In this document: one piece after another, positions 1-50,245 of the stretch
Position numbering within the stretch: the stretch's first letter is position 1
Layout: the number at the start of each line of letters is the position of its first letter
Origin: Catenulispora pinistramenti
GTDB taxonomy: Bacteria > Actinomycetota > Actinomycetes > Streptomycetales > Catenulisporaceae
NCBI RefSeq assembly: GCF_018274385.1
Contig: NZ_JAAFYZ010000058.1
Span: 1 to 50,245, forward strand
DNA length: 50,245 nucleotides
Direction: 5' to 3'
Notes under the pieces: generated by a model
The model's database searches: none
The model's input: only the letters and a program-made list of their open reading frames with translations
What the model was told of the DNA's origin: nothing
Made by a program: the position numbers and the translations under genes

Positions 1-214
1 GCAGCTCACACGCATGACCGCAAGCGCGCGGACTTTACCCCCGGACACCGGTGCTGTACCCCCCGGGCTGACGACGCGACCGAGGGGAACGGACCGCACC
101 ACCTCAGGAACCGCCGCCGCTGAGACTCACCCAGCCACCCGAGGGAACCGCGCTAGTTTCCCTGAGGTTGCCGAGGCCCGCCGGAGGCCCGGCCCTTCAT
201 CACAGTTTTTGATC

Positions 215-269
215 TTGATCTTGCTTGTGGCTCTTGATCTTGCCCGTGCTGTTGATCTTGCTTGTGCCC
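215..269. repeat. Three imperfect 18-19 bp tandem repeats
   Basis: Units start near 215, 234 and 252 and share the core TTGATCTTGCTTGTG; the middle copy has CCCGTG instead of CTTGTG. The AT-richer units stand out in very GC-rich surroundings. No function is apparent. Confidence 0.75.
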
Positions 270-440
270 CTTGCCCGGACTTGCTGGAGTTGAAGAGGCC
301 TGAGGTGCGGCGGGGTTGTGAACGCGGAAACCGGCAGCCGACAAGCACACCCGCCGCCCCGAACCCCGAACCGGCACAATTATGACCGAAGGCCGTAAAA
401 ATCGCCTTTCAACCCACACCGCAACAGCAACCCGGCCCAC

Positions 441-474
441 AAACTCCAGCCCCCAGCAAACTCCAGCCCCCAGC
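441..474. repeat. Perfect 17 bp tandem duplication
   Basis: AAACTCCAGCCCCCAGC occurs at 441-457 and again at 458-474, followed by a partial third copy (AAACT). It lies 126-159 bp beyond the stop codon of the SARP gene. Confidence 0.85.
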
Positions 475-513
475 AAACTTCACCCGCCAACGAATCCCGC
501 CCGCCGACCGGCA

Positions 514-546
514 CACATCGCGAACCACATCGCGAACCACATCGCG
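514..546. repeat. 12 bp tandem repeat, 2.75 copies
   Basis: CACATCGCGAAC occurs at 514-525 and 526-537, then CACATCGCG at 538-546. It lies about 55-85 bp beyond the stop codon of the minus-strand SARP gene. Confidence 0.85.
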
Positions 547-599
547 CAAACTCCCGGGCAAACGTTGCCTGATACAGCAGTAGCTCGTTCCTCCGATGC

Positions 600-3500
600 T
601 CACAACTCCTCTGACCCATCACCCAACCTCGCCAGTTCCGCAGCCGTCTGCGCAGCCCTCGGCGAAGAGATCCGCTCGTAGATGGCGACGGCTTCGCGGA
701 GGTCTGCGATTGCCTCCTCGCGCTGGTCGGCGAGCAGGGCGAGGTGTGCCCGGCCTTCCAGTGCGCTGGCGGTGAGCGGCGGGCTGCCGACGTCGGTTGC
801 CAGTTTCCAGGCCTGGTCGAAGTGTTCGCGGGCCTGGTCCGGGCGGGAAGTGTCCAGGGCTAGTCGGCCCTGGGTGGCGTGGACGTCGGCCTCGCCGTGG
901 CGGTCGCCGGCGCTGCGGAACTCGGCGTTGGCGCGCTCCAGGTACTCGGCTGCTTTGTGGGTGCGGCCGGTGGTGTGGTGGGCGCGGCCCAGGTCGTGGC
1001 AGGTGTTGGCGATGCCGAGGTGGTTGCCGATCTCTTCGAAGGCGGTGAGGGCTTCGGTGAGCAGGGTGATGGCGGCCGGGGTTTCGCCCAGCGCTAGTCG
1101 GATGCGGCCGGTGTCTCGCAGGCCGTAGGCGATGCCCAGGGGGACGCGTACTTCGCGGAAGAAGGCGAGGGCGCTTTCGGCGAGTTCGAGGGCGGCCCGG
1201 TATTCGCCGAGGGCGTAGCGGATTCGGCAGAGTTCGACGGCGACGTTGGCCGCGTTCCCGCGTTGGCCCAGGGACTGGAAGATCTCCAGGGCTTCGTAGG
1301 CGGACGCCATCGCGGCCGGGTAGTCGCCGATTTCGCGGTGGGTGTGGCTGAGGATCGCCAGGGCGATGCCGCGGTTCTTGGCGTCGCCCAGGCCTTCGAA
1401 CTCGGTCAGGGCCGACCTCATCAGTGCCGCGGCTCCGGCGAAGTCGCCCGTGCCGTGGAGGGTGCGGCCCAGGGAGAGCAGTGTGTAGGCGCGGCCGCGG
1501 GGGTCGTCGAGGTCCCGGTAGTGGCCCAGAGCCGTCTCGAAAAGCTCCGTGGCGGCCTTGAAATCGCTCTGGGTGTACTTGACGCAGCCGAGTTCGTGGA
1601 TGGCGTTGGCCTCGCCGAGCCGGTCGCCGGCCGCTCGGCACTGCTCCAGGATCCGGGTGTGGATCTCGGTGGCCGAGGCCAGATCGGTCAGGACGCGGCG
1701 GATGGACCCGAGGTGGAACAACGCCTCGCGCGCGGCGAGCGCTTCGCCGGACTCCTCAGCGGCTTGGATGGCCTTCTCGTGCAGCAGCCCGGCTTCCTGC
1801 CAGTTGCCTTCGGACTCCAGCAACGGAGCCAGCCCGGCCACGAGCCCGATCACGCGCTCCGGTTGGCGGGCGGCCCAGGCCTGTTCGACGGCGGCGAGCA
1901 GGTTCGCGCGCTCGGTACTCAGCCAGGCTTGCGCGGCGTCGCGGTTCAGCGGCGGCTGGACCGGAGCCACCGGGCCGGGCGGTTGGCCGGCCGACGATCC
2001 GCCGGAGTCGCCGCCGTTGCTCTGTGCCGGCAGCCAGGTCCGGGTATAGCGCGCGAGGAGCAGACCGGCGGCGCCCGAGGCCCGCAGGTAGTAGTCGAAG
2101 AGGCGGTCGGTCGCGGCCAGGCGCTGCCCCTCCGGCTCCCGCTCGCTGACGCTCCGCGCGAAGACCCGCACCAGATCGTGCATCTGGTACCGGTTCGGCG
2201 AGTGCTCGATCAGCAGACTGTGATCCACGAGCGACTCCAGGACCCGCTCGGCCTCACGCATCTCGGCGCCCAGCAGCGCCGCGGCGGCCGGGGCGTCCAC
2301 CTCGGTGCCGGGTATCAGGCCGAGCCGCCGGAACAGACGCTGTTCGGGCTCCGGCAGCCAGCTGTAGGAGGACTCGAAGAGCGAGGTCAGGTCGCGGTCG
2401 TCGTCGTGCAGCCGGTCCAGCCGGCCGGCCTCGTCCCGCAGCGCGGCCACCAGGTCCGCCACGGTCCGCCGCCGCGAGACCCGCAGCCGGGCGGCGACCA
2501 TCCGGATCGCCAGCGGCAGCCGCCCGCACAGCGCGATCAGCTCGGCCACGGCCGGATCGGCCGCCGACACCCGCTCGGCGCCGACCAGCCGCTGCAACAG
2601 GACCAGCGCCTCGGCCTCGGGCAGCACGTCCACCGTCAACAGGTGTGCGTCCTCCAGCCCGCTGAGCCGCTTGCGGCTGGTGACCAGGACCAGGCAGCCG
2701 GCCGAGCCCGGCAGCAGCGGCCGCACCTGGGCGGTGCCGCCGGCGTTGTCCAGGACGATCAGTGTTCTGGTACCAGCCAGCCGGGCCCGGTAGAACGCGG
2801 CCCGGGAGGCCGGATCGGCCGGTACGGCCTGGGCCGGCACCCCCAGGGAGGTCAGCAGGTGGTGCAAGGCGTCCATGGGGTTCAGCGGTTCCAGACCGGC
2901 GGTGTTGCCGCGCAGGTCGACGAACAGCTGACCGTCCGGAAAGCGGGGGCTGAGCAGATGCGCGGCGTGCATGGCGAGCGTGGACTTGCCCACCCCTCCC
3001 ATGCCGTCCAGGGCAGTGATCACCACGGTGCCGTCACCGCTGTCGGCCGCGGCGAACAGGGCTTGCAGCTCGGCGTCGCGGCCGGTGAAGGCCCTGGTGT
3101 CGGCGGGCAGTTGGAACCGGAAACCGTCGGGGACCGCTGTCGGCGGGACGCCGGATGCCGCTGCGGTGTTGGTGTTGGTGTTGGTGTTGGTGTTGGCGGG
3201 GGAGGTAACGGTCCCGGCAGGCGCCTGCGGGGCGGCCAGCTCAAGACCGGGGTCGTTGGCGATGATCCGCCGATGCAGCCCGCTGATCCCGGCGGACGGC
3301 TGTACGGCCAGCTCGTCGGACAGCGTCCGCCGCAGCGTGTGGAAGACCTCCTGGGCCTCGGCCTGGCGGCCCGATCGGTAGAGGGCGAGCATCAGCTGGC
3401 TGTGCAGGGCCTCGCGCACCGGATTCCGGGCCGCCAGGGCGACCAGTTCCGGCACCACTTCCCGGTGCCGGCCCAATTGGAGGTCGGCGTCGATCCGGGC

Positions 3501-3989
3501 CTGCCAGGCCAGCATCTGCGACTCCTGGAGCTGCTGGACGTGCGCTTCGTTCCCGGCCTCGGCCGTCAGGTCGGCGTAGGGCTCGCCGCGCCACAGGGCC
3601 AGCGCACCGCCCAGTTCGGCCGCCGCCGTCGCCCAGTCCCGGTCGGCCAGCGCCTGGTGCCCGCGCCGGGTGCGGTCGGCGAAGTCCTGCTCGTCCGACT
3701 CCCCGTCGCGCACCTCGATGCGGTAGCCCGGATTCGCGGTCTGGATCCGCTCACCGGCCGCCGCGCCCAACTGCCTGCGCAGCCGCGCCACATGGTTGCG
3801 CAGCGACGCCTCGGCGGACGGCGGCGGCTTCCCGCCCCACACCGCGGCCGCCAGCCGATCGGCGGGCACCGTCCGGTTCGCCCGGGCCAGCAGCATCGCC
3901 AGCACAGCGCGCGGTATCCCGGGCCCGAGCGGCACATCCGCACCGTCCTCGTCGACGACGATCGTCGGTCCCAACACCCCGAACCACAT
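600..3989 (-). CDS. SARP/AfsR-like transcriptional regulator with NB-ARC and TPR domains
   Basis: Large multidomain activator of the AfsR type, about 1129 residues. The N-terminus (about 1-95) is an OmpR-like winged-helix DNA-binding domain beginning FGVLGP, followed by a bacterial transcriptional activation domain (about 100-250). An Asn/Thr repeat linker leads into an NB-ARC ATPase with P-loop GMGGVGKST near residue 330 and a Walker B-like LIVLDNAG near 410. The C-terminal 450 residues are TPR repeats. Family knowledge: such proteins integrate a signal through the ATPase and TPR parts and activate secondary-metabolism or stress genes; the targets here are unknown. The ATG at 3989 is preferred over a GTG at 4001 because GGAGG lies 5 bases upstream of it. 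No biosynthetic cluster lies beside it. Confidence 0.93.
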   Translation of the reverse strand: MWFGVLGPTIVVDEDGADVPLGPGIPRAVLAMLLARANRTVPADRLAAAVWGGKPPPSAEASLRNHVARLRRQLGAAAGERIQTANPGYRIEVRDGESDEQDFADRTRRGHQALADRDWATAAAELGGALALWRGEPYADLTAEAGNEAHVQQLQESQMLAWQARIDADLQLGRHREVVPELVALAARNPVREALHSQLMLALYRSGRQAEAQEVFHTLRRTLSDELAVQPSAGISGLHRRIIANDPGLELAAPQAPAGTVTSPANTNTNTNTNTAAASGVPPTAVPDGFRFQLPADTRAFTGRDAELQALFAAADSGDGTVVITALDGMGGVGKSTLAMHAAHLLSPRFPDGQLFVDLRGNTAGLEPLNPMDALHHLLTSLGVPAQAVPADPASRAAFYRARLAGTRTLIVLDNAGGTAQVRPLLPGSAGCLVLVTSRKRLSGLEDAHLLTVDVLPEAEALVLLQRLVGAERVSAADPAVAELIALCGRLPLAIRMVAARLRVSRRRTVADLVAALRDEAGRLDRLHDDDRDLTSLFESSYSWLPEPEQRLFRRLGLIPGTEVDAPAAAALLGAEMREAERVLESLVDHSLLIEHSPNRYQMHDLVRVFARSVSEREPEGQRLAATDRLFDYYLRASGAAGLLLARYTRTWLPAQSNGGDSGGSSAGQPPGPVAPVQPPLNRDAAQAWLSTERANLLAAVEQAWAARQPERVIGLVAGLAPLLESEGNWQEAGLLHEKAIQAAEESGEALAAREALFHLGSIRRVLTDLASATEIHTRILEQCRAAGDRLGEANAIHELGCVKYTQSDFKAATELFETALGHYRDLDDPRGRAYTLLSLGRTLHGTGDFAGAAALMRSALTEFEGLGDAKNRGIALAILSHTHREIGDYPAAMASAYEALEIFQSLGQRGNAANVAVELCRIRYALGEYRAALELAESALAFFREVRVPLGIAYGLRDTGRIRLALGETPAAITLLTEALTAFEEIGNHLGIANTCHDLGRAHHTTGRTHKAAEYLERANAEFRSAGDRHGEADVHATQGRLALDTSRPDQAREHFDQAWKLATDVGSPPLTASALEGRAHLALLADQREEAIADLREAVAIYERISSPRAAQTAAELARLGDGSEEL
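3165..3194. repeat. Hexanucleotide microsatellite in a SARP linker (5 copies)
   Basis: Five perfect copies of GGTGTT on the plus strand (AACACC in the coding strand) encode an (Asn-Thr)5 run between the activation and NB-ARC domains. Gain or loss of units would keep the frame and change linker length. Confidence 0.9.
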
Positions 3990-4097
3990 CGCAGCCTCCA
4001 CCCTGGCCCACTTCGTGCGCCTCCATCACACTACGACTTGCCGAGGGTGTTGATGGTTGCAGTCGGCCCGGCCTGATCGGGAGTTGGGGCGCACGCT

Positions 4098-4835
4098 CTA
4101 AATCGCTGGTGCTGGTTCCCCCGCCTCAGCGCGCCGCAGCCACTCGGCGCCCTGCTCCGCACGCCGTCCGCCGACGCCGGCCTGTTCCATCTGCTCCAGG
4201 GCTGTCCGCAGGTCCCGGGCCGCGTCGGCGTGCCGGCCGGCGAGCAGATGGAGCTGGCCGATCGTCAGGGTGCCGCTGGAGATCGAGCGCGGGTCGCCCC
4301 ACTCCTCGCGGAGGCGCTGCGAGGTCTGGAGATGCTTCAGGGCGGTGTCCGCGTCGTGTTCCTCGGCGAAGTAGTAGAAGCCCAGGTGCCGGTAGCACTC
4401 CGAGCGCACGTAAGCGTCGGCATGCTGATCCGCCAGTTCTAGTGCCTCGCGGTAGTACGGCATCGCCGTCGCCCAGTCGCCGTGCAGCACCTGGTGCACC
4501 AGTCCGATGCCGAACAGCGACTCGGCGACGCCCGCCAGGTCGCCGATCTCCCGCTGCGTCGCCAGCGCCTGTCGGAACAGCGCCTCCTCGGCGTCCGCGT
4601 TCGACGTGTCGCGGTTGTTCTCCAACGCGCGGTAGTGCAGCACCATCGCGAGCTTGTCCAGCGCCAAGGCCTCGCTCCGACGGTCGCCGTCGGCCACGGC
4701 CCGCGCCCGGGCCGCCTCCAGCTTGGCCTGCGCGTCGTCGAAGTCGCCCAGGCTGAACGAGGCGTCCATCAGCGCGTCGGTGCCGTCCGCCAGTAACTGT
4801 TCCGCTGTGTCAGCTGTGCTTCCCGTTGTCCCCAT
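4098..4835 (-). CDS. TPR-repeat protein
   Basis: Soluble all-helical protein of about 245 residues built from tetratricopeptide-like repeats (for example the segments around ALALDKLAMVLHYRALE, AESLFGIGLVHQVLHGD and YRHLGFYYFAEEHDAD). There is no signal peptide or catalytic motif, so a role in protein-protein interaction is inferred. It resembles the TPR part of the neighbouring SARP regulator and lies just upstream of it on the same strand, with about 108 bases between. The start at 4835 (MGTTGSTAD) is chosen over an in-frame ATG at 4922 because a perfect 16-bp hairpin (4865-4899), probably the terminator of the upstream gene, would otherwise be inside the coding region. No strong ribosome site precedes 4835, so the start is moderately certain. 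Confidence 0.8.
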   Translation of the reverse strand: MGTTGSTADTAEQLLADGTDALMDASFSLGDFDDAQAKLEAARARAVADGDRRSEALALDKLAMVLHYRALENNRDTSNADAEEALFRQALATQREIGDLAGVAESLFGIGLVHQVLHGDWATAMPYYREALELADQHADAYVRSECYRHLGFYYFAEEHDADTALKHLQTSQRLREEWGDPRSISSGTLTIGQLHLLAGRHADAARDLRTALEQMEQAGVGGRRAEQGAEWLRRAEAGEPAPAI

Positions 4836-4864
4836 GGTTCGAAGGCTATCGGAGGAGACAAACG

Positions 4865-4899
4865 AGAACCGCCGACCGGCGATGCCGGTCGGCGGTTCT
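4865..4899 (-). terminator. Perfect 16-bp stem hairpin, probable terminator
   Basis: Arms 4865-4880 and 4884-4899 are exact reverse complements with a 3-base loop (GAT). It lies 81 bases beyond the stop of the LAHTG surface-protein gene (minus strand) and upstream of the TPR gene. No U-tract follows, as is common for actinobacterial terminators. Confidence 0.8.
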
Positions 4900-4979
4900 G
4901 GAGAGCGTCCATCGCATCGCATCAGAGTCCTGATGCGGATGCGAACGCGAAGCGGTGCCGCTGCGCCGCGTCGTCCGCC

Positions 4980-5945
4980 TCAGTGCCGGCGCGCGCCGAC
5001 GGCCTTGGCCTTCCGCGAGGCGAACATCGCCGTGCCGCCCGCGCCGAAGAACGCCAGCGCCACCAGGCTGACCTCACCGACGTTGGCGCCGGTGTGGGCC
5101 AGGGTCGGGGTGCCGGGGCTGGTGGTGGTCGCCGGGGTGGTCGGCGTGCTGGTGCCGGTGCTGCTGCTCGGCTTCGGCGCCGCCGGCGGGGTCGAGGAGA
5201 CCGGCGTCGAGGGGTGCGTGGTCGGCGTGGTCGTCGGGGGCGTCGACGGCGGCGTCGTGGTGGTGCCGGTCGACGGCGGCGGAGTGGTGCTGCCGCCGGT
5301 CGACGGCGCGGCGCAGTCCCCGGTGGCGTCCGAGTCGTTCCAGGCGGTCCAGACCCCGGGCGGCGTGTCGACGCCGTCCTTGTGGTTCGGCAGCCCGTGG
5401 CCGTTGGTGCCGTCGTACTTGATGCTGCCGGGGTAGAGGTCGATCTGGCCGAAGCACGTCGGGGCGGTGCCGCCGGGGAGCTTCACCGTGAGGTGCGCGG
5501 TGGTCGAGGTCTTCGACGCCGTGCTCAGGGTCGTGGTCGAGAAGTCCACGAACGTCTGCAGGCCCGTGTCCTCCCACTTCGCGTGGTCGGCGTCATAGGA
5601 GGCCAGCGAGACATCGACGCTGCCGGTGCAGCCCTCGGCGACCCGGCCCGGGTTGAGCTGCACCACATAGCCGTAGGTCGGCTCGGCCTGGGTCCGGTAG
5701 AACCCGTGGGTCGAGTGCCAGGCGCCGACAGCGTTACCGTTCTGGCCGGACACCGCGTACTGCACGTCGTTGTCGCTGACCTTGCACACGTGGTCGGGGT
5801 TGTGGTTCGTGGGAGCCGGCGGCTTCGGGGTCGACGGCGGGTGCGGGGTCTCAATGCAGGCGTTCGCGGCACCCGCGGCCCAAGCCATCGATGCTGCCGC
5901 GCCGAGCGTGACGAGCGCTCCGCGGCCTATTCGGCTGGTGGTCAT
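4980..5945 (-). CDS. Sortase-anchored surface protein with LAHTG signal
   Basis: Secreted cell-wall protein of 321 residues. Residues 1-29 form a signal peptide ending in AGAANA. The mature N-terminal half (about 45-205) is a Cys-containing domain I do not recognise. It is followed by a Pro/Thr/Ser-rich stalk (about 208-280). The C-terminus has a complete sorting signal: LAHTG at 282-286, a hydrophobic stretch (VSLVALAFFGAGGTAMFA) and a basic tail (SRKAKAVGARRH). LAxTG is the pentapeptide used by class E sortases of Streptomyces and relatives, rather than LPxTG. No sortase gene is in the window. A purine-rich AGAAGAG lies about 5 bases before the ATG. Function of the ectodomain is unknown; adhesion or cell-surface structure is possible. 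Confidence 0.88.
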   Translation of the reverse strand: MTTSRIGRGALVTLGAAASMAWAAGAANACIETPHPPSTPKPPAPTNHNPDHVCKVSDNDVQYAVSGQNGNAVGAWHSTHGFYRTQAEPTYGYVVQLNPGRVAEGCTGSVDVSLASYDADHAKWEDTGLQTFVDFSTTTLSTASKTSTTAHLTVKLPGGTAPTCFGQIDLYPGSIKYDGTNGHGLPNHKDGVDTPPGVWTAWNDSDATGDCAAPSTGGSTTPPPSTGTTTTPPSTPPTTTPTTHPSTPVSSTPPAAPKPSSSTGTSTPTTPATTTSPGTPTLAHTGANVGEVSLVALAFFGAGGTAMFASRKAKAVGARRH

Positions 5946-6053
5946 GCTGGCTCTTCTCTGTGCCGGCCCCGAGCCCTCGCGACCGGATCACTTAGGTTGT
6001 GTCTGGGATGTCAGCGGCATAGCTTCGCTCATGGACAGCGCTGGAGCTTATCC

Positions 6054-6118
6054 CACCCTGACCTGGGGCGGGAAGGCGGGTACAGGGTGACAAAAGACGT
6101 AGATTCGACACCCTGACC
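6054..6118. promoter_or_regulatory. Possible regulator sites: CACCCTG three times
   Basis: CACCCTGACC at 6054-6063 and 6109-6118 (direct), and CAGGGTG at 6083-6089 (inverted), lie 110-175 bases upstream of the surface-protein start. The repetition suggests an operator array. No matching known regulator is recognised. Confidence 0.4.
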
Positions 6119-6216
6119 GGCCGGTGTGGGCGGCCTGCGACCGCTTGCCCGATATGCCGTGCGGATTGTCGCGTCCGTGCGGAGAAGACTGCGTAGTCAA
6201 AATACGAATTCCGCTG

Positions 6217-6240
6217 TAGACGCATAGACGCGTAGACGCC
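6217..6240. repeat. 3x8 bp tandem repeat TAGACGC(A/G/C)
   Basis: Three consecutive units TAGACGCA, TAGACGCG and TAGACGCC lie about 70 bases beyond the stop codon of the minus-strand TPR-like gene ending at 6309. Confidence 0.85.
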
Positions 6241-6308
6241 GATCCTCATATCAGGGCTTGAGGATTACCTCGCATTGTCGGGCCGCTTCCGCACCGACTG
6301 CTTCCGCA

Positions 6309-7196
6309 TCACCGATCCGCCCCCGCCTTGGCGTGAATCGCGTGCCAGGCCCGCCCCGCGCCGGCCACCGCCCACGCCGTGAGGATCCCGGTCGCCGTCT
6401 GCTCGTCCGGCGCCGCCAGCAACACGTCCCGCGCGCCGGCGAGCACCGTAGTGGCCGACTCCAGCGATCCGCGGCTGCAACAGGTGCAGTGGAACGTCAC
6501 GCTGTCCACCGGCTCCATCGCCAGTCCCTGATCGTCGAAGGCGTCGGCCAGCGCCGTCATGTCCTCCGGCGCCGGGGCGGTCACCTGCGCGCGCCAGGTC
6601 GGCGTCGGTGACGGCAGCCACAGGGCCAGCTCGTCGAAGACCGGGAACGTGTGGTCGCCGACCCGGCGCTCGCCGGTGGCGGCGCCGTCGTGCACGACGA
6701 TCTCGCCGAAGCGGCGCTCGCCGTAGGGTACCGACAGCACGCGGGCCCGCGTGGGGCAGATGCGCCGCACCCACACCACCTCCGCGGCGCCGTCGGGGTC
6801 CAGCCGCACCAGTGCCGAGCCGAATCCGTCCTCGATCTCACCCTCGCCGGGGGTGAGCGGCACGCCGTACTTGGTCCACGCCTCGCGCGCCGTGCCCCAG
6901 TCGCCGACCATCGTCGCGGCGATCCCCAGGTTCCACCACGCGGCGTTGCCCTCCGCCTCGCCGGCCCGCAGCGCCGCCTGCCGGCCCAGTTCGTAGGCCT
7001 TGGGCCAGTTGCGCAGCAGCTTGTGTGCCAGCGCCGCGTCGAACCAGAGCTCGGCGCTGATCGGGGTGTCCGGGAAGGCGGTCAGGAACTGCTCGTAGCA
7101 GGCCGCGACCACCGGCCAGTCCTGGGCTTCGGCGGCGTCCTCGCCCCGTTGTAACAACTCCATGGCTTCAGCGCCCGACAGCTGAACCCCGCTCAT
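6309..7196 (-). CDS. TPR-like cytoplasmic protein of unknown function
   Basis: Protein of 295 residues. The N-terminal 110 residues look like TPR helices (segments around AMELLQRGEDAAEAQDW, ELWFDAALAHKLLRNWPKA and NAAWWNLGIAATMVGDWGTA). The remaining half is a mixed alpha/beta region with a short Cys cluster, HCTCCSRGS, near residue 230. There is no signal peptide or membrane segment. The start at ATG 7196 is used because GGGGAGAG lies immediately upstream; an in-frame TTG at 7208 is less likely. A strong hairpin at 7287-7322 separates it from the lysozyme genes, so it is probably its own transcript. I do not recognise a specific function. Confidence 0.82.
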   Translation of the reverse strand: MSGVQLSGAEAMELLQRGEDAAEAQDWPVVAACYEQFLTAFPDTPISAELWFDAALAHKLLRNWPKAYELGRQAALRAGEAEGNAAWWNLGIAATMVGDWGTAREAWTKYGVPLTPGEGEIEDGFGSALVRLDPDGAAEVVWVRRICPTRARVLSVPYGERRFGEIVVHDGAATGERRVGDHTFPVFDELALWLPSPTPTWRAQVTAPAPEDMTALADAFDDQGLAMEPVDSVTFHCTCCSRGSLESATTVLAGARDVLLAAPDEQTATGILTAWAVAGAGRAWHAIHAKAGADR

Positions 7197-7286
7197 CTCT
7201 CTCCCCAATTCGTGCTCGCAGAAGAGAACAGACTAGCGATCGGAAACGGGGCGCCGAACCGGCCCGCCACCGACGCGGACACGCAC

Positions 7287-7322
7287 CGAGTCCCCGCCTC
7301 CGGGAGCGGAGACGGGGACTCG
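7287..7322 (-). terminator. 16-bp stem hairpin, terminator of the GH25 operon
   Basis: Arms 7287-7302 and 7307-7322 pair with a single mismatch around a 4-base loop (GGAG). It lies 36 bases beyond the stop of the second GH25 gene on the minus strand. Confidence 0.85.
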
Positions 7323-7357
7323 CCGTGTCGGCTGCTGTGTCAGTCGATGCCGGACCC

Positions 7358-8329
7358 TCAGCCGTTCTTGGCCAGGACCTGCAGTTGGCTGTACGGGCCG
7401 TTGAACACGTCCTGGTCACCGGGCTCCGAACCGGAGTCCGCGTACTGCCAGAAGGTGTAGAAGCCCCAGCCCGGGGGCAGCGGGCCGCCGCCGGAAGCCA
7501 CGTAGTTCGCGATGAACAGCGGGTCGTAGTTCGCGAAGTTCGTGTCCTGGCTGGTGCAGGTGTTCCACCAGTCGGTGGTCGAGTAGATCACCGGGTAGAC
7601 GCCCGTGCGCGCCGCGTACTCGTTCACGAAGTCCCAGATCCAGCTGCTCATCTGGCTTCCGCTCAGGCCGTAGCACTCCGAGCCGTAGGGGTTGTACTCG
7701 ATGTCGAGCATCCCGGGCAGGGTGAGGCCGTCGGAGGACCAGCCGCCGCCGTTGTTGACGAAGTAGTCGGCCTGGGCGGCGCCGCTGGAGTCGCTGGGGT
7801 TGGCGAAGTGGTACGAGCCCCGGATCAGCCCCTGGTCGTAGGGGCCGACGTACTGGTTGTAGAAGTCCGGGTTCGTGTAATACGTGCCCTCGGTCGCCTT
7901 CGTGTAGGAGAAGTCGATGTTGGGCGCGATACTGGCCCAGTCCAGGTTGCCCTGGTACGCGCTGACGTCGATGCCCGGCAGTTGCGGCACCGAGGCCAGG
8001 GGCGCCGGCCGCACGGCGGGCTGTGCGGCGGGCTCGTGGGCCTTGATAGTGGAACCCAGGTAGTCCAACTGGGGGTGGGTCGCCACCGTCGGGTGCACCG
8101 GCGTGTTGTGCCGGGTGGTGTCGACCTTGACCAGCTGACCGGTGACGGTGCGCGCGTAGCCCGGGTGCGGGTTGGCGTGCGGGGCCGGGACGCCGGCCGG
8201 GGCGCTCGGCTTGGTGGTGCCGCTGGCCGAGGCGCTGCCGGCGGTGGCCGGCAGGAGCAGCGCGCCGGCCGTGGCGACCGCCAGGGCCAGCAGGGCCGCG
8301 CGGCGGGTTCCGTGGGTGGATGAGGACAT
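7358..8329 (-). CDS. Secreted GH25 family muramidase (lysozyme), paralog A
   Basis: Glycoside hydrolase family 25, predicted to cut the MurNAc-GlcNAc bond of peptidoglycan outside the cell. The protein has 323 residues. Residues 1-36 are a signal peptide, 37-115 a Pro/Ala-rich linker, and the catalytic barrel runs from PGIDVSAYQGN to the C-terminus. The active-site acids are visible: D121 (GIDVSAYQG) and the DxE pair D209/E211 (LDIEYNPYG). Two Cys residues (in SECYG and WNTCTS) may form a disulfide. It follows its paralog at 8343-9098 by only 13 bases, so the two are one operon and a tandem duplication. The extra linker distinguishes it from paralog B. GGAGCC (within AGGAGCCGAC) lies about 5 bases before the ATG at 8329. 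Confidence 0.95.
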   Translation of the reverse strand: MSSSTHGTRRAALLALAVATAGALLLPATAGSASASGTTKPSAPAGVPAPHANPHPGYARTVTGQLVKVDTTRHNTPVHPTVATHPQLDYLGSTIKAHEPAAQPAVRPAPLASVPQLPGIDVSAYQGNLDWASIAPNIDFSYTKATEGTYYTNPDFYNQYVGPYDQGLIRGSYHFANPSDSSGAAQADYFVNNGGGWSSDGLTLPGMLDIEYNPYGSECYGLSGSQMSSWIWDFVNEYAARTGVYPVIYSTTDWWNTCTSQDTNFANYDPLFIANYVASGGGPLPPGWGFYTFWQYADSGSEPGDQDVFNGPYSQLQVLAKNG

Positions 8330-8342
8330 CGTCGGCTCCTGC

Positions 8343-9098
8343 TCAGCCGTTGGCCAGCGCTTGGACGCGGCTGTAGTCGCCGTTGAAGACGTCCTGGTCG
8401 CCGGCCATGGAGCCGGAGTCGGCGTACTGCCAGATGGTGTAGAAGCCCCAGCCGGCCGGCAGCGTGCCCGCCGAGCCGTTGTAGTTGGCGATCCACAGCG
8501 GGTCGTTGTTGGCGAACGCGCCGGAGTTGCCGGTGCAGGTCTTCCACCAGTCGGTGGTGGTGTAGATGACGGCCCAGCGGCTGGTCTTGGCGTGGTACTC
8601 GTTGACGAACGAGGACACCCAGCTGACCATCGAGCTCTGGCTCAGGCCGTAGCACTCGGCGCCGTAGGGGTTGTACTCGATGTCCAGCGCGCCCGGCAGG
8701 GTCTTGCCGTCCCTGGACCAGCCGCCGCCGTGCGCGACGAAGTAGTCGGCCTGCGCGGCGCCGGTGGAGCCGTTCGGGATCGCGAAGGTGTACGCGCCGC
8801 GGATCAGGCCGGCGTTGTAGGCGCCGTTGTACTGCTGGGCGAAGTACGGGTTGGTGTAGTACGTGCCCTCGGTCGCCTTCGAGTACGAGAACTGCGCGCC
8901 GGCGGACTTGGTCGCCGCCCAGTCCACGTTGCCCTGGTGCGACGACACGTCGTCGCCATGGGGGTTGCCGGCCGCCTGGGCCATGCCCGGCACCAGCGCG
9001 GCGGCGCCGGCCAGGGTGCCGACGGCGAGCGCGGCCAGCGCGGTGCGCCGCTTGCGGGGGGTGCTGTGCCGCGGGCCGGACGACGAGATCTTGACCAT
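8343..9098 (-). CDS. Secreted GH25 family muramidase (lysozyme), paralog B
   Basis: First gene of the lysozyme operon, 251 residues. An Arg-rich signal peptide (about 1-42, ending GMAQAA) leads directly into a GH25 barrel with no linker. Catalytic acids are D50 (GDDVSSHQG) and D139/E141 (LDIEYNPYG). The barrel is closely similar to the downstream gene (shared ATEGTYYTNP, GAAQADYF, DIEYNPYG, DQDVFNG). The start at 9098 is chosen over an upstream ATG at 9215 because AGGAG lies 8 bases before it and a standard signal peptide follows. A promoter-like pair with an overlapping palindrome lies about 140 bases upstream. Predicted role: cleavage of glycan strands in the cell wall, either its own or that of other bacteria. 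Confidence 0.95.
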   Translation of the reverse strand: MVKISSSGPRHSTPRKRRTALAALAVGTLAGAAALVPGMAQAAGNPHGDDVSSHQGNVDWAATKSAGAQFSYSKATEGTYYTNPYFAQQYNGAYNAGLIRGAYTFAIPNGSTGAAQADYFVAHGGGWSRDGKTLPGALDIEYNPYGAECYGLSQSSMVSWVSSFVNEYHAKTSRWAVIYTTTDWWKTCTGNSGAFANNDPLWIANYNGSAGTLPAGWGFYTIWQYADSGSMAGDQDVFNGDYSRVQALANG

Positions 9099-9242
9099 TG
9101 AGCTCTCCTGTGGGGTGAGACCTGATGGTGGAACCACGACGTGGACGGGGACGTGGACGCCCGAAGACGCCCCCCTCCTGTTTGCCGGCGCCGGCGTCAG
9201 GGTGCTGTTTCGCAACGGTGCTCGCCGCCGTCGGCATCAGCC

Positions 9243-9278
9243 AATGTAGCGGGAAAACAACAACAGTCAACGACTGTT
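9243..9278 (-). promoter_or_regulatory. Promoter and operator palindrome of the GH25 operon
   Basis: Read on the minus strand: -35 TTGACT (9270-9265), 16-base spacer, -10 TACATT (9248-9243). A perfect 17-base inverted repeat, AACAGTC-AAC-GACTGTT (9262-9278), covers the -35 box and touches the stop codon of the upstream kinase gene. A repressor bound there would block the polymerase. Confidence 0.6.
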
Positions 9279-10588
9279 TATGAGAATTCTGCGAACTGGT
9301 GGTCGGCACGGGTGAACGCCGCGTGTCCGGCGGCCGCCGCGGCCGCCCCCAGCACCTGCCGCGCGGCCAGCCAGGTGGCCCCGGCCGCGCCGTCCGCGGC
9401 CAGCCCGACCGGCGAGTCCGGCCAGCGCCGGCCGATCGCCGCGGTCACCGCCTGGAACACCGGCGAGCGGCTGACCAGCACCGAACCGCCCAGCACCACC
9501 GGCTCCCCGGCGACCGGCCCGACCCCGGCCAGACTCTCCACCAGCACCTCGGCCGCCGCGGCGACGATCCGCGCCGCCGCCGGGTCGCCGAGCTCGTACG
9601 CCGCCATCACCAGCGGCGCGAGCTTGGACAGCGCCACCGTCGGCTGCGCCGTCACCGCGCGGACCAGCTCGGCGGCGCGGCGCCGGCCGCGCAGCGTGAA
9701 GCCCTCGCCGATGCTGGCCGGGATCGGGAGCCGGCCAGTGGCGGCCGGGCGAACGGGGGCTGACGGGTGTTGGACGGTTGGGGTTTGGGGGATTTGGGTT
9801 TCGGTGGGAACGGACGACCGGTTCGGCGCGCGGTCGGGTGCGGCGCCGGCCGCGCTGCGGGACGTGCCGCCGGGGGTGCTACGGCCGGAGGTAGTAGTCG
9901 TGCGCGGGCCGGCATCGGATTCCGAGACTCGGCTCGGAGCCGTTTCGGGACCGGAGTCCGGATCAGCGACCGGATCGGCGTCCGGATCAGCCTCCTGACC
10001 GTGCTCCGGGTGGTGATCCAGCAATTGCGCGAGCACCGACGTGGCCAACTCGGCCATCGGCTCGCGGCCGTCGGCGGCGGCGATCGCGGCCCGGGCGGCC
10101 TGGCGTCCGATCCAGAAGCCGGAGCCCTCATCGCCCAGCAGCCAGCCGTAGCCGTCGCGGAAGCGGGCCGGCAGGCGGTCGTGCATGCGGGCGGCGACGG
10201 CGCCGGTGCCGGAGACCAGCAGCGTCCCGTCCGGGGCGGGGGTGCCGGCGGCGAAGGAGACGGTCACATCCGAGAGCACCTGCACCGGACAGGTCAGCCC
10301 GACATCGGCCCAGGCCTGCTCCAGCACCCGCGGCGCGCGCGGATCGGCCATCAGGGTACTGACTCCGGCCAGCCCCATCACGCACGCGCCGACCCGCTCA
10401 CCGGGCATCCCGCCGAGCGCGGCCTTCAACGCCGCGACGATGTTCGCGATGGCGGCCCCGGCCCCCGACACGGTCGGATTCCCGCCGCCGGCCCGCCCGG
10501 TACCCAGCGTGCGCCCGTCGACGGTGGCCAGCACGGCGCGCGAATGCGAACCTCCGACGTCGAGCCCCACCACGCACGGGTCCGCCAT
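9278..10588 (-). CDS. BadF/BadG-family amino-sugar kinase (GlcNAc/MurNAc kinase-like) with disordered insert
   Basis: ASKHA-fold ATPase of the BadF/BadG/BcrA/BcrD family, 436 residues. This family includes N-acetylglucosamine kinases and MurK, a MurNAc/GlcNAc kinase. Visible motifs: phosphate-binding GLDVGGSHSR (8-17), the likely catalytic Asp in VLSDVTVSF (D107), the second phosphate loop VSGTGA (125-130) and the conserved GDEGSGFWIGRQ (152-163). Residues about 193-300 are an Asp/Pro/Ser/Thr-rich low-complexity insert between the two lobes that the paralog at 11145-12236 lacks. ATG 10588 is preceded by GGAGG at a long spacing of 11. A possible promoter is TTGAGT-N17-CAAGAT near 10640-10670. 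Context of muramidases, amidases and a peptide importer supports a role in recycling wall amino sugars; the substrate is inferred. Confidence 0.85.
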   Translation of the reverse strand: MADPCVVGLDVGGSHSRAVLATVDGRTLGTGRAGGGNPTVSGAGAAIANIVAALKAALGGMPGERVGACVMGLAGVSTLMADPRAPRVLEQAWADVGLTCPVQVLSDVTVSFAAGTPAPDGTLLVSGTGAVAARMHDRLPARFRDGYGWLLGDEGSGFWIGRQAARAAIAAADGREPMAELATSVLAQLLDHHPEHGQEADPDADPVADPDSGPETAPSRVSESDAGPRTTTTSGRSTPGGTSRSAAGAAPDRAPNRSSVPTETQIPQTPTVQHPSAPVRPAATGRLPIPASIGEGFTLRGRRRAAELVRAVTAQPTVALSKLAPLVMAAYELGDPAAARIVAAAAEVLVESLAGVGPVAGEPVVLGGSVLVSRSPVFQAVTAAIGRRWPDSPVGLAADGAAGATWLAARQVLGAAAAAAGHAAFTRADHQFAEFS

Positions 10589-11144
10589 GGATGCCGCCAC
10601 CTCCGACCTCGCCCCGGCGGGCACCGGATGTGCCCTGTGGCGTTGTGTGGGATCTTGCCAGAGTGCGCACCACAACTCAACGCCATCGCAGACCCTTGAC
10701 GGCGCCCGCCCGATCTGGGACGCTCCCCGTTTGAGTGGCGCTATGGCAGGTGGACAGGGGCGGCGCCGGGGCCCGGGCGGAACCGGCGGGGGACGGATCG
10801 GCGCTTCTGGGTTGATGTGGATTCTTGCCGCAGGTCCGGCCGGACCAGGTGCGACGGCGGCGGGTGGGGCGGGCCGGGCAGCGCTGCGCGGATCTGCTGA
10901 CCGCGACTGGCGGACCAGCTCAACGCGTAGAGGATCGGGGGTCGGCCGCTACTGCCGAGTCCCGAGCTGATCGGCTGAGCGCCTGCGGGCGTTCCGAGTG
11001 CGACCGGCTGGCCGGGCCCAGGGATCGCAGAGCGCTGTTATACCTCAGTGCCGATCGCCCGGCCGCCGCCCACTCCTGACAACCAGCCTCGGCCGCCGCC
11101 CACTCCTGACAACCAGCTGCCTGACAACCAGCCCCGGCCGCCGC
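10589..11144. other. Intergenic region without a gene
   Basis: The left part is the promoter and leader of the kinase gene at 9278-10588. The right end holds tandem repeats (11061-11165). Open frames on both strands lack ribosome sites and have atypical Arg/Gly-rich translations. I see no RNA gene here. Confidence 0.55.
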
Positions 11145-11165
11145 CTACTCCTGGCAACCAGCCCC
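11061..11165. repeat. About 30-bp tandem repeats at the 3' end of a kinase gene
   Basis: Units beginning GGCCGCCGCCCACTCCTGAC at 11061-11090 (30 bp), 11091-11135 (45 bp, with an internal 15-bp duplication of CTGACAACCAGC-like sequence) and 11136-11165 (30 bp, three changes). The last unit spans the stop codon (TAG, 11147-11145) and final codons of the kinase paralog; the others extend downstream of it. Confidence 0.85.
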
Positions 11166-12236
11166 GGCCCCCGCCGCCAACCGGGCATGCACCCCGGCGT
11201 CGATCCCCGGCTCCATGACCCGCGCCGCGAGCCAGGCCGCGCCCACCGCGCCCGGCGCCGCGATCAGCGGCGTCCCGCCGTGGTGCTCGGCCAGCCGCCG
11301 CTGTACCTCGGCGCCGATCGGGCCGGGCGCCGTCAGCAGCGAGCCCGCCAGGACCAGTGGCTCCTCGGAGTTGTCGCCGGTGAGGGCGGTCGCGGTGGCC
11401 ATCAGGAGGCTGACCGCGCGGTCCACGATGCGCTGCGCCACCCGGTCCCCGGCCGTCGCCGCCGCCGAGACCAGCGGGGCCAGTGCCGCCAGGGCGATCG
11501 GCGGGCCGTCGTAGACCGCGTCCCGCAGCGCCGCGATCTGCTCGCCGGTGGACTGCGGCACCACGTCGTCGGTCACCGTGGACAGGACCGCCCCGGCCAG
11601 CAGCGTCGGCTCGCCGCGGCCGTCCAGGGCCGCGAACACCGCGCGGACCGCCTGGCGCCCGATCCAGAACCCGGATCCGTCGTCGCCGACCAGCCAGCCG
11701 TTGCCGTCGATGCGGGCGGTGACCTCCTCGCCCTCGACGCGGGCGGCTATCGAGCCGACGCCGGCGATCAGGACCGAGCCGCTGGGGCGCGGGGTGCCGG
11801 CGGCGAAGGCGGTCACGGCGTCCGCGACCACCAGGACCGGACAGGTCAGCCCGGCGTCCACCCAGGTCTTGGCCAGTGCCTCGGCGCTGGAGCCGCGGGA
11901 GTAGCGCAGGATGCCGGCCGCGCCGACCACCACGCCGGCCACCGACGCCGGGGTGACCGTGCCCATCGCCTGCCTGACCGCGTCGCTCAGGTGCGCCACG
12001 ACGTCCGGGATCGGCAGCGCCGTCGGGTTCGCCAGTGCCGAGCGCCCGCGCCCGATCACCTCGCCCCCGACCGTCGCGACCACCGCCTCCACCAGCGTCG
12101 ACCCGGCCTCCACGCCCAGCACGACGCCGGTCCGCGCGGCCTGCCGCCGCGGCGCCGCCCCGGCGGCTGCGCGGTCGGGGCCCGCGGCCGGGACGGCCGG
12201 AGTCGGAGCCGAGGCGGCGGGGGAAGCGGACGGCAT
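11145..12236 (-). CDS. BadF/BadG-family kinase paralog with altered phosphate-binding motifs
   Basis: Paralog of the kinase at 9278-10588, 363 residues, with an Ala/Pro-rich N-terminal extension of about 35 residues. It retains the lobe-linking motif GDDGSGFWIGRQ, the catalytic-type Asp in VVADAVTAFAAGTP and the C-terminal VLAGSLL and GAVGAAWLA segments. The first phosphate loop, however, is GVEAGSTLV (the paralog has GLDVGGSHSR), so the usual Asp is Glu and one Gly is Ala; the second loop is AGVGS instead of SGTGA. It may have weak, changed or no kinase activity, or may sense a ligand. ATG 12236 has AGGAGG four bases upstream. It probably arose by duplication, although about 550 bases of repeats and non-coding DNA now separate the pair. 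Confidence 0.82.
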   Translation of the reverse strand: MPSASPAASAPTPAVPAAGPDRAAAGAAPRRQAARTGVVLGVEAGSTLVEAVVATVGGEVIGRGRSALANPTALPIPDVVAHLSDAVRQAMGTVTPASVAGVVVGAAGILRYSRGSSAEALAKTWVDAGLTCPVLVVADAVTAFAAGTPRPSGSVLIAGVGSIAARVEGEEVTARIDGNGWLVGDDGSGFWIGRQAVRAVFAALDGRGEPTLLAGAVLSTVTDDVVPQSTGEQIAALRDAVYDGPPIALAALAPLVSAAATAGDRVAQRIVDRAVSLLMATATALTGDNSEEPLVLAGSLLTAPGPIGAEVQRRLAEHHGGTPLIAAPGAVGAAWLAARVMEPGIDAGVHARLAAGAGAGCQE

Positions 12237-12328
12237 GGGTCCTCCTGGCGTGGCCTTCACGCCCAGGTGTTGGGCGCTGCCGGACTGGTCGGTGCCTGAC
12301 ACAGTCTGGCATGCGAACCCGGGCCTGA

Positions 12329-12390
12329 GAACGGTTCCGGCCAGGTCCGGGACCGGTTACGGCCAGGTCCGCCGACCGGTTACGGCGGCC
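12329..12390. repeat. Imperfect 22-23 bp tandem repeats
   Basis: Units at 12329-12350, 12351-12373 and a partial 12374-12390 share GACCGGTTACGGCCAGGTCC-like sequence. They lie between the amidase terminator and the kinase paralog, 60-120 bases beyond the amidase stop codon. Confidence 0.75.
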
Positions 12391-12395
12391 GACGA

Positions 12396-12428
12396 AGCGG
12401 GCGGACCGCGCGTTCCGGTCCGCCCGCT
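12396..12428 (-). terminator. 13-bp stem hairpin, terminator of the opp-amidase operon
   Basis: AGCGGGCGGACCG (12396-12408) pairs perfectly with CGGTCCGCCCGCT (12416-12428) around a 7-base loop. It begins about 20 bases beyond the amidase stop codon on the minus strand. Confidence 0.85.
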
Positions 12429-12448
12429 CGCCGATCCGCCGCGCACCG

Positions 12449-14560
12449 TCAGGACGTGGAGGCCACCACGTTCACATCGGCCGCGTTCACGAACGCCATC
12501 CGGTGGTTGTAGGTGATCAGGTAGTACTGCGTCGCACCCTTGAAGTCGGTCTGGTCCATGAACGCCGACCCGTCGATGTTGTAGGCGTTGAACCAGTCGC
12601 TCTGTAGCGGTTTGCCGTCGGTGACATAAGCCTGACCGGCGGCCAGCACGTACTTCGACGCGATCCGCTGCGAGCGCGGCACGCCGCCGTACCAGCTGGT
12701 GAACGCCGCCGGGTAGGCCGAGGCCTCCGGGAACGACTCGACGTACACCGGCACCGTCGCCTTGCCCGGCTTCGGCGTCACCGTCAGCGCCTTCACCGGC
12801 GCCGCGCTGACCGGCCCCAACTCGTTGTGGAACCACGCTTTCTGCCCGGCGTACCAGATCGCGATCCAGCCGCCGGGCGCCCGGTCGGCGACCACGAACT
12901 CCTGCCCGCTGCTGGCCTTGTCACCCCAGTCGTCGGCCTGGATGGTGCCGGCCGAGCCGTCGGTGTGCAGGTAGGGATCGGACAGCAGAGGCGCGCTGTC
13001 ACTGGGCGCCGTGCGCAGGAACACGAAGCTTGTGGGCTGCTTCGGCATGTCCTTGTAGTAGCTGGCCGGGCAGGGCCCGTTCAGGTTCGGCCACTCGGCG
13101 CCGTGGTACGGCCCCGGGAACGGCGTCAGGTCCTGGATGTTCTGGCAGCCGGAGACCACCTGCTGGTTCAGCTGGAAGACCGGGTTGACGGCCACCACGT
13201 TCGACGACGGCGGGGCGTCGGCGTGGATCGGCGCGCCGAGCAGGTCCATGAAGTGCGACCAGTTCCAGTACGGTCCCGGGTCCCAGTGCTGCGAGGCGAT
13301 GCTGCCGTCGCTGCTGCCGGGGATGTTGTCGTGCCCGAGGATGTGCTGGCGGTCCAACGGGATGTCGTACTTCGCGGCCAGGTAGCGGACCAGCGCGGCC
13401 GTCGAGCGGTACATCGCCTCGCTGTACCAGGTGGCCCCGTCGATCGCGTAGCCCTCCTGCTCGATGCCGACCGAGTGCTGGTAGAACGACTCGTTGCCGC
13501 TGTCCCAGGCGATGTCCTCGGTCGGCAGCAGCTGGGTGACGTGGCCGTCCTCGGAGCGCACCTCGTAGTTCGCCGAGGCGAAGTACGACGGGTCGTGGAA
13601 CAGCCACAGCGTGCCGTCGTTGGTCTCTTCGTTGTCGTGCAGCGTGATGTAGCGGATGTCGGTGGTGACCGGACGGTTCGCCGGGTCGTGATCCCCGTAG
13701 TCCGACTTGTCGGTCGCGCTGAGCTGGTAGAAGCCGCTGGGGGAGTAGCTGCAGTCCAGGTTGGCCGGGCACTCCGGGGCGCTGAGCTGGGACGGGTCGT
13801 GGACCGGGTCGGCCGGCGGGACCACGCTGACCAGGCCGAGCCGCTGGGCGCCGTTCGGGTCGTCGAAGGCCCACGGCTGCGCGGGCAGCGCCAGGGTCTG
13901 GCCGTCCTGGGTGGTGGCCGACTGGCCGGTGCGGATCGTGGTGAAGACGTCGTCGGTGAAGACCTGCGCGACCTTCGTCTCCGAGGCCTCGGAGTAGCGC
14001 GCGACGCCGACGGTCCAGCCCGGCAGGTCCAGCGCCGGGGGCAGGACGCCGTGGTTGTACTGCTTCTCATAGGACGCCAGCAGCGCGGCCCCGGCGCGGA
14101 TGTTCTGGACGTCGTTCGTCTCGGCCGTGGTCAGGTCGACTCCGGCCAGCGCCGCGGCCTTCGCGGCGGTGTGCAGCGACGGCGCGTTCAGCAGATCCGG
14201 GCTGCGGAAGGTGCTGGTGAAACCGGCGCTGTTCAGCTCGGCCTGGGTCAGGTTGGTCAGGTTCATCGGGCCGTAGCCGGCCGAGAAACTGGGCTTGCCG
14301 CCGTGCGCCTCCCACATCGACTCGTTGTAGGACACGGACAGCAGGACCGGCAGCGGCACGCCGAACTCGGCGGCCGCCGCGGCGAACGCGGCCTGGCGCC
14401 CGGCCGGGTCGGCGGGGCTGGACGGGCCCGCCTTGGGACCGGCCATCGGGCTGCCGGCCGCGGCGGCGCTGTGCGCGGCCGGCACGACCGCGGCGCCGGC
14501 CGCCACCAGAGCGGTGGCGAGGACGGGAATCAGTGCTCTGCGCCTCGGGGGGCGTCTCAT
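12449..14560 (-). CDS. Secreted SLT-like / N-acetylmuramoyl-L-alanine amidase (Amidase_2) with SH3-like tail
   Basis: Exported cell-wall hydrolase of 703 residues. Order: signal peptide (1-35). Lytic-transglycosylase-like N-terminal domain (about 55-200) with SVSYNES (E80) and GYGPMNL (95-101), reminiscent of the ES...GxxGLMQ motifs of SLT enzymes. Amidase_2/PGRP domain (about 300-440) with zinc ligands inferred as H308 (ITLHDN), H410 (LGHDNIPG) and D427 (HWDPG) and general base E367 (GIEQEG). SH3b-like segment (about 508-585) and a C-terminal domain. Predicted to release stem peptides from MurNAc. It starts 18 bases after the stop of the OppF-like gene, with AAGGAG before the ATG, so it is the last gene of the importer operon. 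A paralog lies at 23503-25314. Confidence 0.92.
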   Translation of the reverse strand: MRRPPRRRALIPVLATALVAAGAAVVPAAHSAAAAGSPMAGPKAGPSSPADPAGRQAAFAAAAAEFGVPLPVLLSVSYNESMWEAHGGKPSFSAGYGPMNLTNLTQAELNSAGFTSTFRSPDLLNAPSLHTAAKAAALAGVDLTTAETNDVQNIRAGAALLASYEKQYNHGVLPPALDLPGWTVGVARYSEASETKVAQVFTDDVFTTIRTGQSATTQDGQTLALPAQPWAFDDPNGAQRLGLVSVVPPADPVHDPSQLSAPECPANLDCSYSPSGFYQLSATDKSDYGDHDPANRPVTTDIRYITLHDNEETNDGTLWLFHDPSYFASANYEVRSEDGHVTQLLPTEDIAWDSGNESFYQHSVGIEQEGYAIDGATWYSEAMYRSTAALVRYLAAKYDIPLDRQHILGHDNIPGSSDGSIASQHWDPGPYWNWSHFMDLLGAPIHADAPPSSNVVAVNPVFQLNQQVVSGCQNIQDLTPFPGPYHGAEWPNLNGPCPASYYKDMPKQPTSFVFLRTAPSDSAPLLSDPYLHTDGSAGTIQADDWGDKASSGQEFVVADRAPGGWIAIWYAGQKAWFHNELGPVSAAPVKALTVTPKPGKATVPVYVESFPEASAYPAAFTSWYGGVPRSQRIASKYVLAAGQAYVTDGKPLQSDWFNAYNIDGSAFMDQTDFKGATQYYLITYNHRMAFVNAADVNVVASTS

Positions 14561-14578
14561 GGGGCTCCTTCGTCTTCT

Positions 14579-15894
14579 TCAGGAGGGGGGAGCGGGAGCG
14601 TCGTTCTTTGATGCGATTGGTGCGTTCGATGCGATCGGTGCGTTCGGTGCGGCCACGCCGACCAGGGCGGCCGCGTGGCAGGCAGCGTGCCGCCCGCTCG
14701 AGGGCAGCGGCTTGGGGTCGACAGTCCGGCACTGCTCGGCCACGCCCAGCCGCTCGGCCTCACCGGAGGCCAGCAGCGGACAGCGCGGATGGAAGCGGCA
14801 GCCGAGCGGGATCGCGGCGGAGTCGGGCGTCTCGCCGGACAGGATCACCGGCTCCCGATCGGACTCGGCGACCACCGAAAGCAGAGCCTTGGTATAAGGG
14901 TGCTGAGGCTCGGTCAGGACCTCCTCGACGGTCCCGGTCTCCACGATCCGCCCCAGATACATCACCGCGACCCGGTCGGCGATGTTCCACGCCAGCCCCA
15001 AGTCGTGCGTGACGACCAGCGCCGACAACCCGGCCCCGGCGCGCAGATCCAGCATCAGCTTCAGGATCTCGCCGCGCACCGAGGCGTCCAGCGACGCCAC
15101 CGGCTCGTCGGCGACCAACACCTGCGGATCCAGCACCAACGCCCCGGCGATCACCACACGCTGCCGCTGCCCGCCGGAGAGCTCATGCGGATGCTGACCG
15201 ACGAACCGCTCGGGCGGACGCAGCCCGGCCCGCGACAGGGCGTCGGCGACCTTGGCCTTCTCATCGCGGAACTCGCCGAGCGCGGACTTGCCGTGGATAC
15301 GTAAGCCTTCAGCCACGGCCTCGTAGACACTGCGGCGCGGATTCAGCGCACCGGTCGGATCCTGCAACACCAACTGCACACCGCGCCGATACGCCTTCAA
15401 CGCCCGGGCCCGGTAGGACACCGGCTTGCCGTCCTGAAGCACCCGCCCGGCCGTCGGCACGACGAGCCCGGTGAGCGCACGAGCCAGCGTGGACTTGCCG
15501 CAGCCGGATTCGCCGACCAGCGCGACGATCTCGCCCTGCGCGATGTCCAGGTCGACGCCGTCCACGGCACGCGCCCGGCCCCGGCCGTGGCGGGATCGGA
15601 AGGTGACGTAGAGGTCGCGGACGGACAGAACGGGTGGCCGGGACTCACCCGCCGACGCCTGCACAGCACTTTCCGGCACGGTCTCGGCGACCGGCCCGGA
15701 ATCAGCTGCCTGCCGCTCAGTCGCTGGCTGCTCTGCCGCCGCACTTTCATCGACCTCTGCCTCAGCACCGGCCGAAACGCCTTGCGCCGCCAGCTCCGGC
15801 GCCGCTTCCTGCTCGGGCACCGCTTCGTGCTCCAGCCCCGCTTCGTCCCCTCCGAGGCGCGGCTCGCCGGTCGCTCCCATCTCCACCTCCGCGC

Positions 15895-15898
<4 letters not shown>
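14579..15898 (-). CDS. Oligopeptide ABC transporter ATP-binding protein (OppF-like)
   Basis: ABC ATPase of a peptide/nickel importer, 439 residues. After an unusual Ala/Glu-rich N-terminal extension of about 85 residues come Walker A GESGCGKST (129-137), signature LSGGQRQRV, Walker B VLVADEP, the H-loop VVTHD and the C-terminal oligopeptide-transporter region with GCRFHPRCPL. OppF proteins usually begin near the ABC domain, so the extension is odd. The tail also carries a short repeat (APIASNAPIASK). The GTG at 15898 overlaps the previous stop as GTGA; an ATG at 15880 with GGAGG five bases upstream is an alternative. It pairs with the OppD-like ATPase encoded immediately upstream to energise uptake. 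Confidence 0.92.
14610..14654. repeat. 18-bp tandem repeat at the 3' end of the oppF-like gene
   Basis: GATGCGATTGGTGCGTTC (14610-14627) is repeated with one change at 14628-14645, followed by a half unit at 14646-14654. It lies in the last 25 codons and encodes the repeated APIAS peptide. Confidence 0.9.
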
Positions 15899-16916
<1,018 letters not shown>

Positions 16917-16920
<4 letters not shown>

Positions 16921-17756
16921 ATCCGCTCCTGAAGCCGCGGGTTGAGCACCTGTTCCAGCGCCCGGCCGACGAGGGTGAAGGCCAGCGCCACCAGGACGAT
17001 CGCGACGCCGGGGGGCATCAGGATCCACCACTCCCCGGCGCTGAACGCCCCGACGGTGCGGGCCAGTTGCAGCGTCGTGCCCCAGGACACCTTCGTCGGG
17101 TCGCTCAGGCCCAGGAAGGCCAGCGTCGCCTCGGTCAGGATCGCCGCCGACACCGTCAGCGTGGCCTGGGCCAGCATCAGGGGCATGACGTTCGGCAGGA
17201 TGTGCACCCGCATCACGTGCCAGTGCCCGCCGCCCAGCGCCTTGGCCCGCTCGATGTACGGCCGGGACTCCACCGACAGCGTCTGCGCCCGCACCACGCG
17301 CGCCGTGGTCGGCCAGGCCGTCACCCCGATCGCCACCACCACCGTCCCGACCCCCGGGGTCAGCACCGAGGCCAGCGCGGTGGCCAGCACCAGCACCGGC
17401 AGCACCAGGAACCAGTCGGTGACGCGCATCAGCACCGTGTCGGTCCAGCCGCCGAAGTGCCCGGCGACCACCCCGACCAGCGCCCCGATCCCGACCGCCA
17501 GCAGCGTGGCCAGCGCGCCCACGGTCAGCGAGATCCGCGCGCCCCAGATCGTGACGTCCACCATCGACCGGCCGTAGGCGTCGGTGCCGAGCAGGAAGTG
17601 GCCCGACGGGGCCTGGCGCGGCGTGCCCGGGGCGAACGCCGCCGACAGGTCGTTGGCGGAGATGAACAGCGGGGCGGCCAGGGCCACCAGGGCGGTCAGC
17701 ACCAGGAAGCCCAGGCCGACCATCCCGGCCCGCCGTCGGCGGAAGTCGGCGATCAC
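16917..17756 (-). CDS. Oligopeptide ABC transporter permease (OppC-like)
   Basis: Inner-membrane permease of 279 residues with an OppC-type first membrane helix (MVGLGFLVLTALVALAAPLF), a periplasmic loop containing LLGTDAYGRSMVD (a hallmark of DppC/OppC) and five further helices. The cytoplasmic EAA loop, ERAKALGGGHWHVMRVHILPN, contacts the ATPases. The start is a GTG at 17756 overlapping the OppB stop (GTGA); a much longer open frame continues upstream but only as a shadow of the oppB gene. Completes the transmembrane pore with the OppB-like protein. Confidence 0.92.
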
Positions 17757-18817
17757 GATGTGCGCACTCTCGGGTCGAGGATCGGGTAGAGCAGTTCGGC
17801 CAGCAGGTTCATCACGATCACCGCGGCCGAGAAGAAGATGAACAGCCCTTCCAGCAGCGGCTGGTCCGGCACGGTCAGCGCCTCGTAGAACAGCGACCCG
17901 AGCCCGGGCCAGGAGAAGATGGTCTCGGCCAGGATCGAGCCGGACACCGCGGTGCCCAGGTTCAGGAACACCAGCGTGACGGCCGGCAGCATCGAGTTCG
18001 GCACGGCGTGCTTGCGCCGCACGTCGTCCTCCCGCAGCCCCTTGGCCCGCGCCGTGGTGAGGTAGTCGGAGCCGACCTCCTCCAGCAGCGTGGCGCGCAT
18101 CGTCAGCAGATACTGCGCGTACAGCACCGCGACCAGCGTCAGACACGGCAGCACCAGATGCCGGAAGTGGTCCCAGATCACCGGGAACAGCCCGTGCACG
18201 TTCGGCGAGCTCATGCCGCCGGTCGGGAACATCCCCGGGATCGGCCCGAAGCCGACGCTGAACACCATGATCATGATCAGCGCGAGCCAGAACGTCGGCA
18301 TCGACCACAGCACCAGCGCGATGCCGGTGTTGGCGCGATCCGATCGGCTGCCGTTCCGCCACGCCGAGCGCACGCCGATCCGCAGCCCCAGGAACGCCGA
18401 GATCAGCGTCGCGGTGCCGACCAGGTAGACCGTGGCCCAGACGTGGCTGCCGATCAGAGAGCTGACAGAGGTCTTGTATTGGTAGGACGTGCCCAGGTCG
18501 CCCCGCACGATGCGGGACGTGTAGTCGCCGAACTGCGAGATCAGCGGCTTGTCGATGCCGAACTGGTGGCGCAGCGTGGCCAACTGGGCGTTGGTCATGG
18601 CCCGGCCCCGGGTCAGGGACCGCACCGGGTCGCCGGGCACGACGCGGAACAGGAAGAAGCCGGTGAACACCACGGCCAGCATGCTCACAGCGGCCCCGAC
18701 CAGGCGGCCGACGACGTAACGCAGGGGGATGACGGGCCCGCGCCGGGCCGCCGCGCCCCCTTCCGGGGCGGGCGGCACGGCGGCGGTGTCCGGCAGTGCG
18801 GAGGCGGTGATCGACAC
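17753..18817 (-). CDS. Oligopeptide ABC transporter permease (OppB-like)
   Basis: Inner-membrane permease of 354 residues. After a 30-residue cytoplasmic N-terminus comes the OppB signature (helix GAAVSMLAVVFTGFFLFRVV, then PGDPVRSLTRG) and the large extracytoplasmic loop with FGIDKPLISQFGDY and GDLGTS. The C-terminal half holds the EAA loop (ARAKGLREDDVRRKHAVPN) and further helices. It begins with GTG three bases after the binding-protein gene, so it is translated from the same message. It forms the pore with the OppC-like permease. Confidence 0.92.
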   Translation of the reverse strand: MSITASALPDTAAVPPAPEGGAAARRGPVIPLRYVVGRLVGAAVSMLAVVFTGFFLFRVVPGDPVRSLTRGRAMTNAQLATLRHQFGIDKPLISQFGDYTSRIVRGDLGTSYQYKTSVSSLIGSHVWATVYLVGTATLISAFLGLRIGVRSAWRNGSRSDRANTGIALVLWSMPTFWLALIMIMVFSVGFGPIPGMFPTGGMSSPNVHGLFPVIWDHFRHLVLPCLTLVAVLYAQYLLTMRATLLEEVGSDYLTTARAKGLREDDVRRKHAVPNSMLPAVTLVFLNLGTAVSGSILAETIFSWPGLGSLFYEALTVPDQPLLEGLFIFFSAAVIVMNLLAELLYPILDPRVRTS

Positions 18818-18820
18818 GTG

Positions 18821-20722
18821 CTACTCGCGTTCTTCGGCGCTCGCGGTGCGCCGCCGGCGCATCAGCACCAGGCCGCCGCCGCCCACGACCACCACGATCA
18901 CGACCACGATGCCGATGACCAGACCGGTGGAACTCGATGACGACTTCGACGAGGACCCCGAGGCCGCCGACGCGGCGGCGGGCTTGGCGGACCAGAAGGA
19001 CCAGTAGCCGTCCTGGCCCCAGTACACGCCCTTGGGCTGCGGCTGCTTGTCCCACGAGCCGATCACGTCGGACCGGTAGGCCTCCAGGACGTCCGGGTAG
19101 TACAGGACGTTGATGTAGGCGTCGGTGTAGAGCACCTGCTCCATCTGCTTGACGTCATCGGCGCGGGTCGCCGGGTCGTACTCGGTGATCTGCTTGGCGT
19201 ACAGCGCGTCGAAGTTCTTGTCGCAGAGGAAGTCGTCGGTGGCGCCGGTCTTGCCGGGGGCGCTGGGGCGGGTGGCGCAGGTCTGGATCGACAGCACGGC
19301 GTCCGGGTCCGGGTTCGCCGTCCAGCTGTCGAAGGCCAGGTCGAAGTTGCCGGCCACCTCGGTGTCGCCGAGCTTGCCCTGGTCCACCAGCGAGGTGGTG
19401 GTGGCGATGCCGACGGCCTTGAGGAATTCGGCGACGTAGGTCGCGTCCTGGGTGTCGTCGGGCCGGTTGGTCTCGCCCATCAGACGCAGGTTCAGCGGCT
19501 TGCCGTCGGGCATCGTCCGCATCCCGTCCGAGCCCTTCTTGAACCCGGCGGCGTCCAGCATCTGGTTGGCCTTGTCCGGGTCGTAGGTGTAGGCCGTCGA
19601 GGGGTCCGGACTCCAGTGATAGGTGGAGAACACCGGCGGGATGTAGCCGCTGCCGGTCGTGCCGTAGCCGCCGAGCGTCTTGGTGACCAGCGTCTTGGTG
19701 TCGATCGCGTACATCAGCGCCTGGCGGAACTGCTGGTTCTGCAACGCCGGGCTGCCGTCGCCGAACGCCTGCCCGGTCGCGGTGGTGGCGCCGGGGTTGA
19801 CCGCCAGCGCGTAGAAGCGCTTGCCGGGGGCGTCATTGGTGACGATGTCGGACTGGCCCTTCAGCGACTCGTACTGCGCCGGGGTCAGGCCGTCAACGAA
19901 GTCGATCTCACCCTTCTTCAGGGCCTCCACTTCGGAGTCGGCGTCCTTGTAGAACTTGAAGACCAGGTGGTCGAAGGCCGGCTTGCCGCGCCAGTAGTCC
20001 GGGTTGGCGTCCAGCGTCAGGTACTGGTCCTTCTGGTAGCCGGTGAGGATGAACGGACCGTCGCCGACCACCGGGAACTGGGTGTCGTTGTTGAAGGTGC
20101 CGATGTCCTTCACGTGCCCGGCCCAGATGTGCTCCGGCACGATCGGCACGTCCAGCGCCAGCATCGTGGACTGCGGCTGCTTCAAGGTGATGACCAGCTG
20201 GTTCCCGGTCGCCGTCACCTTGGCGAAGTTGGCGACGAAGTTGCCGTTCGCGGTGGCCGCGTCCGGGTTGGTCATCATCAGGTTGTAGGTCCAGGCCGCG
20301 TCCGCCGCGGTCACCGGCTGGCCGTCGGACCACTTCATCCCGTCGCGGATGGTGTAGGTCCAGGTCAGCTTGTCGGCCGAGGTGGTCCAGGAGGTCGCCA
20401 GCGCGCCGATCGGATGGTCGTCGGTCGGGTCGTAGTTGGTGAGGAAGTCGTACATCAGCCGGTGGATCTGGGTCGGCAGCGCGCGCTGGGCCAGGAACGG
20501 CGACAGCGAGTCGATGGTGCTGGTGACCCCGACGGTCAGGGTCTTGCCGCTGCTGGAAGCAGAGGCCGTATCCGCCTCGGAGTATGTGCTCTGGCTATGT
20601 GCGCCGCGCGCCTGCGCCTGCGCCGGACCGGACGCGGCGGCGGCCGGAGCGCTCAGCACCGCCGCCCCGGCCAGGGCCGCCGCGAGGGCGAAAGCACGTC
20701 GTCGGGGGTTTCGGAAAGGCAT
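18821..20722 (-). CDS. Peptide-binding protein (SBP family 5) with C-terminal membrane anchor
   Basis: Extracellular solute-binding protein family 5, 633 residues, first gene of the importer operon. Residues 1-30 are a signal peptide; the SBP_bac_5 fold runs from about 55 to 560 with typical segments (DSLSPFLAQRALPTQIHRLMYD, WSDGQPVTAADAAWTYNLM, ALMYAIDTKTLV). There is no lipobox cysteine after the signal peptide. Instead a Ser-rich linker and a hydrophobic helix (GLVIGIVVVIVVVVGGGGLVLM) followed by RRRR end the protein, so it is probably anchored through its C-terminus. ATG 20722 follows GAGGAT. The promoter is TTGACG-N17-CACACT. Predicted ligand: oligopeptides, possibly wall-derived. Confidence 0.92.
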   Translation of the reverse strand: MPFRNPRRRAFALAAALAGAAVLSAPAAAASGPAQAQARGAHSQSTYSEADTASASSSGKTLTVGVTSTIDSLSPFLAQRALPTQIHRLMYDFLTNYDPTDDHPIGALATSWTTSADKLTWTYTIRDGMKWSDGQPVTAADAAWTYNLMMTNPDAATANGNFVANFAKVTATGNQLVITLKQPQSTMLALDVPIVPEHIWAGHVKDIGTFNNDTQFPVVGDGPFILTGYQKDQYLTLDANPDYWRGKPAFDHLVFKFYKDADSEVEALKKGEIDFVDGLTPAQYESLKGQSDIVTNDAPGKRFYALAVNPGATTATGQAFGDGSPALQNQQFRQALMYAIDTKTLVTKTLGGYGTTGSGYIPPVFSTYHWSPDPSTAYTYDPDKANQMLDAAGFKKGSDGMRTMPDGKPLNLRLMGETNRPDDTQDATYVAEFLKAVGIATTTSLVDQGKLGDTEVAGNFDLAFDSWTANPDPDAVLSIQTCATRPSAPGKTGATDDFLCDKNFDALYAKQITEYDPATRADDVKQMEQVLYTDAYINVLYYPDVLEAYRSDVIGSWDKQPQPKGVYWGQDGYWSFWSAKPAAASAASGSSSKSSSSSTGLVIGIVVVIVVVVGGGGLVLMRRRRTASAEERE

Positions 20723-20785
20723 GGCATCCTCACAGCGATATCGGTGCAGCCCTGCGGGGCGGGTGTCCGCGTAAGTCGTGCGCCG

Positions 20786-20814
20786 AGTGTGGCAATTCCT
20801 TGAGGAGTCGTCAA
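20786..20814 (-). promoter_or_regulatory. Promoter of the peptide-importer operon, TTGACG-N17-CACACT
   Basis: Minus strand: -35 TTGACG (20814-20809), 17-base spacer, -10 CACACT (20791-20786), inside the block TGCCACACTC. The block and spacing are the same as in the promoter of the C39 peptidase gene at 23351-23379. The expected leader is about 55 bases. Confidence 0.6.
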
Positions 20815-20957
20815 GAGTCCACGTATTGTTCGGCCAAGAAACCACATATTCTGCTGATGGCGAGGGACGTCGGCCTTCCCTCGCGGGCGCGCCCCACTAC
20901 GCTGGGGGCAGCGTGCGTCCGCACGCTGCCCGCCCCGGCCAGTGGAGTCCCGAGGAG

Positions 20958-21764
20958 ATGAAGGAAGAACTGCTCGACGCGGTCCTCCCCGAGGAGCGCC
21001 GCCTGCGCATCGCCGCGCAGCTGCGCCGCGACACCCGAGTGCGGGTCGAGGACCTGGCCGCCCGTTACGGCGTCTCCGGCGAGACGATCCGCCGCGACCT
21101 GCAGGTCCTGGAGGAACGCGGCATCTTGCGCCGGGTCTACGGCGGAGCCGTCGCGCAGGAGACCCGGGGCTGGGAACCCGGCGCCGACGAGCGGGCCATC
21201 GCCCGGCTGGACCCCAAGCGGGCCATCGCCGCCGCGGTCGCCGCGCTGGTCGAACCGGGGGAGACGCTGGTCTTCGACCTGGGCACCACGGTCGCCGAGA
21301 CGGCCCGCGCGCTGCCCGCCACGTTCAGCGGCCGGGCGCTGTGCGTCGGGCTGCCGACCGCCGCCGAACTGGCCGGCCGCGAGGGCGTCGAGGTGCACCT
21401 GGCCGGCGGTCAGGTGCGGCGCGACGACCTGTCCTGCGTCGGCCCGGGCTCGGAGAAGTTCTTCGAGCGCTTCTTCGCCGACCGGGCCTTCATCGCGGCC
21501 TCCGGCGTGCACCTCAAGGCCGGGGTGACCAGCGACCGGCTGGAGGAGATCCCGGTCCGGCAGGCGATCCTGGCCCAGGCCCAGGCCGTCTACGTGCTCG
21601 CCGACGGCGCCAAGCTCGGCCGGGTCGCGGTCGGCCGGGTGTGCCCGCTGTCCGCGGTCACCGCGATCGTCACCGACTCCGGCGCCGACCCCGAGGCGGT
21701 GCGCGCGCTGGAGCAGAGCGGGACCCGGGTGATCGTCGCGCCGACCGGCTCCGAGCTCGACTGA
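20958..21764 (+). CDS. DeoR-family transcriptional regulator
   Basis: DeoR/GlpR-type repressor of 268 residues. The N-terminal helix-turn-helix (about 13-65) carries the family hallmark VSGETIRRDLQVLEERG, followed by RRVYGGAV. The C-terminal DeoRC sensor fold has LVFDLGTTVAETARAL and the phosphate-loop-like segments usual for binding phosphorylated sugars. It is transcribed divergently from the peptide-importer operon, with 235 bases between starts, so control of that operon is likely. Family knowledge points to a sugar phosphate as effector, which would fit the amino-sugar kinases nearby. ATG 20958 follows GGAG at a spacing of ten; a longer in-frame start at 20778 would run through the shared promoter region and is rejected. 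Confidence 0.92.
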   Translation: MKEELLDAVLPEERRLRIAAQLRRDTRVRVEDLAARYGVSGETIRRDLQVLEERGILRRVYGGAVAQETRGWEPGADERAIARLDPKRAIAAAVAALVEPGETLVFDLGTTVAETARALPATFSGRALCVGLPTAAELAGREGVEVHLAGGQVRRDDLSCVGPGSEKFFERFFADRAFIAASGVHLKAGVTSDRLEEIPVRQAILAQAQAVYVLADGAKLGRVAVGRVCPLSAVTAIVTDSGADPEAVRALEQSGTRVIVAPTGSELD

Positions 21765-21767
21765 GCC

Positions 21768-21827
21768 CTGAGTCTGATCGCTCTGAGTCTGATGACCCTG
21801 GGCCTGATCGCTCTGGGCCTGATCGGG
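21768..21827. repeat. Four 15-bp tandem repeats after the deoR-family gene
   Basis: Consecutive units CTGAGTCTGATCGCT (21768), CTGAGTCTGATGACC (21783), CTGGGCCTGATCGCT (21798) and CTGGGCCTGATCGGG (21813). The array begins three bases after the TGA stop of the DeoR-family gene and lies between convergent genes. Confidence 0.92.
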
Positions 21828-21893
21828 CCGAAGCTCAACGGGCCTGTGAGCCCGACCGGTCCTGAGGTTTTGAGGAAGCCGTCCGGTCCCGGC

Positions 21894-23300
21894 TCACCAG
21901 GTCGGGTTGTTCGGATCCGCGACGGGCGGCAGCGCCAGGTCGTGCGGCTTGTAGACGTAGGCCACGCCGCCGGAGCCGGAGCCGGTGGTGCCGTCGGTGC
22001 GGGTCCAGTATGTCCGCAGCCAGATGTTCTCCAGCTGGCCGCGCTGGTAGACGTGCCGTACCGCCGCGTCCGAGGGTGAGAACGGGTCGTCCACGATGAA
22101 GTCCCCGGTCGCGGTGAACCCGACGACCACCATCAGGTGCCCGGCGGTGCCGTAGCCGGAACCGGTCAGCTCGCCGTTGTCGAAGGCCACTGAGATCGCC
22201 ACCGGGATCCCGGCCTTGACCAGCGTCTCCAGGGCGTCGACCGAGGGCAGCTGGACGATCTCGGCGTCCAGCCCGTAGTGCGCGGCGTAGGCGGCGTTGA
22301 AGGGCCAGTTGCCGGTGCCCCGGTAGGCGTAGTCATACGTCGAGCGGGCCGCGTAGTCCACGCTCGGGTCGGCGTAGGACGGGTCCACCCACGCCAGGTC
22401 CGCCGCGCTCGGCCCGTCGCCCCAGTACTCGGCGATCATCTCGCTGGACGTCGGGCTGCACCAGGCGTCCCCGCCCCCGCCGTACTGGTTGTACTGCCCG
22501 ACGTGGATCTGCTGCGAGTATCGCGGAACCGCCAGCTCGGTGCCCTCGGCGCCGCCGAGCGGGCTCGGGGTGACGCCGGTGCGGGCCGGCACGGCCGAGG
22601 CGAACGCGCCGAGCTGCCACAACCGCGGCGAGGCGGTGCTGGTCGGCAGCCGGTACAGCGTGGCCCGCAGCTGGTAGGCCTGGATCGAGTGCCCGGCCGC
22701 GGCATTGAAGGTGTCGGTGTCGACCTGGCCGTAGACCCCGGCCGAAGGGCTGGTGGAGGTGCGGTCGATGTCGGTGTCGCCGGAGGCCCAGTCGCCCATG
22801 TCCAGCCAGCCGGTCTGGTGCCCGTCCTCCATCGTCGCGTTCAGCTCGACCTCCAGCCAGGTGCCGGCCGGGGTCTGCGCGTCCCAGGACGAGACCAGCT
22901 CGGTGGCACCGAATCCCGGCGTGTAGGACGGCGAGGTCCAGGTGCTGAAGGCGTAGGTTTTGGTGGTGTGAAGGTAAGGGTCCTTATAGCGCGTGCTGCC
23001 GACGGTGCTGGAGATGGCGATGCCCTGCCGGTCGCCGGCCAGGGCCGTCACCCCGGCCGCGGTGCCGGCCTGGAAGTCGGCCTGGGTGGTCCACTTGTGG
23101 AAGGTGACGCGCTCGCCGGCGGTCGGCGCGGCCCCGGCGGGGACGGTCCGGGCTGTCGCCGGAGCCGGGCTGGTGCCGGGAGCGGCGGCCGCCCCGGTCC
23201 CGGTGCCCGCGATGCCGGTCGCGGTCAGCACTGCCGCGCAGGTCAGGGCCCTCGTCGAGCGCAGTGTGCGCCGGGTGCGAGGTGCGTGGGCGCTGCGCAT
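21894..23300 (-). CDS. Secreted C39-like cysteine peptidase family protein
   Basis: Exported protein of 468 residues. A signal peptide (about 1-40) precedes a beta-rich N-terminal domain (about 62-225, with repeated W/Y and the segments AFSTWTSPSYTPGFGATELVSSWDAQTPAGTWLEV cut across several strands). The C-terminal domain (about 253-430) is peptidase_C39-like with the triad C281 (GDAWCSPTS), H388 (GTAGHLMVVVGF) and D404 (FIVDDPF). Members of this family cut peptides, including cell-wall cross-bridges; the substrate here is inferred. GGAGG lies five bases before the ATG. It is divergent from the amidase gene at 23503 and shares its promoter pattern with the peptide-importer operon. Confidence 0.88.
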   Translation of the reverse strand: MRSAHAPRTRRTLRSTRALTCAAVLTATGIAGTGTGAAAAPGTSPAPATARTVPAGAAPTAGERVTFHKWTTQADFQAGTAAGVTALAGDRQGIAISSTVGSTRYKDPYLHTTKTYAFSTWTSPSYTPGFGATELVSSWDAQTPAGTWLEVELNATMEDGHQTGWLDMGDWASGDTDIDRTSTSPSAGVYGQVDTDTFNAAAGHSIQAYQLRATLYRLPTSTASPRLWQLGAFASAVPARTGVTPSPLGGAEGTELAVPRYSQQIHVGQYNQYGGGGDAWCSPTSSEMIAEYWGDGPSAADLAWVDPSYADPSVDYAARSTYDYAYRGTGNWPFNAAYAAHYGLDAEIVQLPSVDALETLVKAGIPVAISVAFDNGELTGSGYGTAGHLMVVVGFTATGDFIVDDPFSPSDAAVRHVYQRGQLENIWLRTYWTRTDGTTGSGSGGVAYVYKPHDLALPPVADPNNPTW

Positions 23301-23350
23301 GACTGCCTCCGGATGTTCCTCGGCGGTGCTGGGGCCCTCCCCGAACCGGG

Positions 23351-23379
23351 AGTGTGGCAGTCACCCCAGCACCCGTCAA
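23351..23379 (-). promoter_or_regulatory. Promoter of the C39 peptidase gene, TTGACG-N17-CACACT
   Basis: Minus strand: -35 TTGACG (23379-23374), 17-base spacer, -10 CACACT (23356-23351) within TGCCACACTC. The hexamers, spacing and ten-base block match the importer-operon promoter at 20786-20814, while most of the spacer differs. The expected leader is about 45 bases. Confidence 0.6.
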
Positions 23380-23502
23380 GAATCATCTTGGTTTCTTGTT
23401 GATTTTGCGTGACAAACCGCGGTGCCGGCCGCACCATGTCCGAGGAGTCGATCCGGACTCTGATACCCCCACCCCACGATGTCTGGACGGTGTTAGCGAC
23501 AG

Positions 23503-25314
23503 ATGATGAGACGGGATACGAGCCGAGCCCGTGGTGCGCGCCGGCGCGGGGCAGCGCTGGCGCTGGCCGCCGCGGCGCTGCTCACGTTCGGCCTGAGCGG
23601 CGCTCCGGCCCGGGCCGGGACGGTCGGCGGCGGCAGTGTCAACGCGGCCTTCGCCGATGCGGCGCACGCCTACGGGGTACCGCAGCAGGTGCTGGAATCG
23701 GTCTGCTACCTGGAGGGCCGGCTCAGCGCGCACAGCGGTCAGCCCAGCATCGACAACGGCTACGGCTGCATGAACCTGGTGAAGAACGACAAGACCGACA
23801 CCCTGGACCAGGCGGCGAAGCTGACCGGGCTCAGTGTCAGTGCCCTGCAACACGACACGGCCGCCAACATCCGCGGCGGCGCGGCGGTGCTGCGGGCCGC
23901 GGCGCTGACCCTGGCGCCGAAGCTCCCGGCGACGCTGGCCGGCTGGTACGGGCCGATCGCCGCCTACAGCCACGCCTCCTCGCGCTCGGTGGCCGGCATG
24001 TACGCCGACGCGGCGTTCCAGCTGATCCAGACGGGCTTCAGCGGCACGGCCGACGACGGCTCCCAGGTGACCCTGGCGCCGCAGGCGGTCATGCCGGACA
24101 AGTCCAAGCTGGACTCCGTGCCGCTGGCGCCGGCGGCGCTGCCGGCCGGCTGCACGCAGGACAGCAACGTCGACTACCCGTCGGCCGTGGACTGCGTGGT
24201 GCCCACGACGTATGACTGCAACACGGTCAGCGGCGCGTGCACCTACCAGAGCTCGAACCGGCCGACGAGCTTCGCCCTGTACGACGTGACCATCCACGAC
24301 ATCGAGGGCACCGCCGCCGACGCGATCAGCACGTTCCAGGACATCAACAGCGGCGTCAGCGTGCACTACGTCGTCGACAGCGACGGCACCGTCTACCAGA
24401 CGCTCAGAGAGAAGGACATCGCCTACCACGCGGGCAACTTCTGGTACAACGAGCACGCCGTGGGCATCGAGCACGCGGGCATCGACGCCACCGGCTACCA
24501 GTGGTACAACGCCACCGAGTACCTGGCCTCGGCCAAGCTGACCGCATACCTGCTGAACAAGTACAACATCCCGCTGGACCACGCCCACATCAACTCGCAT
24601 GGCACCACCCCGTCGCCGACCGTCGGCACTTCGCCGAACCACGTCGACCCGGGCAAGTACTGGCTGTGGGACTACTACTTCGGGCTGATCCACTCCCTGG
24701 GCGTCGCCTACCCGACCGGGAACACCCCGGCCGCCGGTCTGTTCCGGGTCGACCCGAGCAGCGACCAGGCGCCGGACGGCCCGAACGGGACCGAGACGAC
24801 GGCCAACAACAGCTTCTTCACCCTCTACACCGGTCCCAGTACCAAGGACGCGGTGATCCCCGGCGCGCCGGGCACCGATCCGACGGACGAGACCACGAAC
24901 GTCGAGACCCAGATGCCGTACTACTCCCTGGCCTCCCAGCCGGACCAGGCCGGGACCGGGATGACCATGTACGAGATCTGGTACGGCGAGAACGACCAGC
25001 TCGGCAACTCCACGCCGAGCTACAGCGCGGACGCGAAGAAGGCGTGGCTGGCGGTACCGGCAGGTTCGGCGGTGCCCGTGCACTCCTACGTGGTGAGCCT
25101 GAAGCCGAGCACCGCCGGTGCGACGATCGGCGTCTACGGCCGGCCGACCACCGACGCCTCCGACATCATCGGCACCGCCCCGACCGGCTCGCTGTGGGCC
25201 GCGCCGAAGTCGGTGTTCGAGGACGGGACGAAGAACCTGTGGTTCGGGATCGACTACAACCACCGCGAGGCTTGGGTGCCCAGCTCCGAGGTGACGGTCA
25301 TCGATTGGTACTGA
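23503..25314 (+). CDS. Secreted SLT-like / N-acetylmuramoyl-L-alanine amidase (Amidase_2), second paralog
   Basis: Exported hydrolase of 603 residues with the same layout as the amidase at 12449-14560. Signal peptide about 1-39; SLT-like N-terminal domain (about 45-180) with ESVCYLEG (E71) and NGYGCMNL (85-92); Amidase_2 domain (about 255-400) with inferred zinc ligands H265 (TIHDIEG), H366 (NSHGTTP) and D382 (HVDPG) and base E323 (GIEHAG). The C-terminal 200 residues resemble the SH3-like tail of the paralog (shared IWY and YNHR-AWV segments). Predicted to act on peptidoglycan outside the cell. The ATG at 23503 lacks a clear ribosome site; a second ATG follows directly. It is divergent from the C39 peptidase gene. 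Confidence 0.92.
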   Translation: MMRRDTSRARGARRRGAALALAAAALLTFGLSGAPARAGTVGGGSVNAAFADAAHAYGVPQQVLESVCYLEGRLSAHSGQPSIDNGYGCMNLVKNDKTDTLDQAAKLTGLSVSALQHDTAANIRGGAAVLRAAALTLAPKLPATLAGWYGPIAAYSHASSRSVAGMYADAAFQLIQTGFSGTADDGSQVTLAPQAVMPDKSKLDSVPLAPAALPAGCTQDSNVDYPSAVDCVVPTTYDCNTVSGACTYQSSNRPTSFALYDVTIHDIEGTAADAISTFQDINSGVSVHYVVDSDGTVYQTLREKDIAYHAGNFWYNEHAVGIEHAGIDATGYQWYNATEYLASAKLTAYLLNKYNIPLDHAHINSHGTTPSPTVGTSPNHVDPGKYWLWDYYFGLIHSLGVAYPTGNTPAAGLFRVDPSSDQAPDGPNGTETTANNSFFTLYTGPSTKDAVIPGAPGTDPTDETTNVETQMPYYSLASQPDQAGTGMTMYEIWYGENDQLGNSTPSYSADAKKAWLAVPAGSAVPVHSYVVSLKPSTAGATIGVYGRPTTDASDIIGTAPTGSLWAAPKSVFEDGTKNLWFGIDYNHREAWVPSSEVTVIDWY

Positions 25315-25403
25315 GGCTCTACTGGTGCTGAAGATCTACCGGTACTGAAGATCTATCGGTAATCAAGATCTATCGGTAATCAAGATCTACCAATACTGAC
25401 GAA
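25303..25403. repeat. Five 17-bp tandem repeats derived from the amidase gene's last codons
   Basis: Units CTACTGGTGCTGAAGAT (25319), CTACCGGTACTGAAGAT (25336), CTATCGGTAATCAAGAT (25353), the same again (25370) and CTACCAATACTGACGAA (25387). The gene's own terminal codons plus stop (GATTGGTACTGAGGCT, 25303-25318) match the unit, so the array looks like reiteration of the 3' end. Confidence 0.92.
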
Positions 25404-25406
25404 TCA

Positions 25407-25449
25407 TGGTGCCGTGGCGTGGAATGTTGGGTTCCGCGCCACGGCACCA
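25407..25449. terminator. 18-bp stem bidirectional terminator
   Basis: Arms 25407-25424 and 25432-25449 pair with one G-T wobble around a 7-base loop. It sits between the convergent amidase (plus strand) and membrane-protein (minus strand) genes, so it can serve both. Confidence 0.85.
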
Positions 25450-25471
25450 CGCTGTCTGCCGGCCCGCGTTG

Positions 25472-25903
25472 TCAGCCGCGCCGGGTCAGGACGATCGTCG
25501 ACAGGATGTAGACCCCGCCCGCCACCGCGCACAGGTTGGCCCACGTGTCCTGCCCGTGGCCGCGGACCGTTGAGACGATGAAGCCGCCGACCAGCACCAT
25601 GACCAGCACGTGCAGCGTCACCGAGGACGCGCGCTGCTCGATCGACCGGCCCCGCTCGTCGCTGCTCTGGCCGCGCAGCAGCGACAGCGCCTCCGAGCGC
25701 CGGGAGCCGAAGACCAGGACCACCGCGTAACCGAGCATGACGACCAGCCCGGCGACCGCCATCCCGATGTCGTGGTGGCCCAGGTAGATCGCCAGGAACA
25801 CCCCGCCCATGACGATCGCGGTCACCGGCACGATCCACGACCCCCGCCGGCCGCCGCGCCCCCGCGCGGTCCCCTCCGCTTCCGCGTCAGCATCCGTCGA
25901 CAT
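25472..25903 (-). CDS. Four-helix integral membrane protein
   Basis: Membrane protein of 143 residues. A charged N-terminus (about 1-20) is followed by four hydrophobic helices around WIVPVTAIVMGGVFLAIYLG, IGMAVAGLVVMLGYAVVLVF, VTLHVLVMVLVGGFIVST and NLCAVAGGVYILSTIVL. A charged loop (RSEALSLLRGQSSDERGRSIEQRA) lies between helices 2 and 3. Small membrane proteins of this kind commonly sit beside a small XRE regulator. Here the regulator's stop overlaps this start by 17 bases and GGAGGGG precedes the ATG. The exact function is not known. Confidence 0.85.
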   Translation of the reverse strand: MSTDADAEAEGTARGRGGRRGSWIVPVTAIVMGGVFLAIYLGHHDIGMAVAGLVVMLGYAVVLVFGSRRSEALSLLRGQSSDERGRSIEQRASSVTLHVLVMVLVGGFIVSTVRGHGQDTWANLCAVAGGVYILSTIVLTRRG

Positions 25904-26084
25904 GGAACATCCCCTCCACTGTTGTGCCGAAATACCGGGCGATGCGGATCGCCAGGGGGAGCGAGGGGTCGTAGCGCGACTGCTCGATCGCGTTCACCGT
26001 CTGCCGCGACACCCCGAGCGCCTGCCCCAGGTCCTGCTGCGACTGGCCCTTGGCCTGCCGCAGTGCCCGCATGTCGTTCCGCAT
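25887..26084 (-). CDS. Small XRE-family HTH regulator
   Basis: Cro/CI-type DNA-binding protein of 65 residues, consisting almost wholly of the helix-turn-helix: LRQAKGQSQQDLGQALGVSRQTVNAIE then SRYDPSLPLAIRIARYFGTTVEGMF, the classic layout of compact XRE regulators. The start at 26084 gives the family's normal length; the open frame continues upstream into the promoter, and no strong ribosome site is visible. It overlaps the membrane-protein gene, so the two form an operon. Direct repeats around its -35 box suggest autoregulation. Confidence 0.88.
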   Translation of the reverse strand: MRNDMRALRQAKGQSQQDLGQALGVSRQTVNAIEQSRYDPSLPLAIRIARYFGTTVEGMFHVDGC

Positions 26085-26091
26085 GAATGGA

Positions 26092-26138
26092 AAGTACGCT
26101 TTACATCGCGCGACTGTCAAACACCCTTTACATCGGCC
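26092..26138 (-). promoter_or_regulatory. Promoter and direct-repeat operator of the XRE operon
   Basis: Minus strand: TTGACA, 18-base spacer, TACTTT. The motif GATGTAAAG occurs twice, 27 bases apart, once upstream of and once downstream of the -35 box (plus-strand copies CTTTACATC near 26099-26107 and 26126-26134). Such spaced copies are expected for a small XRE repressor. Confidence 0.6.
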
Positions 26139-26219
26139 AACGGGCCGGATAGTAGTGCGCCCGTAGGAGCGCACCCGCGCAGTGACCCGTCCTTTACGCT
26201 TCGCTCTCGCCGGACTACG

Positions 26220-27230
26220 GTGACCCACGTGTCAGGCCGTGGACTACGCCCACCGGACCCGGCTACTACCGCACACCGTGCATACCGGCTCCTGGCCGCC
26301 GGCCGCCCGGCCCAGGCCGATCCGGTGGCGGCCGTCGCCTCGGGCCTCGACGTCTCCGAAGACGAGGCGCGCGCCGGCGTGGAATGGCTCGGCGAGCGCA
26401 GCCTGCTGACCCCCGACGACGGCGCGGTGGCGCTCCCCGAGCACGCGGTGCTGGACGTCCTGGCGCAGGCGCGCGGCGGCCTGGGCCGGATGGCCGAGGA
26501 GGTCGAGCGCTGGCGCGGCGCCGTCGCCGACCTGGCGGACCTGGTCTCCGGAGCACCCCCGAGCTTCGAGTCCGAGCGCGTGGAGGTCCTGCGCTTCACC
26601 GACCGGGCCCAACTCCGGCACTGGCTGGACGACCGCGCACCGCTCAACCGCCAGGAGGCGGTCGCGATGCATCCCGCGCTGGCCCCGAACGACGTGCTGC
26701 GCGAGAGCTTGAAAGTGGACCTGGAACTGCTGCGGCGCGGGGTGGGCTTCCGGATGCTGGTGTCGCGGACCGCCGCGCGCCGGGCCGGTGCGGCGGCGTA
26801 TCTGAGCGCGTTGGAACGCACCGGCGGCCAGGTACGCGTCGCCGACGCGATCCCGCTCCAGATGCTGGTGCTCGACAGCTCGGTCGTGGTCACCCCGGGC
26901 GCGGATACCGAGGAGCCGTGCGACGTGGTGATCCGCAGCGCGGTGGTCGGGCGCTGTCTGCTGGCGGCGTTCGAGCACCTGTGGGTCGGCGCGGAGAAGT
27001 ACGCGACGTTCGTCGGTGCGGGCGGCGATCAGGGCGAGGAGCTGACGGCCGTGCACGTCAGACTGCTGCGGGCGCTGGCGACCGGCGCGAAGGACGAGGC
27101 GATAGCCCGCCAGCTCGGGTGCTCGGAGCGGACGCTGCGCCGCCTGGTCGCGCAGACGCTGGAGACGCTGGGGGTGCGCAGCCGGTTCGCGGCCGGGGCC
27201 AAGGCCGCTCAGTTGGGGCTTCTGGACTGA
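26220..27230 (+). CDS. LuxR-type HTH transcriptional regulator
   Basis: Regulator of about 336 residues. The N-terminal part looks like a TrmB-like winged helix (RAYRLLAAGRPAQADPVAAVASGLDVSEDEARAGVEWLG, split over two helices). A central domain carries VEVLRFTDRAQL and MLVSRTAARRAG. The C-terminal LuxR-type helix-turn-helix is LLRALATGAKDEAIARQLG then CSERTLRRLV and TLGVRSRFAAG. The start is uncertain: GTG 26220 or 26229, neither with a ribosome site, so the message may be leaderless. It lies 250 bases upstream of the G1 peptidase gene on the same strand and may control it. The XRE operon is divergent. Confidence 0.85.
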   Translation: MTHVSGRGLRPPDPATTAHRAYRLLAAGRPAQADPVAAVASGLDVSEDEARAGVEWLGERSLLTPDDGAVALPEHAVLDVLAQARGGLGRMAEEVERWRGAVADLADLVSGAPPSFESERVEVLRFTDRAQLRHWLDDRAPLNRQEAVAMHPALAPNDVLRESLKVDLELLRRGVGFRMLVSRTAARRAGAAAYLSALERTGGQVRVADAIPLQMLVLDSSVVVTPGADTEEPCDVVIRSAVVGRCLLAAFEHLWVGAEKYATFVGAGGDQGEELTAVHVRLLRALATGAKDEAIARQLGCSERTLRRLVAQTLETLGVRSRFAAGAKAAQLGLLD

Positions 27231-27480
27231 AGCGTTGCACCGGTCCGCCATCGATCCCAGCAGATGGCAACGAACATCCCAAACGATGGCAAAACCAGCA
27301 GTCCAGCCGCTTCCCGCTGCCCCCGTCCGGGCCGCTCAACAGCCTGAACACCTCTTGCCGCACCTAGGCCGCGACCGGCCATGTCCGCCATCGGCCCATG
27401 TCCACACGTTCCCAACCGGCCGTTCGGTTCCGAGACTGACCAATCAGTCCCCGTCCATTCATCGGAACTGGAGATACCCC

Positions 27481-28224
27481 ATGCACACCTCCCTCGCCCC
27501 CCACCTCCGTGGCGTCCGCCGCACCCGACTCGCCGCCGTCGCGATCGCGTGCGGGGCCCTGGTCGTCGGCAGCGGCGCCGCCACGCCCGCCGCCGCCGCG
27601 CACCACAGCCCGATATCGTTCGGCCACCACCGGAACGTGAAGAACTTCCAGGACAGCAACTGGGGCGGCTACGTCGCCACCGGCAACTTCACCAGCATCT
27701 CCGGCTCATGGACCGAGCCGCAGGTCACCTGCAACACCAGCAACGACCTGTACGCGCCGTGGGTCGGCATCGACGGCTACGGCTCGGAGAGCGTGGAGCA
27801 GACCGGCGTGCAGACCGACTGCTCCTCGGGCAGCCCGGTCTACTCGGCCTGGTACGAGATGTACCCGGCGCAGCCGGTCTACTGGAACGACCCGGTCTCG
27901 GCCGGCGACTCCTTCACCGGCAGCGTGGCCGACAGTGGCGGCGGCAACTACACCATCACCCTGACCGACAACACCGCCGGCTGGACCGAGACCACCCAGC
28001 AGCAGTACAACGGCCAGGACGCCAGCGCCGAGGCGGTCATCGAGTCGCCGACGTCGAGCTACCCGTCGTTCTCCGAGCAGGACTTCAGCAACGTCACCGT
28101 CGACGGCCAGGTCTTCGACTCGACCAACCCGCAGGCCCTGACCAGCGGCGGCTACGGCCCCACCGCGCTGAGCAACGGCTCGTTCGCGATGGAGCCCGGG
28201 GCCGGTTTCAACGCCCGGAAGTAG
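27481..28224 (+). CDS. Secreted G1 (eqolisin, A4-type) glutamic endopeptidase
   Basis: Exported acid peptidase of 247 residues. A signal peptide (about 1-40) precedes an all-beta domain of the eqolisin family, better known from filamentous fungi. The catalytic Gln/Glu pair is visible: Q107 in WVGIDGYGSESVEQTG and E188 in AEAVIESP. Supporting family features include NWGGYV (60-65) and SWTEP (76-80). Two Cys (84, 114) may form a disulfide. GGAG lies eight bases before the ATG at 27481, preferred over an upstream ATG without a signal peptide. It follows the LuxR-type gene. Predicted role: extracellular protein digestion at low pH. Confidence 0.92.
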   Translation: MHTSLAPHLRGVRRTRLAAVAIACGALVVGSGAATPAAAAHHSPISFGHHRNVKNFQDSNWGGYVATGNFTSISGSWTEPQVTCNTSNDLYAPWVGIDGYGSESVEQTGVQTDCSSGSPVYSAWYEMYPAQPVYWNDPVSAGDSFTGSVADSGGGNYTITLTDNTAGWTETTQQQYNGQDASAEAVIESPTSSYPSFSEQDFSNVTVDGQVFDSTNPQALTSGGYGPTALSNGSFAMEPGAGFNARK

Positions 28225-28390
28225 CGCGGAAGCAGGCTGCCTCCAGAAGTAGGATGCGGTTCTGCAAGACGGTGCCGGCGGTTTGGCTGGAACGGTTGGG
28301 AATGGGCCGTAACCAGTTGCTCTGAAGCCGGTGACCGAAGAGAAGGACAGACGGACCGACCGGTCGTCGACAGCCACCGGTCCGCCTCCG

Positions 28391-28420
28391 ACGCCCGCCA
28401 CGATCTCTCGTGGCGGGCGT
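28391..28420. terminator. Perfect 13-bp stem terminator between convergent genes
   Basis: ACGCCCGCCACGA (28391-28403) and TCGTGGCGGGCGT (28408-28420) pair perfectly around a 4-base loop, followed by TGTC. It lies between the G1 peptidase (plus) and TetR (minus) genes. The preceding 165 bases show no gene. Confidence 0.85.
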
Positions 28421-28474
28421 TGTCACGTCCGCGGGCCTATAGGCGTTCTCATGCTCGCGCGCATATCGGTTCCC

Positions 28475-29056
28475 TCATTCAGCGATTCCGGCCACCATCG
28501 CCCGCGCCAAGGCGGCACACGTCGCGGCATCGACCTCTGTGGGCTGCCGGGTGACCAGCGTGAACAGTGCCCCGCCGAACAGCGCGGCCAGGGTCTGCAC
28601 GTCCTCGCGCGACGTCTTCAACCCCAGCACCTGGTGCTGCTCGTGGCTGTAGTCGACCGCGGCCCGGTTGATCGTGTCCAACGTCTCCTGGAGCGCGGGC
28701 CGCCGTGTGGCCTCCAGCGTGAGCTCGTACACCGCCAGATAGCGCTCCCGATGCAGCTTCGCCGACATCTCCAGCGACATCGCCAGCAGTCCGATCAGCC
28801 CCTCCCGGTCCACCGGCCCGACGACCAGGCCGTGGGCGGCGGCCATGTCCTCCTCGTGCAGCTCCAACACCCGTTCGGCGGCCGCGCCCAGCAGCGCGTC
28901 CCGGCTGCCGAAGTAGTTCGCGGCGGTCCCGGGCGGCAGTTCGGCGGCGGCGTCGACCGCGCGGTGGCTGAAGCCGTGCAGGCCGGAGGCGGCCAGGACG
29001 CGCAGCGCGCCGTCGGCCAGGGCCCGGCGGCGGGCGAGGTTAGGGGGAGGGGCCAT
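28475..29056 (-). CDS. TetR-family transcriptional regulator
   Basis: TetR-like repressor of 193 residues. The N-terminal helix-turn-helix spans about 8-55 (ADGALRVLAASGLHGFSHRA then VDAAAELPPGTAANYFGSRDALL), with the family's YF-S/K-ALL end. The helical C-terminal domain would bind a small ligand and dimerise. ATG 29056 is used; a GTG directly before it is possible. It is divergent from an FAD monooxygenase, with an extended palindrome centred in the 79-base gap, a typical arrangement in which the repressor controls both genes and the ligand is related to the enzyme's substrate. Confidence 0.92.
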   Translation of the reverse strand: MAPPPNLARRRALADGALRVLAASGLHGFSHRAVDAAAELPPGTAANYFGSRDALLGAAAERVLELHEEDMAAAHGLVVGPVDREGLIGLLAMSLEMSAKLHRERYLAVYELTLEATRRPALQETLDTINRAAVDYSHEQHQVLGLKTSREDVQTLAALFGGALFTLVTRQPTEVDAATCAALARAMVAGIAE

Positions 29057-29067
29057 CACCCGGTGGA

Positions 29068-29109
29068 TGATACCGGAACCGTGATAGTACTATGGCCGTG
29101 GTGGTATCA
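29068..29109. promoter_or_regulatory. Nested palindromic operator between tetR-type and monooxygenase genes
   Basis: Outer arms TGATACC (29068-29074) and GGTATCA (29103-29109) and inner palindrome ATAGTACTAT (29084-29093) share the same centre, between 29088 and 29089. The inner palindrome also gives a -10-like TACTAT on each strand, so one bound repressor could shut both promoters. Confidence 0.75.
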
Positions 29110-29135
29110 ATCGGTGCGGCTCAGGAGGGGTCATC

Positions 29136-30266
29136 ATGCAGGTGGCGGTAGTCGGGGCGGGGATCGGCGGGCTGGCCGTGGCGCGGGCGCTGATCGCGGA
29201 CGGACACCAGGTGGCGTGCTACGAACGCGCCGAAGCGCTGCGCACCTCCGGTGCGGCGCTCACGCTCTGGAGCAACGGCACGGCCGTGCTCGACGCGCTC
29301 GGCGTCCCCTACGCCGACCTCGGCGCGCCGATCGACATCCTGGCCACGGTGCGCGGCACGGACGGCCGCACCCTGATGGACATAGACGTGGCCCACGCGG
29401 CCGACCGCTACGGCTTCCCGCACCGCTCCTCGCCCCGGCGCGAGATCATCCGGCGGCTGGCCCACGGCCTGCCGCCGGGCACCGTGCACTTCGACAAGCG
29501 CGCGGTCGGCGTGAGCCAGACCCCGGAGCAGGCCGAGGTCGGCTTCGACGACGGCACCTCGGTCACCGCCGAGCTGGTGATCGCCGCCGACGGCGCGTGC
29601 TCGGTGCTGCGCGAGACCGTCTTCGGCGATCCGACCCGCCCGGCCGCCTTCGCCACCTGGCAGGGCCTGACCCGGGTCGACATCGAGACCGCCCGCTCCA
29701 CCCGCGGCCTGATGATCGTCGGCCGCGAGGGCATGTGCGGGCTGCTGCCGGCCGGCGACGGCCTGGTCATGTGGTGGTTCGACCGGCCCTGGAACCAGGA
29801 CGACCCGCAGCCGGCGTCGGCGCTGGCCATGCTCAAGGAGCGCTTCGGCGACTGGGCCGCACCGGTGGCCGAGACCCTGGCCGCCGCCGACGACTCGCAG
29901 ATCGAGTTCTTCGCCCACCGGCGCCAGAAGGTGGGCCGCGGCTGGAGCCGGGGCCGCGTGGTGCTGCTCGGCGACGCCGCGCACACCATGCCGCCGACCG
30001 TGGCCCAGGGCGCCAACCAGGCACTGGAGGACGCCTGGGCGCTGGCCCGCGGGCTGCGGGTGAAGCCCGGCGACCTGGCCGCCGGGCTGGCCGAGTACGA
30101 GCGCACCCGGCTCAAGGGCGCCCGGCTGACCCAGCGGATCGCCGGCTCGGAGCTGACGGACAAGTACCAGCCGGCCGTGATGCCGCTCATCCCGGACATC
30201 CTGGTGACCCGGTTCCACACCCGCTGGCTGAAGATGGTCAGCACCATCTTGACCGTGGGGGCGTAG
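29136..30266 (+). CDS. FAD-dependent aromatic-type monooxygenase
   Basis: Flavoprotein hydroxylase of 376 residues in the PHBH/TetX-like family. The N-terminal Rossmann motif is VVGAGIGGLAVARAL (5-19) ending in an acidic residue (CYE); the DG motif appears as VIAADGACSVLRE; the second FAD motif is RVVLLGDAAHTMPP followed by GANQALEDAWALA. These would hydroxylate a substrate using NAD(P)H and oxygen in the cytoplasm. AGGAGGGG precedes the ATG at 29136. Control by the divergent TetR-type protein is inferred from the shared operator. Members include antibiotic-modifying and catabolic enzymes; the substrate cannot be read from sequence. Confidence 0.92.
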   Translation: MQVAVVGAGIGGLAVARALIADGHQVACYERAEALRTSGAALTLWSNGTAVLDALGVPYADLGAPIDILATVRGTDGRTLMDIDVAHAADRYGFPHRSSPRREIIRRLAHGLPPGTVHFDKRAVGVSQTPEQAEVGFDDGTSVTAELVIAADGACSVLRETVFGDPTRPAAFATWQGLTRVDIETARSTRGLMIVGREGMCGLLPAGDGLVMWWFDRPWNQDDPQPASALAMLKERFGDWAAPVAETLAAADDSQIEFFAHRRQKVGRGWSRGRVVLLGDAAHTMPPTVAQGANQALEDAWALARGLRVKPGDLAAGLAEYERTRLKGARLTQRIAGSELTDKYQPAVMPLIPDILVTRFHTRWLKMVSTILTVGA

Positions 30267-30324
30267 CGCTTTCTGGGACGGGGCCGCTGTATCCACCCGG
30301 CTTGCGGCTGGGCAGGATGCCCGG

Positions 30325-31935
30325 GTGGGAGATGCGACGTCTGCGCCGGCGCCGACGGCGCACAGCGAGTGCCCGTCGGTCTGGCCGACCGAGAGCGTAC
30401 GGCTGCGGGCCGAGGCCCCGGACTCGGTGCCCGGCCCGGCCGCGGTGCTCAGGCTGCTCGGCTCGGCGCGGCGCGCTGACGTCGCGCAAGCCCTCGACAC
30501 CCTCAGCCCCGACCAGCTCGCCGAGGCCGTCACGACTGTCGCGCTGCCGCTCGCCCCGGCCGTCGTCGCCCACATCTCCGAGCACGGCCCCGCGCCGGCG
30601 CGCCGGATATTGGCACGCCGCCTGGTCGAGCAGCCGGAGTCGGTGCCACAGCGTCCCCTCACCCTCGACGCCTATCTCCGGGCCCTGCCCGAGGTCGAGA
30701 CCGACGACCCCTGGAACGACCTCCTGCCCCGCCTGCGGGCCCGCGCGCTCGAAGCCCTCTGCGGCGCGACCCTGACCGCCGAGCAGCTGGTCGAGCACAC
30801 CCGACCGGCGGGGCTCACCTTGGCGCTCGCCGTCTGCACGCCCGCCGACCGGCTGCGGCCCTGGGTCCGCCGTGCGACCGGGGACATCAGAGCCCTGCTC
30901 GCGCGGCGCCTGGCCGAGGAGTTGGGCGAGGACTACGAAAGCTGGGCCGCCGTGATCACCCTCGGCGGCACTTTCCGGGGCACGTTCGCCGAACTCCTCC
31001 ACGGCGATGACGCCACCCCGCGGGTGTGGCGCTTCGTCCGCGAGACCCGTTCCGACCACGCCGCGCAGAACGTCCTGCTGGCCCTGGCCCCGCGCGGCAT
31101 CGCAGCCCGCTACCTCGCCGATCTGGACGGACCGCCGGCCGTCCGCGGCTCGGGGACGCCAGACCCCCGGTGGGAGTTGATGCTTTCCAGCGGCCCGCTC
31201 TGCCGGCCGCTGATCGAGCATGTCATCGCGCTTGGCACCGCCGAGCAGGTGTTGTGGCTGGTCAAGAACAAGCTGTGTCCGGACTCGACGCTGGAGCGGG
31301 TGCTGCCCGGCCATGCCGCCGACATCTTCGACCTCCCGCTCACCTCGCCGCACGTCGCCGGCCGGGCCTTCCGTTCCATGGACCGCGAGGGACAGAACCG
31401 CGTGCGCTTGGCGTGGTGGGTGCGCGGTGCGTCCCAGGACCAGCTCATGGACCTCGCCTGGTCGCTGACCGACGCCCCGGGCCCGCTGCACGAACTGGTA
31501 CTCGCGCTTTTCCCCGACCCCGTCGAGCCGTCGATGCTGACCTGTATGTACGCCGCCCTCGCCGAGGCGGCCGGACCGGAGCCGGTCTGGGCGCTCGAAC
31601 TGCGCCGCGCCGGAACCCTGGAGCAGGCGATGCCCGAGGTCCGCGCCTCCATGGCGGCCTGCTCCGCCGCCCCGCTGATCGAGGCCGCCCGGCGGACACC
31701 GCGTCGGCACTGGATCGACACTCTGGACGACGACGGGTTCGGCTGTCAGCTGCTGCGTACCGAGGCCGAGCTCGACCGCACCGGCCACCTGCCGCTCGAA
31801 GCGCTGGTCGCCGAGCAGCTCGACGGACGTCCGGACCGCTGGCGTGCGGTGGCGCGGCGGCTCGCCGCCGCAGCGGGGCCGGTGGAGGCGGTGATGGCCG
31901 AGGCGGCGGCCCTCCACTTCGTGGACACTCCATGA
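30325..31935 (+). CDS. Large hypothetical protein, probably helical-repeat
   Basis: Protein of 536 residues with no signal peptide, membrane segment or recognised catalytic motif. Composition and periodicity (many Leu/Ala/Arg heptad-like helices, for example LRLLGSARRADVAQALDTL, ARRLAEELGEDYESWAAV and LAWWVRGASQDQLMDLAW) suggest stacked alpha-helical repeats of HEAT/ARM type. It starts with GTG 30325, preceded by a weak GGAT, 58 bases after the monooxygenase gene on the same strand, so cotranscription is possible. Coding bias is that of its neighbours, so it is a real gene. I do not recognise its function. Confidence 0.78.
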   Translation: MGDATSAPAPTAHSECPSVWPTESVRLRAEAPDSVPGPAAVLRLLGSARRADVAQALDTLSPDQLAEAVTTVALPLAPAVVAHISEHGPAPARRILARRLVEQPESVPQRPLTLDAYLRALPEVETDDPWNDLLPRLRARALEALCGATLTAEQLVEHTRPAGLTLALAVCTPADRLRPWVRRATGDIRALLARRLAEELGEDYESWAAVITLGGTFRGTFAELLHGDDATPRVWRFVRETRSDHAAQNVLLALAPRGIAARYLADLDGPPAVRGSGTPDPRWELMLSSGPLCRPLIEHVIALGTAEQVLWLVKNKLCPDSTLERVLPGHAADIFDLPLTSPHVAGRAFRSMDREGQNRVRLAWWVRGASQDQLMDLAWSLTDAPGPLHELVLALFPDPVEPSMLTCMYAALAEAAGPEPVWALELRRAGTLEQAMPEVRASMAACSAAPLIEAARRTPRRHWIDTLDDDGFGCQLLRTEAELDRTGHLPLEALVAEQLDGRPDRWRAVARRLAAAAGPVEAVMAEAAALHFVDTP

Positions 31936-32010
31936 TCCGACGCGCTCCGCGGACTAGAATCATCTCCAATTGGTCACGCTAGAGCAGCCGCTCACCCCGG
32001 AGGAACCGTC

Positions 32011-35000
32011 ATGGCCTCGACCGCCGTCCTTTCCGCGCACGCCGGAAACGCCCGGATCGCCGCACTTCGCGAAGCCCTCCGGAGGCGGGTGGTGGTGGCC
32101 GACGGGGCCATGGGCACCATGTTGCAGGCGCAGAATCCGACGCTCGACGACTTCCAGGGCCACGAGGGCTGCAACGAGATCCTGAACATCTCCCGCCCCG
32201 ACATCGTCCGCTCGGTGCACGAGGAGTACTTCCGGGCCGGCGTGGACTGCGTGGAGACCAACACCTTCGGCGCCAACCACACCAACCTCGGCGACTACGA
32301 CATCTCCGACCGCATCTTCGAGCTCTCCGAGGCCGGGGCCCGGCTGGCGCGCGAGGTCGCCGACGGCTTCGCCACCCCGGACAAGCCGCGCTGGGTGATC
32401 GGCTCCATCGGCCCCGGCACGAAGCTGCCGTCCCTGGGCCAGATCTCCTACGCCACGCTGCGTGACGCCTACCAGGCCGAGGCCGCCGGGCTGATCGCCG
32501 GCGGCGCGGACGCGCTGCTGGTGGAGACCAGCCAGGACCTGTTGCAGATCAAGGCCGCGGTGCACGGCTGCAAGGCGGCGGCGCGCGCGGCCGGCGTCGA
32601 CATCCCGGTCTGGGCCCAGGCCTCGTTCGAGACCACCGGCACGATGCTGCTCGGCACCGAGGTCGGCGCGGCACTGACCGCTCTGGAGTCCCTGGGCATC
32701 GAGCGGATCGGCCTGAACTGCTCCACCGGCCCGGCCGAGATGAGCGAGCACATCCGCTACCTGGGCAAGCACGCGCAGATCGGCTTGTCCTGCATGCCGA
32801 ACGCCGGCCTGCCGGTGCTGACCTCCGACGGCGCGCACTACCCGCTGAGCCCGGTGGAGCTCGCGGACTGGCACGAGCGGTTCGTCGACCAGTACGGCGT
32901 CTCGCTGATCGGCGGCTGCTGCGGCACCACCCCGGAGCACCTGCGCCAGCTGGCCGAGCGGCTGGGCGGACGTGAGGTGCCGGCCCGGGACGCGCGGCGC
33001 GAGCCCGGCGCGTCCTCGCTGTATCAGCACGTTCCCTTCCGGCAGGACATCAGCTACCTGGCGATCGGCGAGCGGGCCAACACCAACGGTTCCAAGGCCT
33101 TCCGCGAGGCGCTGCTGTCGGAGAACTGGGACGCGTGCGTGGAGATCGCGCGCAACCAGATCCGCGACGGCGCGCACATGCTCGACCTGTGCGTCGACTA
33201 CGTCGGCCGGGACGGCGTGCAGGACATGGTGCAGGTCGCCAGCCGGTTCGCCACCGCCTCCACGCTGCCGATCGTGCTGGACTCCACCGAGCCGCAGGTG
33301 TTGCAGGCCGGGCTGGAGACGCTGGGCGGCCGGGCCGTCATCAACTCGGTGAACTACGAGGACGGGGACGGCCCCGCGTCGCGGTTCGCGCGCATCATGG
33401 AGCTGGTCTCCGGGCACGGCGCCGGCGTCATCGCCCTGACCATCGACGAGCAGGGCCAGGCCCGCACCGCCGAGCACAAGGTGGCGATCGCCGAGCGGCT
33501 GATCGAGGACATCACCGCCAACTGGGGCGTGCCGGAGGACTCGATCCTCGTGGACTGTCTCACGTTCACGATCTGTACCGGGCAGGAGGAGTCGCGGCGC
33601 GACGGCCTGGAGACCATCGAGGGGATCCGCGAGCTCAAGCGCCGCCATCCCGACGTCCAGACCACCCTCGGCCTGTCGAACATCTCCTTCGGCCTGAACC
33701 CGGCCGCGCGCCAGGTGCTGAACTCGGTGTTCCTGCACGAGTGCGTCGAGGCCGGCCTGGACTCGGCGATCGTGCACGCCTCCAAGATCCTGCCGATCGC
33801 CCGCATCCCGGAGGAGCAGCGCAAGGTCGCCCTGGACCTGGTCTACGACCGCCGCGCCGAGGACTACGACCCGCTGACCCGGCTGCTGGAGCTGTTCGAG
33901 GGCGTGGACGCCGCCTCGCAGAAGGCCTCGCGCGCCGACGAGCTGGCCGCGCTGCCGCTCAACGACCGACTCAAGCGGCGCATCATCGACGGCGAGCGCA
34001 AGGGCCTGGAGGCCGACCTGGACACCGCGCTGGCCGAGCGGCCCGCGCTGGAGATCGTCAACGAGGTGCTGCTGGACGGCATGAAGACGGTCGGGGAGCT
34101 GTTCGGCTCCGGCGAGATGCAGCTGCCCTTCGTGTTGCAGAGCGCTGAGACGATGAAGACGGCCGTGGCGCACCTGGAGCCGCACATGGAGAAGTCGGAC
34201 TCCACCGGCAAGGGCACGATCGTGCTGGCCACGGTGAAGGGCGACGTCCACGACATCGGCAAGAACCTGGTCGACATCATCTTGTCGAACAACGGCTACA
34301 ACGTGGTCAACCTCGGCATCAAGCAGCCGCTGCAGACCATCCTGGACGCCGCCGAGGAGCACACCGCCGACGCCATCGGGATGTCCGGGCTGCTGGTGAA
34401 GTCCACGGTGGTGATGAAGGAGAACCTGGAGGAGATGAACACCCGCGGCGTCGCCGGCCGCTGGCCGGTCCTGCTCGGCGGCGCCGCGCTGACCCGCGCC
34501 TTCGTCGAGCAGGATCTCGCCGAACTCTACGACGGCGAGGTCCGCTACGCCCGCGACGCCTTCGAGGGCCTGAACCTGATGGACGCCGTCGCGGCGGTCA
34601 AGGCCGGCGTCCCCGGCGCCGCACTCCCGGCCCTGCGGCCCCGCCGCGTGAAGGCCACCGGCCCGCTCCGCGAACTCCCCGCCGAACCGATCCCCGCCCG
34701 CTCCGACGTCGCCGTCGACAACCCGATCCCCACCCCGCCGTTCTGGGGCGACCGCATGGTGAAGGGCATCCGCCTGGCCGAGTACGCCCCCTACATCGAC
34801 GAGCGCGCACTGTTCCTCGGCCAGTGGGGCCTGAAGCCGGGCCGCGGCGCCGGCGGTAAGACCTACGAGGAACTGGTCGAGACCGAGGGCCGCCCCCGCC
34901 TGCGCATGTGGCTGGAGCGCCTCCAGACCGACAACCTCCTTGAGGCGGCAGTCGTCTACGGCTACTTCCCGGCCGTCAGCAAGGGCGACAGCCTCCTGAT

Positions 35001-35520
35001 CCTCAACGAAAGCGGCGAACAGCGCACCAGCTTCACCTTCCCCCGCCAACGCCGCGACCGGCACCTGTGCCTGGCCGACTTCTGGCGCCCCCAGGACTCC
35101 GGCGAACTGGATGTGGCCCCCTTCCAACTGGTGACCGTCGGCGCTCGCATCGCTGAGGCCACCGCGGAACTGTTCGCCGCGAACTCCTACCGCGAGTACA
35201 TGGAACTGCACGGCCTGTCGGTGCAGCTGGCCGAGGCCCTGGCCGAGTACTGGCACGCCCGGGTGCGGGACGAGCTGGGCTACGCCGCCGAGGACCCGGA
35301 GTCCACGGAGGGGCTGTTCAAGGTGGAGTACCGCGGATGCCGGTACTCGTTCGGGTACCCGGCGTGCCCGGACCTGGAGGACCGGACGAAGATCGTGGAG
35401 TTGCTGAAGCCGGAGCGGATCAACGTGCTGCTTTCCGAGGAGTACCAGCTGCATCCGGAGCAGTCGACGGACGCGATCGTCGCGCACCATCCGGAGGCTT
35501 CGTACTTCAACGCGGGGTGA
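32011..35520 (+). CDS. metH: Cobalamin-dependent methionine synthase
   Basis: 5-methyltetrahydrofolate-homocysteine methyltransferase, 1169 residues, near the usual length. Modules in order: homocysteine-binding barrel (about 15-320) with zinc cysteines C237 (LNCSTGP) and C303/C304 (GGCCGTTP); pterin-binding barrel (about 345-620) with GERANTNGSKAF; cobalamin cap and B12-binding domain (about 650-880) with the DxHxxG motif VKGDVHDIGKN (axial H747); C-terminal AdoMet-dependent reactivation domain (about 900-1169) with YRGCRYSFGYPACPDL. It makes methionine in the cytoplasm. CGGAGGAA precedes the ATG, and a -10-like TAGAAT lies at 31955-31960. The short leader has no room for a cobalamin riboswitch. 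Appears monocistronic. Confidence 0.98.
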   Translation: MASTAVLSAHAGNARIAALREALRRRVVVADGAMGTMLQAQNPTLDDFQGHEGCNEILNISRPDIVRSVHEEYFRAGVDCVETNTFGANHTNLGDYDISDRIFELSEAGARLAREVADGFATPDKPRWVIGSIGPGTKLPSLGQISYATLRDAYQAEAAGLIAGGADALLVETSQDLLQIKAAVHGCKAAARAAGVDIPVWAQASFETTGTMLLGTEVGAALTALESLGIERIGLNCSTGPAEMSEHIRYLGKHAQIGLSCMPNAGLPVLTSDGAHYPLSPVELADWHERFVDQYGVSLIGGCCGTTPEHLRQLAERLGGREVPARDARREPGASSLYQHVPFRQDISYLAIGERANTNGSKAFREALLSENWDACVEIARNQIRDGAHMLDLCVDYVGRDGVQDMVQVASRFATASTLPIVLDSTEPQVLQAGLETLGGRAVINSVNYEDGDGPASRFARIMELVSGHGAGVIALTIDEQGQARTAEHKVAIAERLIEDITANWGVPEDSILVDCLTFTICTGQEESRRDGLETIEGIRELKRRHPDVQTTLGLSNISFGLNPAARQVLNSVFLHECVEAGLDSAIVHASKILPIARIPEEQRKVALDLVYDRRAEDYDPLTRLLELFEGVDAASQKASRADELAALPLNDRLKRRIIDGERKGLEADLDTALAERPALEIVNEVLLDGMKTVGELFGSGEMQLPFVLQSAETMKTAVAHLEPHMEKSDSTGKGTIVLATVKGDVHDIGKNLVDIILSNNGYNVVNLGIKQPLQTILDAAEEHTADAIGMSGLLVKSTVVMKENLEEMNTRGVAGRWPVLLGGAALTRAFVEQDLAELYDGEVRYARDAFEGLNLMDAVAAVKAGVPGAALPALRPRRVKATGPLRELPAEPIPARSDVAVDNPIPTPPFWGDRMVKGIRLAEYAPYIDERALFLGQWGLKPGRGAGGKTYEELVETEGRPRLRMWLERLQTDNLLEAAVVYGYFPAVSKGDSLLILNESGEQRTSFTFPRQRRDRHLCLADFWRPQDSGELDVAPFQLVTVGARIAEATAELFAANSYREYMELHGLSVQLAEALAEYWHARVRDELGYAAEDPESTEGLFKVEYRGCRYSFGYPACPDLEDRTKIVELLKPERINVLLSEEYQLHPEQSTDAIVAHHPEASYFNAG

Positions 35521-35607
35521 GGGCCGGCCGCAACACGTTTCTCGGCGCTCTCTCATGCCACGCGCGGCCCGTTCGGCCTGGGGGTGGTCCCGGCTACCAT
35601 GCTGTGA

Positions 35608-36276
35608 GTGAGCGAATCAAAGCCCTCACAAACGGGGGAAGCGAAGACCAAGCCGAAGAAGACTGAGTCGAAGAAGACCGAGTCGAAATGGACCGTTGAC
35701 CACATCGGGGCGGTCCTGGGGTTGCTGGCGCTGGTGACCGGGGCGTCGAGCGTGGCCTCGATCGTCGGTGTCCTCACGGGCTACACCAAGTCGGAAGCCG
35801 CGATACAGGCCAGAGCGCAGCAGCAGGTCGCCGCCCAAACCGCCTACGAGGCCAAGCTCAGGCGCATCGACTACATCGACAACGCCGCGCAGGCTTGCGT
35901 GCCGTGGGTGAGTGAGGACTCCACGGACTCCTTCGCCCAAACGACAGCCGACCGAGCAACCCTCGCGAAGCAGATGTATGCGGTGGGCGTGGACCGAGCG
36001 AGGATGCTGAGTGCATGGGCGAGCACGGGGCAGGCGTCCTACCTTTCCGCGACGGACATAACAGCCGTCAACGCGGCCATCGCCCAGGGCGTCGTCGCGA
36101 CCGGGCTGTGGAACGACCTCGCCACTCACGAGACCGACCCGGCCGGCGACGCGGGCTTCCAGGCTGCCGTAGCCCTTTACGACGCGGCCAACCAGCTGTT
36201 TGAACGAGATGTGCTGGAGGCCCTCCCGGATTTCCCCGGCTTCCGCTGCGCCCACGACTGGTCCCACAAGCTCTGA
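35608..36276 (+). CDS. Single-pass membrane protein of unknown function
   Basis: Protein of 222 residues. A Lys/Ser/Glu-rich N-terminus (about 1-28, repeated KKTESK) is followed by one hydrophobic helix (IGAVLGLLALVTGASSVASIVGVL) and a largely helical domain of about 165 residues with two Cys (QACVPWV and FRCAHDW). Topology is predicted with the basic N-terminus inside. The start is GTG 35608; no strong ribosome site is visible. Codon use is somewhat less GC-biased in the third position than in flanking genes. Function is not recognised. Confidence 0.72.
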   Translation: MSESKPSQTGEAKTKPKKTESKKTESKWTVDHIGAVLGLLALVTGASSVASIVGVLTGYTKSEAAIQARAQQQVAAQTAYEAKLRRIDYIDNAAQACVPWVSEDSTDSFAQTTADRATLAKQMYAVGVDRARMLSAWASTGQASYLSATDITAVNAAIAQGVVATGLWNDLATHETDPAGDAGFQAAVALYDAANQLFERDVLEALPDFPGFRCAHDWSHKL

Positions 36277-36336
36277 TGCGGTGATCGGAACTGCCCGCGC
36301 GCACTACTTGAACGGAAAGGATCTCTTAGCCGGCCC

Positions 36337-37548
36337 TCACCCCTCCGTAGCCAACACCTCAGCCTCCGCGACCCGCACCGGCTCCGCGCCGTGCAGCGCG
36401 GCCGGCGCGTTCCGGCCCAGCAGGCCGCCGCCGAGGGCGACCATGCCGGCCAGCACCGCGACCGCGCAGAAGGCCACGCGCAGCGAGGTCAGGTCGGCGA
36501 CGCCGCCGATGATGCCGGGGGCCGCCATGCCGGCGCCGTAGGCGATGGTCGCGACGCCGGCGACGCCCATGGTCGGGTTGGGGCCGGCGTGGCCCGCGGC
36601 GGCGAAGGCCAGGGGGACCACTACGGAGACGCCGATGCCGATCAGCATGAATCCGGCGACGGCCGGCAGCGGGCTGCGGGCCGCGATCACCAGGATGCCG
36701 CCGAGTGCTCCGAGTACCCCGCAGGCGCGGACCGTGGTGGCGGCGCCGAGGCGGCCCACCACGGCATCGCCGGACAGGCGGCCGGCGGCCATGGTGAAGG
36801 CGAACATGCCGGTGGTGAAGGCGGCTTCGGCCTCGTCGCCGTGCAGGACGCGGTGCATGTAGACCGAGGACCAGTCCTGGGATGCCACCTCGGCGTAGAT
36901 GCCGCAGAAGCCGACCAGGCCGATCAGCAGGATCACCCCGCGCGGGATCACGAACAGCGGGACGTCCTCCTTCTTCTCCGCCGCCAGGCCCACGTCGGCC
37001 GCGGTGGTGCGGAACGAGCGCGTGCCCCACGTCACCGCGACCGCGAGTACCGCCGCCGCGATGGCGAAGTGCACGCGCGCGTCGATGTGCTGGTGTGCGG
37101 CGAGCGAACCGGCCATCGCGGCGACCAGTACGCCGGTGCTCCAGGTCCCGTGCAGGCCCGACATGATCGAGCGGCCGAGACGCTTCTCGACCAGGATCCC
37201 CTGCGCGTTCATCGCCATGTCGGAGGTGCCGGCGACCGCGCCCATCACGATCGTGCACGCTGCCAGCGTCAGCAGGCTCGGCATCCACGCCGCTGCCACC
37301 AGCACCGCCACGTTCACGCAGATCAGCGTCCGGGCCACTGTTCCCGTCCCGAACCGCGCCACCGCGCGGCCGGCGAACGGCATCGTGGTGATGGCCCCGA
37401 TGGAGGTCATCAACAATGCGATGCCGAGTTTTCCCGCAGACAGTTGCAGGTGGTCCGACAACCACGGCAGCCGCGAGGCGAACGTGCCGGAAGCGGCACC
37501 GTGCGTGGCGAACACCGTCGCGACGGAGCGTCGCTCCTTGTCCCACAT
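36337..37548 (-). CDS. Major facilitator superfamily transporter
   Basis: Integral membrane transporter of 403 residues with about twelve hydrophobic helices and the MFS cytoplasmic loop after helix 2 (AGRAVARFGTGTVARTL). Segments include GAVAGTSDMAMNAQGILVE, which resembles the sugar/drug efflux group containing YbjJ-like proteins, and a central loop with KKEDVP. Substrate cannot be assigned. The ATG at 37548 has GGAG eight bases upstream and replaces a longer frame. It is divergent from the methyltransferase gene; the 149-base gap holds a small dyad TTAC-CA-GTAA near 37584-37593. Converges with the membrane-protein gene ending at 36276. Confidence 0.9.
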   Translation of the reverse strand: MWDKERRSVATVFATHGAASGTFASRLPWLSDHLQLSAGKLGIALLMTSIGAITTMPFAGRAVARFGTGTVARTLICVNVAVLVAAAWMPSLLTLAACTIVMGAVAGTSDMAMNAQGILVEKRLGRSIMSGLHGTWSTGVLVAAMAGSLAAHQHIDARVHFAIAAAVLAVAVTWGTRSFRTTAADVGLAAEKKEDVPLFVIPRGVILLIGLVGFCGIYAEVASQDWSSVYMHRVLHGDEAEAAFTTGMFAFTMAAGRLSGDAVVGRLGAATTVRACGVLGALGGILVIAARSPLPAVAGFMLIGIGVSVVVPLAFAAAGHAGPNPTMGVAGVATIAYGAGMAAPGIIGGVADLTSLRVAFCAVAVLAGMVALGGGLLGRNAPAALHGAEPVRVAEAEVLATEG

Positions 37549-37697
37549 GCGCTGTCTCCGCCCCTGACCCGATCCGCCCCTTACCAGTAAAGATCCTATC
37601 CTCCAGCGCAATGGTGTTTACCTCAGAAGGAGTTTCGTTAAGCTGGGCCCTTCGAGCGCTGACAACCAACCCGGGGCGCGGCCCACCAGGAGGGTGC

Positions 37698-38546
37698 ATG
37701 GCCGACAACGAAGGACTGGGCCCGCTGCCGCCGTTGTTCGACGCCGTCCGGCCGGGGCGCCCGGTCCCGCTCGACACCGACACCCCGCACGTCGCGCGGG
37801 TCTACGACTTCCTGCTCGGCGGCAAGGACCACTTCCGCGCCGACCGGACCGCCGCCGAGCTCCTGTTGCGCGCCAACCCCTACCTGCGGGACACCTGCCG
37901 CGAACAGCGCGACTTCCTGCGCCGCGCGGTCAGGCACCTGGCGGCCGAGGGCGTGCGGCAGTTCGTCGACATCGGCACCGGCCTGCCCACGCTGCCGACC
38001 ACGCACCAGATCGCCCGCACCGTGGCGCCCGAGGTCCGCGTCGCCTACGTCGACATCGACCCGATCGTGCTGTCCCACGCCCGGGTTCTGCTGGCCGACG
38101 GCGGCCCCGGCACCGCCTTCGTCGAGGGCGACCTGCGCGAACCCGGGGCCCTGCTGCGCGATCCGGCGCTCAGCGAACTGATCGACTTCGAGCAGCCGGT
38201 GGCCATGGTGGTCACCGGCCTGCTGCACTACCTGCCCGACCACGAACAGCCCGCGAAGCATCTCCGTACCCTGATGGACGCCTGCCCGCCGGACAGCTAC
38301 CTGGTCGCGACGCACGGCGCGTCGGACCTGGTGGTGGAACTGGCCCGGGCCACCGCCGCCGCGTTCCGGCAGTCGGCGATCCCGTGCCAGGCCCGGGACC
38401 GGGACGAGGTGCTGGAACTGCTGGGGGACCTGGAGCCGGTGGAGCCGGGACTGGTGCCGATGGTGGAGTGGCGGGCCGAACGGGCGGTGTCGAAGACGAT
38501 CCGGGCGCGGCAGATCTCTTATGGAGTGGTGGCGCGCAAGAGGTAG
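37698..38546 (+). CDS. DUF574-type SAM-dependent methyltransferase
   Basis: Protein of 282 residues of the S-adenosylmethionine methyltransferase family (PF04672/DUF574) expanded in Streptomyces and relatives. Visible family features: HVARVYDFLLGGKDHF near residue 31, NPYLRDTCREQRDFLRRAV, motif I FVDIGTGLPT, the acidic YVDIDPIVLSHAR that would bind the SAM ribose, and VTGLLHYLPD. AGGAGGG lies five bases before the ATG at 37698. Acceptor substrate is unknown; many members are orphan regulatory-associated methyltransferases. It is followed by a GNAT gene after 113 bases. Confidence 0.9.
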   Translation: MADNEGLGPLPPLFDAVRPGRPVPLDTDTPHVARVYDFLLGGKDHFRADRTAAELLLRANPYLRDTCREQRDFLRRAVRHLAAEGVRQFVDIGTGLPTLPTTHQIARTVAPEVRVAYVDIDPIVLSHARVLLADGGPGTAFVEGDLREPGALLRDPALSELIDFEQPVAMVVTGLLHYLPDHEQPAKHLRTLMDACPPDSYLVATHGASDLVVELARATAAAFRQSAIPCQARDRDEVLELLGDLEPVEPGLVPMVEWRAERAVSKTIRARQISYGVVARKR

Positions 38547-38659
38547 CGGCCGGGCGGGGCAGGCGTGCAGGGCGGGCAGGCTTGCCGGTGCTGCGGCCGG
38601 GACGGTTCACCGGGTTATCCGTTGGCTGCGTCCCGGCTGGTCTTGTAGGTTCTCCGGCC

Positions 38660-39133
38660 ATGGGTGTTGTCGGCATGGCAGAGATCCGGCTCGCGGACAC
38701 GGCGGACGCGGCGGTGATCGCACGCATTCACATGGCTTCTCGGGCCGCGGCGATGCCGTACCTGCCTCCGCAGAAGCGCAGTCACGACCAGGTCACCCGG
38801 TGGGTCGAGGAGGTCCTGCTCAAGACCTGCCGCGTGTGGGTGGCAGTGCGCGATACGGAGATCCTCGGCTATGCCGCCCTTGAGGGTGACATGCTTGAAC
38901 ACCTCTATCTGAGACCGGACGTCCGTCGCCAAGGCGTCGGCACGCTTCTGCTCGACGAGGTCAGACGGCACAGTCCTGACGGCGTGTCCCTGCAGGTCTT
39001 CGATCAGAACACCGATGCCCGCGCGTTCTACGAGCGTCACGGCTTTACCGTCCTGGACACCGACGACGGCCGCCGGAACATGGAGAATCTGCCCGACATG
39101 ACCCTTCGCTGGACACCGAACGGCGCACGATAA
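38660..39133 (+). CDS. GNAT-family N-acetyltransferase
   Basis: Acetyltransferase of 157 residues. The GNAT fold is shown by LADTADAAVIARIHMAS at the start, the central strands VWVAVRDTEILGYAALE, the acetyl-CoA pyrophosphate loop VRRQGVGTLLLDEV and the C-terminal motif B (VFDQNTDARAFYERHGF). ATG 38660 is used; an ATG five codons later is equally possible and neither has a good ribosome site. Acceptor unknown (small amine, peptide or protein N-terminus). Codon bias is milder than in neighbours. Confidence 0.9.
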   Translation: MGVVGMAEIRLADTADAAVIARIHMASRAAAMPYLPPQKRSHDQVTRWVEEVLLKTCRVWVAVRDTEILGYAALEGDMLEHLYLRPDVRRQGVGTLLLDEVRRHSPDGVSLQVFDQNTDARAFYERHGFTVLDTDDGRRNMENLPDMTLRWTPNGAR

Positions 39134-39146
39134 TCGCGCCCCGGCG

Positions 39147-39176
39147 CGCCACCTCACGCCACCTCGCCCCATCTCA
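39147..39176. repeat. 3x10 bp tandem repeat between convergent genes
   Basis: Units CGCCACCTCA (39147), CGCCACCTCG (39157) and CCCCATCTCA (39167), followed by CGCC. The array touches the stop codon of the minus-strand acyl-CoA dehydrogenase gene. Confidence 0.8.
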
Positions 39177-40310
39177 CGCCGCGTCCAGCACCTCCACCGC
39201 GATCAGCTCCTCCAGATAGCGCGCGTCCCACCAAGCCATCTGCCACTGCTTGGCGCGCCGGAAGTACAGCTGTGTGTCGAACTCGACCGTGAACCCGTTG
39301 CCGCCGAAGATCTGCTGCGCGGTGGCCGTCACGTCCCGGAACGTGTCCCCGGCGAACAGCTTCGCCATCGGCGCCAGCTTCGCCGTGGAGCGCCCCGCGT
39401 CGCGGGCCCAGGCCGCCTCCCAGACCAGCGTCTCGGCCCCGTCGATCGCGGTCACCGCGTCGGAGAGGTAGTGCGCGATGGCCTGGAAGGCGCCGAGCGG
39501 CTTGTCGAACTGGTGCCGGGTCAACGCGTAGTCGACGGTGAACTCCAGCGTCCGGCGGGCCGCGCCGCAGGACTGGGCCGCCGCCAGCACGATCGCGTCG
39601 TGCAGGACCGCGTCCCACACGCTCCAGCCGCCGCGGATGACAGAGTCCTGAGCTACCGGCACGTCCTGGAAGTCCATGCGGTACTGGGTATCGGACGCCA
39701 CGGTCAGCTGCTGCGTCAGCCGCACGCCCTCGGCCGCCGGGTCCACCAGCAGGAAGGCGATGTCCCCGGGGCCCTCGTCCCCCGAGCCCTCCTCACGCGC
39801 CAGGACCAGCACCCGCTCCGCACCGCGCGCATAAGGGACATGCCGCTTCGCCCCGCTGAGCCGGTACCCGCCGCCCTCGGCCGGAACCGCCCGCGCCCGC
39901 ACGCCCTTCGGCCCACAGCTCCGTTCCGGCTCCAGCCACGCGACGGTGAACACCCCGGCCCCGGACGCGATCCGCGGCAGCCACCGTTCCCGCTGCTCGG
40001 CGCTGCCGGCCGCGGCGATCACCTGACCGGCCAGTACCGTGCTCGCGAAGTGCGGCGACGGCACCAGCGCGCGCCCGAACTCCGCATAAACCAGCGCCGC
40101 GTCCAGCAGCGTCATGTCCGTACCGCCATGCTCCTCCGGAAGCCGCATCCCGTGCAGCCCGAGCTGCGCGGCCTGCTTCCAGAAATCCTCCGGATAGCGC
40201 TCGGGGTCGTTCTCCAGAGCGCGCACGGTGTCCAGCGGCACGTGCTTGGCACACAGGTCCCGCACCGTGTCCCGCAGCAGGATCTGCTCTTCGCTGAAGT
40301 CGAGGTCCAT
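39174..40310 (-). CDS. Acyl-CoA dehydrogenase (second subunit type)
   Basis: FAD-dependent acyl-CoA dehydrogenase of 378 residues, last gene of the acyl-CoA operon. The N-terminal helical domain starts MDLDFSEEQILLRDTVRDL; the middle beta domain contains VAWLEPERSCGPKGVRARAV; the C-terminal four-helix domain contains DYALTRHQFDKPLGAFQAIAH and QQIFGGNGFTVEFDTQLYFRRAK. It differs strongly from the first-gene dehydrogenase at 42597-43799, so the two may be unlike subunits of one enzyme, as in actinobacterial heterotetrameric FadE pairs. ATG 40310 follows the MaoC-like stop by 39 bases with a weak ribosome site. Introduces a double bond in an acyl-CoA. Confidence 0.93.
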   Translation of the reverse strand: MDLDFSEEQILLRDTVRDLCAKHVPLDTVRALENDPERYPEDFWKQAAQLGLHGMRLPEEHGGTDMTLLDAALVYAEFGRALVPSPHFASTVLAGQVIAAAGSAEQRERWLPRIASGAGVFTVAWLEPERSCGPKGVRARAVPAEGGGYRLSGAKRHVPYARGAERVLVLAREEGSGDEGPGDIAFLLVDPAAEGVRLTQQLTVASDTQYRMDFQDVPVAQDSVIRGGWSVWDAVLHDAIVLAAAQSCGAARRTLEFTVDYALTRHQFDKPLGAFQAIAHYLSDAVTAIDGAETLVWEAAWARDAGRSTAKLAPMAKLFAGDTFRDVTATAQQIFGGNGFTVEFDTQLYFRRAKQWQMAWWDARYLEELIAVEVLDAA

Positions 40311-40349
40311 CAGTCCGGGCCTTCTCTCACTCGCCGGGGGTCGCACTCA

Positions 40350-40826
40350 CTACGGACGCCAGCGCTCGCCGCGCCGCGCCCACGGGTTGTCGTCGGGGGA
40401 GACCGGCACGGCGACGCGCGCCGAGCAGCCGGTCTTGGACTCCTGCCCGACCGCCAGGTCGAGCTCCACCTCGGCCCAGCCGCAGCCGGCCTGGTCCACC
40501 GCCACGGCCGTGACCGTGCCGGTGATCACCATCTCGTCGCCGGGGAAGACCGAGTCCTTCATCCGCAAGCGCATGCGTCCGGGGCGGCCGTGCGGCCCGG
40601 TCCAGTCGGTGAGGTAGCGCTCGAACCAGGCGGCCTGGTTCGGGGTGTTCAGGAAGATGTCCCGCACGCCGTTGCGGGTGACGGCGAACTCGTGGTCGTG
40701 GTGCATCGGGCGCCAGTCGCGGGTGGCGAGCGCGCCGAGCACGACGGTGGTCGCGGACACCGGGTAGCGCAGCACCGGCAACGCGTCCCCGGCGGCGATC
40801 TGGTCCAGAGTCAGCTGCGGTTTCAT
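40350..40826 (-). CDS. MaoC-like hot-dog dehydratase, probable catalytic subunit
   Basis: Hot-dog fold protein of 158 residues related to R-specific enoyl-CoA hydratases. The hydratase 2 motif is present as RDWRPMHHDHEFA (Asp, Pro, His, Asp at the usual spacing). Other visible features are FLNTPNQAAWFERYLTDW, and VFPGDEMVITGTVTAV, the strand that follows the hot-dog helix. It begins within the stop of the previous hot-dog gene (ATGA overlap), so the two are translationally coupled and probably form a heterodimer. Predicted step: hydration of an enoyl-CoA produced by the operon's dehydrogenases. Confidence 0.9.
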   Translation of the reverse strand: MKPQLTLDQIAAGDALPVLRYPVSATTVVLGALATRDWRPMHHDHEFAVTRNGVRDIFLNTPNQAAWFERYLTDWTGPHGRPGRMRLRMKDSVFPGDEMVITGTVTAVAVDQAGCGWAEVELDLAVGQESKTGCSARVAVPVSPDDNPWARRGERWRP

Positions 40827-41344
40827 GCGGCCGCCTCCTCCCGGTTGTAGCCGAACCCGGTGTAGGACTCGACGCCGCACAGTTCCCCGCGCACGTTCCG
40901 GTACTCCACGTCGATCGTCCAGAACCGGCCCCGGCCCAGCTTGGTCCGCTTGACCGGGCTGACCGAGCGCAGCCGCTGGCAGGTGGTCAGGACGTCCCCG
41001 GGCCGGACCGGCTCGTGGAACACCGTGGTGAACTCCGCGATGATCGCCTCCGGCAGGTTCAGCCGCTTCTTGAGGTCGAAGTGCACCTGGAGCGGCAGCT
41101 TGGGCTCGTCCCGGCCGGGGGCCCAGTGGTGCGGACGGAACCACGTCGAGAGCATCGACAGCGGCGCGATCGGCCCGCCGGTGATCTCGGCGGCCGCGGT
41201 CTCGTCCCAGTAGAGCGGGTTGCCGTTCTCGACCGAGGCGCAGGCGGTCCAGACGTAGCCGCGCTCCACGGGGAAGTCGGCGGTCTCCTCGTGGACGGTC
41301 TGGTCGATGAGGGTTATGACATCTTCGGGGAGCTCGTCGCTCAC
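40823..41344 (-). CDS. FAS1-like/MaoC N-terminal hot-dog protein, probable structural subunit
   Basis: Hot-dog protein of 173 residues of the MaoC_dehydrat_N type. It has ASVENGNPLYWDETAAAE, where the catalytic His of the hydratase motif is Tyr/Trp, and FHEPVRPGDVLTTCQRL, the conserved second strand. In known pairs (for example ChsH1/ChsH2) such a domain supports substrate binding while its partner is catalytic; that is inferred here. It begins with GTG overlapping the CoA-transferase stop (GTGA) and its own stop overlaps the next start. Five genes in this operon overlap or nearly touch. Confidence 0.9.
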   Translation of the reverse strand: MSDELPEDVITLIDQTVHEETADFPVERGYVWTACASVENGNPLYWDETAAAEITGGPIAPLSMLSTWFRPHHWAPGRDEPKLPLQVHFDLKKRLNLPEAIIAEFTTVFHEPVRPGDVLTTCQRLRSVSPVKRTKLGRGRFWTIDVEYRNVRGELCGVESYTGFGYNREEAAA

Positions 41345-42597
41345 GCTACGGTGCCTTCTTCCAGCAGTTCCTTGATCTCGGCTTCGGTGAATCCGGCTTC
41401 CAACAGGAGTCGGTGGCTGTGGGTGCCGGACGGGAGTCGATAGGGGAGTTCCGGGCGAGCCATACCGGCCAGAAGCGGCGCGGTCTGGCGCAGGTCGCCG
41501 TGCTCGGGGTGGACCGCTTCCGCGAACGCGCCCCGCGCCTGGTACTGAGCGTCTTCACAGAGTTCTGAGACGGTCAGGACGGGAGCAACGCAGGTGTCTG
41601 ATCCGGACAGGATCCCGATCCACACGTCGCGCTCCTTCGACGCCAGCACAGCCTCGACGTCGGCGCGGATCTGGTCCTGGACCGCGTCGTCGGTCTGGTG
41701 CGCGGCCCACTTCTCCAGGCCGAGCAGGCGGCAGAAGTTCGCCCAGAACTTCGGCTCGATGGCCGCGACCGCGAGCCAGCGGCCGTCGCCGGTTTGGTAG
41801 GTGCGGTAGCAGGCGTAGCGGCCGGAGGTCATCGAGTGCTGATAACCGGGTTCGCTGCCGGTGGCGAGGTATTCGTCCACTGCCAGGGACATCAGGGACA
41901 GGACGCCGTCGGCCACGGAGACGTCCAGGTAGGCGCCTTCGCCCTTCACCAGCGCGGCGAGGATGGCGATCACCGCGTGCATGCCGCCGCCCGCGCTGTC
42001 GGCGAGCGTCGCCCCGGGCAGTGCCGGGTTGCCGCGCGCGCCGGGTTCGCCGACGGCCAGGTAGCCGCTGACGGCGAGGTAGTCGAGGTCGTGCCCGGCC
42101 CACTGCGAACAGGGGCCGGATTGGCCGAAGCCGGTGGTCGAGCAGTAGACGATCTTCGGGTTGCGGCCGCGCACCGTTTCGAAGCCGATCCCGAGCCGGT
42201 CGGTCACCCCGGGGCGGAAGGACTCGATCACGACGTCGGCGCGCTCGGCCATCCGCAGGAAGGTTTCGCGGCCGTGGTCGGACTTCAGGTCCAGGAGGAT
42301 GCGGCGCATGCCGCGGTGGCCGCTGTAGGCGTGGAAGACCGGGGTGATCTGGACTGCGCCGCGCGACGGGACCGCGCCGACATTGATCACCTCGGCGCCG
42401 TAGTCGGCCAGCCAGCGCCCGGCGCGCGCCGCCGGACCCACGCTGGCGAGATTCAGGACTCGAACACCCGCCAGCAGTGGCGTGGTCGCGCCGGTGCCGC
42501 CGGCCGCTTCGGCGGTGCCGCCGGCTGTAACGCCGCCTGCCACGTCGTTCGCTCCGCCGCCAGCAGCACCGCCGGTTGTGTCGCTCCCGCGAGCCAT
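41341..42597 (-). CDS. CaiB/BaiF class III CoA-transferase (AMACR-like)
   Basis: Family III CoA-transferase or alpha-methylacyl-CoA racemase-like enzyme, 418 residues. After a Gly/Ala/Thr-rich tail of about 38 residues comes LAGVRVLNLASVGPAARAGRWLADYGAEVINV, then DLKSDHGRETFLRMAERADVVIESFRPGV, the conserved nucleotide-binding core, and LADSAGGGMHAVIAILAAL with the family's catalytic Asp region. The C-terminal small domain includes EGAYLDVSVADG. It would load a carboxylic acid onto CoA or epimerise a 2-methylacyl-CoA. ATG 42597 overlaps the preceding stop by one base (TGATG). Substrate not assignable. Confidence 0.92.
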   Translation of the reverse strand: MARGSDTTGGAAGGGANDVAGGVTAGGTAEAAGGTGATTPLLAGVRVLNLASVGPAARAGRWLADYGAEVINVGAVPSRGAVQITPVFHAYSGHRGMRRILLDLKSDHGRETFLRMAERADVVIESFRPGVTDRLGIGFETVRGRNPKIVYCSTTGFGQSGPCSQWAGHDLDYLAVSGYLAVGEPGARGNPALPGATLADSAGGGMHAVIAILAALVKGEGAYLDVSVADGVLSLMSLAVDEYLATGSEPGYQHSMTSGRYACYRTYQTGDGRWLAVAAIEPKFWANFCRLLGLEKWAAHQTDDAVQDQIRADVEAVLASKERDVWIGILSGSDTCVAPVLTVSELCEDAQYQARGAFAEAVHPEHGDLRQTAPLLAGMARPELPYRLPSGTHSHRLLLEAGFTEAEIKELLEEGTVA

Positions 42598-43799
42598 CAG
42601 AAGTTCTTCGGCAGGCCCAGGCGCCGCCGCGCGATGATGTTCTTCTGCACCTCCGACGTGCCGCCGCCGATGGTGTCGAGCACCGTGTACCGGTACGTCG
42701 ACTCCGAGCGGCCGCCCATCGGCGCCTCCTCGGTGCCGACCCGCAGTTGGGAGCCGGGCGCGGCCAGGTCCATCGCGGTGTCCGCGACACGCTGGGACAG
42801 CTCGGTCGCGTAGAGCTTGTACTCGCTGGCCTCGGTGGTCGGCGGCGGGCCCGGTTTCGTGGAGGCCGCGACCACGCGCAGCCCCAGCAGGCGGGCCACC
42901 TCCGCCTCGGTGGCCAGGCGCGCGACGCGGCGGCGGGTGACCGGGTCGGCGCGGACCGGCTCGTCGTCGACCGTGGCGCCGCGCAGCCAGTCCACCAGCA
43001 GCTCGAAGCGGGCGGCGATGGGGGAGTAGGTGAACATCGTGAAGCGTTCCAGGTCCAGCGCCTCGGAGATGTACTGGAAGCCCTTGTTCAGCTCGCCGAC
43101 GCGGTGGTCGTCGGGGACGAAGACGTCGTCGAAGAACACTGAGTTGGTGCGCTCGTCGCCCATCGTCCAGATGCCCTGGACGGTGATGCCGGGGTGGTCC
43201 AGCGGCACCAGGAACAGCGTGATGCCGAAGTGCTTGCGGGCCTCGGGATCGGTGCGCGCGCCGACCCAGTACCACTCGGCGAAGTGCGCGGAGGTGGTCC
43301 AGGTCTTCTGGCCGTTCAGGATCCAGCCGTCGACGCCGTCGCCGGTGGTGCGCTCGGCCTTCAGCTTCATCGACGCGGCGTCGGAACCGGCGTCCGGTTC
43401 GCTGTAGCCGACGGCGAACTCCACCTCGTTGCGCAGGATCTTCGGCAGGAACTTCTGCCGCAGGGACGGCGAGCCGTGGGCCAGGATCGTCTTGCCGATG
43501 ATGCCCACGCCCTTGCCGATCTGCGGGGCGCCGCGCCGGGCCAGGGCCTCGTTGAGCAGGTACTCGTAGACACCGTCGCCTTCGGCCCCGCCCCATTCCT
43601 TGGGCCAGGTGATGCCCAGCCAGCCCCGCTCGCTCATCTTCTTCATGAACGCCCGGCGCGGTGGCGTGTCGACGATCTGTGCCATGTTCTCCCGGGTGAC
43701 GTCGAAGACGCTGGTGTCACCGGGGACCTGTTCGGTGTCGAGGAAGGTTTCGACGTCGGCGGCGAAGGCCCGCTGCTCGGGCGTGAAGTCGAAGTCCAT
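42597..43799 (-). CDS. Acyl-CoA dehydrogenase, first gene of the operon
   Basis: FAD-dependent acyl-CoA dehydrogenase of 400 residues. Features: MDFDFTPEQRAFAADVETFL, GITWPKEWGG, the FAD/substrate loop VGYSEPDAGSDAASM and WILNGQKTWTTSAHFAEW, and C-terminal DTIGGGTSEVQKNIIARRRLGLP. The position that is often Glu-Gly-Thr is Gly-Gly-Thr here, as in members whose base lies elsewhere, so the catalytic residue is not certain. It heads the operon. No ribosome site precedes the ATG and the predicted start point is two or three bases upstream, so the message is probably leaderless. Pairs functionally, and perhaps physically, with the dehydrogenase at 39174-40310. Confidence 0.94.
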   Translation of the reverse strand: MDFDFTPEQRAFAADVETFLDTEQVPGDTSVFDVTRENMAQIVDTPPRRAFMKKMSERGWLGITWPKEWGGAEGDGVYEYLLNEALARRGAPQIGKGVGIIGKTILAHGSPSLRQKFLPKILRNEVEFAVGYSEPDAGSDAASMKLKAERTTGDGVDGWILNGQKTWTTSAHFAEWYWVGARTDPEARKHFGITLFLVPLDHPGITVQGIWTMGDERTNSVFFDDVFVPDDHRVGELNKGFQYISEALDLERFTMFTYSPIAARFELLVDWLRGATVDDEPVRADPVTRRRVARLATEAEVARLLGLRVVAASTKPGPPPTTEASEYKLYATELSQRVADTAMDLAAPGSQLRVGTEEAPMGGRSESTYRYTVLDTIGGGTSEVQKNIIARRRLGLPKNF

Positions 43800-43808
43800 A
43801 GTGCGGTG

Positions 43809-43837
43809 AACATATATCTGACGGCGTGTCAGATCAA
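43809..43837 (-). promoter_or_regulatory. Promoter with 19-bp palindromic operator, acyl-CoA operon
   Basis: Minus strand: -35 TTGATC (43837-43832), 17-base spacer, -10 TATGTT (43814-43809). The perfect inverted repeat ATCTGAC-GGCGT-GTCAGAT (43816-43834) fills the spacer, an ideal place for a TetR- or GntR-type repressor. The start codon is only 10 bases beyond the -10 box. Confidence 0.7.
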
Positions 43838-43868
43838 TACTCGCCGGCGGCGCGCGTAAGCTGCCCGG

Positions 43869-46800
43869 GTGGCAGACAGCGCGTGGCGGTTCAGCGTCCT
43901 CGGCCCGGTCCGCGGCTGGGGACCGCACGGCGAGCTGGATCTGGGCTCGCCCCAGCAGCGCGAGCTGCTGGCCCTGCTGGTGCTGCGGCCCGGCCGGGCG
44001 GCCATGGCCGAGGAGCTGATCGAAGCCCTGTGGGGCTACGACACCGCCCCGAAAGGCGCGCTGAGCACCATCCGCACCTACGCCTCGCGCCTGCGCCGGG
44101 TGCTGGCCGTGGCCGAGGACCACGCCGACCCGATCAGCTCGGTGGCCGGCGGCTACGCCCTGAGCGTCGACCCGTCCGCGGTGGACGCGCTGGCCTTCGA
44201 AGCCGGGCACAGCGCGGCGGCCGGCCTGCGCGCCGCCGGCGACCTGGCCGGCGCCGCCCGCCGGCTGCACGAGGCCCTGGAGTTGTGGCAGGGCGAACCG
44301 CTGGCCGGGCTGACCGGCCCCTTCGCGACCGCCCAGCGCTCCCAGTGGTGTGAACGCCGCCTGGCCGCGCTGGAAGCCCGGATCGCGCTGGATCTGGAGG
44401 TCGGCCGGCATGCGGCGGTCACCGTCGAGCTGGCCGCCCTGGCCGCTGAGTTCCCTCTCCGGGAACGTTTCCGAGAGTTGCAGATGCTCGCGCTGAGCCG
44501 GAGCGGACGCAAGGCCGAAGCGCTGGCCGTCTACGACCAGACCCGCCGCACGCTCGCCGAGGAACTGGGCGTCGATCCGGGGCCGGACCTTCAGCTGCTG
44601 CACCGGCAGGTGATGGCCGGGCTCGACGGCCCCGATCCCGGCGGCGGCGGCGCCGCGGGCGGCACTCGGGGCGGCATCCGGGGCGAAGCCCAGACCGTCG
44701 TCGCGGCCGAGCCCGAGAATCCGGCCTCCGCCGCGCCGTCCTACCCCGACACCCCTTCGCAGGTCCCTGCCACTGCGGCGGCCCCCGCGCAACTCCCCGC
44801 CGACGTCGCCGACTTCACCGGCCGCGCCGCCTGGTCCGGCCAGCTCCTGGACCTGATCAAGCCCGGCGACGCGATGCCCCTGGCCGTGCTGTCCGGCATC
44901 GGCGGCACGGGCAAGTCGACGCTCGCGGTCCACACCGCGCACCTGGCCGCCGCCAGGTTCCCCGACGGCCAGCTGTTCGCGGCGCTGCGCGGTACGGACC
45001 GCGAACCGGCCGATCCCGGCGGCGTCCTCGGCGGCTTTCTCAGGGCCCTGGGAACCGATCCCGGCGCCGTGCCGAACACCGTGCAGGAGCGCACGGCGCT
45101 GTTCCGCAGCACTCTGGCCGGCCGGCGCGTGCTGATCGTGCTCGACGACGTCCGCGACGCCGCGCAGATCCGCCCCCTGCTGCCCGGCACGCCCGGCTGC
45201 GCGGTCCTGGCCACCAGCCGCTCCCGGCTCACCGGCGTGCCCGGAGCGCGCATGCTGGAACTCGGCGCCTTCCAGCCTGACGAAGCCCTCGCGCTGTTCA
45301 GGGCTGTCGCCGGAGCGGAGCGGGTGGCCGGGGACGAGGCGGCGGTGCGGCGGGCCGTGGCCGTGTGCGGGCATCTGCCGCTGGCCGTGCGGATCCTGGC
45401 CTCGCGGCTGGCCGCCCGGCCGCACTGGACCGCCGAGACGCTGGCCGGCCGGCTGTGTGACGAGGCCCGGCGGCTGGACGAGTTGCGGGCCGGGGATCTG
45501 GCCGTGGAGGCCACCTTCCGGCTCGGTTACGAGCAACTGCACGGGGAACAGGCGCGGGCCTTCCGGCTGCTGGCCGTGCCCGACGGCCCGGACATCGGCG
45601 TCGAGGCGGTCGCGGCCCTGCTGGACCGGACCGATCTGGAAGCCGAAGACCTCGTGGAGGAACTGGTCGACCTGTGCCTGGTCGAGTCGCCGAGCCCGGG
45701 CCGCTACCGGCTGCACGCGCTGCTGCGCATGTTCGCGCGGCGGTTGGGGGCCGAGATCGACGGCCCGGATGTGCCGCACACAGCACTGGACCGCTTAATC
45801 CGGCACTACCTGAGGGTCGCCGCCGCGGCGGCGAACGTGGCGAACCACTGCGCGGCCAACCTGGTCGGGCTGATCGCCGAGCCGACGCCCTCGGACGCCC
45901 CCGGCGATGCCGGGGCGTGCCTGGAGTGGGCTGAGCGGGAGCGGGAAGCCGCTTGTGCGGCGGCCACCCAGGCCTTGCTGAGCCGGCAGGGCGGCACGGT
46001 GGGCGACGACGGCCCGGTCCCGGCCTACCGTGCGACCGCCCCCACCGCCTCCGCCGCCTCGATCTCGATCGCCTCGACCTCGACCTCGACCTCGACCGCC
46101 TCGACCGACGACATCGATGTCGTGGACGCTGGTGCCGATCTCCTTTACTGGCTGGGCATCCTGTGCCAGTCCGGCCCCGGCGACCAGGATCTGGCCCGGC
46201 TGGCGGCGGTGGTCATCGACGAGGCCGACCGGGACGACAACCGCCGCGCGGAGGTCGTCGCCCGGTTCGAACTCGCGCACTCGCTGTCGCAGTCCTGGTT
46301 CCTGGCCGAGGCGCACATCCAGGCCGCGGCCGCGGTGGCGGCGGCCCGTGACCTGCCCGAGCCCGGCTACCTCCTGGAAGCGCTGTCGGTACTGGCCGCG
46401 AACCACTGGCGCGCCGGGCGTGACGAGGAATCCATGCGGGCCTCAGCCGAGGCGCTGCACCTGTTGGAACAGACCGACGCGGGCTGGGAGCAGTTGTCCG
46501 AGGCACAACTCAACCTCTCCCAGAGCCTGTGCCGCCTGCAACGGGCCGAGGAGGCGCGGGAGCTGGCCGAGCGCGGCCTGACGCTACGGCGCGCGTTCGG
46601 TGACGCCAGCTCCCTGGCCTACGGCCTGCACGCCTCCGGAATGGTGCTCCGCGAGGCTGGCTTCCCCGACCGCGCCGCCGCCTGCCACCGCGAGGCGTCC
46701 GACATCCACCGCAGCATCGGCCAGCAGCGCCGCCTGGGCTGGTCACGCCTGCGCCTGGCCGAAGCCCTCGCCGACCAGGGCGTGTACCACGAGGCGCTGG

Positions 46801-47150
46801 AGGCGGCCGGGCAGGCGGTGGAGATCCTGACCGAACTCGGCGACCGGCCGGGCCGGGGCCTGGCCCTGGCGCTGGCCGGCCGGATCCGCGACCGGCGCGG
46901 GGACGCCGCCGGGGCGCGCGCGGCCTGGCAGGACGCTTACGCGGTGTTCGAGGGGACGTCCTCGCCGGTCACGGTCGAGCTCCGCAAACTGCTCGGCCTC
47001 GACGCCGGACCGGGCGCCGTGGTCGCCGACAGCGGCGCCCCGGCCGGGCCCGAGCCGGCGGAAGGCCGCGGCGAGCAGTGGCCGGCGTGGATGCCGCGGC
47101 ATCCGGTGCCGCCACGGGGGTCGGTGGTTGACGAGCGGGCGGCCGATTAG
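43869..47150 (+). CDS. SARP/AfsR-like transcriptional regulator, second paralog
   Basis: Multidomain regulator of 1093 residues with the layout of the one at 600-3989. Winged-helix domain (about 7-100, FSVLGPVRGWG), activation domain (about 105-250), linker, NB-ARC ATPase with P-loop GIGGTGKST (343-351) and VLIVLDDVRDA near 420, winged and helical parts, then TPR-like repeats (about 760-1000). A Ser/Thr microsatellite run near residue 730-745 separates the ATPase half from the TPRs. GTG 43869 has no ribosome site but a TAAGCT at 43857-43862, so a leaderless message is possible. It is divergent from the acyl-CoA operon, 69 bases apart, and may control it. Confidence 0.93.
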   Translation: MADSAWRFSVLGPVRGWGPHGELDLGSPQQRELLALLVLRPGRAAMAEELIEALWGYDTAPKGALSTIRTYASRLRRVLAVAEDHADPISSVAGGYALSVDPSAVDALAFEAGHSAAAGLRAAGDLAGAARRLHEALELWQGEPLAGLTGPFATAQRSQWCERRLAALEARIALDLEVGRHAAVTVELAALAAEFPLRERFRELQMLALSRSGRKAEALAVYDQTRRTLAEELGVDPGPDLQLLHRQVMAGLDGPDPGGGGAAGGTRGGIRGEAQTVVAAEPENPASAAPSYPDTPSQVPATAAAPAQLPADVADFTGRAAWSGQLLDLIKPGDAMPLAVLSGIGGTGKSTLAVHTAHLAAARFPDGQLFAALRGTDREPADPGGVLGGFLRALGTDPGAVPNTVQERTALFRSTLAGRRVLIVLDDVRDAAQIRPLLPGTPGCAVLATSRSRLTGVPGARMLELGAFQPDEALALFRAVAGAERVAGDEAAVRRAVAVCGHLPLAVRILASRLAARPHWTAETLAGRLCDEARRLDELRAGDLAVEATFRLGYEQLHGEQARAFRLLAVPDGPDIGVEAVAALLDRTDLEAEDLVEELVDLCLVESPSPGRYRLHALLRMFARRLGAEIDGPDVPHTALDRLIRHYLRVAAAAANVANHCAANLVGLIAEPTPSDAPGDAGACLEWAEREREAACAAATQALLSRQGGTVGDDGPVPAYRATAPTASAASISIASTSTSTSTASTDDIDVVDAGADLLYWLGILCQSGPGDQDLARLAAVVIDEADRDDNRRAEVVARFELAHSLSQSWFLAEAHIQAAAAVAAARDLPEPGYLLEALSVLAANHWRAGRDEESMRASAEALHLLEQTDAGWEQLSEAQLNLSQSLCRLQRAEEARELAERGLTLRRAFGDASSLAYGLHASGMVLREAGFPDRAAACHREASDIHRSIGQQRRLGWSRLRLAEALADQGVYHEALEAAGQAVEILTELGDRPGRGLALALAGRIRDRRGDAAGARAAWQDAYAVFEGTSSPVTVELRKLLGLDAGPGAVVADSGAPAGPEPAEGRGEQWPAWMPRHPVPPRGSVVDERAAD
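46055..46108. repeat. Hexanucleotide microsatellite in the second SARP gene
   Basis: Four perfect copies of CCTCGA (46072-46095), flanked by diverged copies, encode a Ser/Thr run (SISIASTSTSTSTAST). As in the other SARP gene, six-base units keep the frame. Confidence 0.85.
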
Positions 47151-47153
47151 GCG

Positions 47154-47232
47154 CCGGCAGGCGGGCGCTTCGGCGACCGTCCTTCGCGACCGCCCCCGCT
47201 AGACGCCGGCCCCGGCAGGCGCTTCGGCGACC
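47154..47232. repeat. Imperfect 23-26 bp direct repeat at convergent gene ends
   Basis: Copy A, 47154-47179, reads CCGGCAGGCGGGCGCTTCGG then CGACCG. Copy B, 47210-47232, reads CCCCGGCAGGCGCTTCGGCG then ACC, lacking four bases. Copy B covers the last codons of the aldo/keto reductase gene; copy A is a duplicate beyond its stop. Confidence 0.75.
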
Positions 47233-48188
47233 GCCTCGGCCAGCGCCGCGACCACCGCACGCGGCACGTCGACCGCCCCGAGCACGTCGTCGAGCTGCGC
47301 CACCGAGCTCACCCCGACGACCGGCACGATCGCCGGGTCGCCGGACAGCAGCCAGGCCAGCGCCAGCCGCGTGCGCGTCACCCCGGCCTCCTCGGCGATC
47401 CGCCACATGATCTCCAGCCGCCGTTGGTTCTCCGGGCTCTGATACTCCCGGGACAGCGGACGGTCCTCGCGGACCAGCGAGCCTTCCAGCAGCGTCGCGT
47501 ACGCCATCATCGACAGCTCGCCGCCGCGCACCATGGCCAGCAGCTCGTCGTCGGCGGGCTCCTGCGGCGAGGTGAAGCTCGCCCCCGGCACCGCTCGCAG
47601 GTAGGCGTGCCGCTGCTGGACCGCCGTGTATCCGGGGACGCCTTGCGCCTCGGCGGCGGCGCGCGCCCGCTTCACGTGCGGCGTCGGGTGGTTCGAGACC
47701 CCGGCGACCGCCACCTTGCCCGCGCCGATCAGCTCGCCGAACGCGCCGGCGGTCTCGGCGAACGTCACGGACTTGTCCTCGATGTGCGCGAACAGCACCT
47801 CGACGTGGTCGGTCCCGAGCCGGGCCAAGCTGCCCTCCGCCGCCGCCCGGATCGCCGGTGCCGACAGCCCTTCGGCGTCGCGCGGCCAGGGTGCCGAGTA
47901 CGCCGGGTCGGGCTGCGCGCCGACCTTGGTCGCGATCACCATCTCCGCGCGGCAGCCGCGGGCCGCCAGCCACCTGCCGAGCAGGTCCTCGCTCTCGTGG
48001 CCGGTGGCGCCGTCGACCCAGAACGCGTAGCAGTCCGCGGTGTCCAGGAAGGTGCCGCCGGCCTCGCGGAAGCGGTCCAGGATCGCGAACGAGGTCGGTT
48101 CGTCGATGGTCGTGCCCATCATCATGGCGCCGAGGGCGAGCGTGCTGACCTGAGGGCCGGCCGCGCCGCCGAATGTCGTGTACTCCAT
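47199..48188 (-). CDS. Aldo/keto reductase
   Basis: NAD(P)H-dependent oxidoreductase with an AKR barrel, 329 residues. The catalytic tetrad is visible: D49 and Y54 (FLDTADCYAFW), K88 (IATKVG) and H135 (LFAHIEDK). The cofactor-binding end carries PVVGVSSVAQLDDVLGAV. It would reduce an aldehyde or ketone in the cytoplasm. The start at 48188 (MEYTTFGG) is preferred over 48227, which lies upstream of the promoter. The predicted transcription start is nearly at the ATG, so the message is probably leaderless. Divergent from a MerR-type gene that very likely controls it. Confidence 0.94.
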   Translation of the reverse strand: MEYTTFGGAAGPQVSTLALGAMMMGTTIDEPTSFAILDRFREAGGTFLDTADCYAFWVDGATGHESEDLLGRWLAARGCRAEMVIATKVGAQPDPAYSAPWPRDAEGLSAPAIRAAAEGSLARLGTDHVEVLFAHIEDKSVTFAETAGAFGELIGAGKVAVAGVSNHPTPHVKRARAAAEAQGVPGYTAVQQRHAYLRAVPGASFTSPQEPADDELLAMVRGGELSMMAYATLLEGSLVREDRPLSREYQSPENQRRLEIMWRIAEEAGVTRTRLALAWLLSGDPAIVPVVGVSSVAQLDDVLGAVDVPRAVVAALAEAVAEAPAGAGV

Positions 48189-48196
48189 GGCGCCCC

Positions 48197-48227
48197 ATCG
48201 TGGGATCTGGAGCGCGCTCCAGGTCAA
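48197..48227 (-). promoter_or_regulatory. MerR-type promoter with 19-base spacer and 16-bp palindrome
   Basis: Minus strand: -35 TTGACC (48227-48222), 19-base spacer, -10 CACGAT (48202-48197). The perfect palindrome CTGGAGCGCGCTCCAG (48207-48222) fills the spacer. Overlong spacers with a central palindrome are the hallmark of promoters activated by MerR proteins through DNA distortion. Confidence 0.8.
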
Positions 48228-48247
48228 GCCCTCCTACGATGGGGGTC

Positions 48248-48640
48248 ATGACGGAGACCTACTCCCCGGCGCAGACTGTCGAAATGTCCGGATTCTCGCT
48301 CGACACCCTCCGCTACTACGAGCGGATCGGCCTGATCGAGCCGGTGCGGCGGGCCGCCGGCGGCCACCGCCGCTATTCCGACGACGACCTCGGCTGGCTG
48401 GACATGCTGCGCTGCCTGCGCGGCACCGGGATGCCGATCGCGCAGATGCACACCTTCGCCGAGCTGGTGCGGGACGGCGACGACACCATCGCCGACCGGC
48501 TGGCGCTGCTGGAGGAGCACGACGCCAACGTCGAGGCGGAGATGACGCGGCTGATCGAGTTGCAGCGGAAGGTGCGGGACAAGATCGCGTACTACCGGGG
48601 GGCTTTGGCCGAGCTGCCGGTGGAGTGTGTGCGCGATTGA
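48248..48640 (+). CDS. MerR-family transcriptional regulator
   Basis: Regulator of 130 residues. N-terminal MerR winged helix: SPAQTVEMSGFSLDTLRYYE then RIGLIEPVRRAAGGHRRYSDDDL, with the family's RYYER-GL pattern. A C-terminal coiled coil (about 80-120, LLEEHDANVEAEMTRLIELQRKV) would form the dimer. No metal-binding Cys pair is visible, so a small organic or oxidative signal is more likely than a metal. ATG 48248 follows a -10-like TACGAT at 48235-48240 by seven bases, suggesting a leaderless message; ATG 48239 is the alternative. Divergent from the aldo/keto reductase. Confidence 0.93.
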   Translation: MTETYSPAQTVEMSGFSLDTLRYYERIGLIEPVRRAAGGHRRYSDDDLGWLDMLRCLRGTGMPIAQMHTFAELVRDGDDTIADRLALLEEHDANVEAEMTRLIELQRKVRDKIAYYRGALAELPVECVRD

Positions 48641-48694
48641 CGCGATGAGGACGTCGGTTTTCAGTGCGGCTGCTGGGATTTCCGCCTGAGGATT

Positions 48695-49891
48695 TCAGCC
48701 TTGCTGAGTCCCCAGAATCGATACGAAACCGACCATTTCGCCGGGATATCCGCCGAGATTGTGCGTCAACGCCAGCTCCCGCCGGCCGAACGTACTGATC
48801 CGCCGCTCTTCCGGCGCCTCGCCGCGCAGCTGGAGCCACGCCTCGTAGATCATGCGCAGGCCGGACGCGCCGACCGGGTGCCCGAAGGACTTCAGGCCGC
48901 CGTCGGGGTTGACCGGCAGGTCGCCGTCGAGGTCGAAGGCCCCGGCCAGGACGTCATGCCAGGCCTTGCCGCGTTCGCAGAAGCCCAGGTCCTCCATGAG
49001 AACCAGTTCGGTGGGGGTGAAGCAGTCGTGGACCTCGGCCATGGCCAGCTCGCGGCGCGGGTCGGTGAGGCCGGCCTGCCGGTAGGCGTCCTCGGCGGCG
49101 GCGACGATCTCGGGGAAGGTGGTGTAGTCATAGCCCGGGTCGCCCAGCGGCAGGCCGTTGCCCGCGACCAGTGACAGGGCTTTGATGTAGAGCGGCTTGT
49201 CGGTGTAGCGGTGGGCGTCCTCGGCCCGGACCACGATGGCCGCGGCGGCGCCGTCGGCCACCCCCGCGCAGTCGAACACCGACAGCTCGCCGGCCACCCG
49301 TGGCATCGCGAGCAGCTTCTCGACCGGCCATTCCTTGCGGAACTGGGCCTTGGGGTTGCGGGCGCCGTTGGCGTGGTTCTTGGCGGCGATGCGGGCCAGG
49401 ACCTCGCGCATCTCCTGCGGGGGGACGCCGTACTTGGCCCCGTAGGCCGGGACGACCATCGAGAACATGGCGGCGGCGGTGACGGTGCGCGCGGTGCCGT
49501 CACCGGGGATGGGGAACGCGTTCAGGCCCTGGTAGCCGGAGTCCTTCACCTTCTCCACGCCGACGGCCATCGCCACGTCGTAGGCGCCGGAGGCGACGGC
49601 GTAGGCGGCCTGGCGTAAGGCTTCGGAGCCGGTGGCGCAGTAGTTCTCGACGCGGGTCACCGGCTTGTCGACCAGCTCCAGCGGACGGGCCAGGGTGATG
49701 CCGCTCATGCCGGACTGCGCGGTGCCGAGCCAGTAGGCGTCGATCTCCTCCTTGGCGAGCCCGGCCCCGGCGAAGGCCTCGCCGGTCGCGGAGAGCAGGA
49801 GCTCGTCGGCGCCGCTGTCCCAGTGCTCGGCGAAGCGGGTGCAGCCCATGCCGACGATCGCGACGCGGTCTTTGATGCCGTGCGAGGCCAT
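48695..49891 (-). CDS. SCP2/lipid-transfer-type thiolase
   Basis: Thiolase-fold enzyme of 398 residues of the lipid-transfer/SCP2-thiolase group. The nucleophile is C85 (VENYCATGSE); other active-site residues are H288 (AEVHDCFTPTE) and H338 (KSFGHPVGASG). Members cleave 3-ketoacyl-CoAs or, as Ltp2-type aldolases, cleave a beta-hydroxyacyl-CoA. It starts one base inside the stop of the DUF35 gene (TGATG), with AGGAG eight bases upstream, and is therefore coupled to it. Known actinobacterial pairs of this kind act together. It may serve the same pathway as the acyl-CoA operon at 39174-43799, but it lies on a separate transcript. Confidence 0.93.
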   Translation of the reverse strand: MASHGIKDRVAIVGMGCTRFAEHWDSGADELLLSATGEAFAGAGLAKEEIDAYWLGTAQSGMSGITLARPLELVDKPVTRVENYCATGSEALRQAAYAVASGAYDVAMAVGVEKVKDSGYQGLNAFPIPGDGTARTVTAAAMFSMVVPAYGAKYGVPPQEMREVLARIAAKNHANGARNPKAQFRKEWPVEKLLAMPRVAGELSVFDCAGVADGAAAAIVVRAEDAHRYTDKPLYIKALSLVAGNGLPLGDPGYDYTTFPEIVAAAEDAYRQAGLTDPRRELAMAEVHDCFTPTELVLMEDLGFCERGKAWHDVLAGAFDLDGDLPVNPDGGLKSFGHPVGASGLRMIYEAWLQLRGEAPEERRISTFGRRELALTHNLGGYPGEMVGFVSILGTQQG

Positions 49892-50245
49892 CAGCGGTTC
49901 TCCTGTCCGGGCTGTTCAGGCTGTTCAGGCTGTTCAGGCGGCCGGGGCGGCCGGGGTTGCCGAGGCTGTTCGGGGCGGCGGATCGGGCGGGCTTTCCAGA
50001 AGTAGTTGTGAATGCCGTCGGCGGTGCTGAGGCGACGGAAGGTGGCCTCCACGCGCAGGCCGATCCCGACTTCGTCGGCGTCCACGTCGGTGAGCTCGAT
50101 CGGCAGCCGGCCGCCGGCGTCGAAGTCGACGACCGCGAAGACGACCGGCGGGCTGGGGGAGTAGGCGAGGCGATCGACGGTGAAGGTGACGATGGTGCCT
50201 TCGGAGGCGGCCGTCGGGTGGGCGGTGGCGTCGAAGGGGGATGGG
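49891..50245 (-). CDS. DUF35 OB-fold protein, 5' end beyond the window
   Basis: Partial gene; the visible 117 codons enter from the right edge in frame and end at the TGA overlapping the thiolase start. The segment GTIVTFTVDRLAYSPSPP, then VVFAVVDFDAGGRLPIELTD and EVGIGLRVEATFRRL, matches the C-terminal OB-fold of DUF35 acyl-CoA-associated proteins. The preceding zinc ribbon would lie outside. The protein ends in a Pro/Glu/Arg tail with a repeated EQP unit. In characterised systems DUF35 partners bind and deliver the acyl-CoA to a thiolase or Ltp-type aldolase; that role is inferred here. Confidence 0.85.
   Translation of the reverse strand, partial: PSPFDATAHPTAASEGTIVTFTVDRLAYSPSPPVVFAVVDFDAGGRLPIELTDVDADEVGIGLRVEATFRRLSTADGIHNYFWKARPIRRPEQPRQPRPPRPPEQPEQPEQPGQENR
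49910..49938. repeat. 9-bp tandem repeat at the 3' end of the DUF35 gene
   Basis: GGCTGTTCA occurs three times in succession near 49910-49936, in the coding sequence for the EQPEQPEQP tail, a few codons before the stop. Confidence 0.85.

What the first reader, a model, noticed from the sequence alone, without database searches (positions are those of the whole stretch)
7358..25314. A candidate peptidoglycan breakdown and recycling region
Within 18 kb there are two secreted GH25 muramidases, two secreted SLT-like/amidase proteins, a secreted C39-like peptidase, a complete peptide ABC importer, two BadF/BadG amino-sugar kinases and a DeoR regulator. Together these could cut glycan and peptide bonds, import the peptides and phosphorylate the amino sugars. 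One amidase is the last gene of the importer operon, a direct physical link between wall cleavage and uptake. A dedicated sugar importer and MurQ-type etherase are not seen, so the pathway is incomplete within the window.
Basis: partly seen in the sequence, partly recalled or inferred. Interest (0 to 1): 0.7.

Follow-up and report, generated by a model that had tools for sequence, protein, structure and literature searches.

The report
Wall-fragment import and kinase regulon
In the soil bacterium Catenulispora a gene cluster that looks controlled by one regulator combines peptide import, cell-wall cutting and sugar phosphorylation; it is probably a second wall-scavenging system beside the usual recycling genes, which sit elsewhere in the genome.

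Summary
The genes are real: two GH25 muramidases, two secreted Amidase_2 proteins, a C39-like protein, a complete SBP5/Opp importer, two BadF kinases and a DeoR regulator, in a Catenulispora genome. Across 10 Catenulispora genomes kin1 is in 10, the SBP in 9, DeoR in 9, the operon amidase in 7. An operator-like motif (BCAAGANNCCACR) occurs 9 times in the 11.46 Mb genome; four lie here, two at the DeoR/importer divergent promoter and two upstream of kin2, conserved in 8 of 8 relatives that could be examined; a sister genus has the core motif beside its BadF genes. So importer, amidase, DeoR and both kinases look like one regulon; the GH25 pair, C39 and second amidase carry no exact site. The canonical recycling island (NagZ, MurR, MurQ, its own SBP5 importer, AnmK) lies elsewhere, so this is a parallel system, not the recycling locus. 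In one sister-genus genome the island and the DeoR–BadF cluster lie about 2 kb apart, and neither sister genome with MurQ has AnmK, suggesting BadF kinases make MurNAc-6P there. Against: one Catenulispora genome keeps the cluster without MurQ or AnmK; substrates, and DeoR binding, are untested. New variant of a known kind.

The parts
20958..21764 (+). DeoR-family regulator gene (start codon chosen by ortholog ends)
   Evidence: HTH_DeoR 58.1 and DeoRC 138.3 bits; 9 of 10 Catenulispora genomes; start
20723..20957 (.). divergent promoter region between SBP and DeoR, conserved in patches
   Evidence: alignment of 9 genomes
20811..20823 (+). operator-like site TCAAGAGTCCACG
   Evidence: exact motif; conserved in 8 of 8 relatives held
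20834..20846 (+). operator-like site CCAAGAAACCACA, 23 bp from the first
   Evidence: exact motif; conserved in 8 of 8 relatives held, one mismatch in G013 and G007
18821..20722 (-). solute-binding protein, SBP_bac_5, with C-terminal membrane segment
   Evidence: 294.3 bits; 9 of 10 genomes
17753..18817 (-). permease B (BPD_transp_1)
   Evidence: 129.2 bits; starts 3 bp after SBP
16917..17756 (-). permease C (BPD_transp_1, OppC_N)
   Evidence: 91.9 bits; GTGA overlap with permease B
15895..16920 (-). ATPase D (ABC_tran, oligo_HPY)
   Evidence: GTGA overlap
14579..15898 (-). ATPase F (ABC_tran, oligo_HPY)
   Evidence: GTGA overlap
12449..14560 (-). ami1: secreted protein with SLT-like N-terminal domain and Amidase_2 domain
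   Evidence: Amidase_2 86.8 bits; SLT-like weak; 7 of 10 genomes
11145..12236 (-). kin1: BadF/NAGK-family kinase
   Evidence: BcrAD_BadFG 86.4 bits; PDB hexokinase 1.5e-22, MurNAc/GlcNAc kinase 1.1e-17; 10 of 10 genomes
10816..10828 (-). operator-like site GCAAGAATCCACA upstream of kin2
   Evidence: exact motif; 8 of 8 relatives, one mismatch in G005
10646..10658 (-). operator-like site GCAAGATCCCACA upstream of kin2
   Evidence: exact motif; 8 of 8 relatives
9278..10588 (-). kin2: BadF/NAGK-family kinase with a variable low-complexity insert
   Evidence: BcrAD_BadFG 69 bits; NagK_SO3507 70 bits, cut-off 370
9243..9278 (-). terminator-like hairpin with T-run (9278-9262) overlapping promoter-like hexamers (9270-9243), between kin2 and GH25a
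   Evidence: consensus scan, terminators not above shuffles; near-invariant in 7 genomes
8343..9098 (-). GH25a muramidase (neighbour, probably separate unit)
   Evidence: 175.8 bits; PDB 6zm8 muramidase 1.7e-78
7358..8329 (-). GH25b muramidase, 13 bp after GH25a
   Evidence: 155.8 bits; spacing
21894..23300 (-). secreted C39-like protein (neighbour, present in 6 of the 9 genomes testable)
   Evidence: 90.8 bits
23503..25314 (+). ami2: second SLT-like/Amidase_2 protein (neighbour)
   Evidence: 87.7 bits; linked in 9 of 10 genomes

Best explanation
A regulon for scavenging cell-wall fragments, running beside the genome's canonical MurQ/AnmK recycling island. Secreted ami1, probably helped by the neighbouring GH25 enzymes, frees stem peptides and short glycans from wall material. 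The SBP5/Opp importer takes up the peptides, or possibly whole muropeptides. In the cytosol kin1 and kin2 phosphorylate free amino sugars: GlcNAc and probably MurNAc, the reducing-end product of muramidases, whereas AnmK handles the anhydro form. The phosphosugars would pass to MurQ and the GlcNAc pathway encoded elsewhere. DeoR, presumably sensing a phosphosugar, represses the importer-ami1-kin1 operon, kin2 and itself through CAAGANNCCACR sites. Shown from sequence: gene families, linkage, operon junctions, shared conserved sites. Inferred: the substrates, that DeoR is the protein binding the sites, the direction and signal of regulation, and that kin1 is on the importer transcript.
For: Operon-like junctions from SBP to ami1. 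Block conserved in Catenulispora: kin1 10 of 10, SBP 9 of 10, DeoR 9 of 10, ami1 7 of 10. Motif BCAAGANNCCACR: 4 of 9 genome matches in G000, 3 of 7 in G005 and 4 of 13 in G011 lie in this cluster, reversed-pattern control 25, 18 and 23; sites upstream of kin2 were not used to find the motif and are conserved in 8 of 8 relatives; the off-cluster matches share no detectable flanking DNA between the three genomes. Sister genus: same DeoR with M55 D-aminopeptidase, BadF kinase(s) and GlcD-like oxidase, about 2 kb from a NagZ-MurR-MurQ-SBP5 importer island in G004, core motif between them. Neither G003 nor G004 has AnmK although both have MurQ. Of 20 class loci of related kinases fetched, 16 have an RpiR gene beside the kinase; NgcE confirmed by profile in one of them and beside the own paralog. 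MurK specificity positions partly permissive (PMC10465942 passages).
Against: G012 keeps the cluster but lacks MurQ and AnmK. ami1 is missing in G005, G007 and G013, and G007 also lacks the SBP. The PDB relatives of the SBP bind peptides, nickel, haem or chitin oligosaccharides, so its cargo cannot be read off. kin1 and kin2 score about 70 bits on the GlcNAc kinase model, far below its cut-off of 370, and kin1's best solved relative is a hexokinase. An Asp stands where MurK has Ser133, and 8zo3, named a MurNAc/GlcNAc kinase, has Asn where the paper expects a small residue, so the residue test does not decide. The GH25 pair carries no exact site. The linkage to DeoR was not found outside the family. 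In the window alone the one-mismatch motif is only mildly enriched: 6 against 2.5 expected, 1 of 100 shuffles as high.
Confidence: 0.55

Rival explanations
1. The importer is a general oligopeptide importer for nitrogen and carbon supply; the amidase and kinases are neighbours for other reasons.
For: SBP family 5 importers are mostly peptide importers, and the best solved match is a peptide-binding protein, 9pl3. The canonical MurQ island has its own SBP5 importer. The regulon amidase is missing in 3 of 10 genomes.
Against: The importer shares conserved operator-like sites with kin2, and kin1 follows it in 9 of the 9 genomes in which the ATPase F-kin1 (or ATPase F-ami1-kin1) junction is held besides the window.
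Confidence: 0.2
2. The cluster serves GlcNAc or chitin-derived sugars, or hexoses: the kinases are GlcNAc or broad hexose kinases and the SBP5 importer carries oligosaccharides.
For: Related kinases stand beside RpiR and, where profiled, NgcE genes. A chitin-oligosaccharide-binding protein is among the SBP's solved relatives (1zty, 5.7e-24). kin1's best solved relative is a broad hexokinase by name. G012 has the cluster without MurQ.
Against: The co-transcribed hydrolase is an amidase, not a chitinase. In the sister genus the same DeoR and BadF genes lie with a D-aminopeptidase and, in G004, beside MurQ. A separate NgcE-kinase operon exists in the own genome.
Confidence: 0.17
3. A developmental autolysis and signalling module: the secreted enzymes take part in dismantling the mycelium, and the importer and DeoR read the resulting fragments as a signal rather than as food.
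For: Several secreted wall enzymes lie together. In Streptomyces, wall breakdown releases GlcNAc that acts as a developmental checkpoint (start of abstract of PMC12680351).
Against: No developmental gene was recognised inside the regulon; ami1 and C39 are absent at the locus in 3 genomes; two catabolic-type kinases fit poorly with a pure sensor.
Confidence: 0.08

Closest known systems
Bacillus subtilis murQRP-amiE-nagZ-ybbC cluster (PMC5061867: section 6 and passages seen)
   Same: Links a secreted amidase with MurNAc uptake and phosphorylation under one regulator region.
   Different: There MurP (a PTS) imports and phosphorylates the sugar, the regulator is MurR (RpiR type) and MurQ is in the cluster; here an Opp-type ABC importer, BadF kinases and DeoR, no MurQ.
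Tannerella forsythia murTKQ operon and MurK (PMC10465942: abstract and passages)
   Same: A kinase of the same superfamily as the MurNAc kinase step.
   Different: MurK is linked to MurQ and a MurNAc transporter; kin1 and kin2 are not linked to MurQ in the window, and their MurNAc activity is untested.
YejBEF-YepA muropeptide ABC importer of Agrobacterium (PMC9790009: search listing and start of abstract only)
   Same: An ABC importer with a peptide-type architecture used for muropeptides (family placement recalled).
   Different: No amidase or kinase partner was seen in the listing; other phylum; no sequence comparison made here.
NagZ-MurR-MurQ-SBP5 importer-AnmK island of Catenulispora itself
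   Same: Also an SBP5 importer with wall-salvage genes.
   Different: Another locus; its SBP is 26% identical to the window's; RpiR-type regulator; no exact CAAGANNCCACR site in the held stretches.
BadF kinase beside RpiR and NgcE genes in other actinobacteria, and beside NgcE on own contig C56
   Same: Same kinase family, about 35-54% identical over matched stretches.
   Different: Linked to a GlcNAc/diacetylchitobiose importer, not to an Opp importer and amidase.

Membership tests
MurNAc recycling (murQ) operon | MurQ etherase gene in the cluster | tested here: not met
   TIGR00274 finds MurQ on contig C250, not on the window contig
MurNAc recycling (murQ) operon | MurR/RpiR-type regulator | tested here: not met
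   The regulator is HTH_DeoR + DeoRC
Oligopeptide (Opp/Dpp) ABC importer | SBP_bac_5 protein, two permeases, two oligo_HPY ATPases | tested here: met
   All five found in operon-like order
Muropeptide ABC importer | Binds and imports muropeptides | not testable with these tools
   SBP relatives have mixed ligands
GlcNAc kinase (NagK_SO3507) | Curated model cut-off | tested here: not met
   71.6 and 70 bits, cut-off 370
BadF/BadG/BcrA/BcrD ATPase family | Pfam gathering score | tested here: met
   86.4 and 69 bits, cut-off 31.5
MurNAc kinase (MurK) | Room for the lactyl ether: small residue before the catalytic Asp, no Asp at I69, small S133-P134-L135 | tested here: inconclusive
   By eye and the translations: Ala or Ser before the Asp; Leu or Ser at 69; Asp-Gly-Asn or Asp-Gly-Tyr at 133-135. 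Criteria from PMC10465942 passages
MurNAc kinase (MurK) | Kinase activity on MurNAc | not testable with these tools
   Only the genomic argument from the sister genus
Zn amidase, Amidase_2/AmpD type | Pfam cut-off and conserved metal ligands and Glu | tested here: met
   86.8 and 87.7 bits, cut-off 26; H308, H410, D427, E367 invariant in 19 rows (their AmpD roles recalled)
SLT/GH23 lytic transglycosylase domain | Significant profile or fold match with the catalytic Glu | tested here: inconclusive
   E80 and GYGxMxL invariant; Pfam 17.5 bits below 21.3; PDB profile E 0.25-1.3; Foldseek E 0.15 at best
GH25 muramidase | Pfam cut-off and close solved relatives | tested here: met
   175.8 and 155.8 bits; GH25a to 6zm8 1.7e-78 and 1jfx 1.1e-66 (GH25b not searched in PDB)
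One DeoR regulon | Shared, conserved sites at the member promoters | tested here: met
   Two sites at DeoR/SBP and two at kin2, each in 8 of 8 relatives held
One DeoR regulon | DeoR binds these sites and changes expression | not testable with these tools
   No binding or expression data

The most novel reading that the evidence does not exclude
A second, DeoR-controlled wall-fragment salvage route in actinobacteria: an Opp-type importer brings in wall peptides or muropeptides freed by an amidase encoded in the same operon, and a pair of BadF kinases acts as MurNAc kinases for muramidase- and amidase-type (reducing-end) fragments, complementing AnmK in most Catenulispora and standing in for it in the sister genus. 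That would give a candidate answer to how actinomycetes without MurP obtain MurNAc-6P.
Probability: 0.27. Interest if true: 0.66.

Novelty: new variant of a known kind. Interest (0 to 1): 0.46.

Why it matters
Streptomyces coelicolor recycles MurNAc through MurQ although no MurP ortholog was found (PMC5061867, section 6), and a 2026 preprint calls the ways mycobacteria recycle MurNAc largely unclear (PMC13041923, passage). Which transporters and kinases serve wall recycling in actinobacteria is therefore open. This work names two SBP5-type importers and a kinase pair, with a compact candidate regulon and predicted operators, that deletion and enzyme assays can test directly.

Tried and rejected
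Rejected: that the window holds the genome's recycling locus; MurQ and AnmK are on other contigs. Rejected: that the DeoR-BadF pairing is class-wide; of 296 class genomes only 4 besides the own one have a DeoR match at E up to 1e-60, none with BadF beside it; in these class searches at most 8 or 7 candidates per genome were scored, so weaker relatives may be missed. Rejected as evidence: the full-length ami1 model (pLDDT 49.5). The N-terminal-domain model (pLDDT 69.8) gave only weak lytic-transglycosylase matches. Not found: further regulon members; the other exact motif matches in G000, G005 and G011 share no detectable flanking DNA between these genomes. One-mismatch sites were not searched genome-wide.

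Left open: whether the GH25 pair is read from the kin2 promoter. The conserved hairpin, T-run and promoter-like hexamers speak against it, but terminator-like sites in the region were not above shuffles (3 against 3.8). In the kinase tree the group printed as 'sister' was mislabelled by my script (it also took in the class rows), so only the kin1 and kin2 groups are used; 5 rows were in no group. A first gathering of kinase sequences missed many rows and was replaced.

Full report
What is there. The window is one contig (C533) of an 11.46 Mb genome in 671 contigs. The nearest named record is Catenulispora pinisilvae NH11, 98% identical over the operon amidase. On the minus strand the order is SBP5, permease B, permease C, ATPase D, ATPase F, ami1, kin1, kin2, GH25a, GH25b. 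DeoR is divergent from the SBP gene; beyond it lie a C39-like gene and a second SLT-like/amidase gene, ami2. Permease B starts 3 bp after the SBP gene; permease C, ATPase D and ATPase F each start with a GTG overlapping the previous stop (GTGA); ami1 starts 18 bp after ATPase F behind AAGGAG; kin1 starts 212 bp after ami1 (start codons chosen by eye).

Is the linkage more than chance? Among 10 Catenulispora genomes (own included), kin1 orthologs are in 10, the SBP in 9, DeoR in 9, and ami1 at 83% identity or more in 7. DeoR, importer genes and kin1 share one contig in 8 (G000, G005, G006, G007, G010, G011, G012, G013); in G008 and G009, both fragmented, the block is split over contigs. The GH25 pair follows kin2 in all 7 genomes whose held sequence reaches that far (G000, G005, G006, G010, G011, G012, G013). 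ami1 is missing in G005, G007 and G013, and the same three lack C39 between DeoR and ami2; C39 was not looked for elsewhere in them, and G009 could not be tested. G007 also lacks the SBP and the first half of permease B. The kin1-kin2 gap holds unrelated genes in G006 and G010, so kin2 is unlikely to be a plain extension of the importer operon.

Regulation. The DeoR/SBP gap is conserved in patches in 9 genomes, with two copies of CAAGANNCCAC. The core CAAGANNCCACR also occurs, exact, twice upstream of kin2, a region not used to find it. Both places are conserved in 8 of 8 relatives whose sequence covers them; single mismatches occur at one site in G013, G007 (DeoR/SBP) and G005 (kin2). In the sister genus the core lies between the conserved parts of M55 and BadF in G003 and G004, and between the two BadF genes in G003. 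Genome-wide, BCAAGANNCCACR occurs 9 times in G000 (4 here), 7 in G005 (3 here) and 13 in G011 (4 here); the reversed pattern, a control, gives 25, 18 and 23. The remaining matches share no detectable flanking DNA between the three genomes. At the genome's own rate, two sites in the 559-bp stretch upstream of kin2 have P about 1e-7, a post hoc figure. Within the window, with one mismatch allowed, there are 6 matches against 2.5 expected, and 1 of 100 shuffles reaches 6. No exact core was found in 41 other loci, about 667 kb, among them MurQ islands. That DeoR binds these sites is an inference. The GH25 pair lies behind a near-invariant hairpin with T-run and promoter-like hexamers in 7 genomes, so it is probably a separate unit, though the terminator scan was not above shuffles.

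The wider genome. MurQ is on contig C250 (295.9 bits; the TIGR00274 cut-off is 302, passed by 1 of 14 family genomes); the G005 ortholog passes the PRK05441 subfamily cut-off, 365 against 168 bits. In G005, G006, G011 and G013 it lies in an island NagZ, beta-lactamase-like, RpiR/MurR, MurQ, SBP5 importer, AnmK; in G005 an LD-carboxypeptidase gene follows. In the own genome C250 carries NagZ to murQ and ends there, and AnmK is on C228. That island's SBP is 26% identical to the window's. A NgcE gene (563 bits, cut-off 400) with its own BadF kinase lies on C56.

The sister genus. In G004, held as one contig, the same DeoR (about 60% identical) overlaps the end of an M55 D-aminopeptidase gene, which is divergent from a BadF kinase and a GlcD-like FAD oxidase. 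The oxidase lies about 2 kb from the last importer gene of the MurQ island. G003 has the same genes with two BadF kinases on a short contig, and its MurQ island on another. Neither has AnmK, though both have MurQ; AnmK passes the cut-off in 7 of 14 family genomes, all Catenulispora. MurQ needs MurNAc-6P, so the neighbouring BadF kinase is the likeliest source there; this is inference, since MurP and other kinases were not searched. G001 and G002 lack MurQ, kin1-type kinases, DeoR and M55 at the thresholds used. G012 goes against the reading: it has the cluster but neither MurQ nor AnmK.

The kinases. kin1 best matches Sulfolobus hexokinase (2e2n, 1.5e-22; organism name recalled), a MurNAc/GlcNAc kinase (8zo3, 1.1e-17) and NAGK. 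kin1 and kin2 score 71.6 and 70 bits on NagK_SO3507, cut-off 370. In 296 class genomes, 62 (own included) have relatives at E up to 1e-35. Of 20 loci fetched, from 20 of the 61 other genomes, 16 have an RpiR gene beside the kinase; NgcE was confirmed by profile in one of these, L196, and beside the own paralog. In a tree of 47 rows kin1 groups with the first kinase of G003 (100/100), while the place of kin2 relative to the sister genus's other kinases is unresolved. Against the MurK specificity residues in PMC10465942 (abstract and passages), read by eye, two positions are permissive and the third, an Asp, is ambiguous; and 8zo3 itself has Asn at one of them.

The wall enzymes. GH25a is closest to the muramidase 6zm8 (1.7e-78) and to 1jfx. 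ami1, its paralogs and ami2 (19 rows) share an invariant Glu and GYGxMxL in the N-terminal domain, and invariant His, His, Asp and Glu in the amidase domain. The SLT assignment stays weak.

Reading. Best supported is a regulon of importer, amidase and two amino-sugar-type kinases for wall-fragment scavenging, parallel to the MurQ/AnmK island; I put it at 0.55. Substrates, DeoR binding and the direction of regulation are untested. Wall salvage itself is known. In the papers listed by my searches I saw no description of this DeoR/Opp/amidase/BadF arrangement; that speaks for those listings only.

Noticed in passing
L139-L142 (G005, G011, G013, G006); own contigs C250 and C228: A canonical wall-recycling island in Catenulispora pairs MurQ divergently with a second SBP5-type importer followed by AnmK: a candidate muropeptide importer for actinobacteria.
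   Followed up: partly
L087 (G007), 4700-5411: G007 lacks the SBP gene and the first half of permease B while the DeoR promoter sites remain: a natural deletion or an assembly fault (870 contigs, 6% contamination).
   Followed up: no
12449-14560 and 21894-23300: ami1 and the C39-like gene are absent at this locus in the same three genomes (G005, G007, G013), which suggests they are gained or lost together.
   Followed up: partly
9278-10588: kin2 has a low-complexity insert in mid-protein that varies strongly in length between species and is largely missing in G011.
   Followed up: no
L097 (G006) 529-3656 and L094 (G010) 7699-9144: Unrelated genes sit between kin1 and kin2, different ones in the two species.
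   Followed up: no
G000:C637:22919-24934 (L102): A second ami1-like gene, 49% identical, away from any importer or kinase in the 20 kb read.
   Followed up: partly
600-4001 and 43869-47150: Two large SARP/AfsR-like regulator genes (label by eye from the translations) near the two ends of the window, on opposite strands.
   Followed up: no
27235-28224: A secreted Peptidase_A4-family protein (83.9 bits), conserved as a neighbour in several relatives.
   Followed up: no
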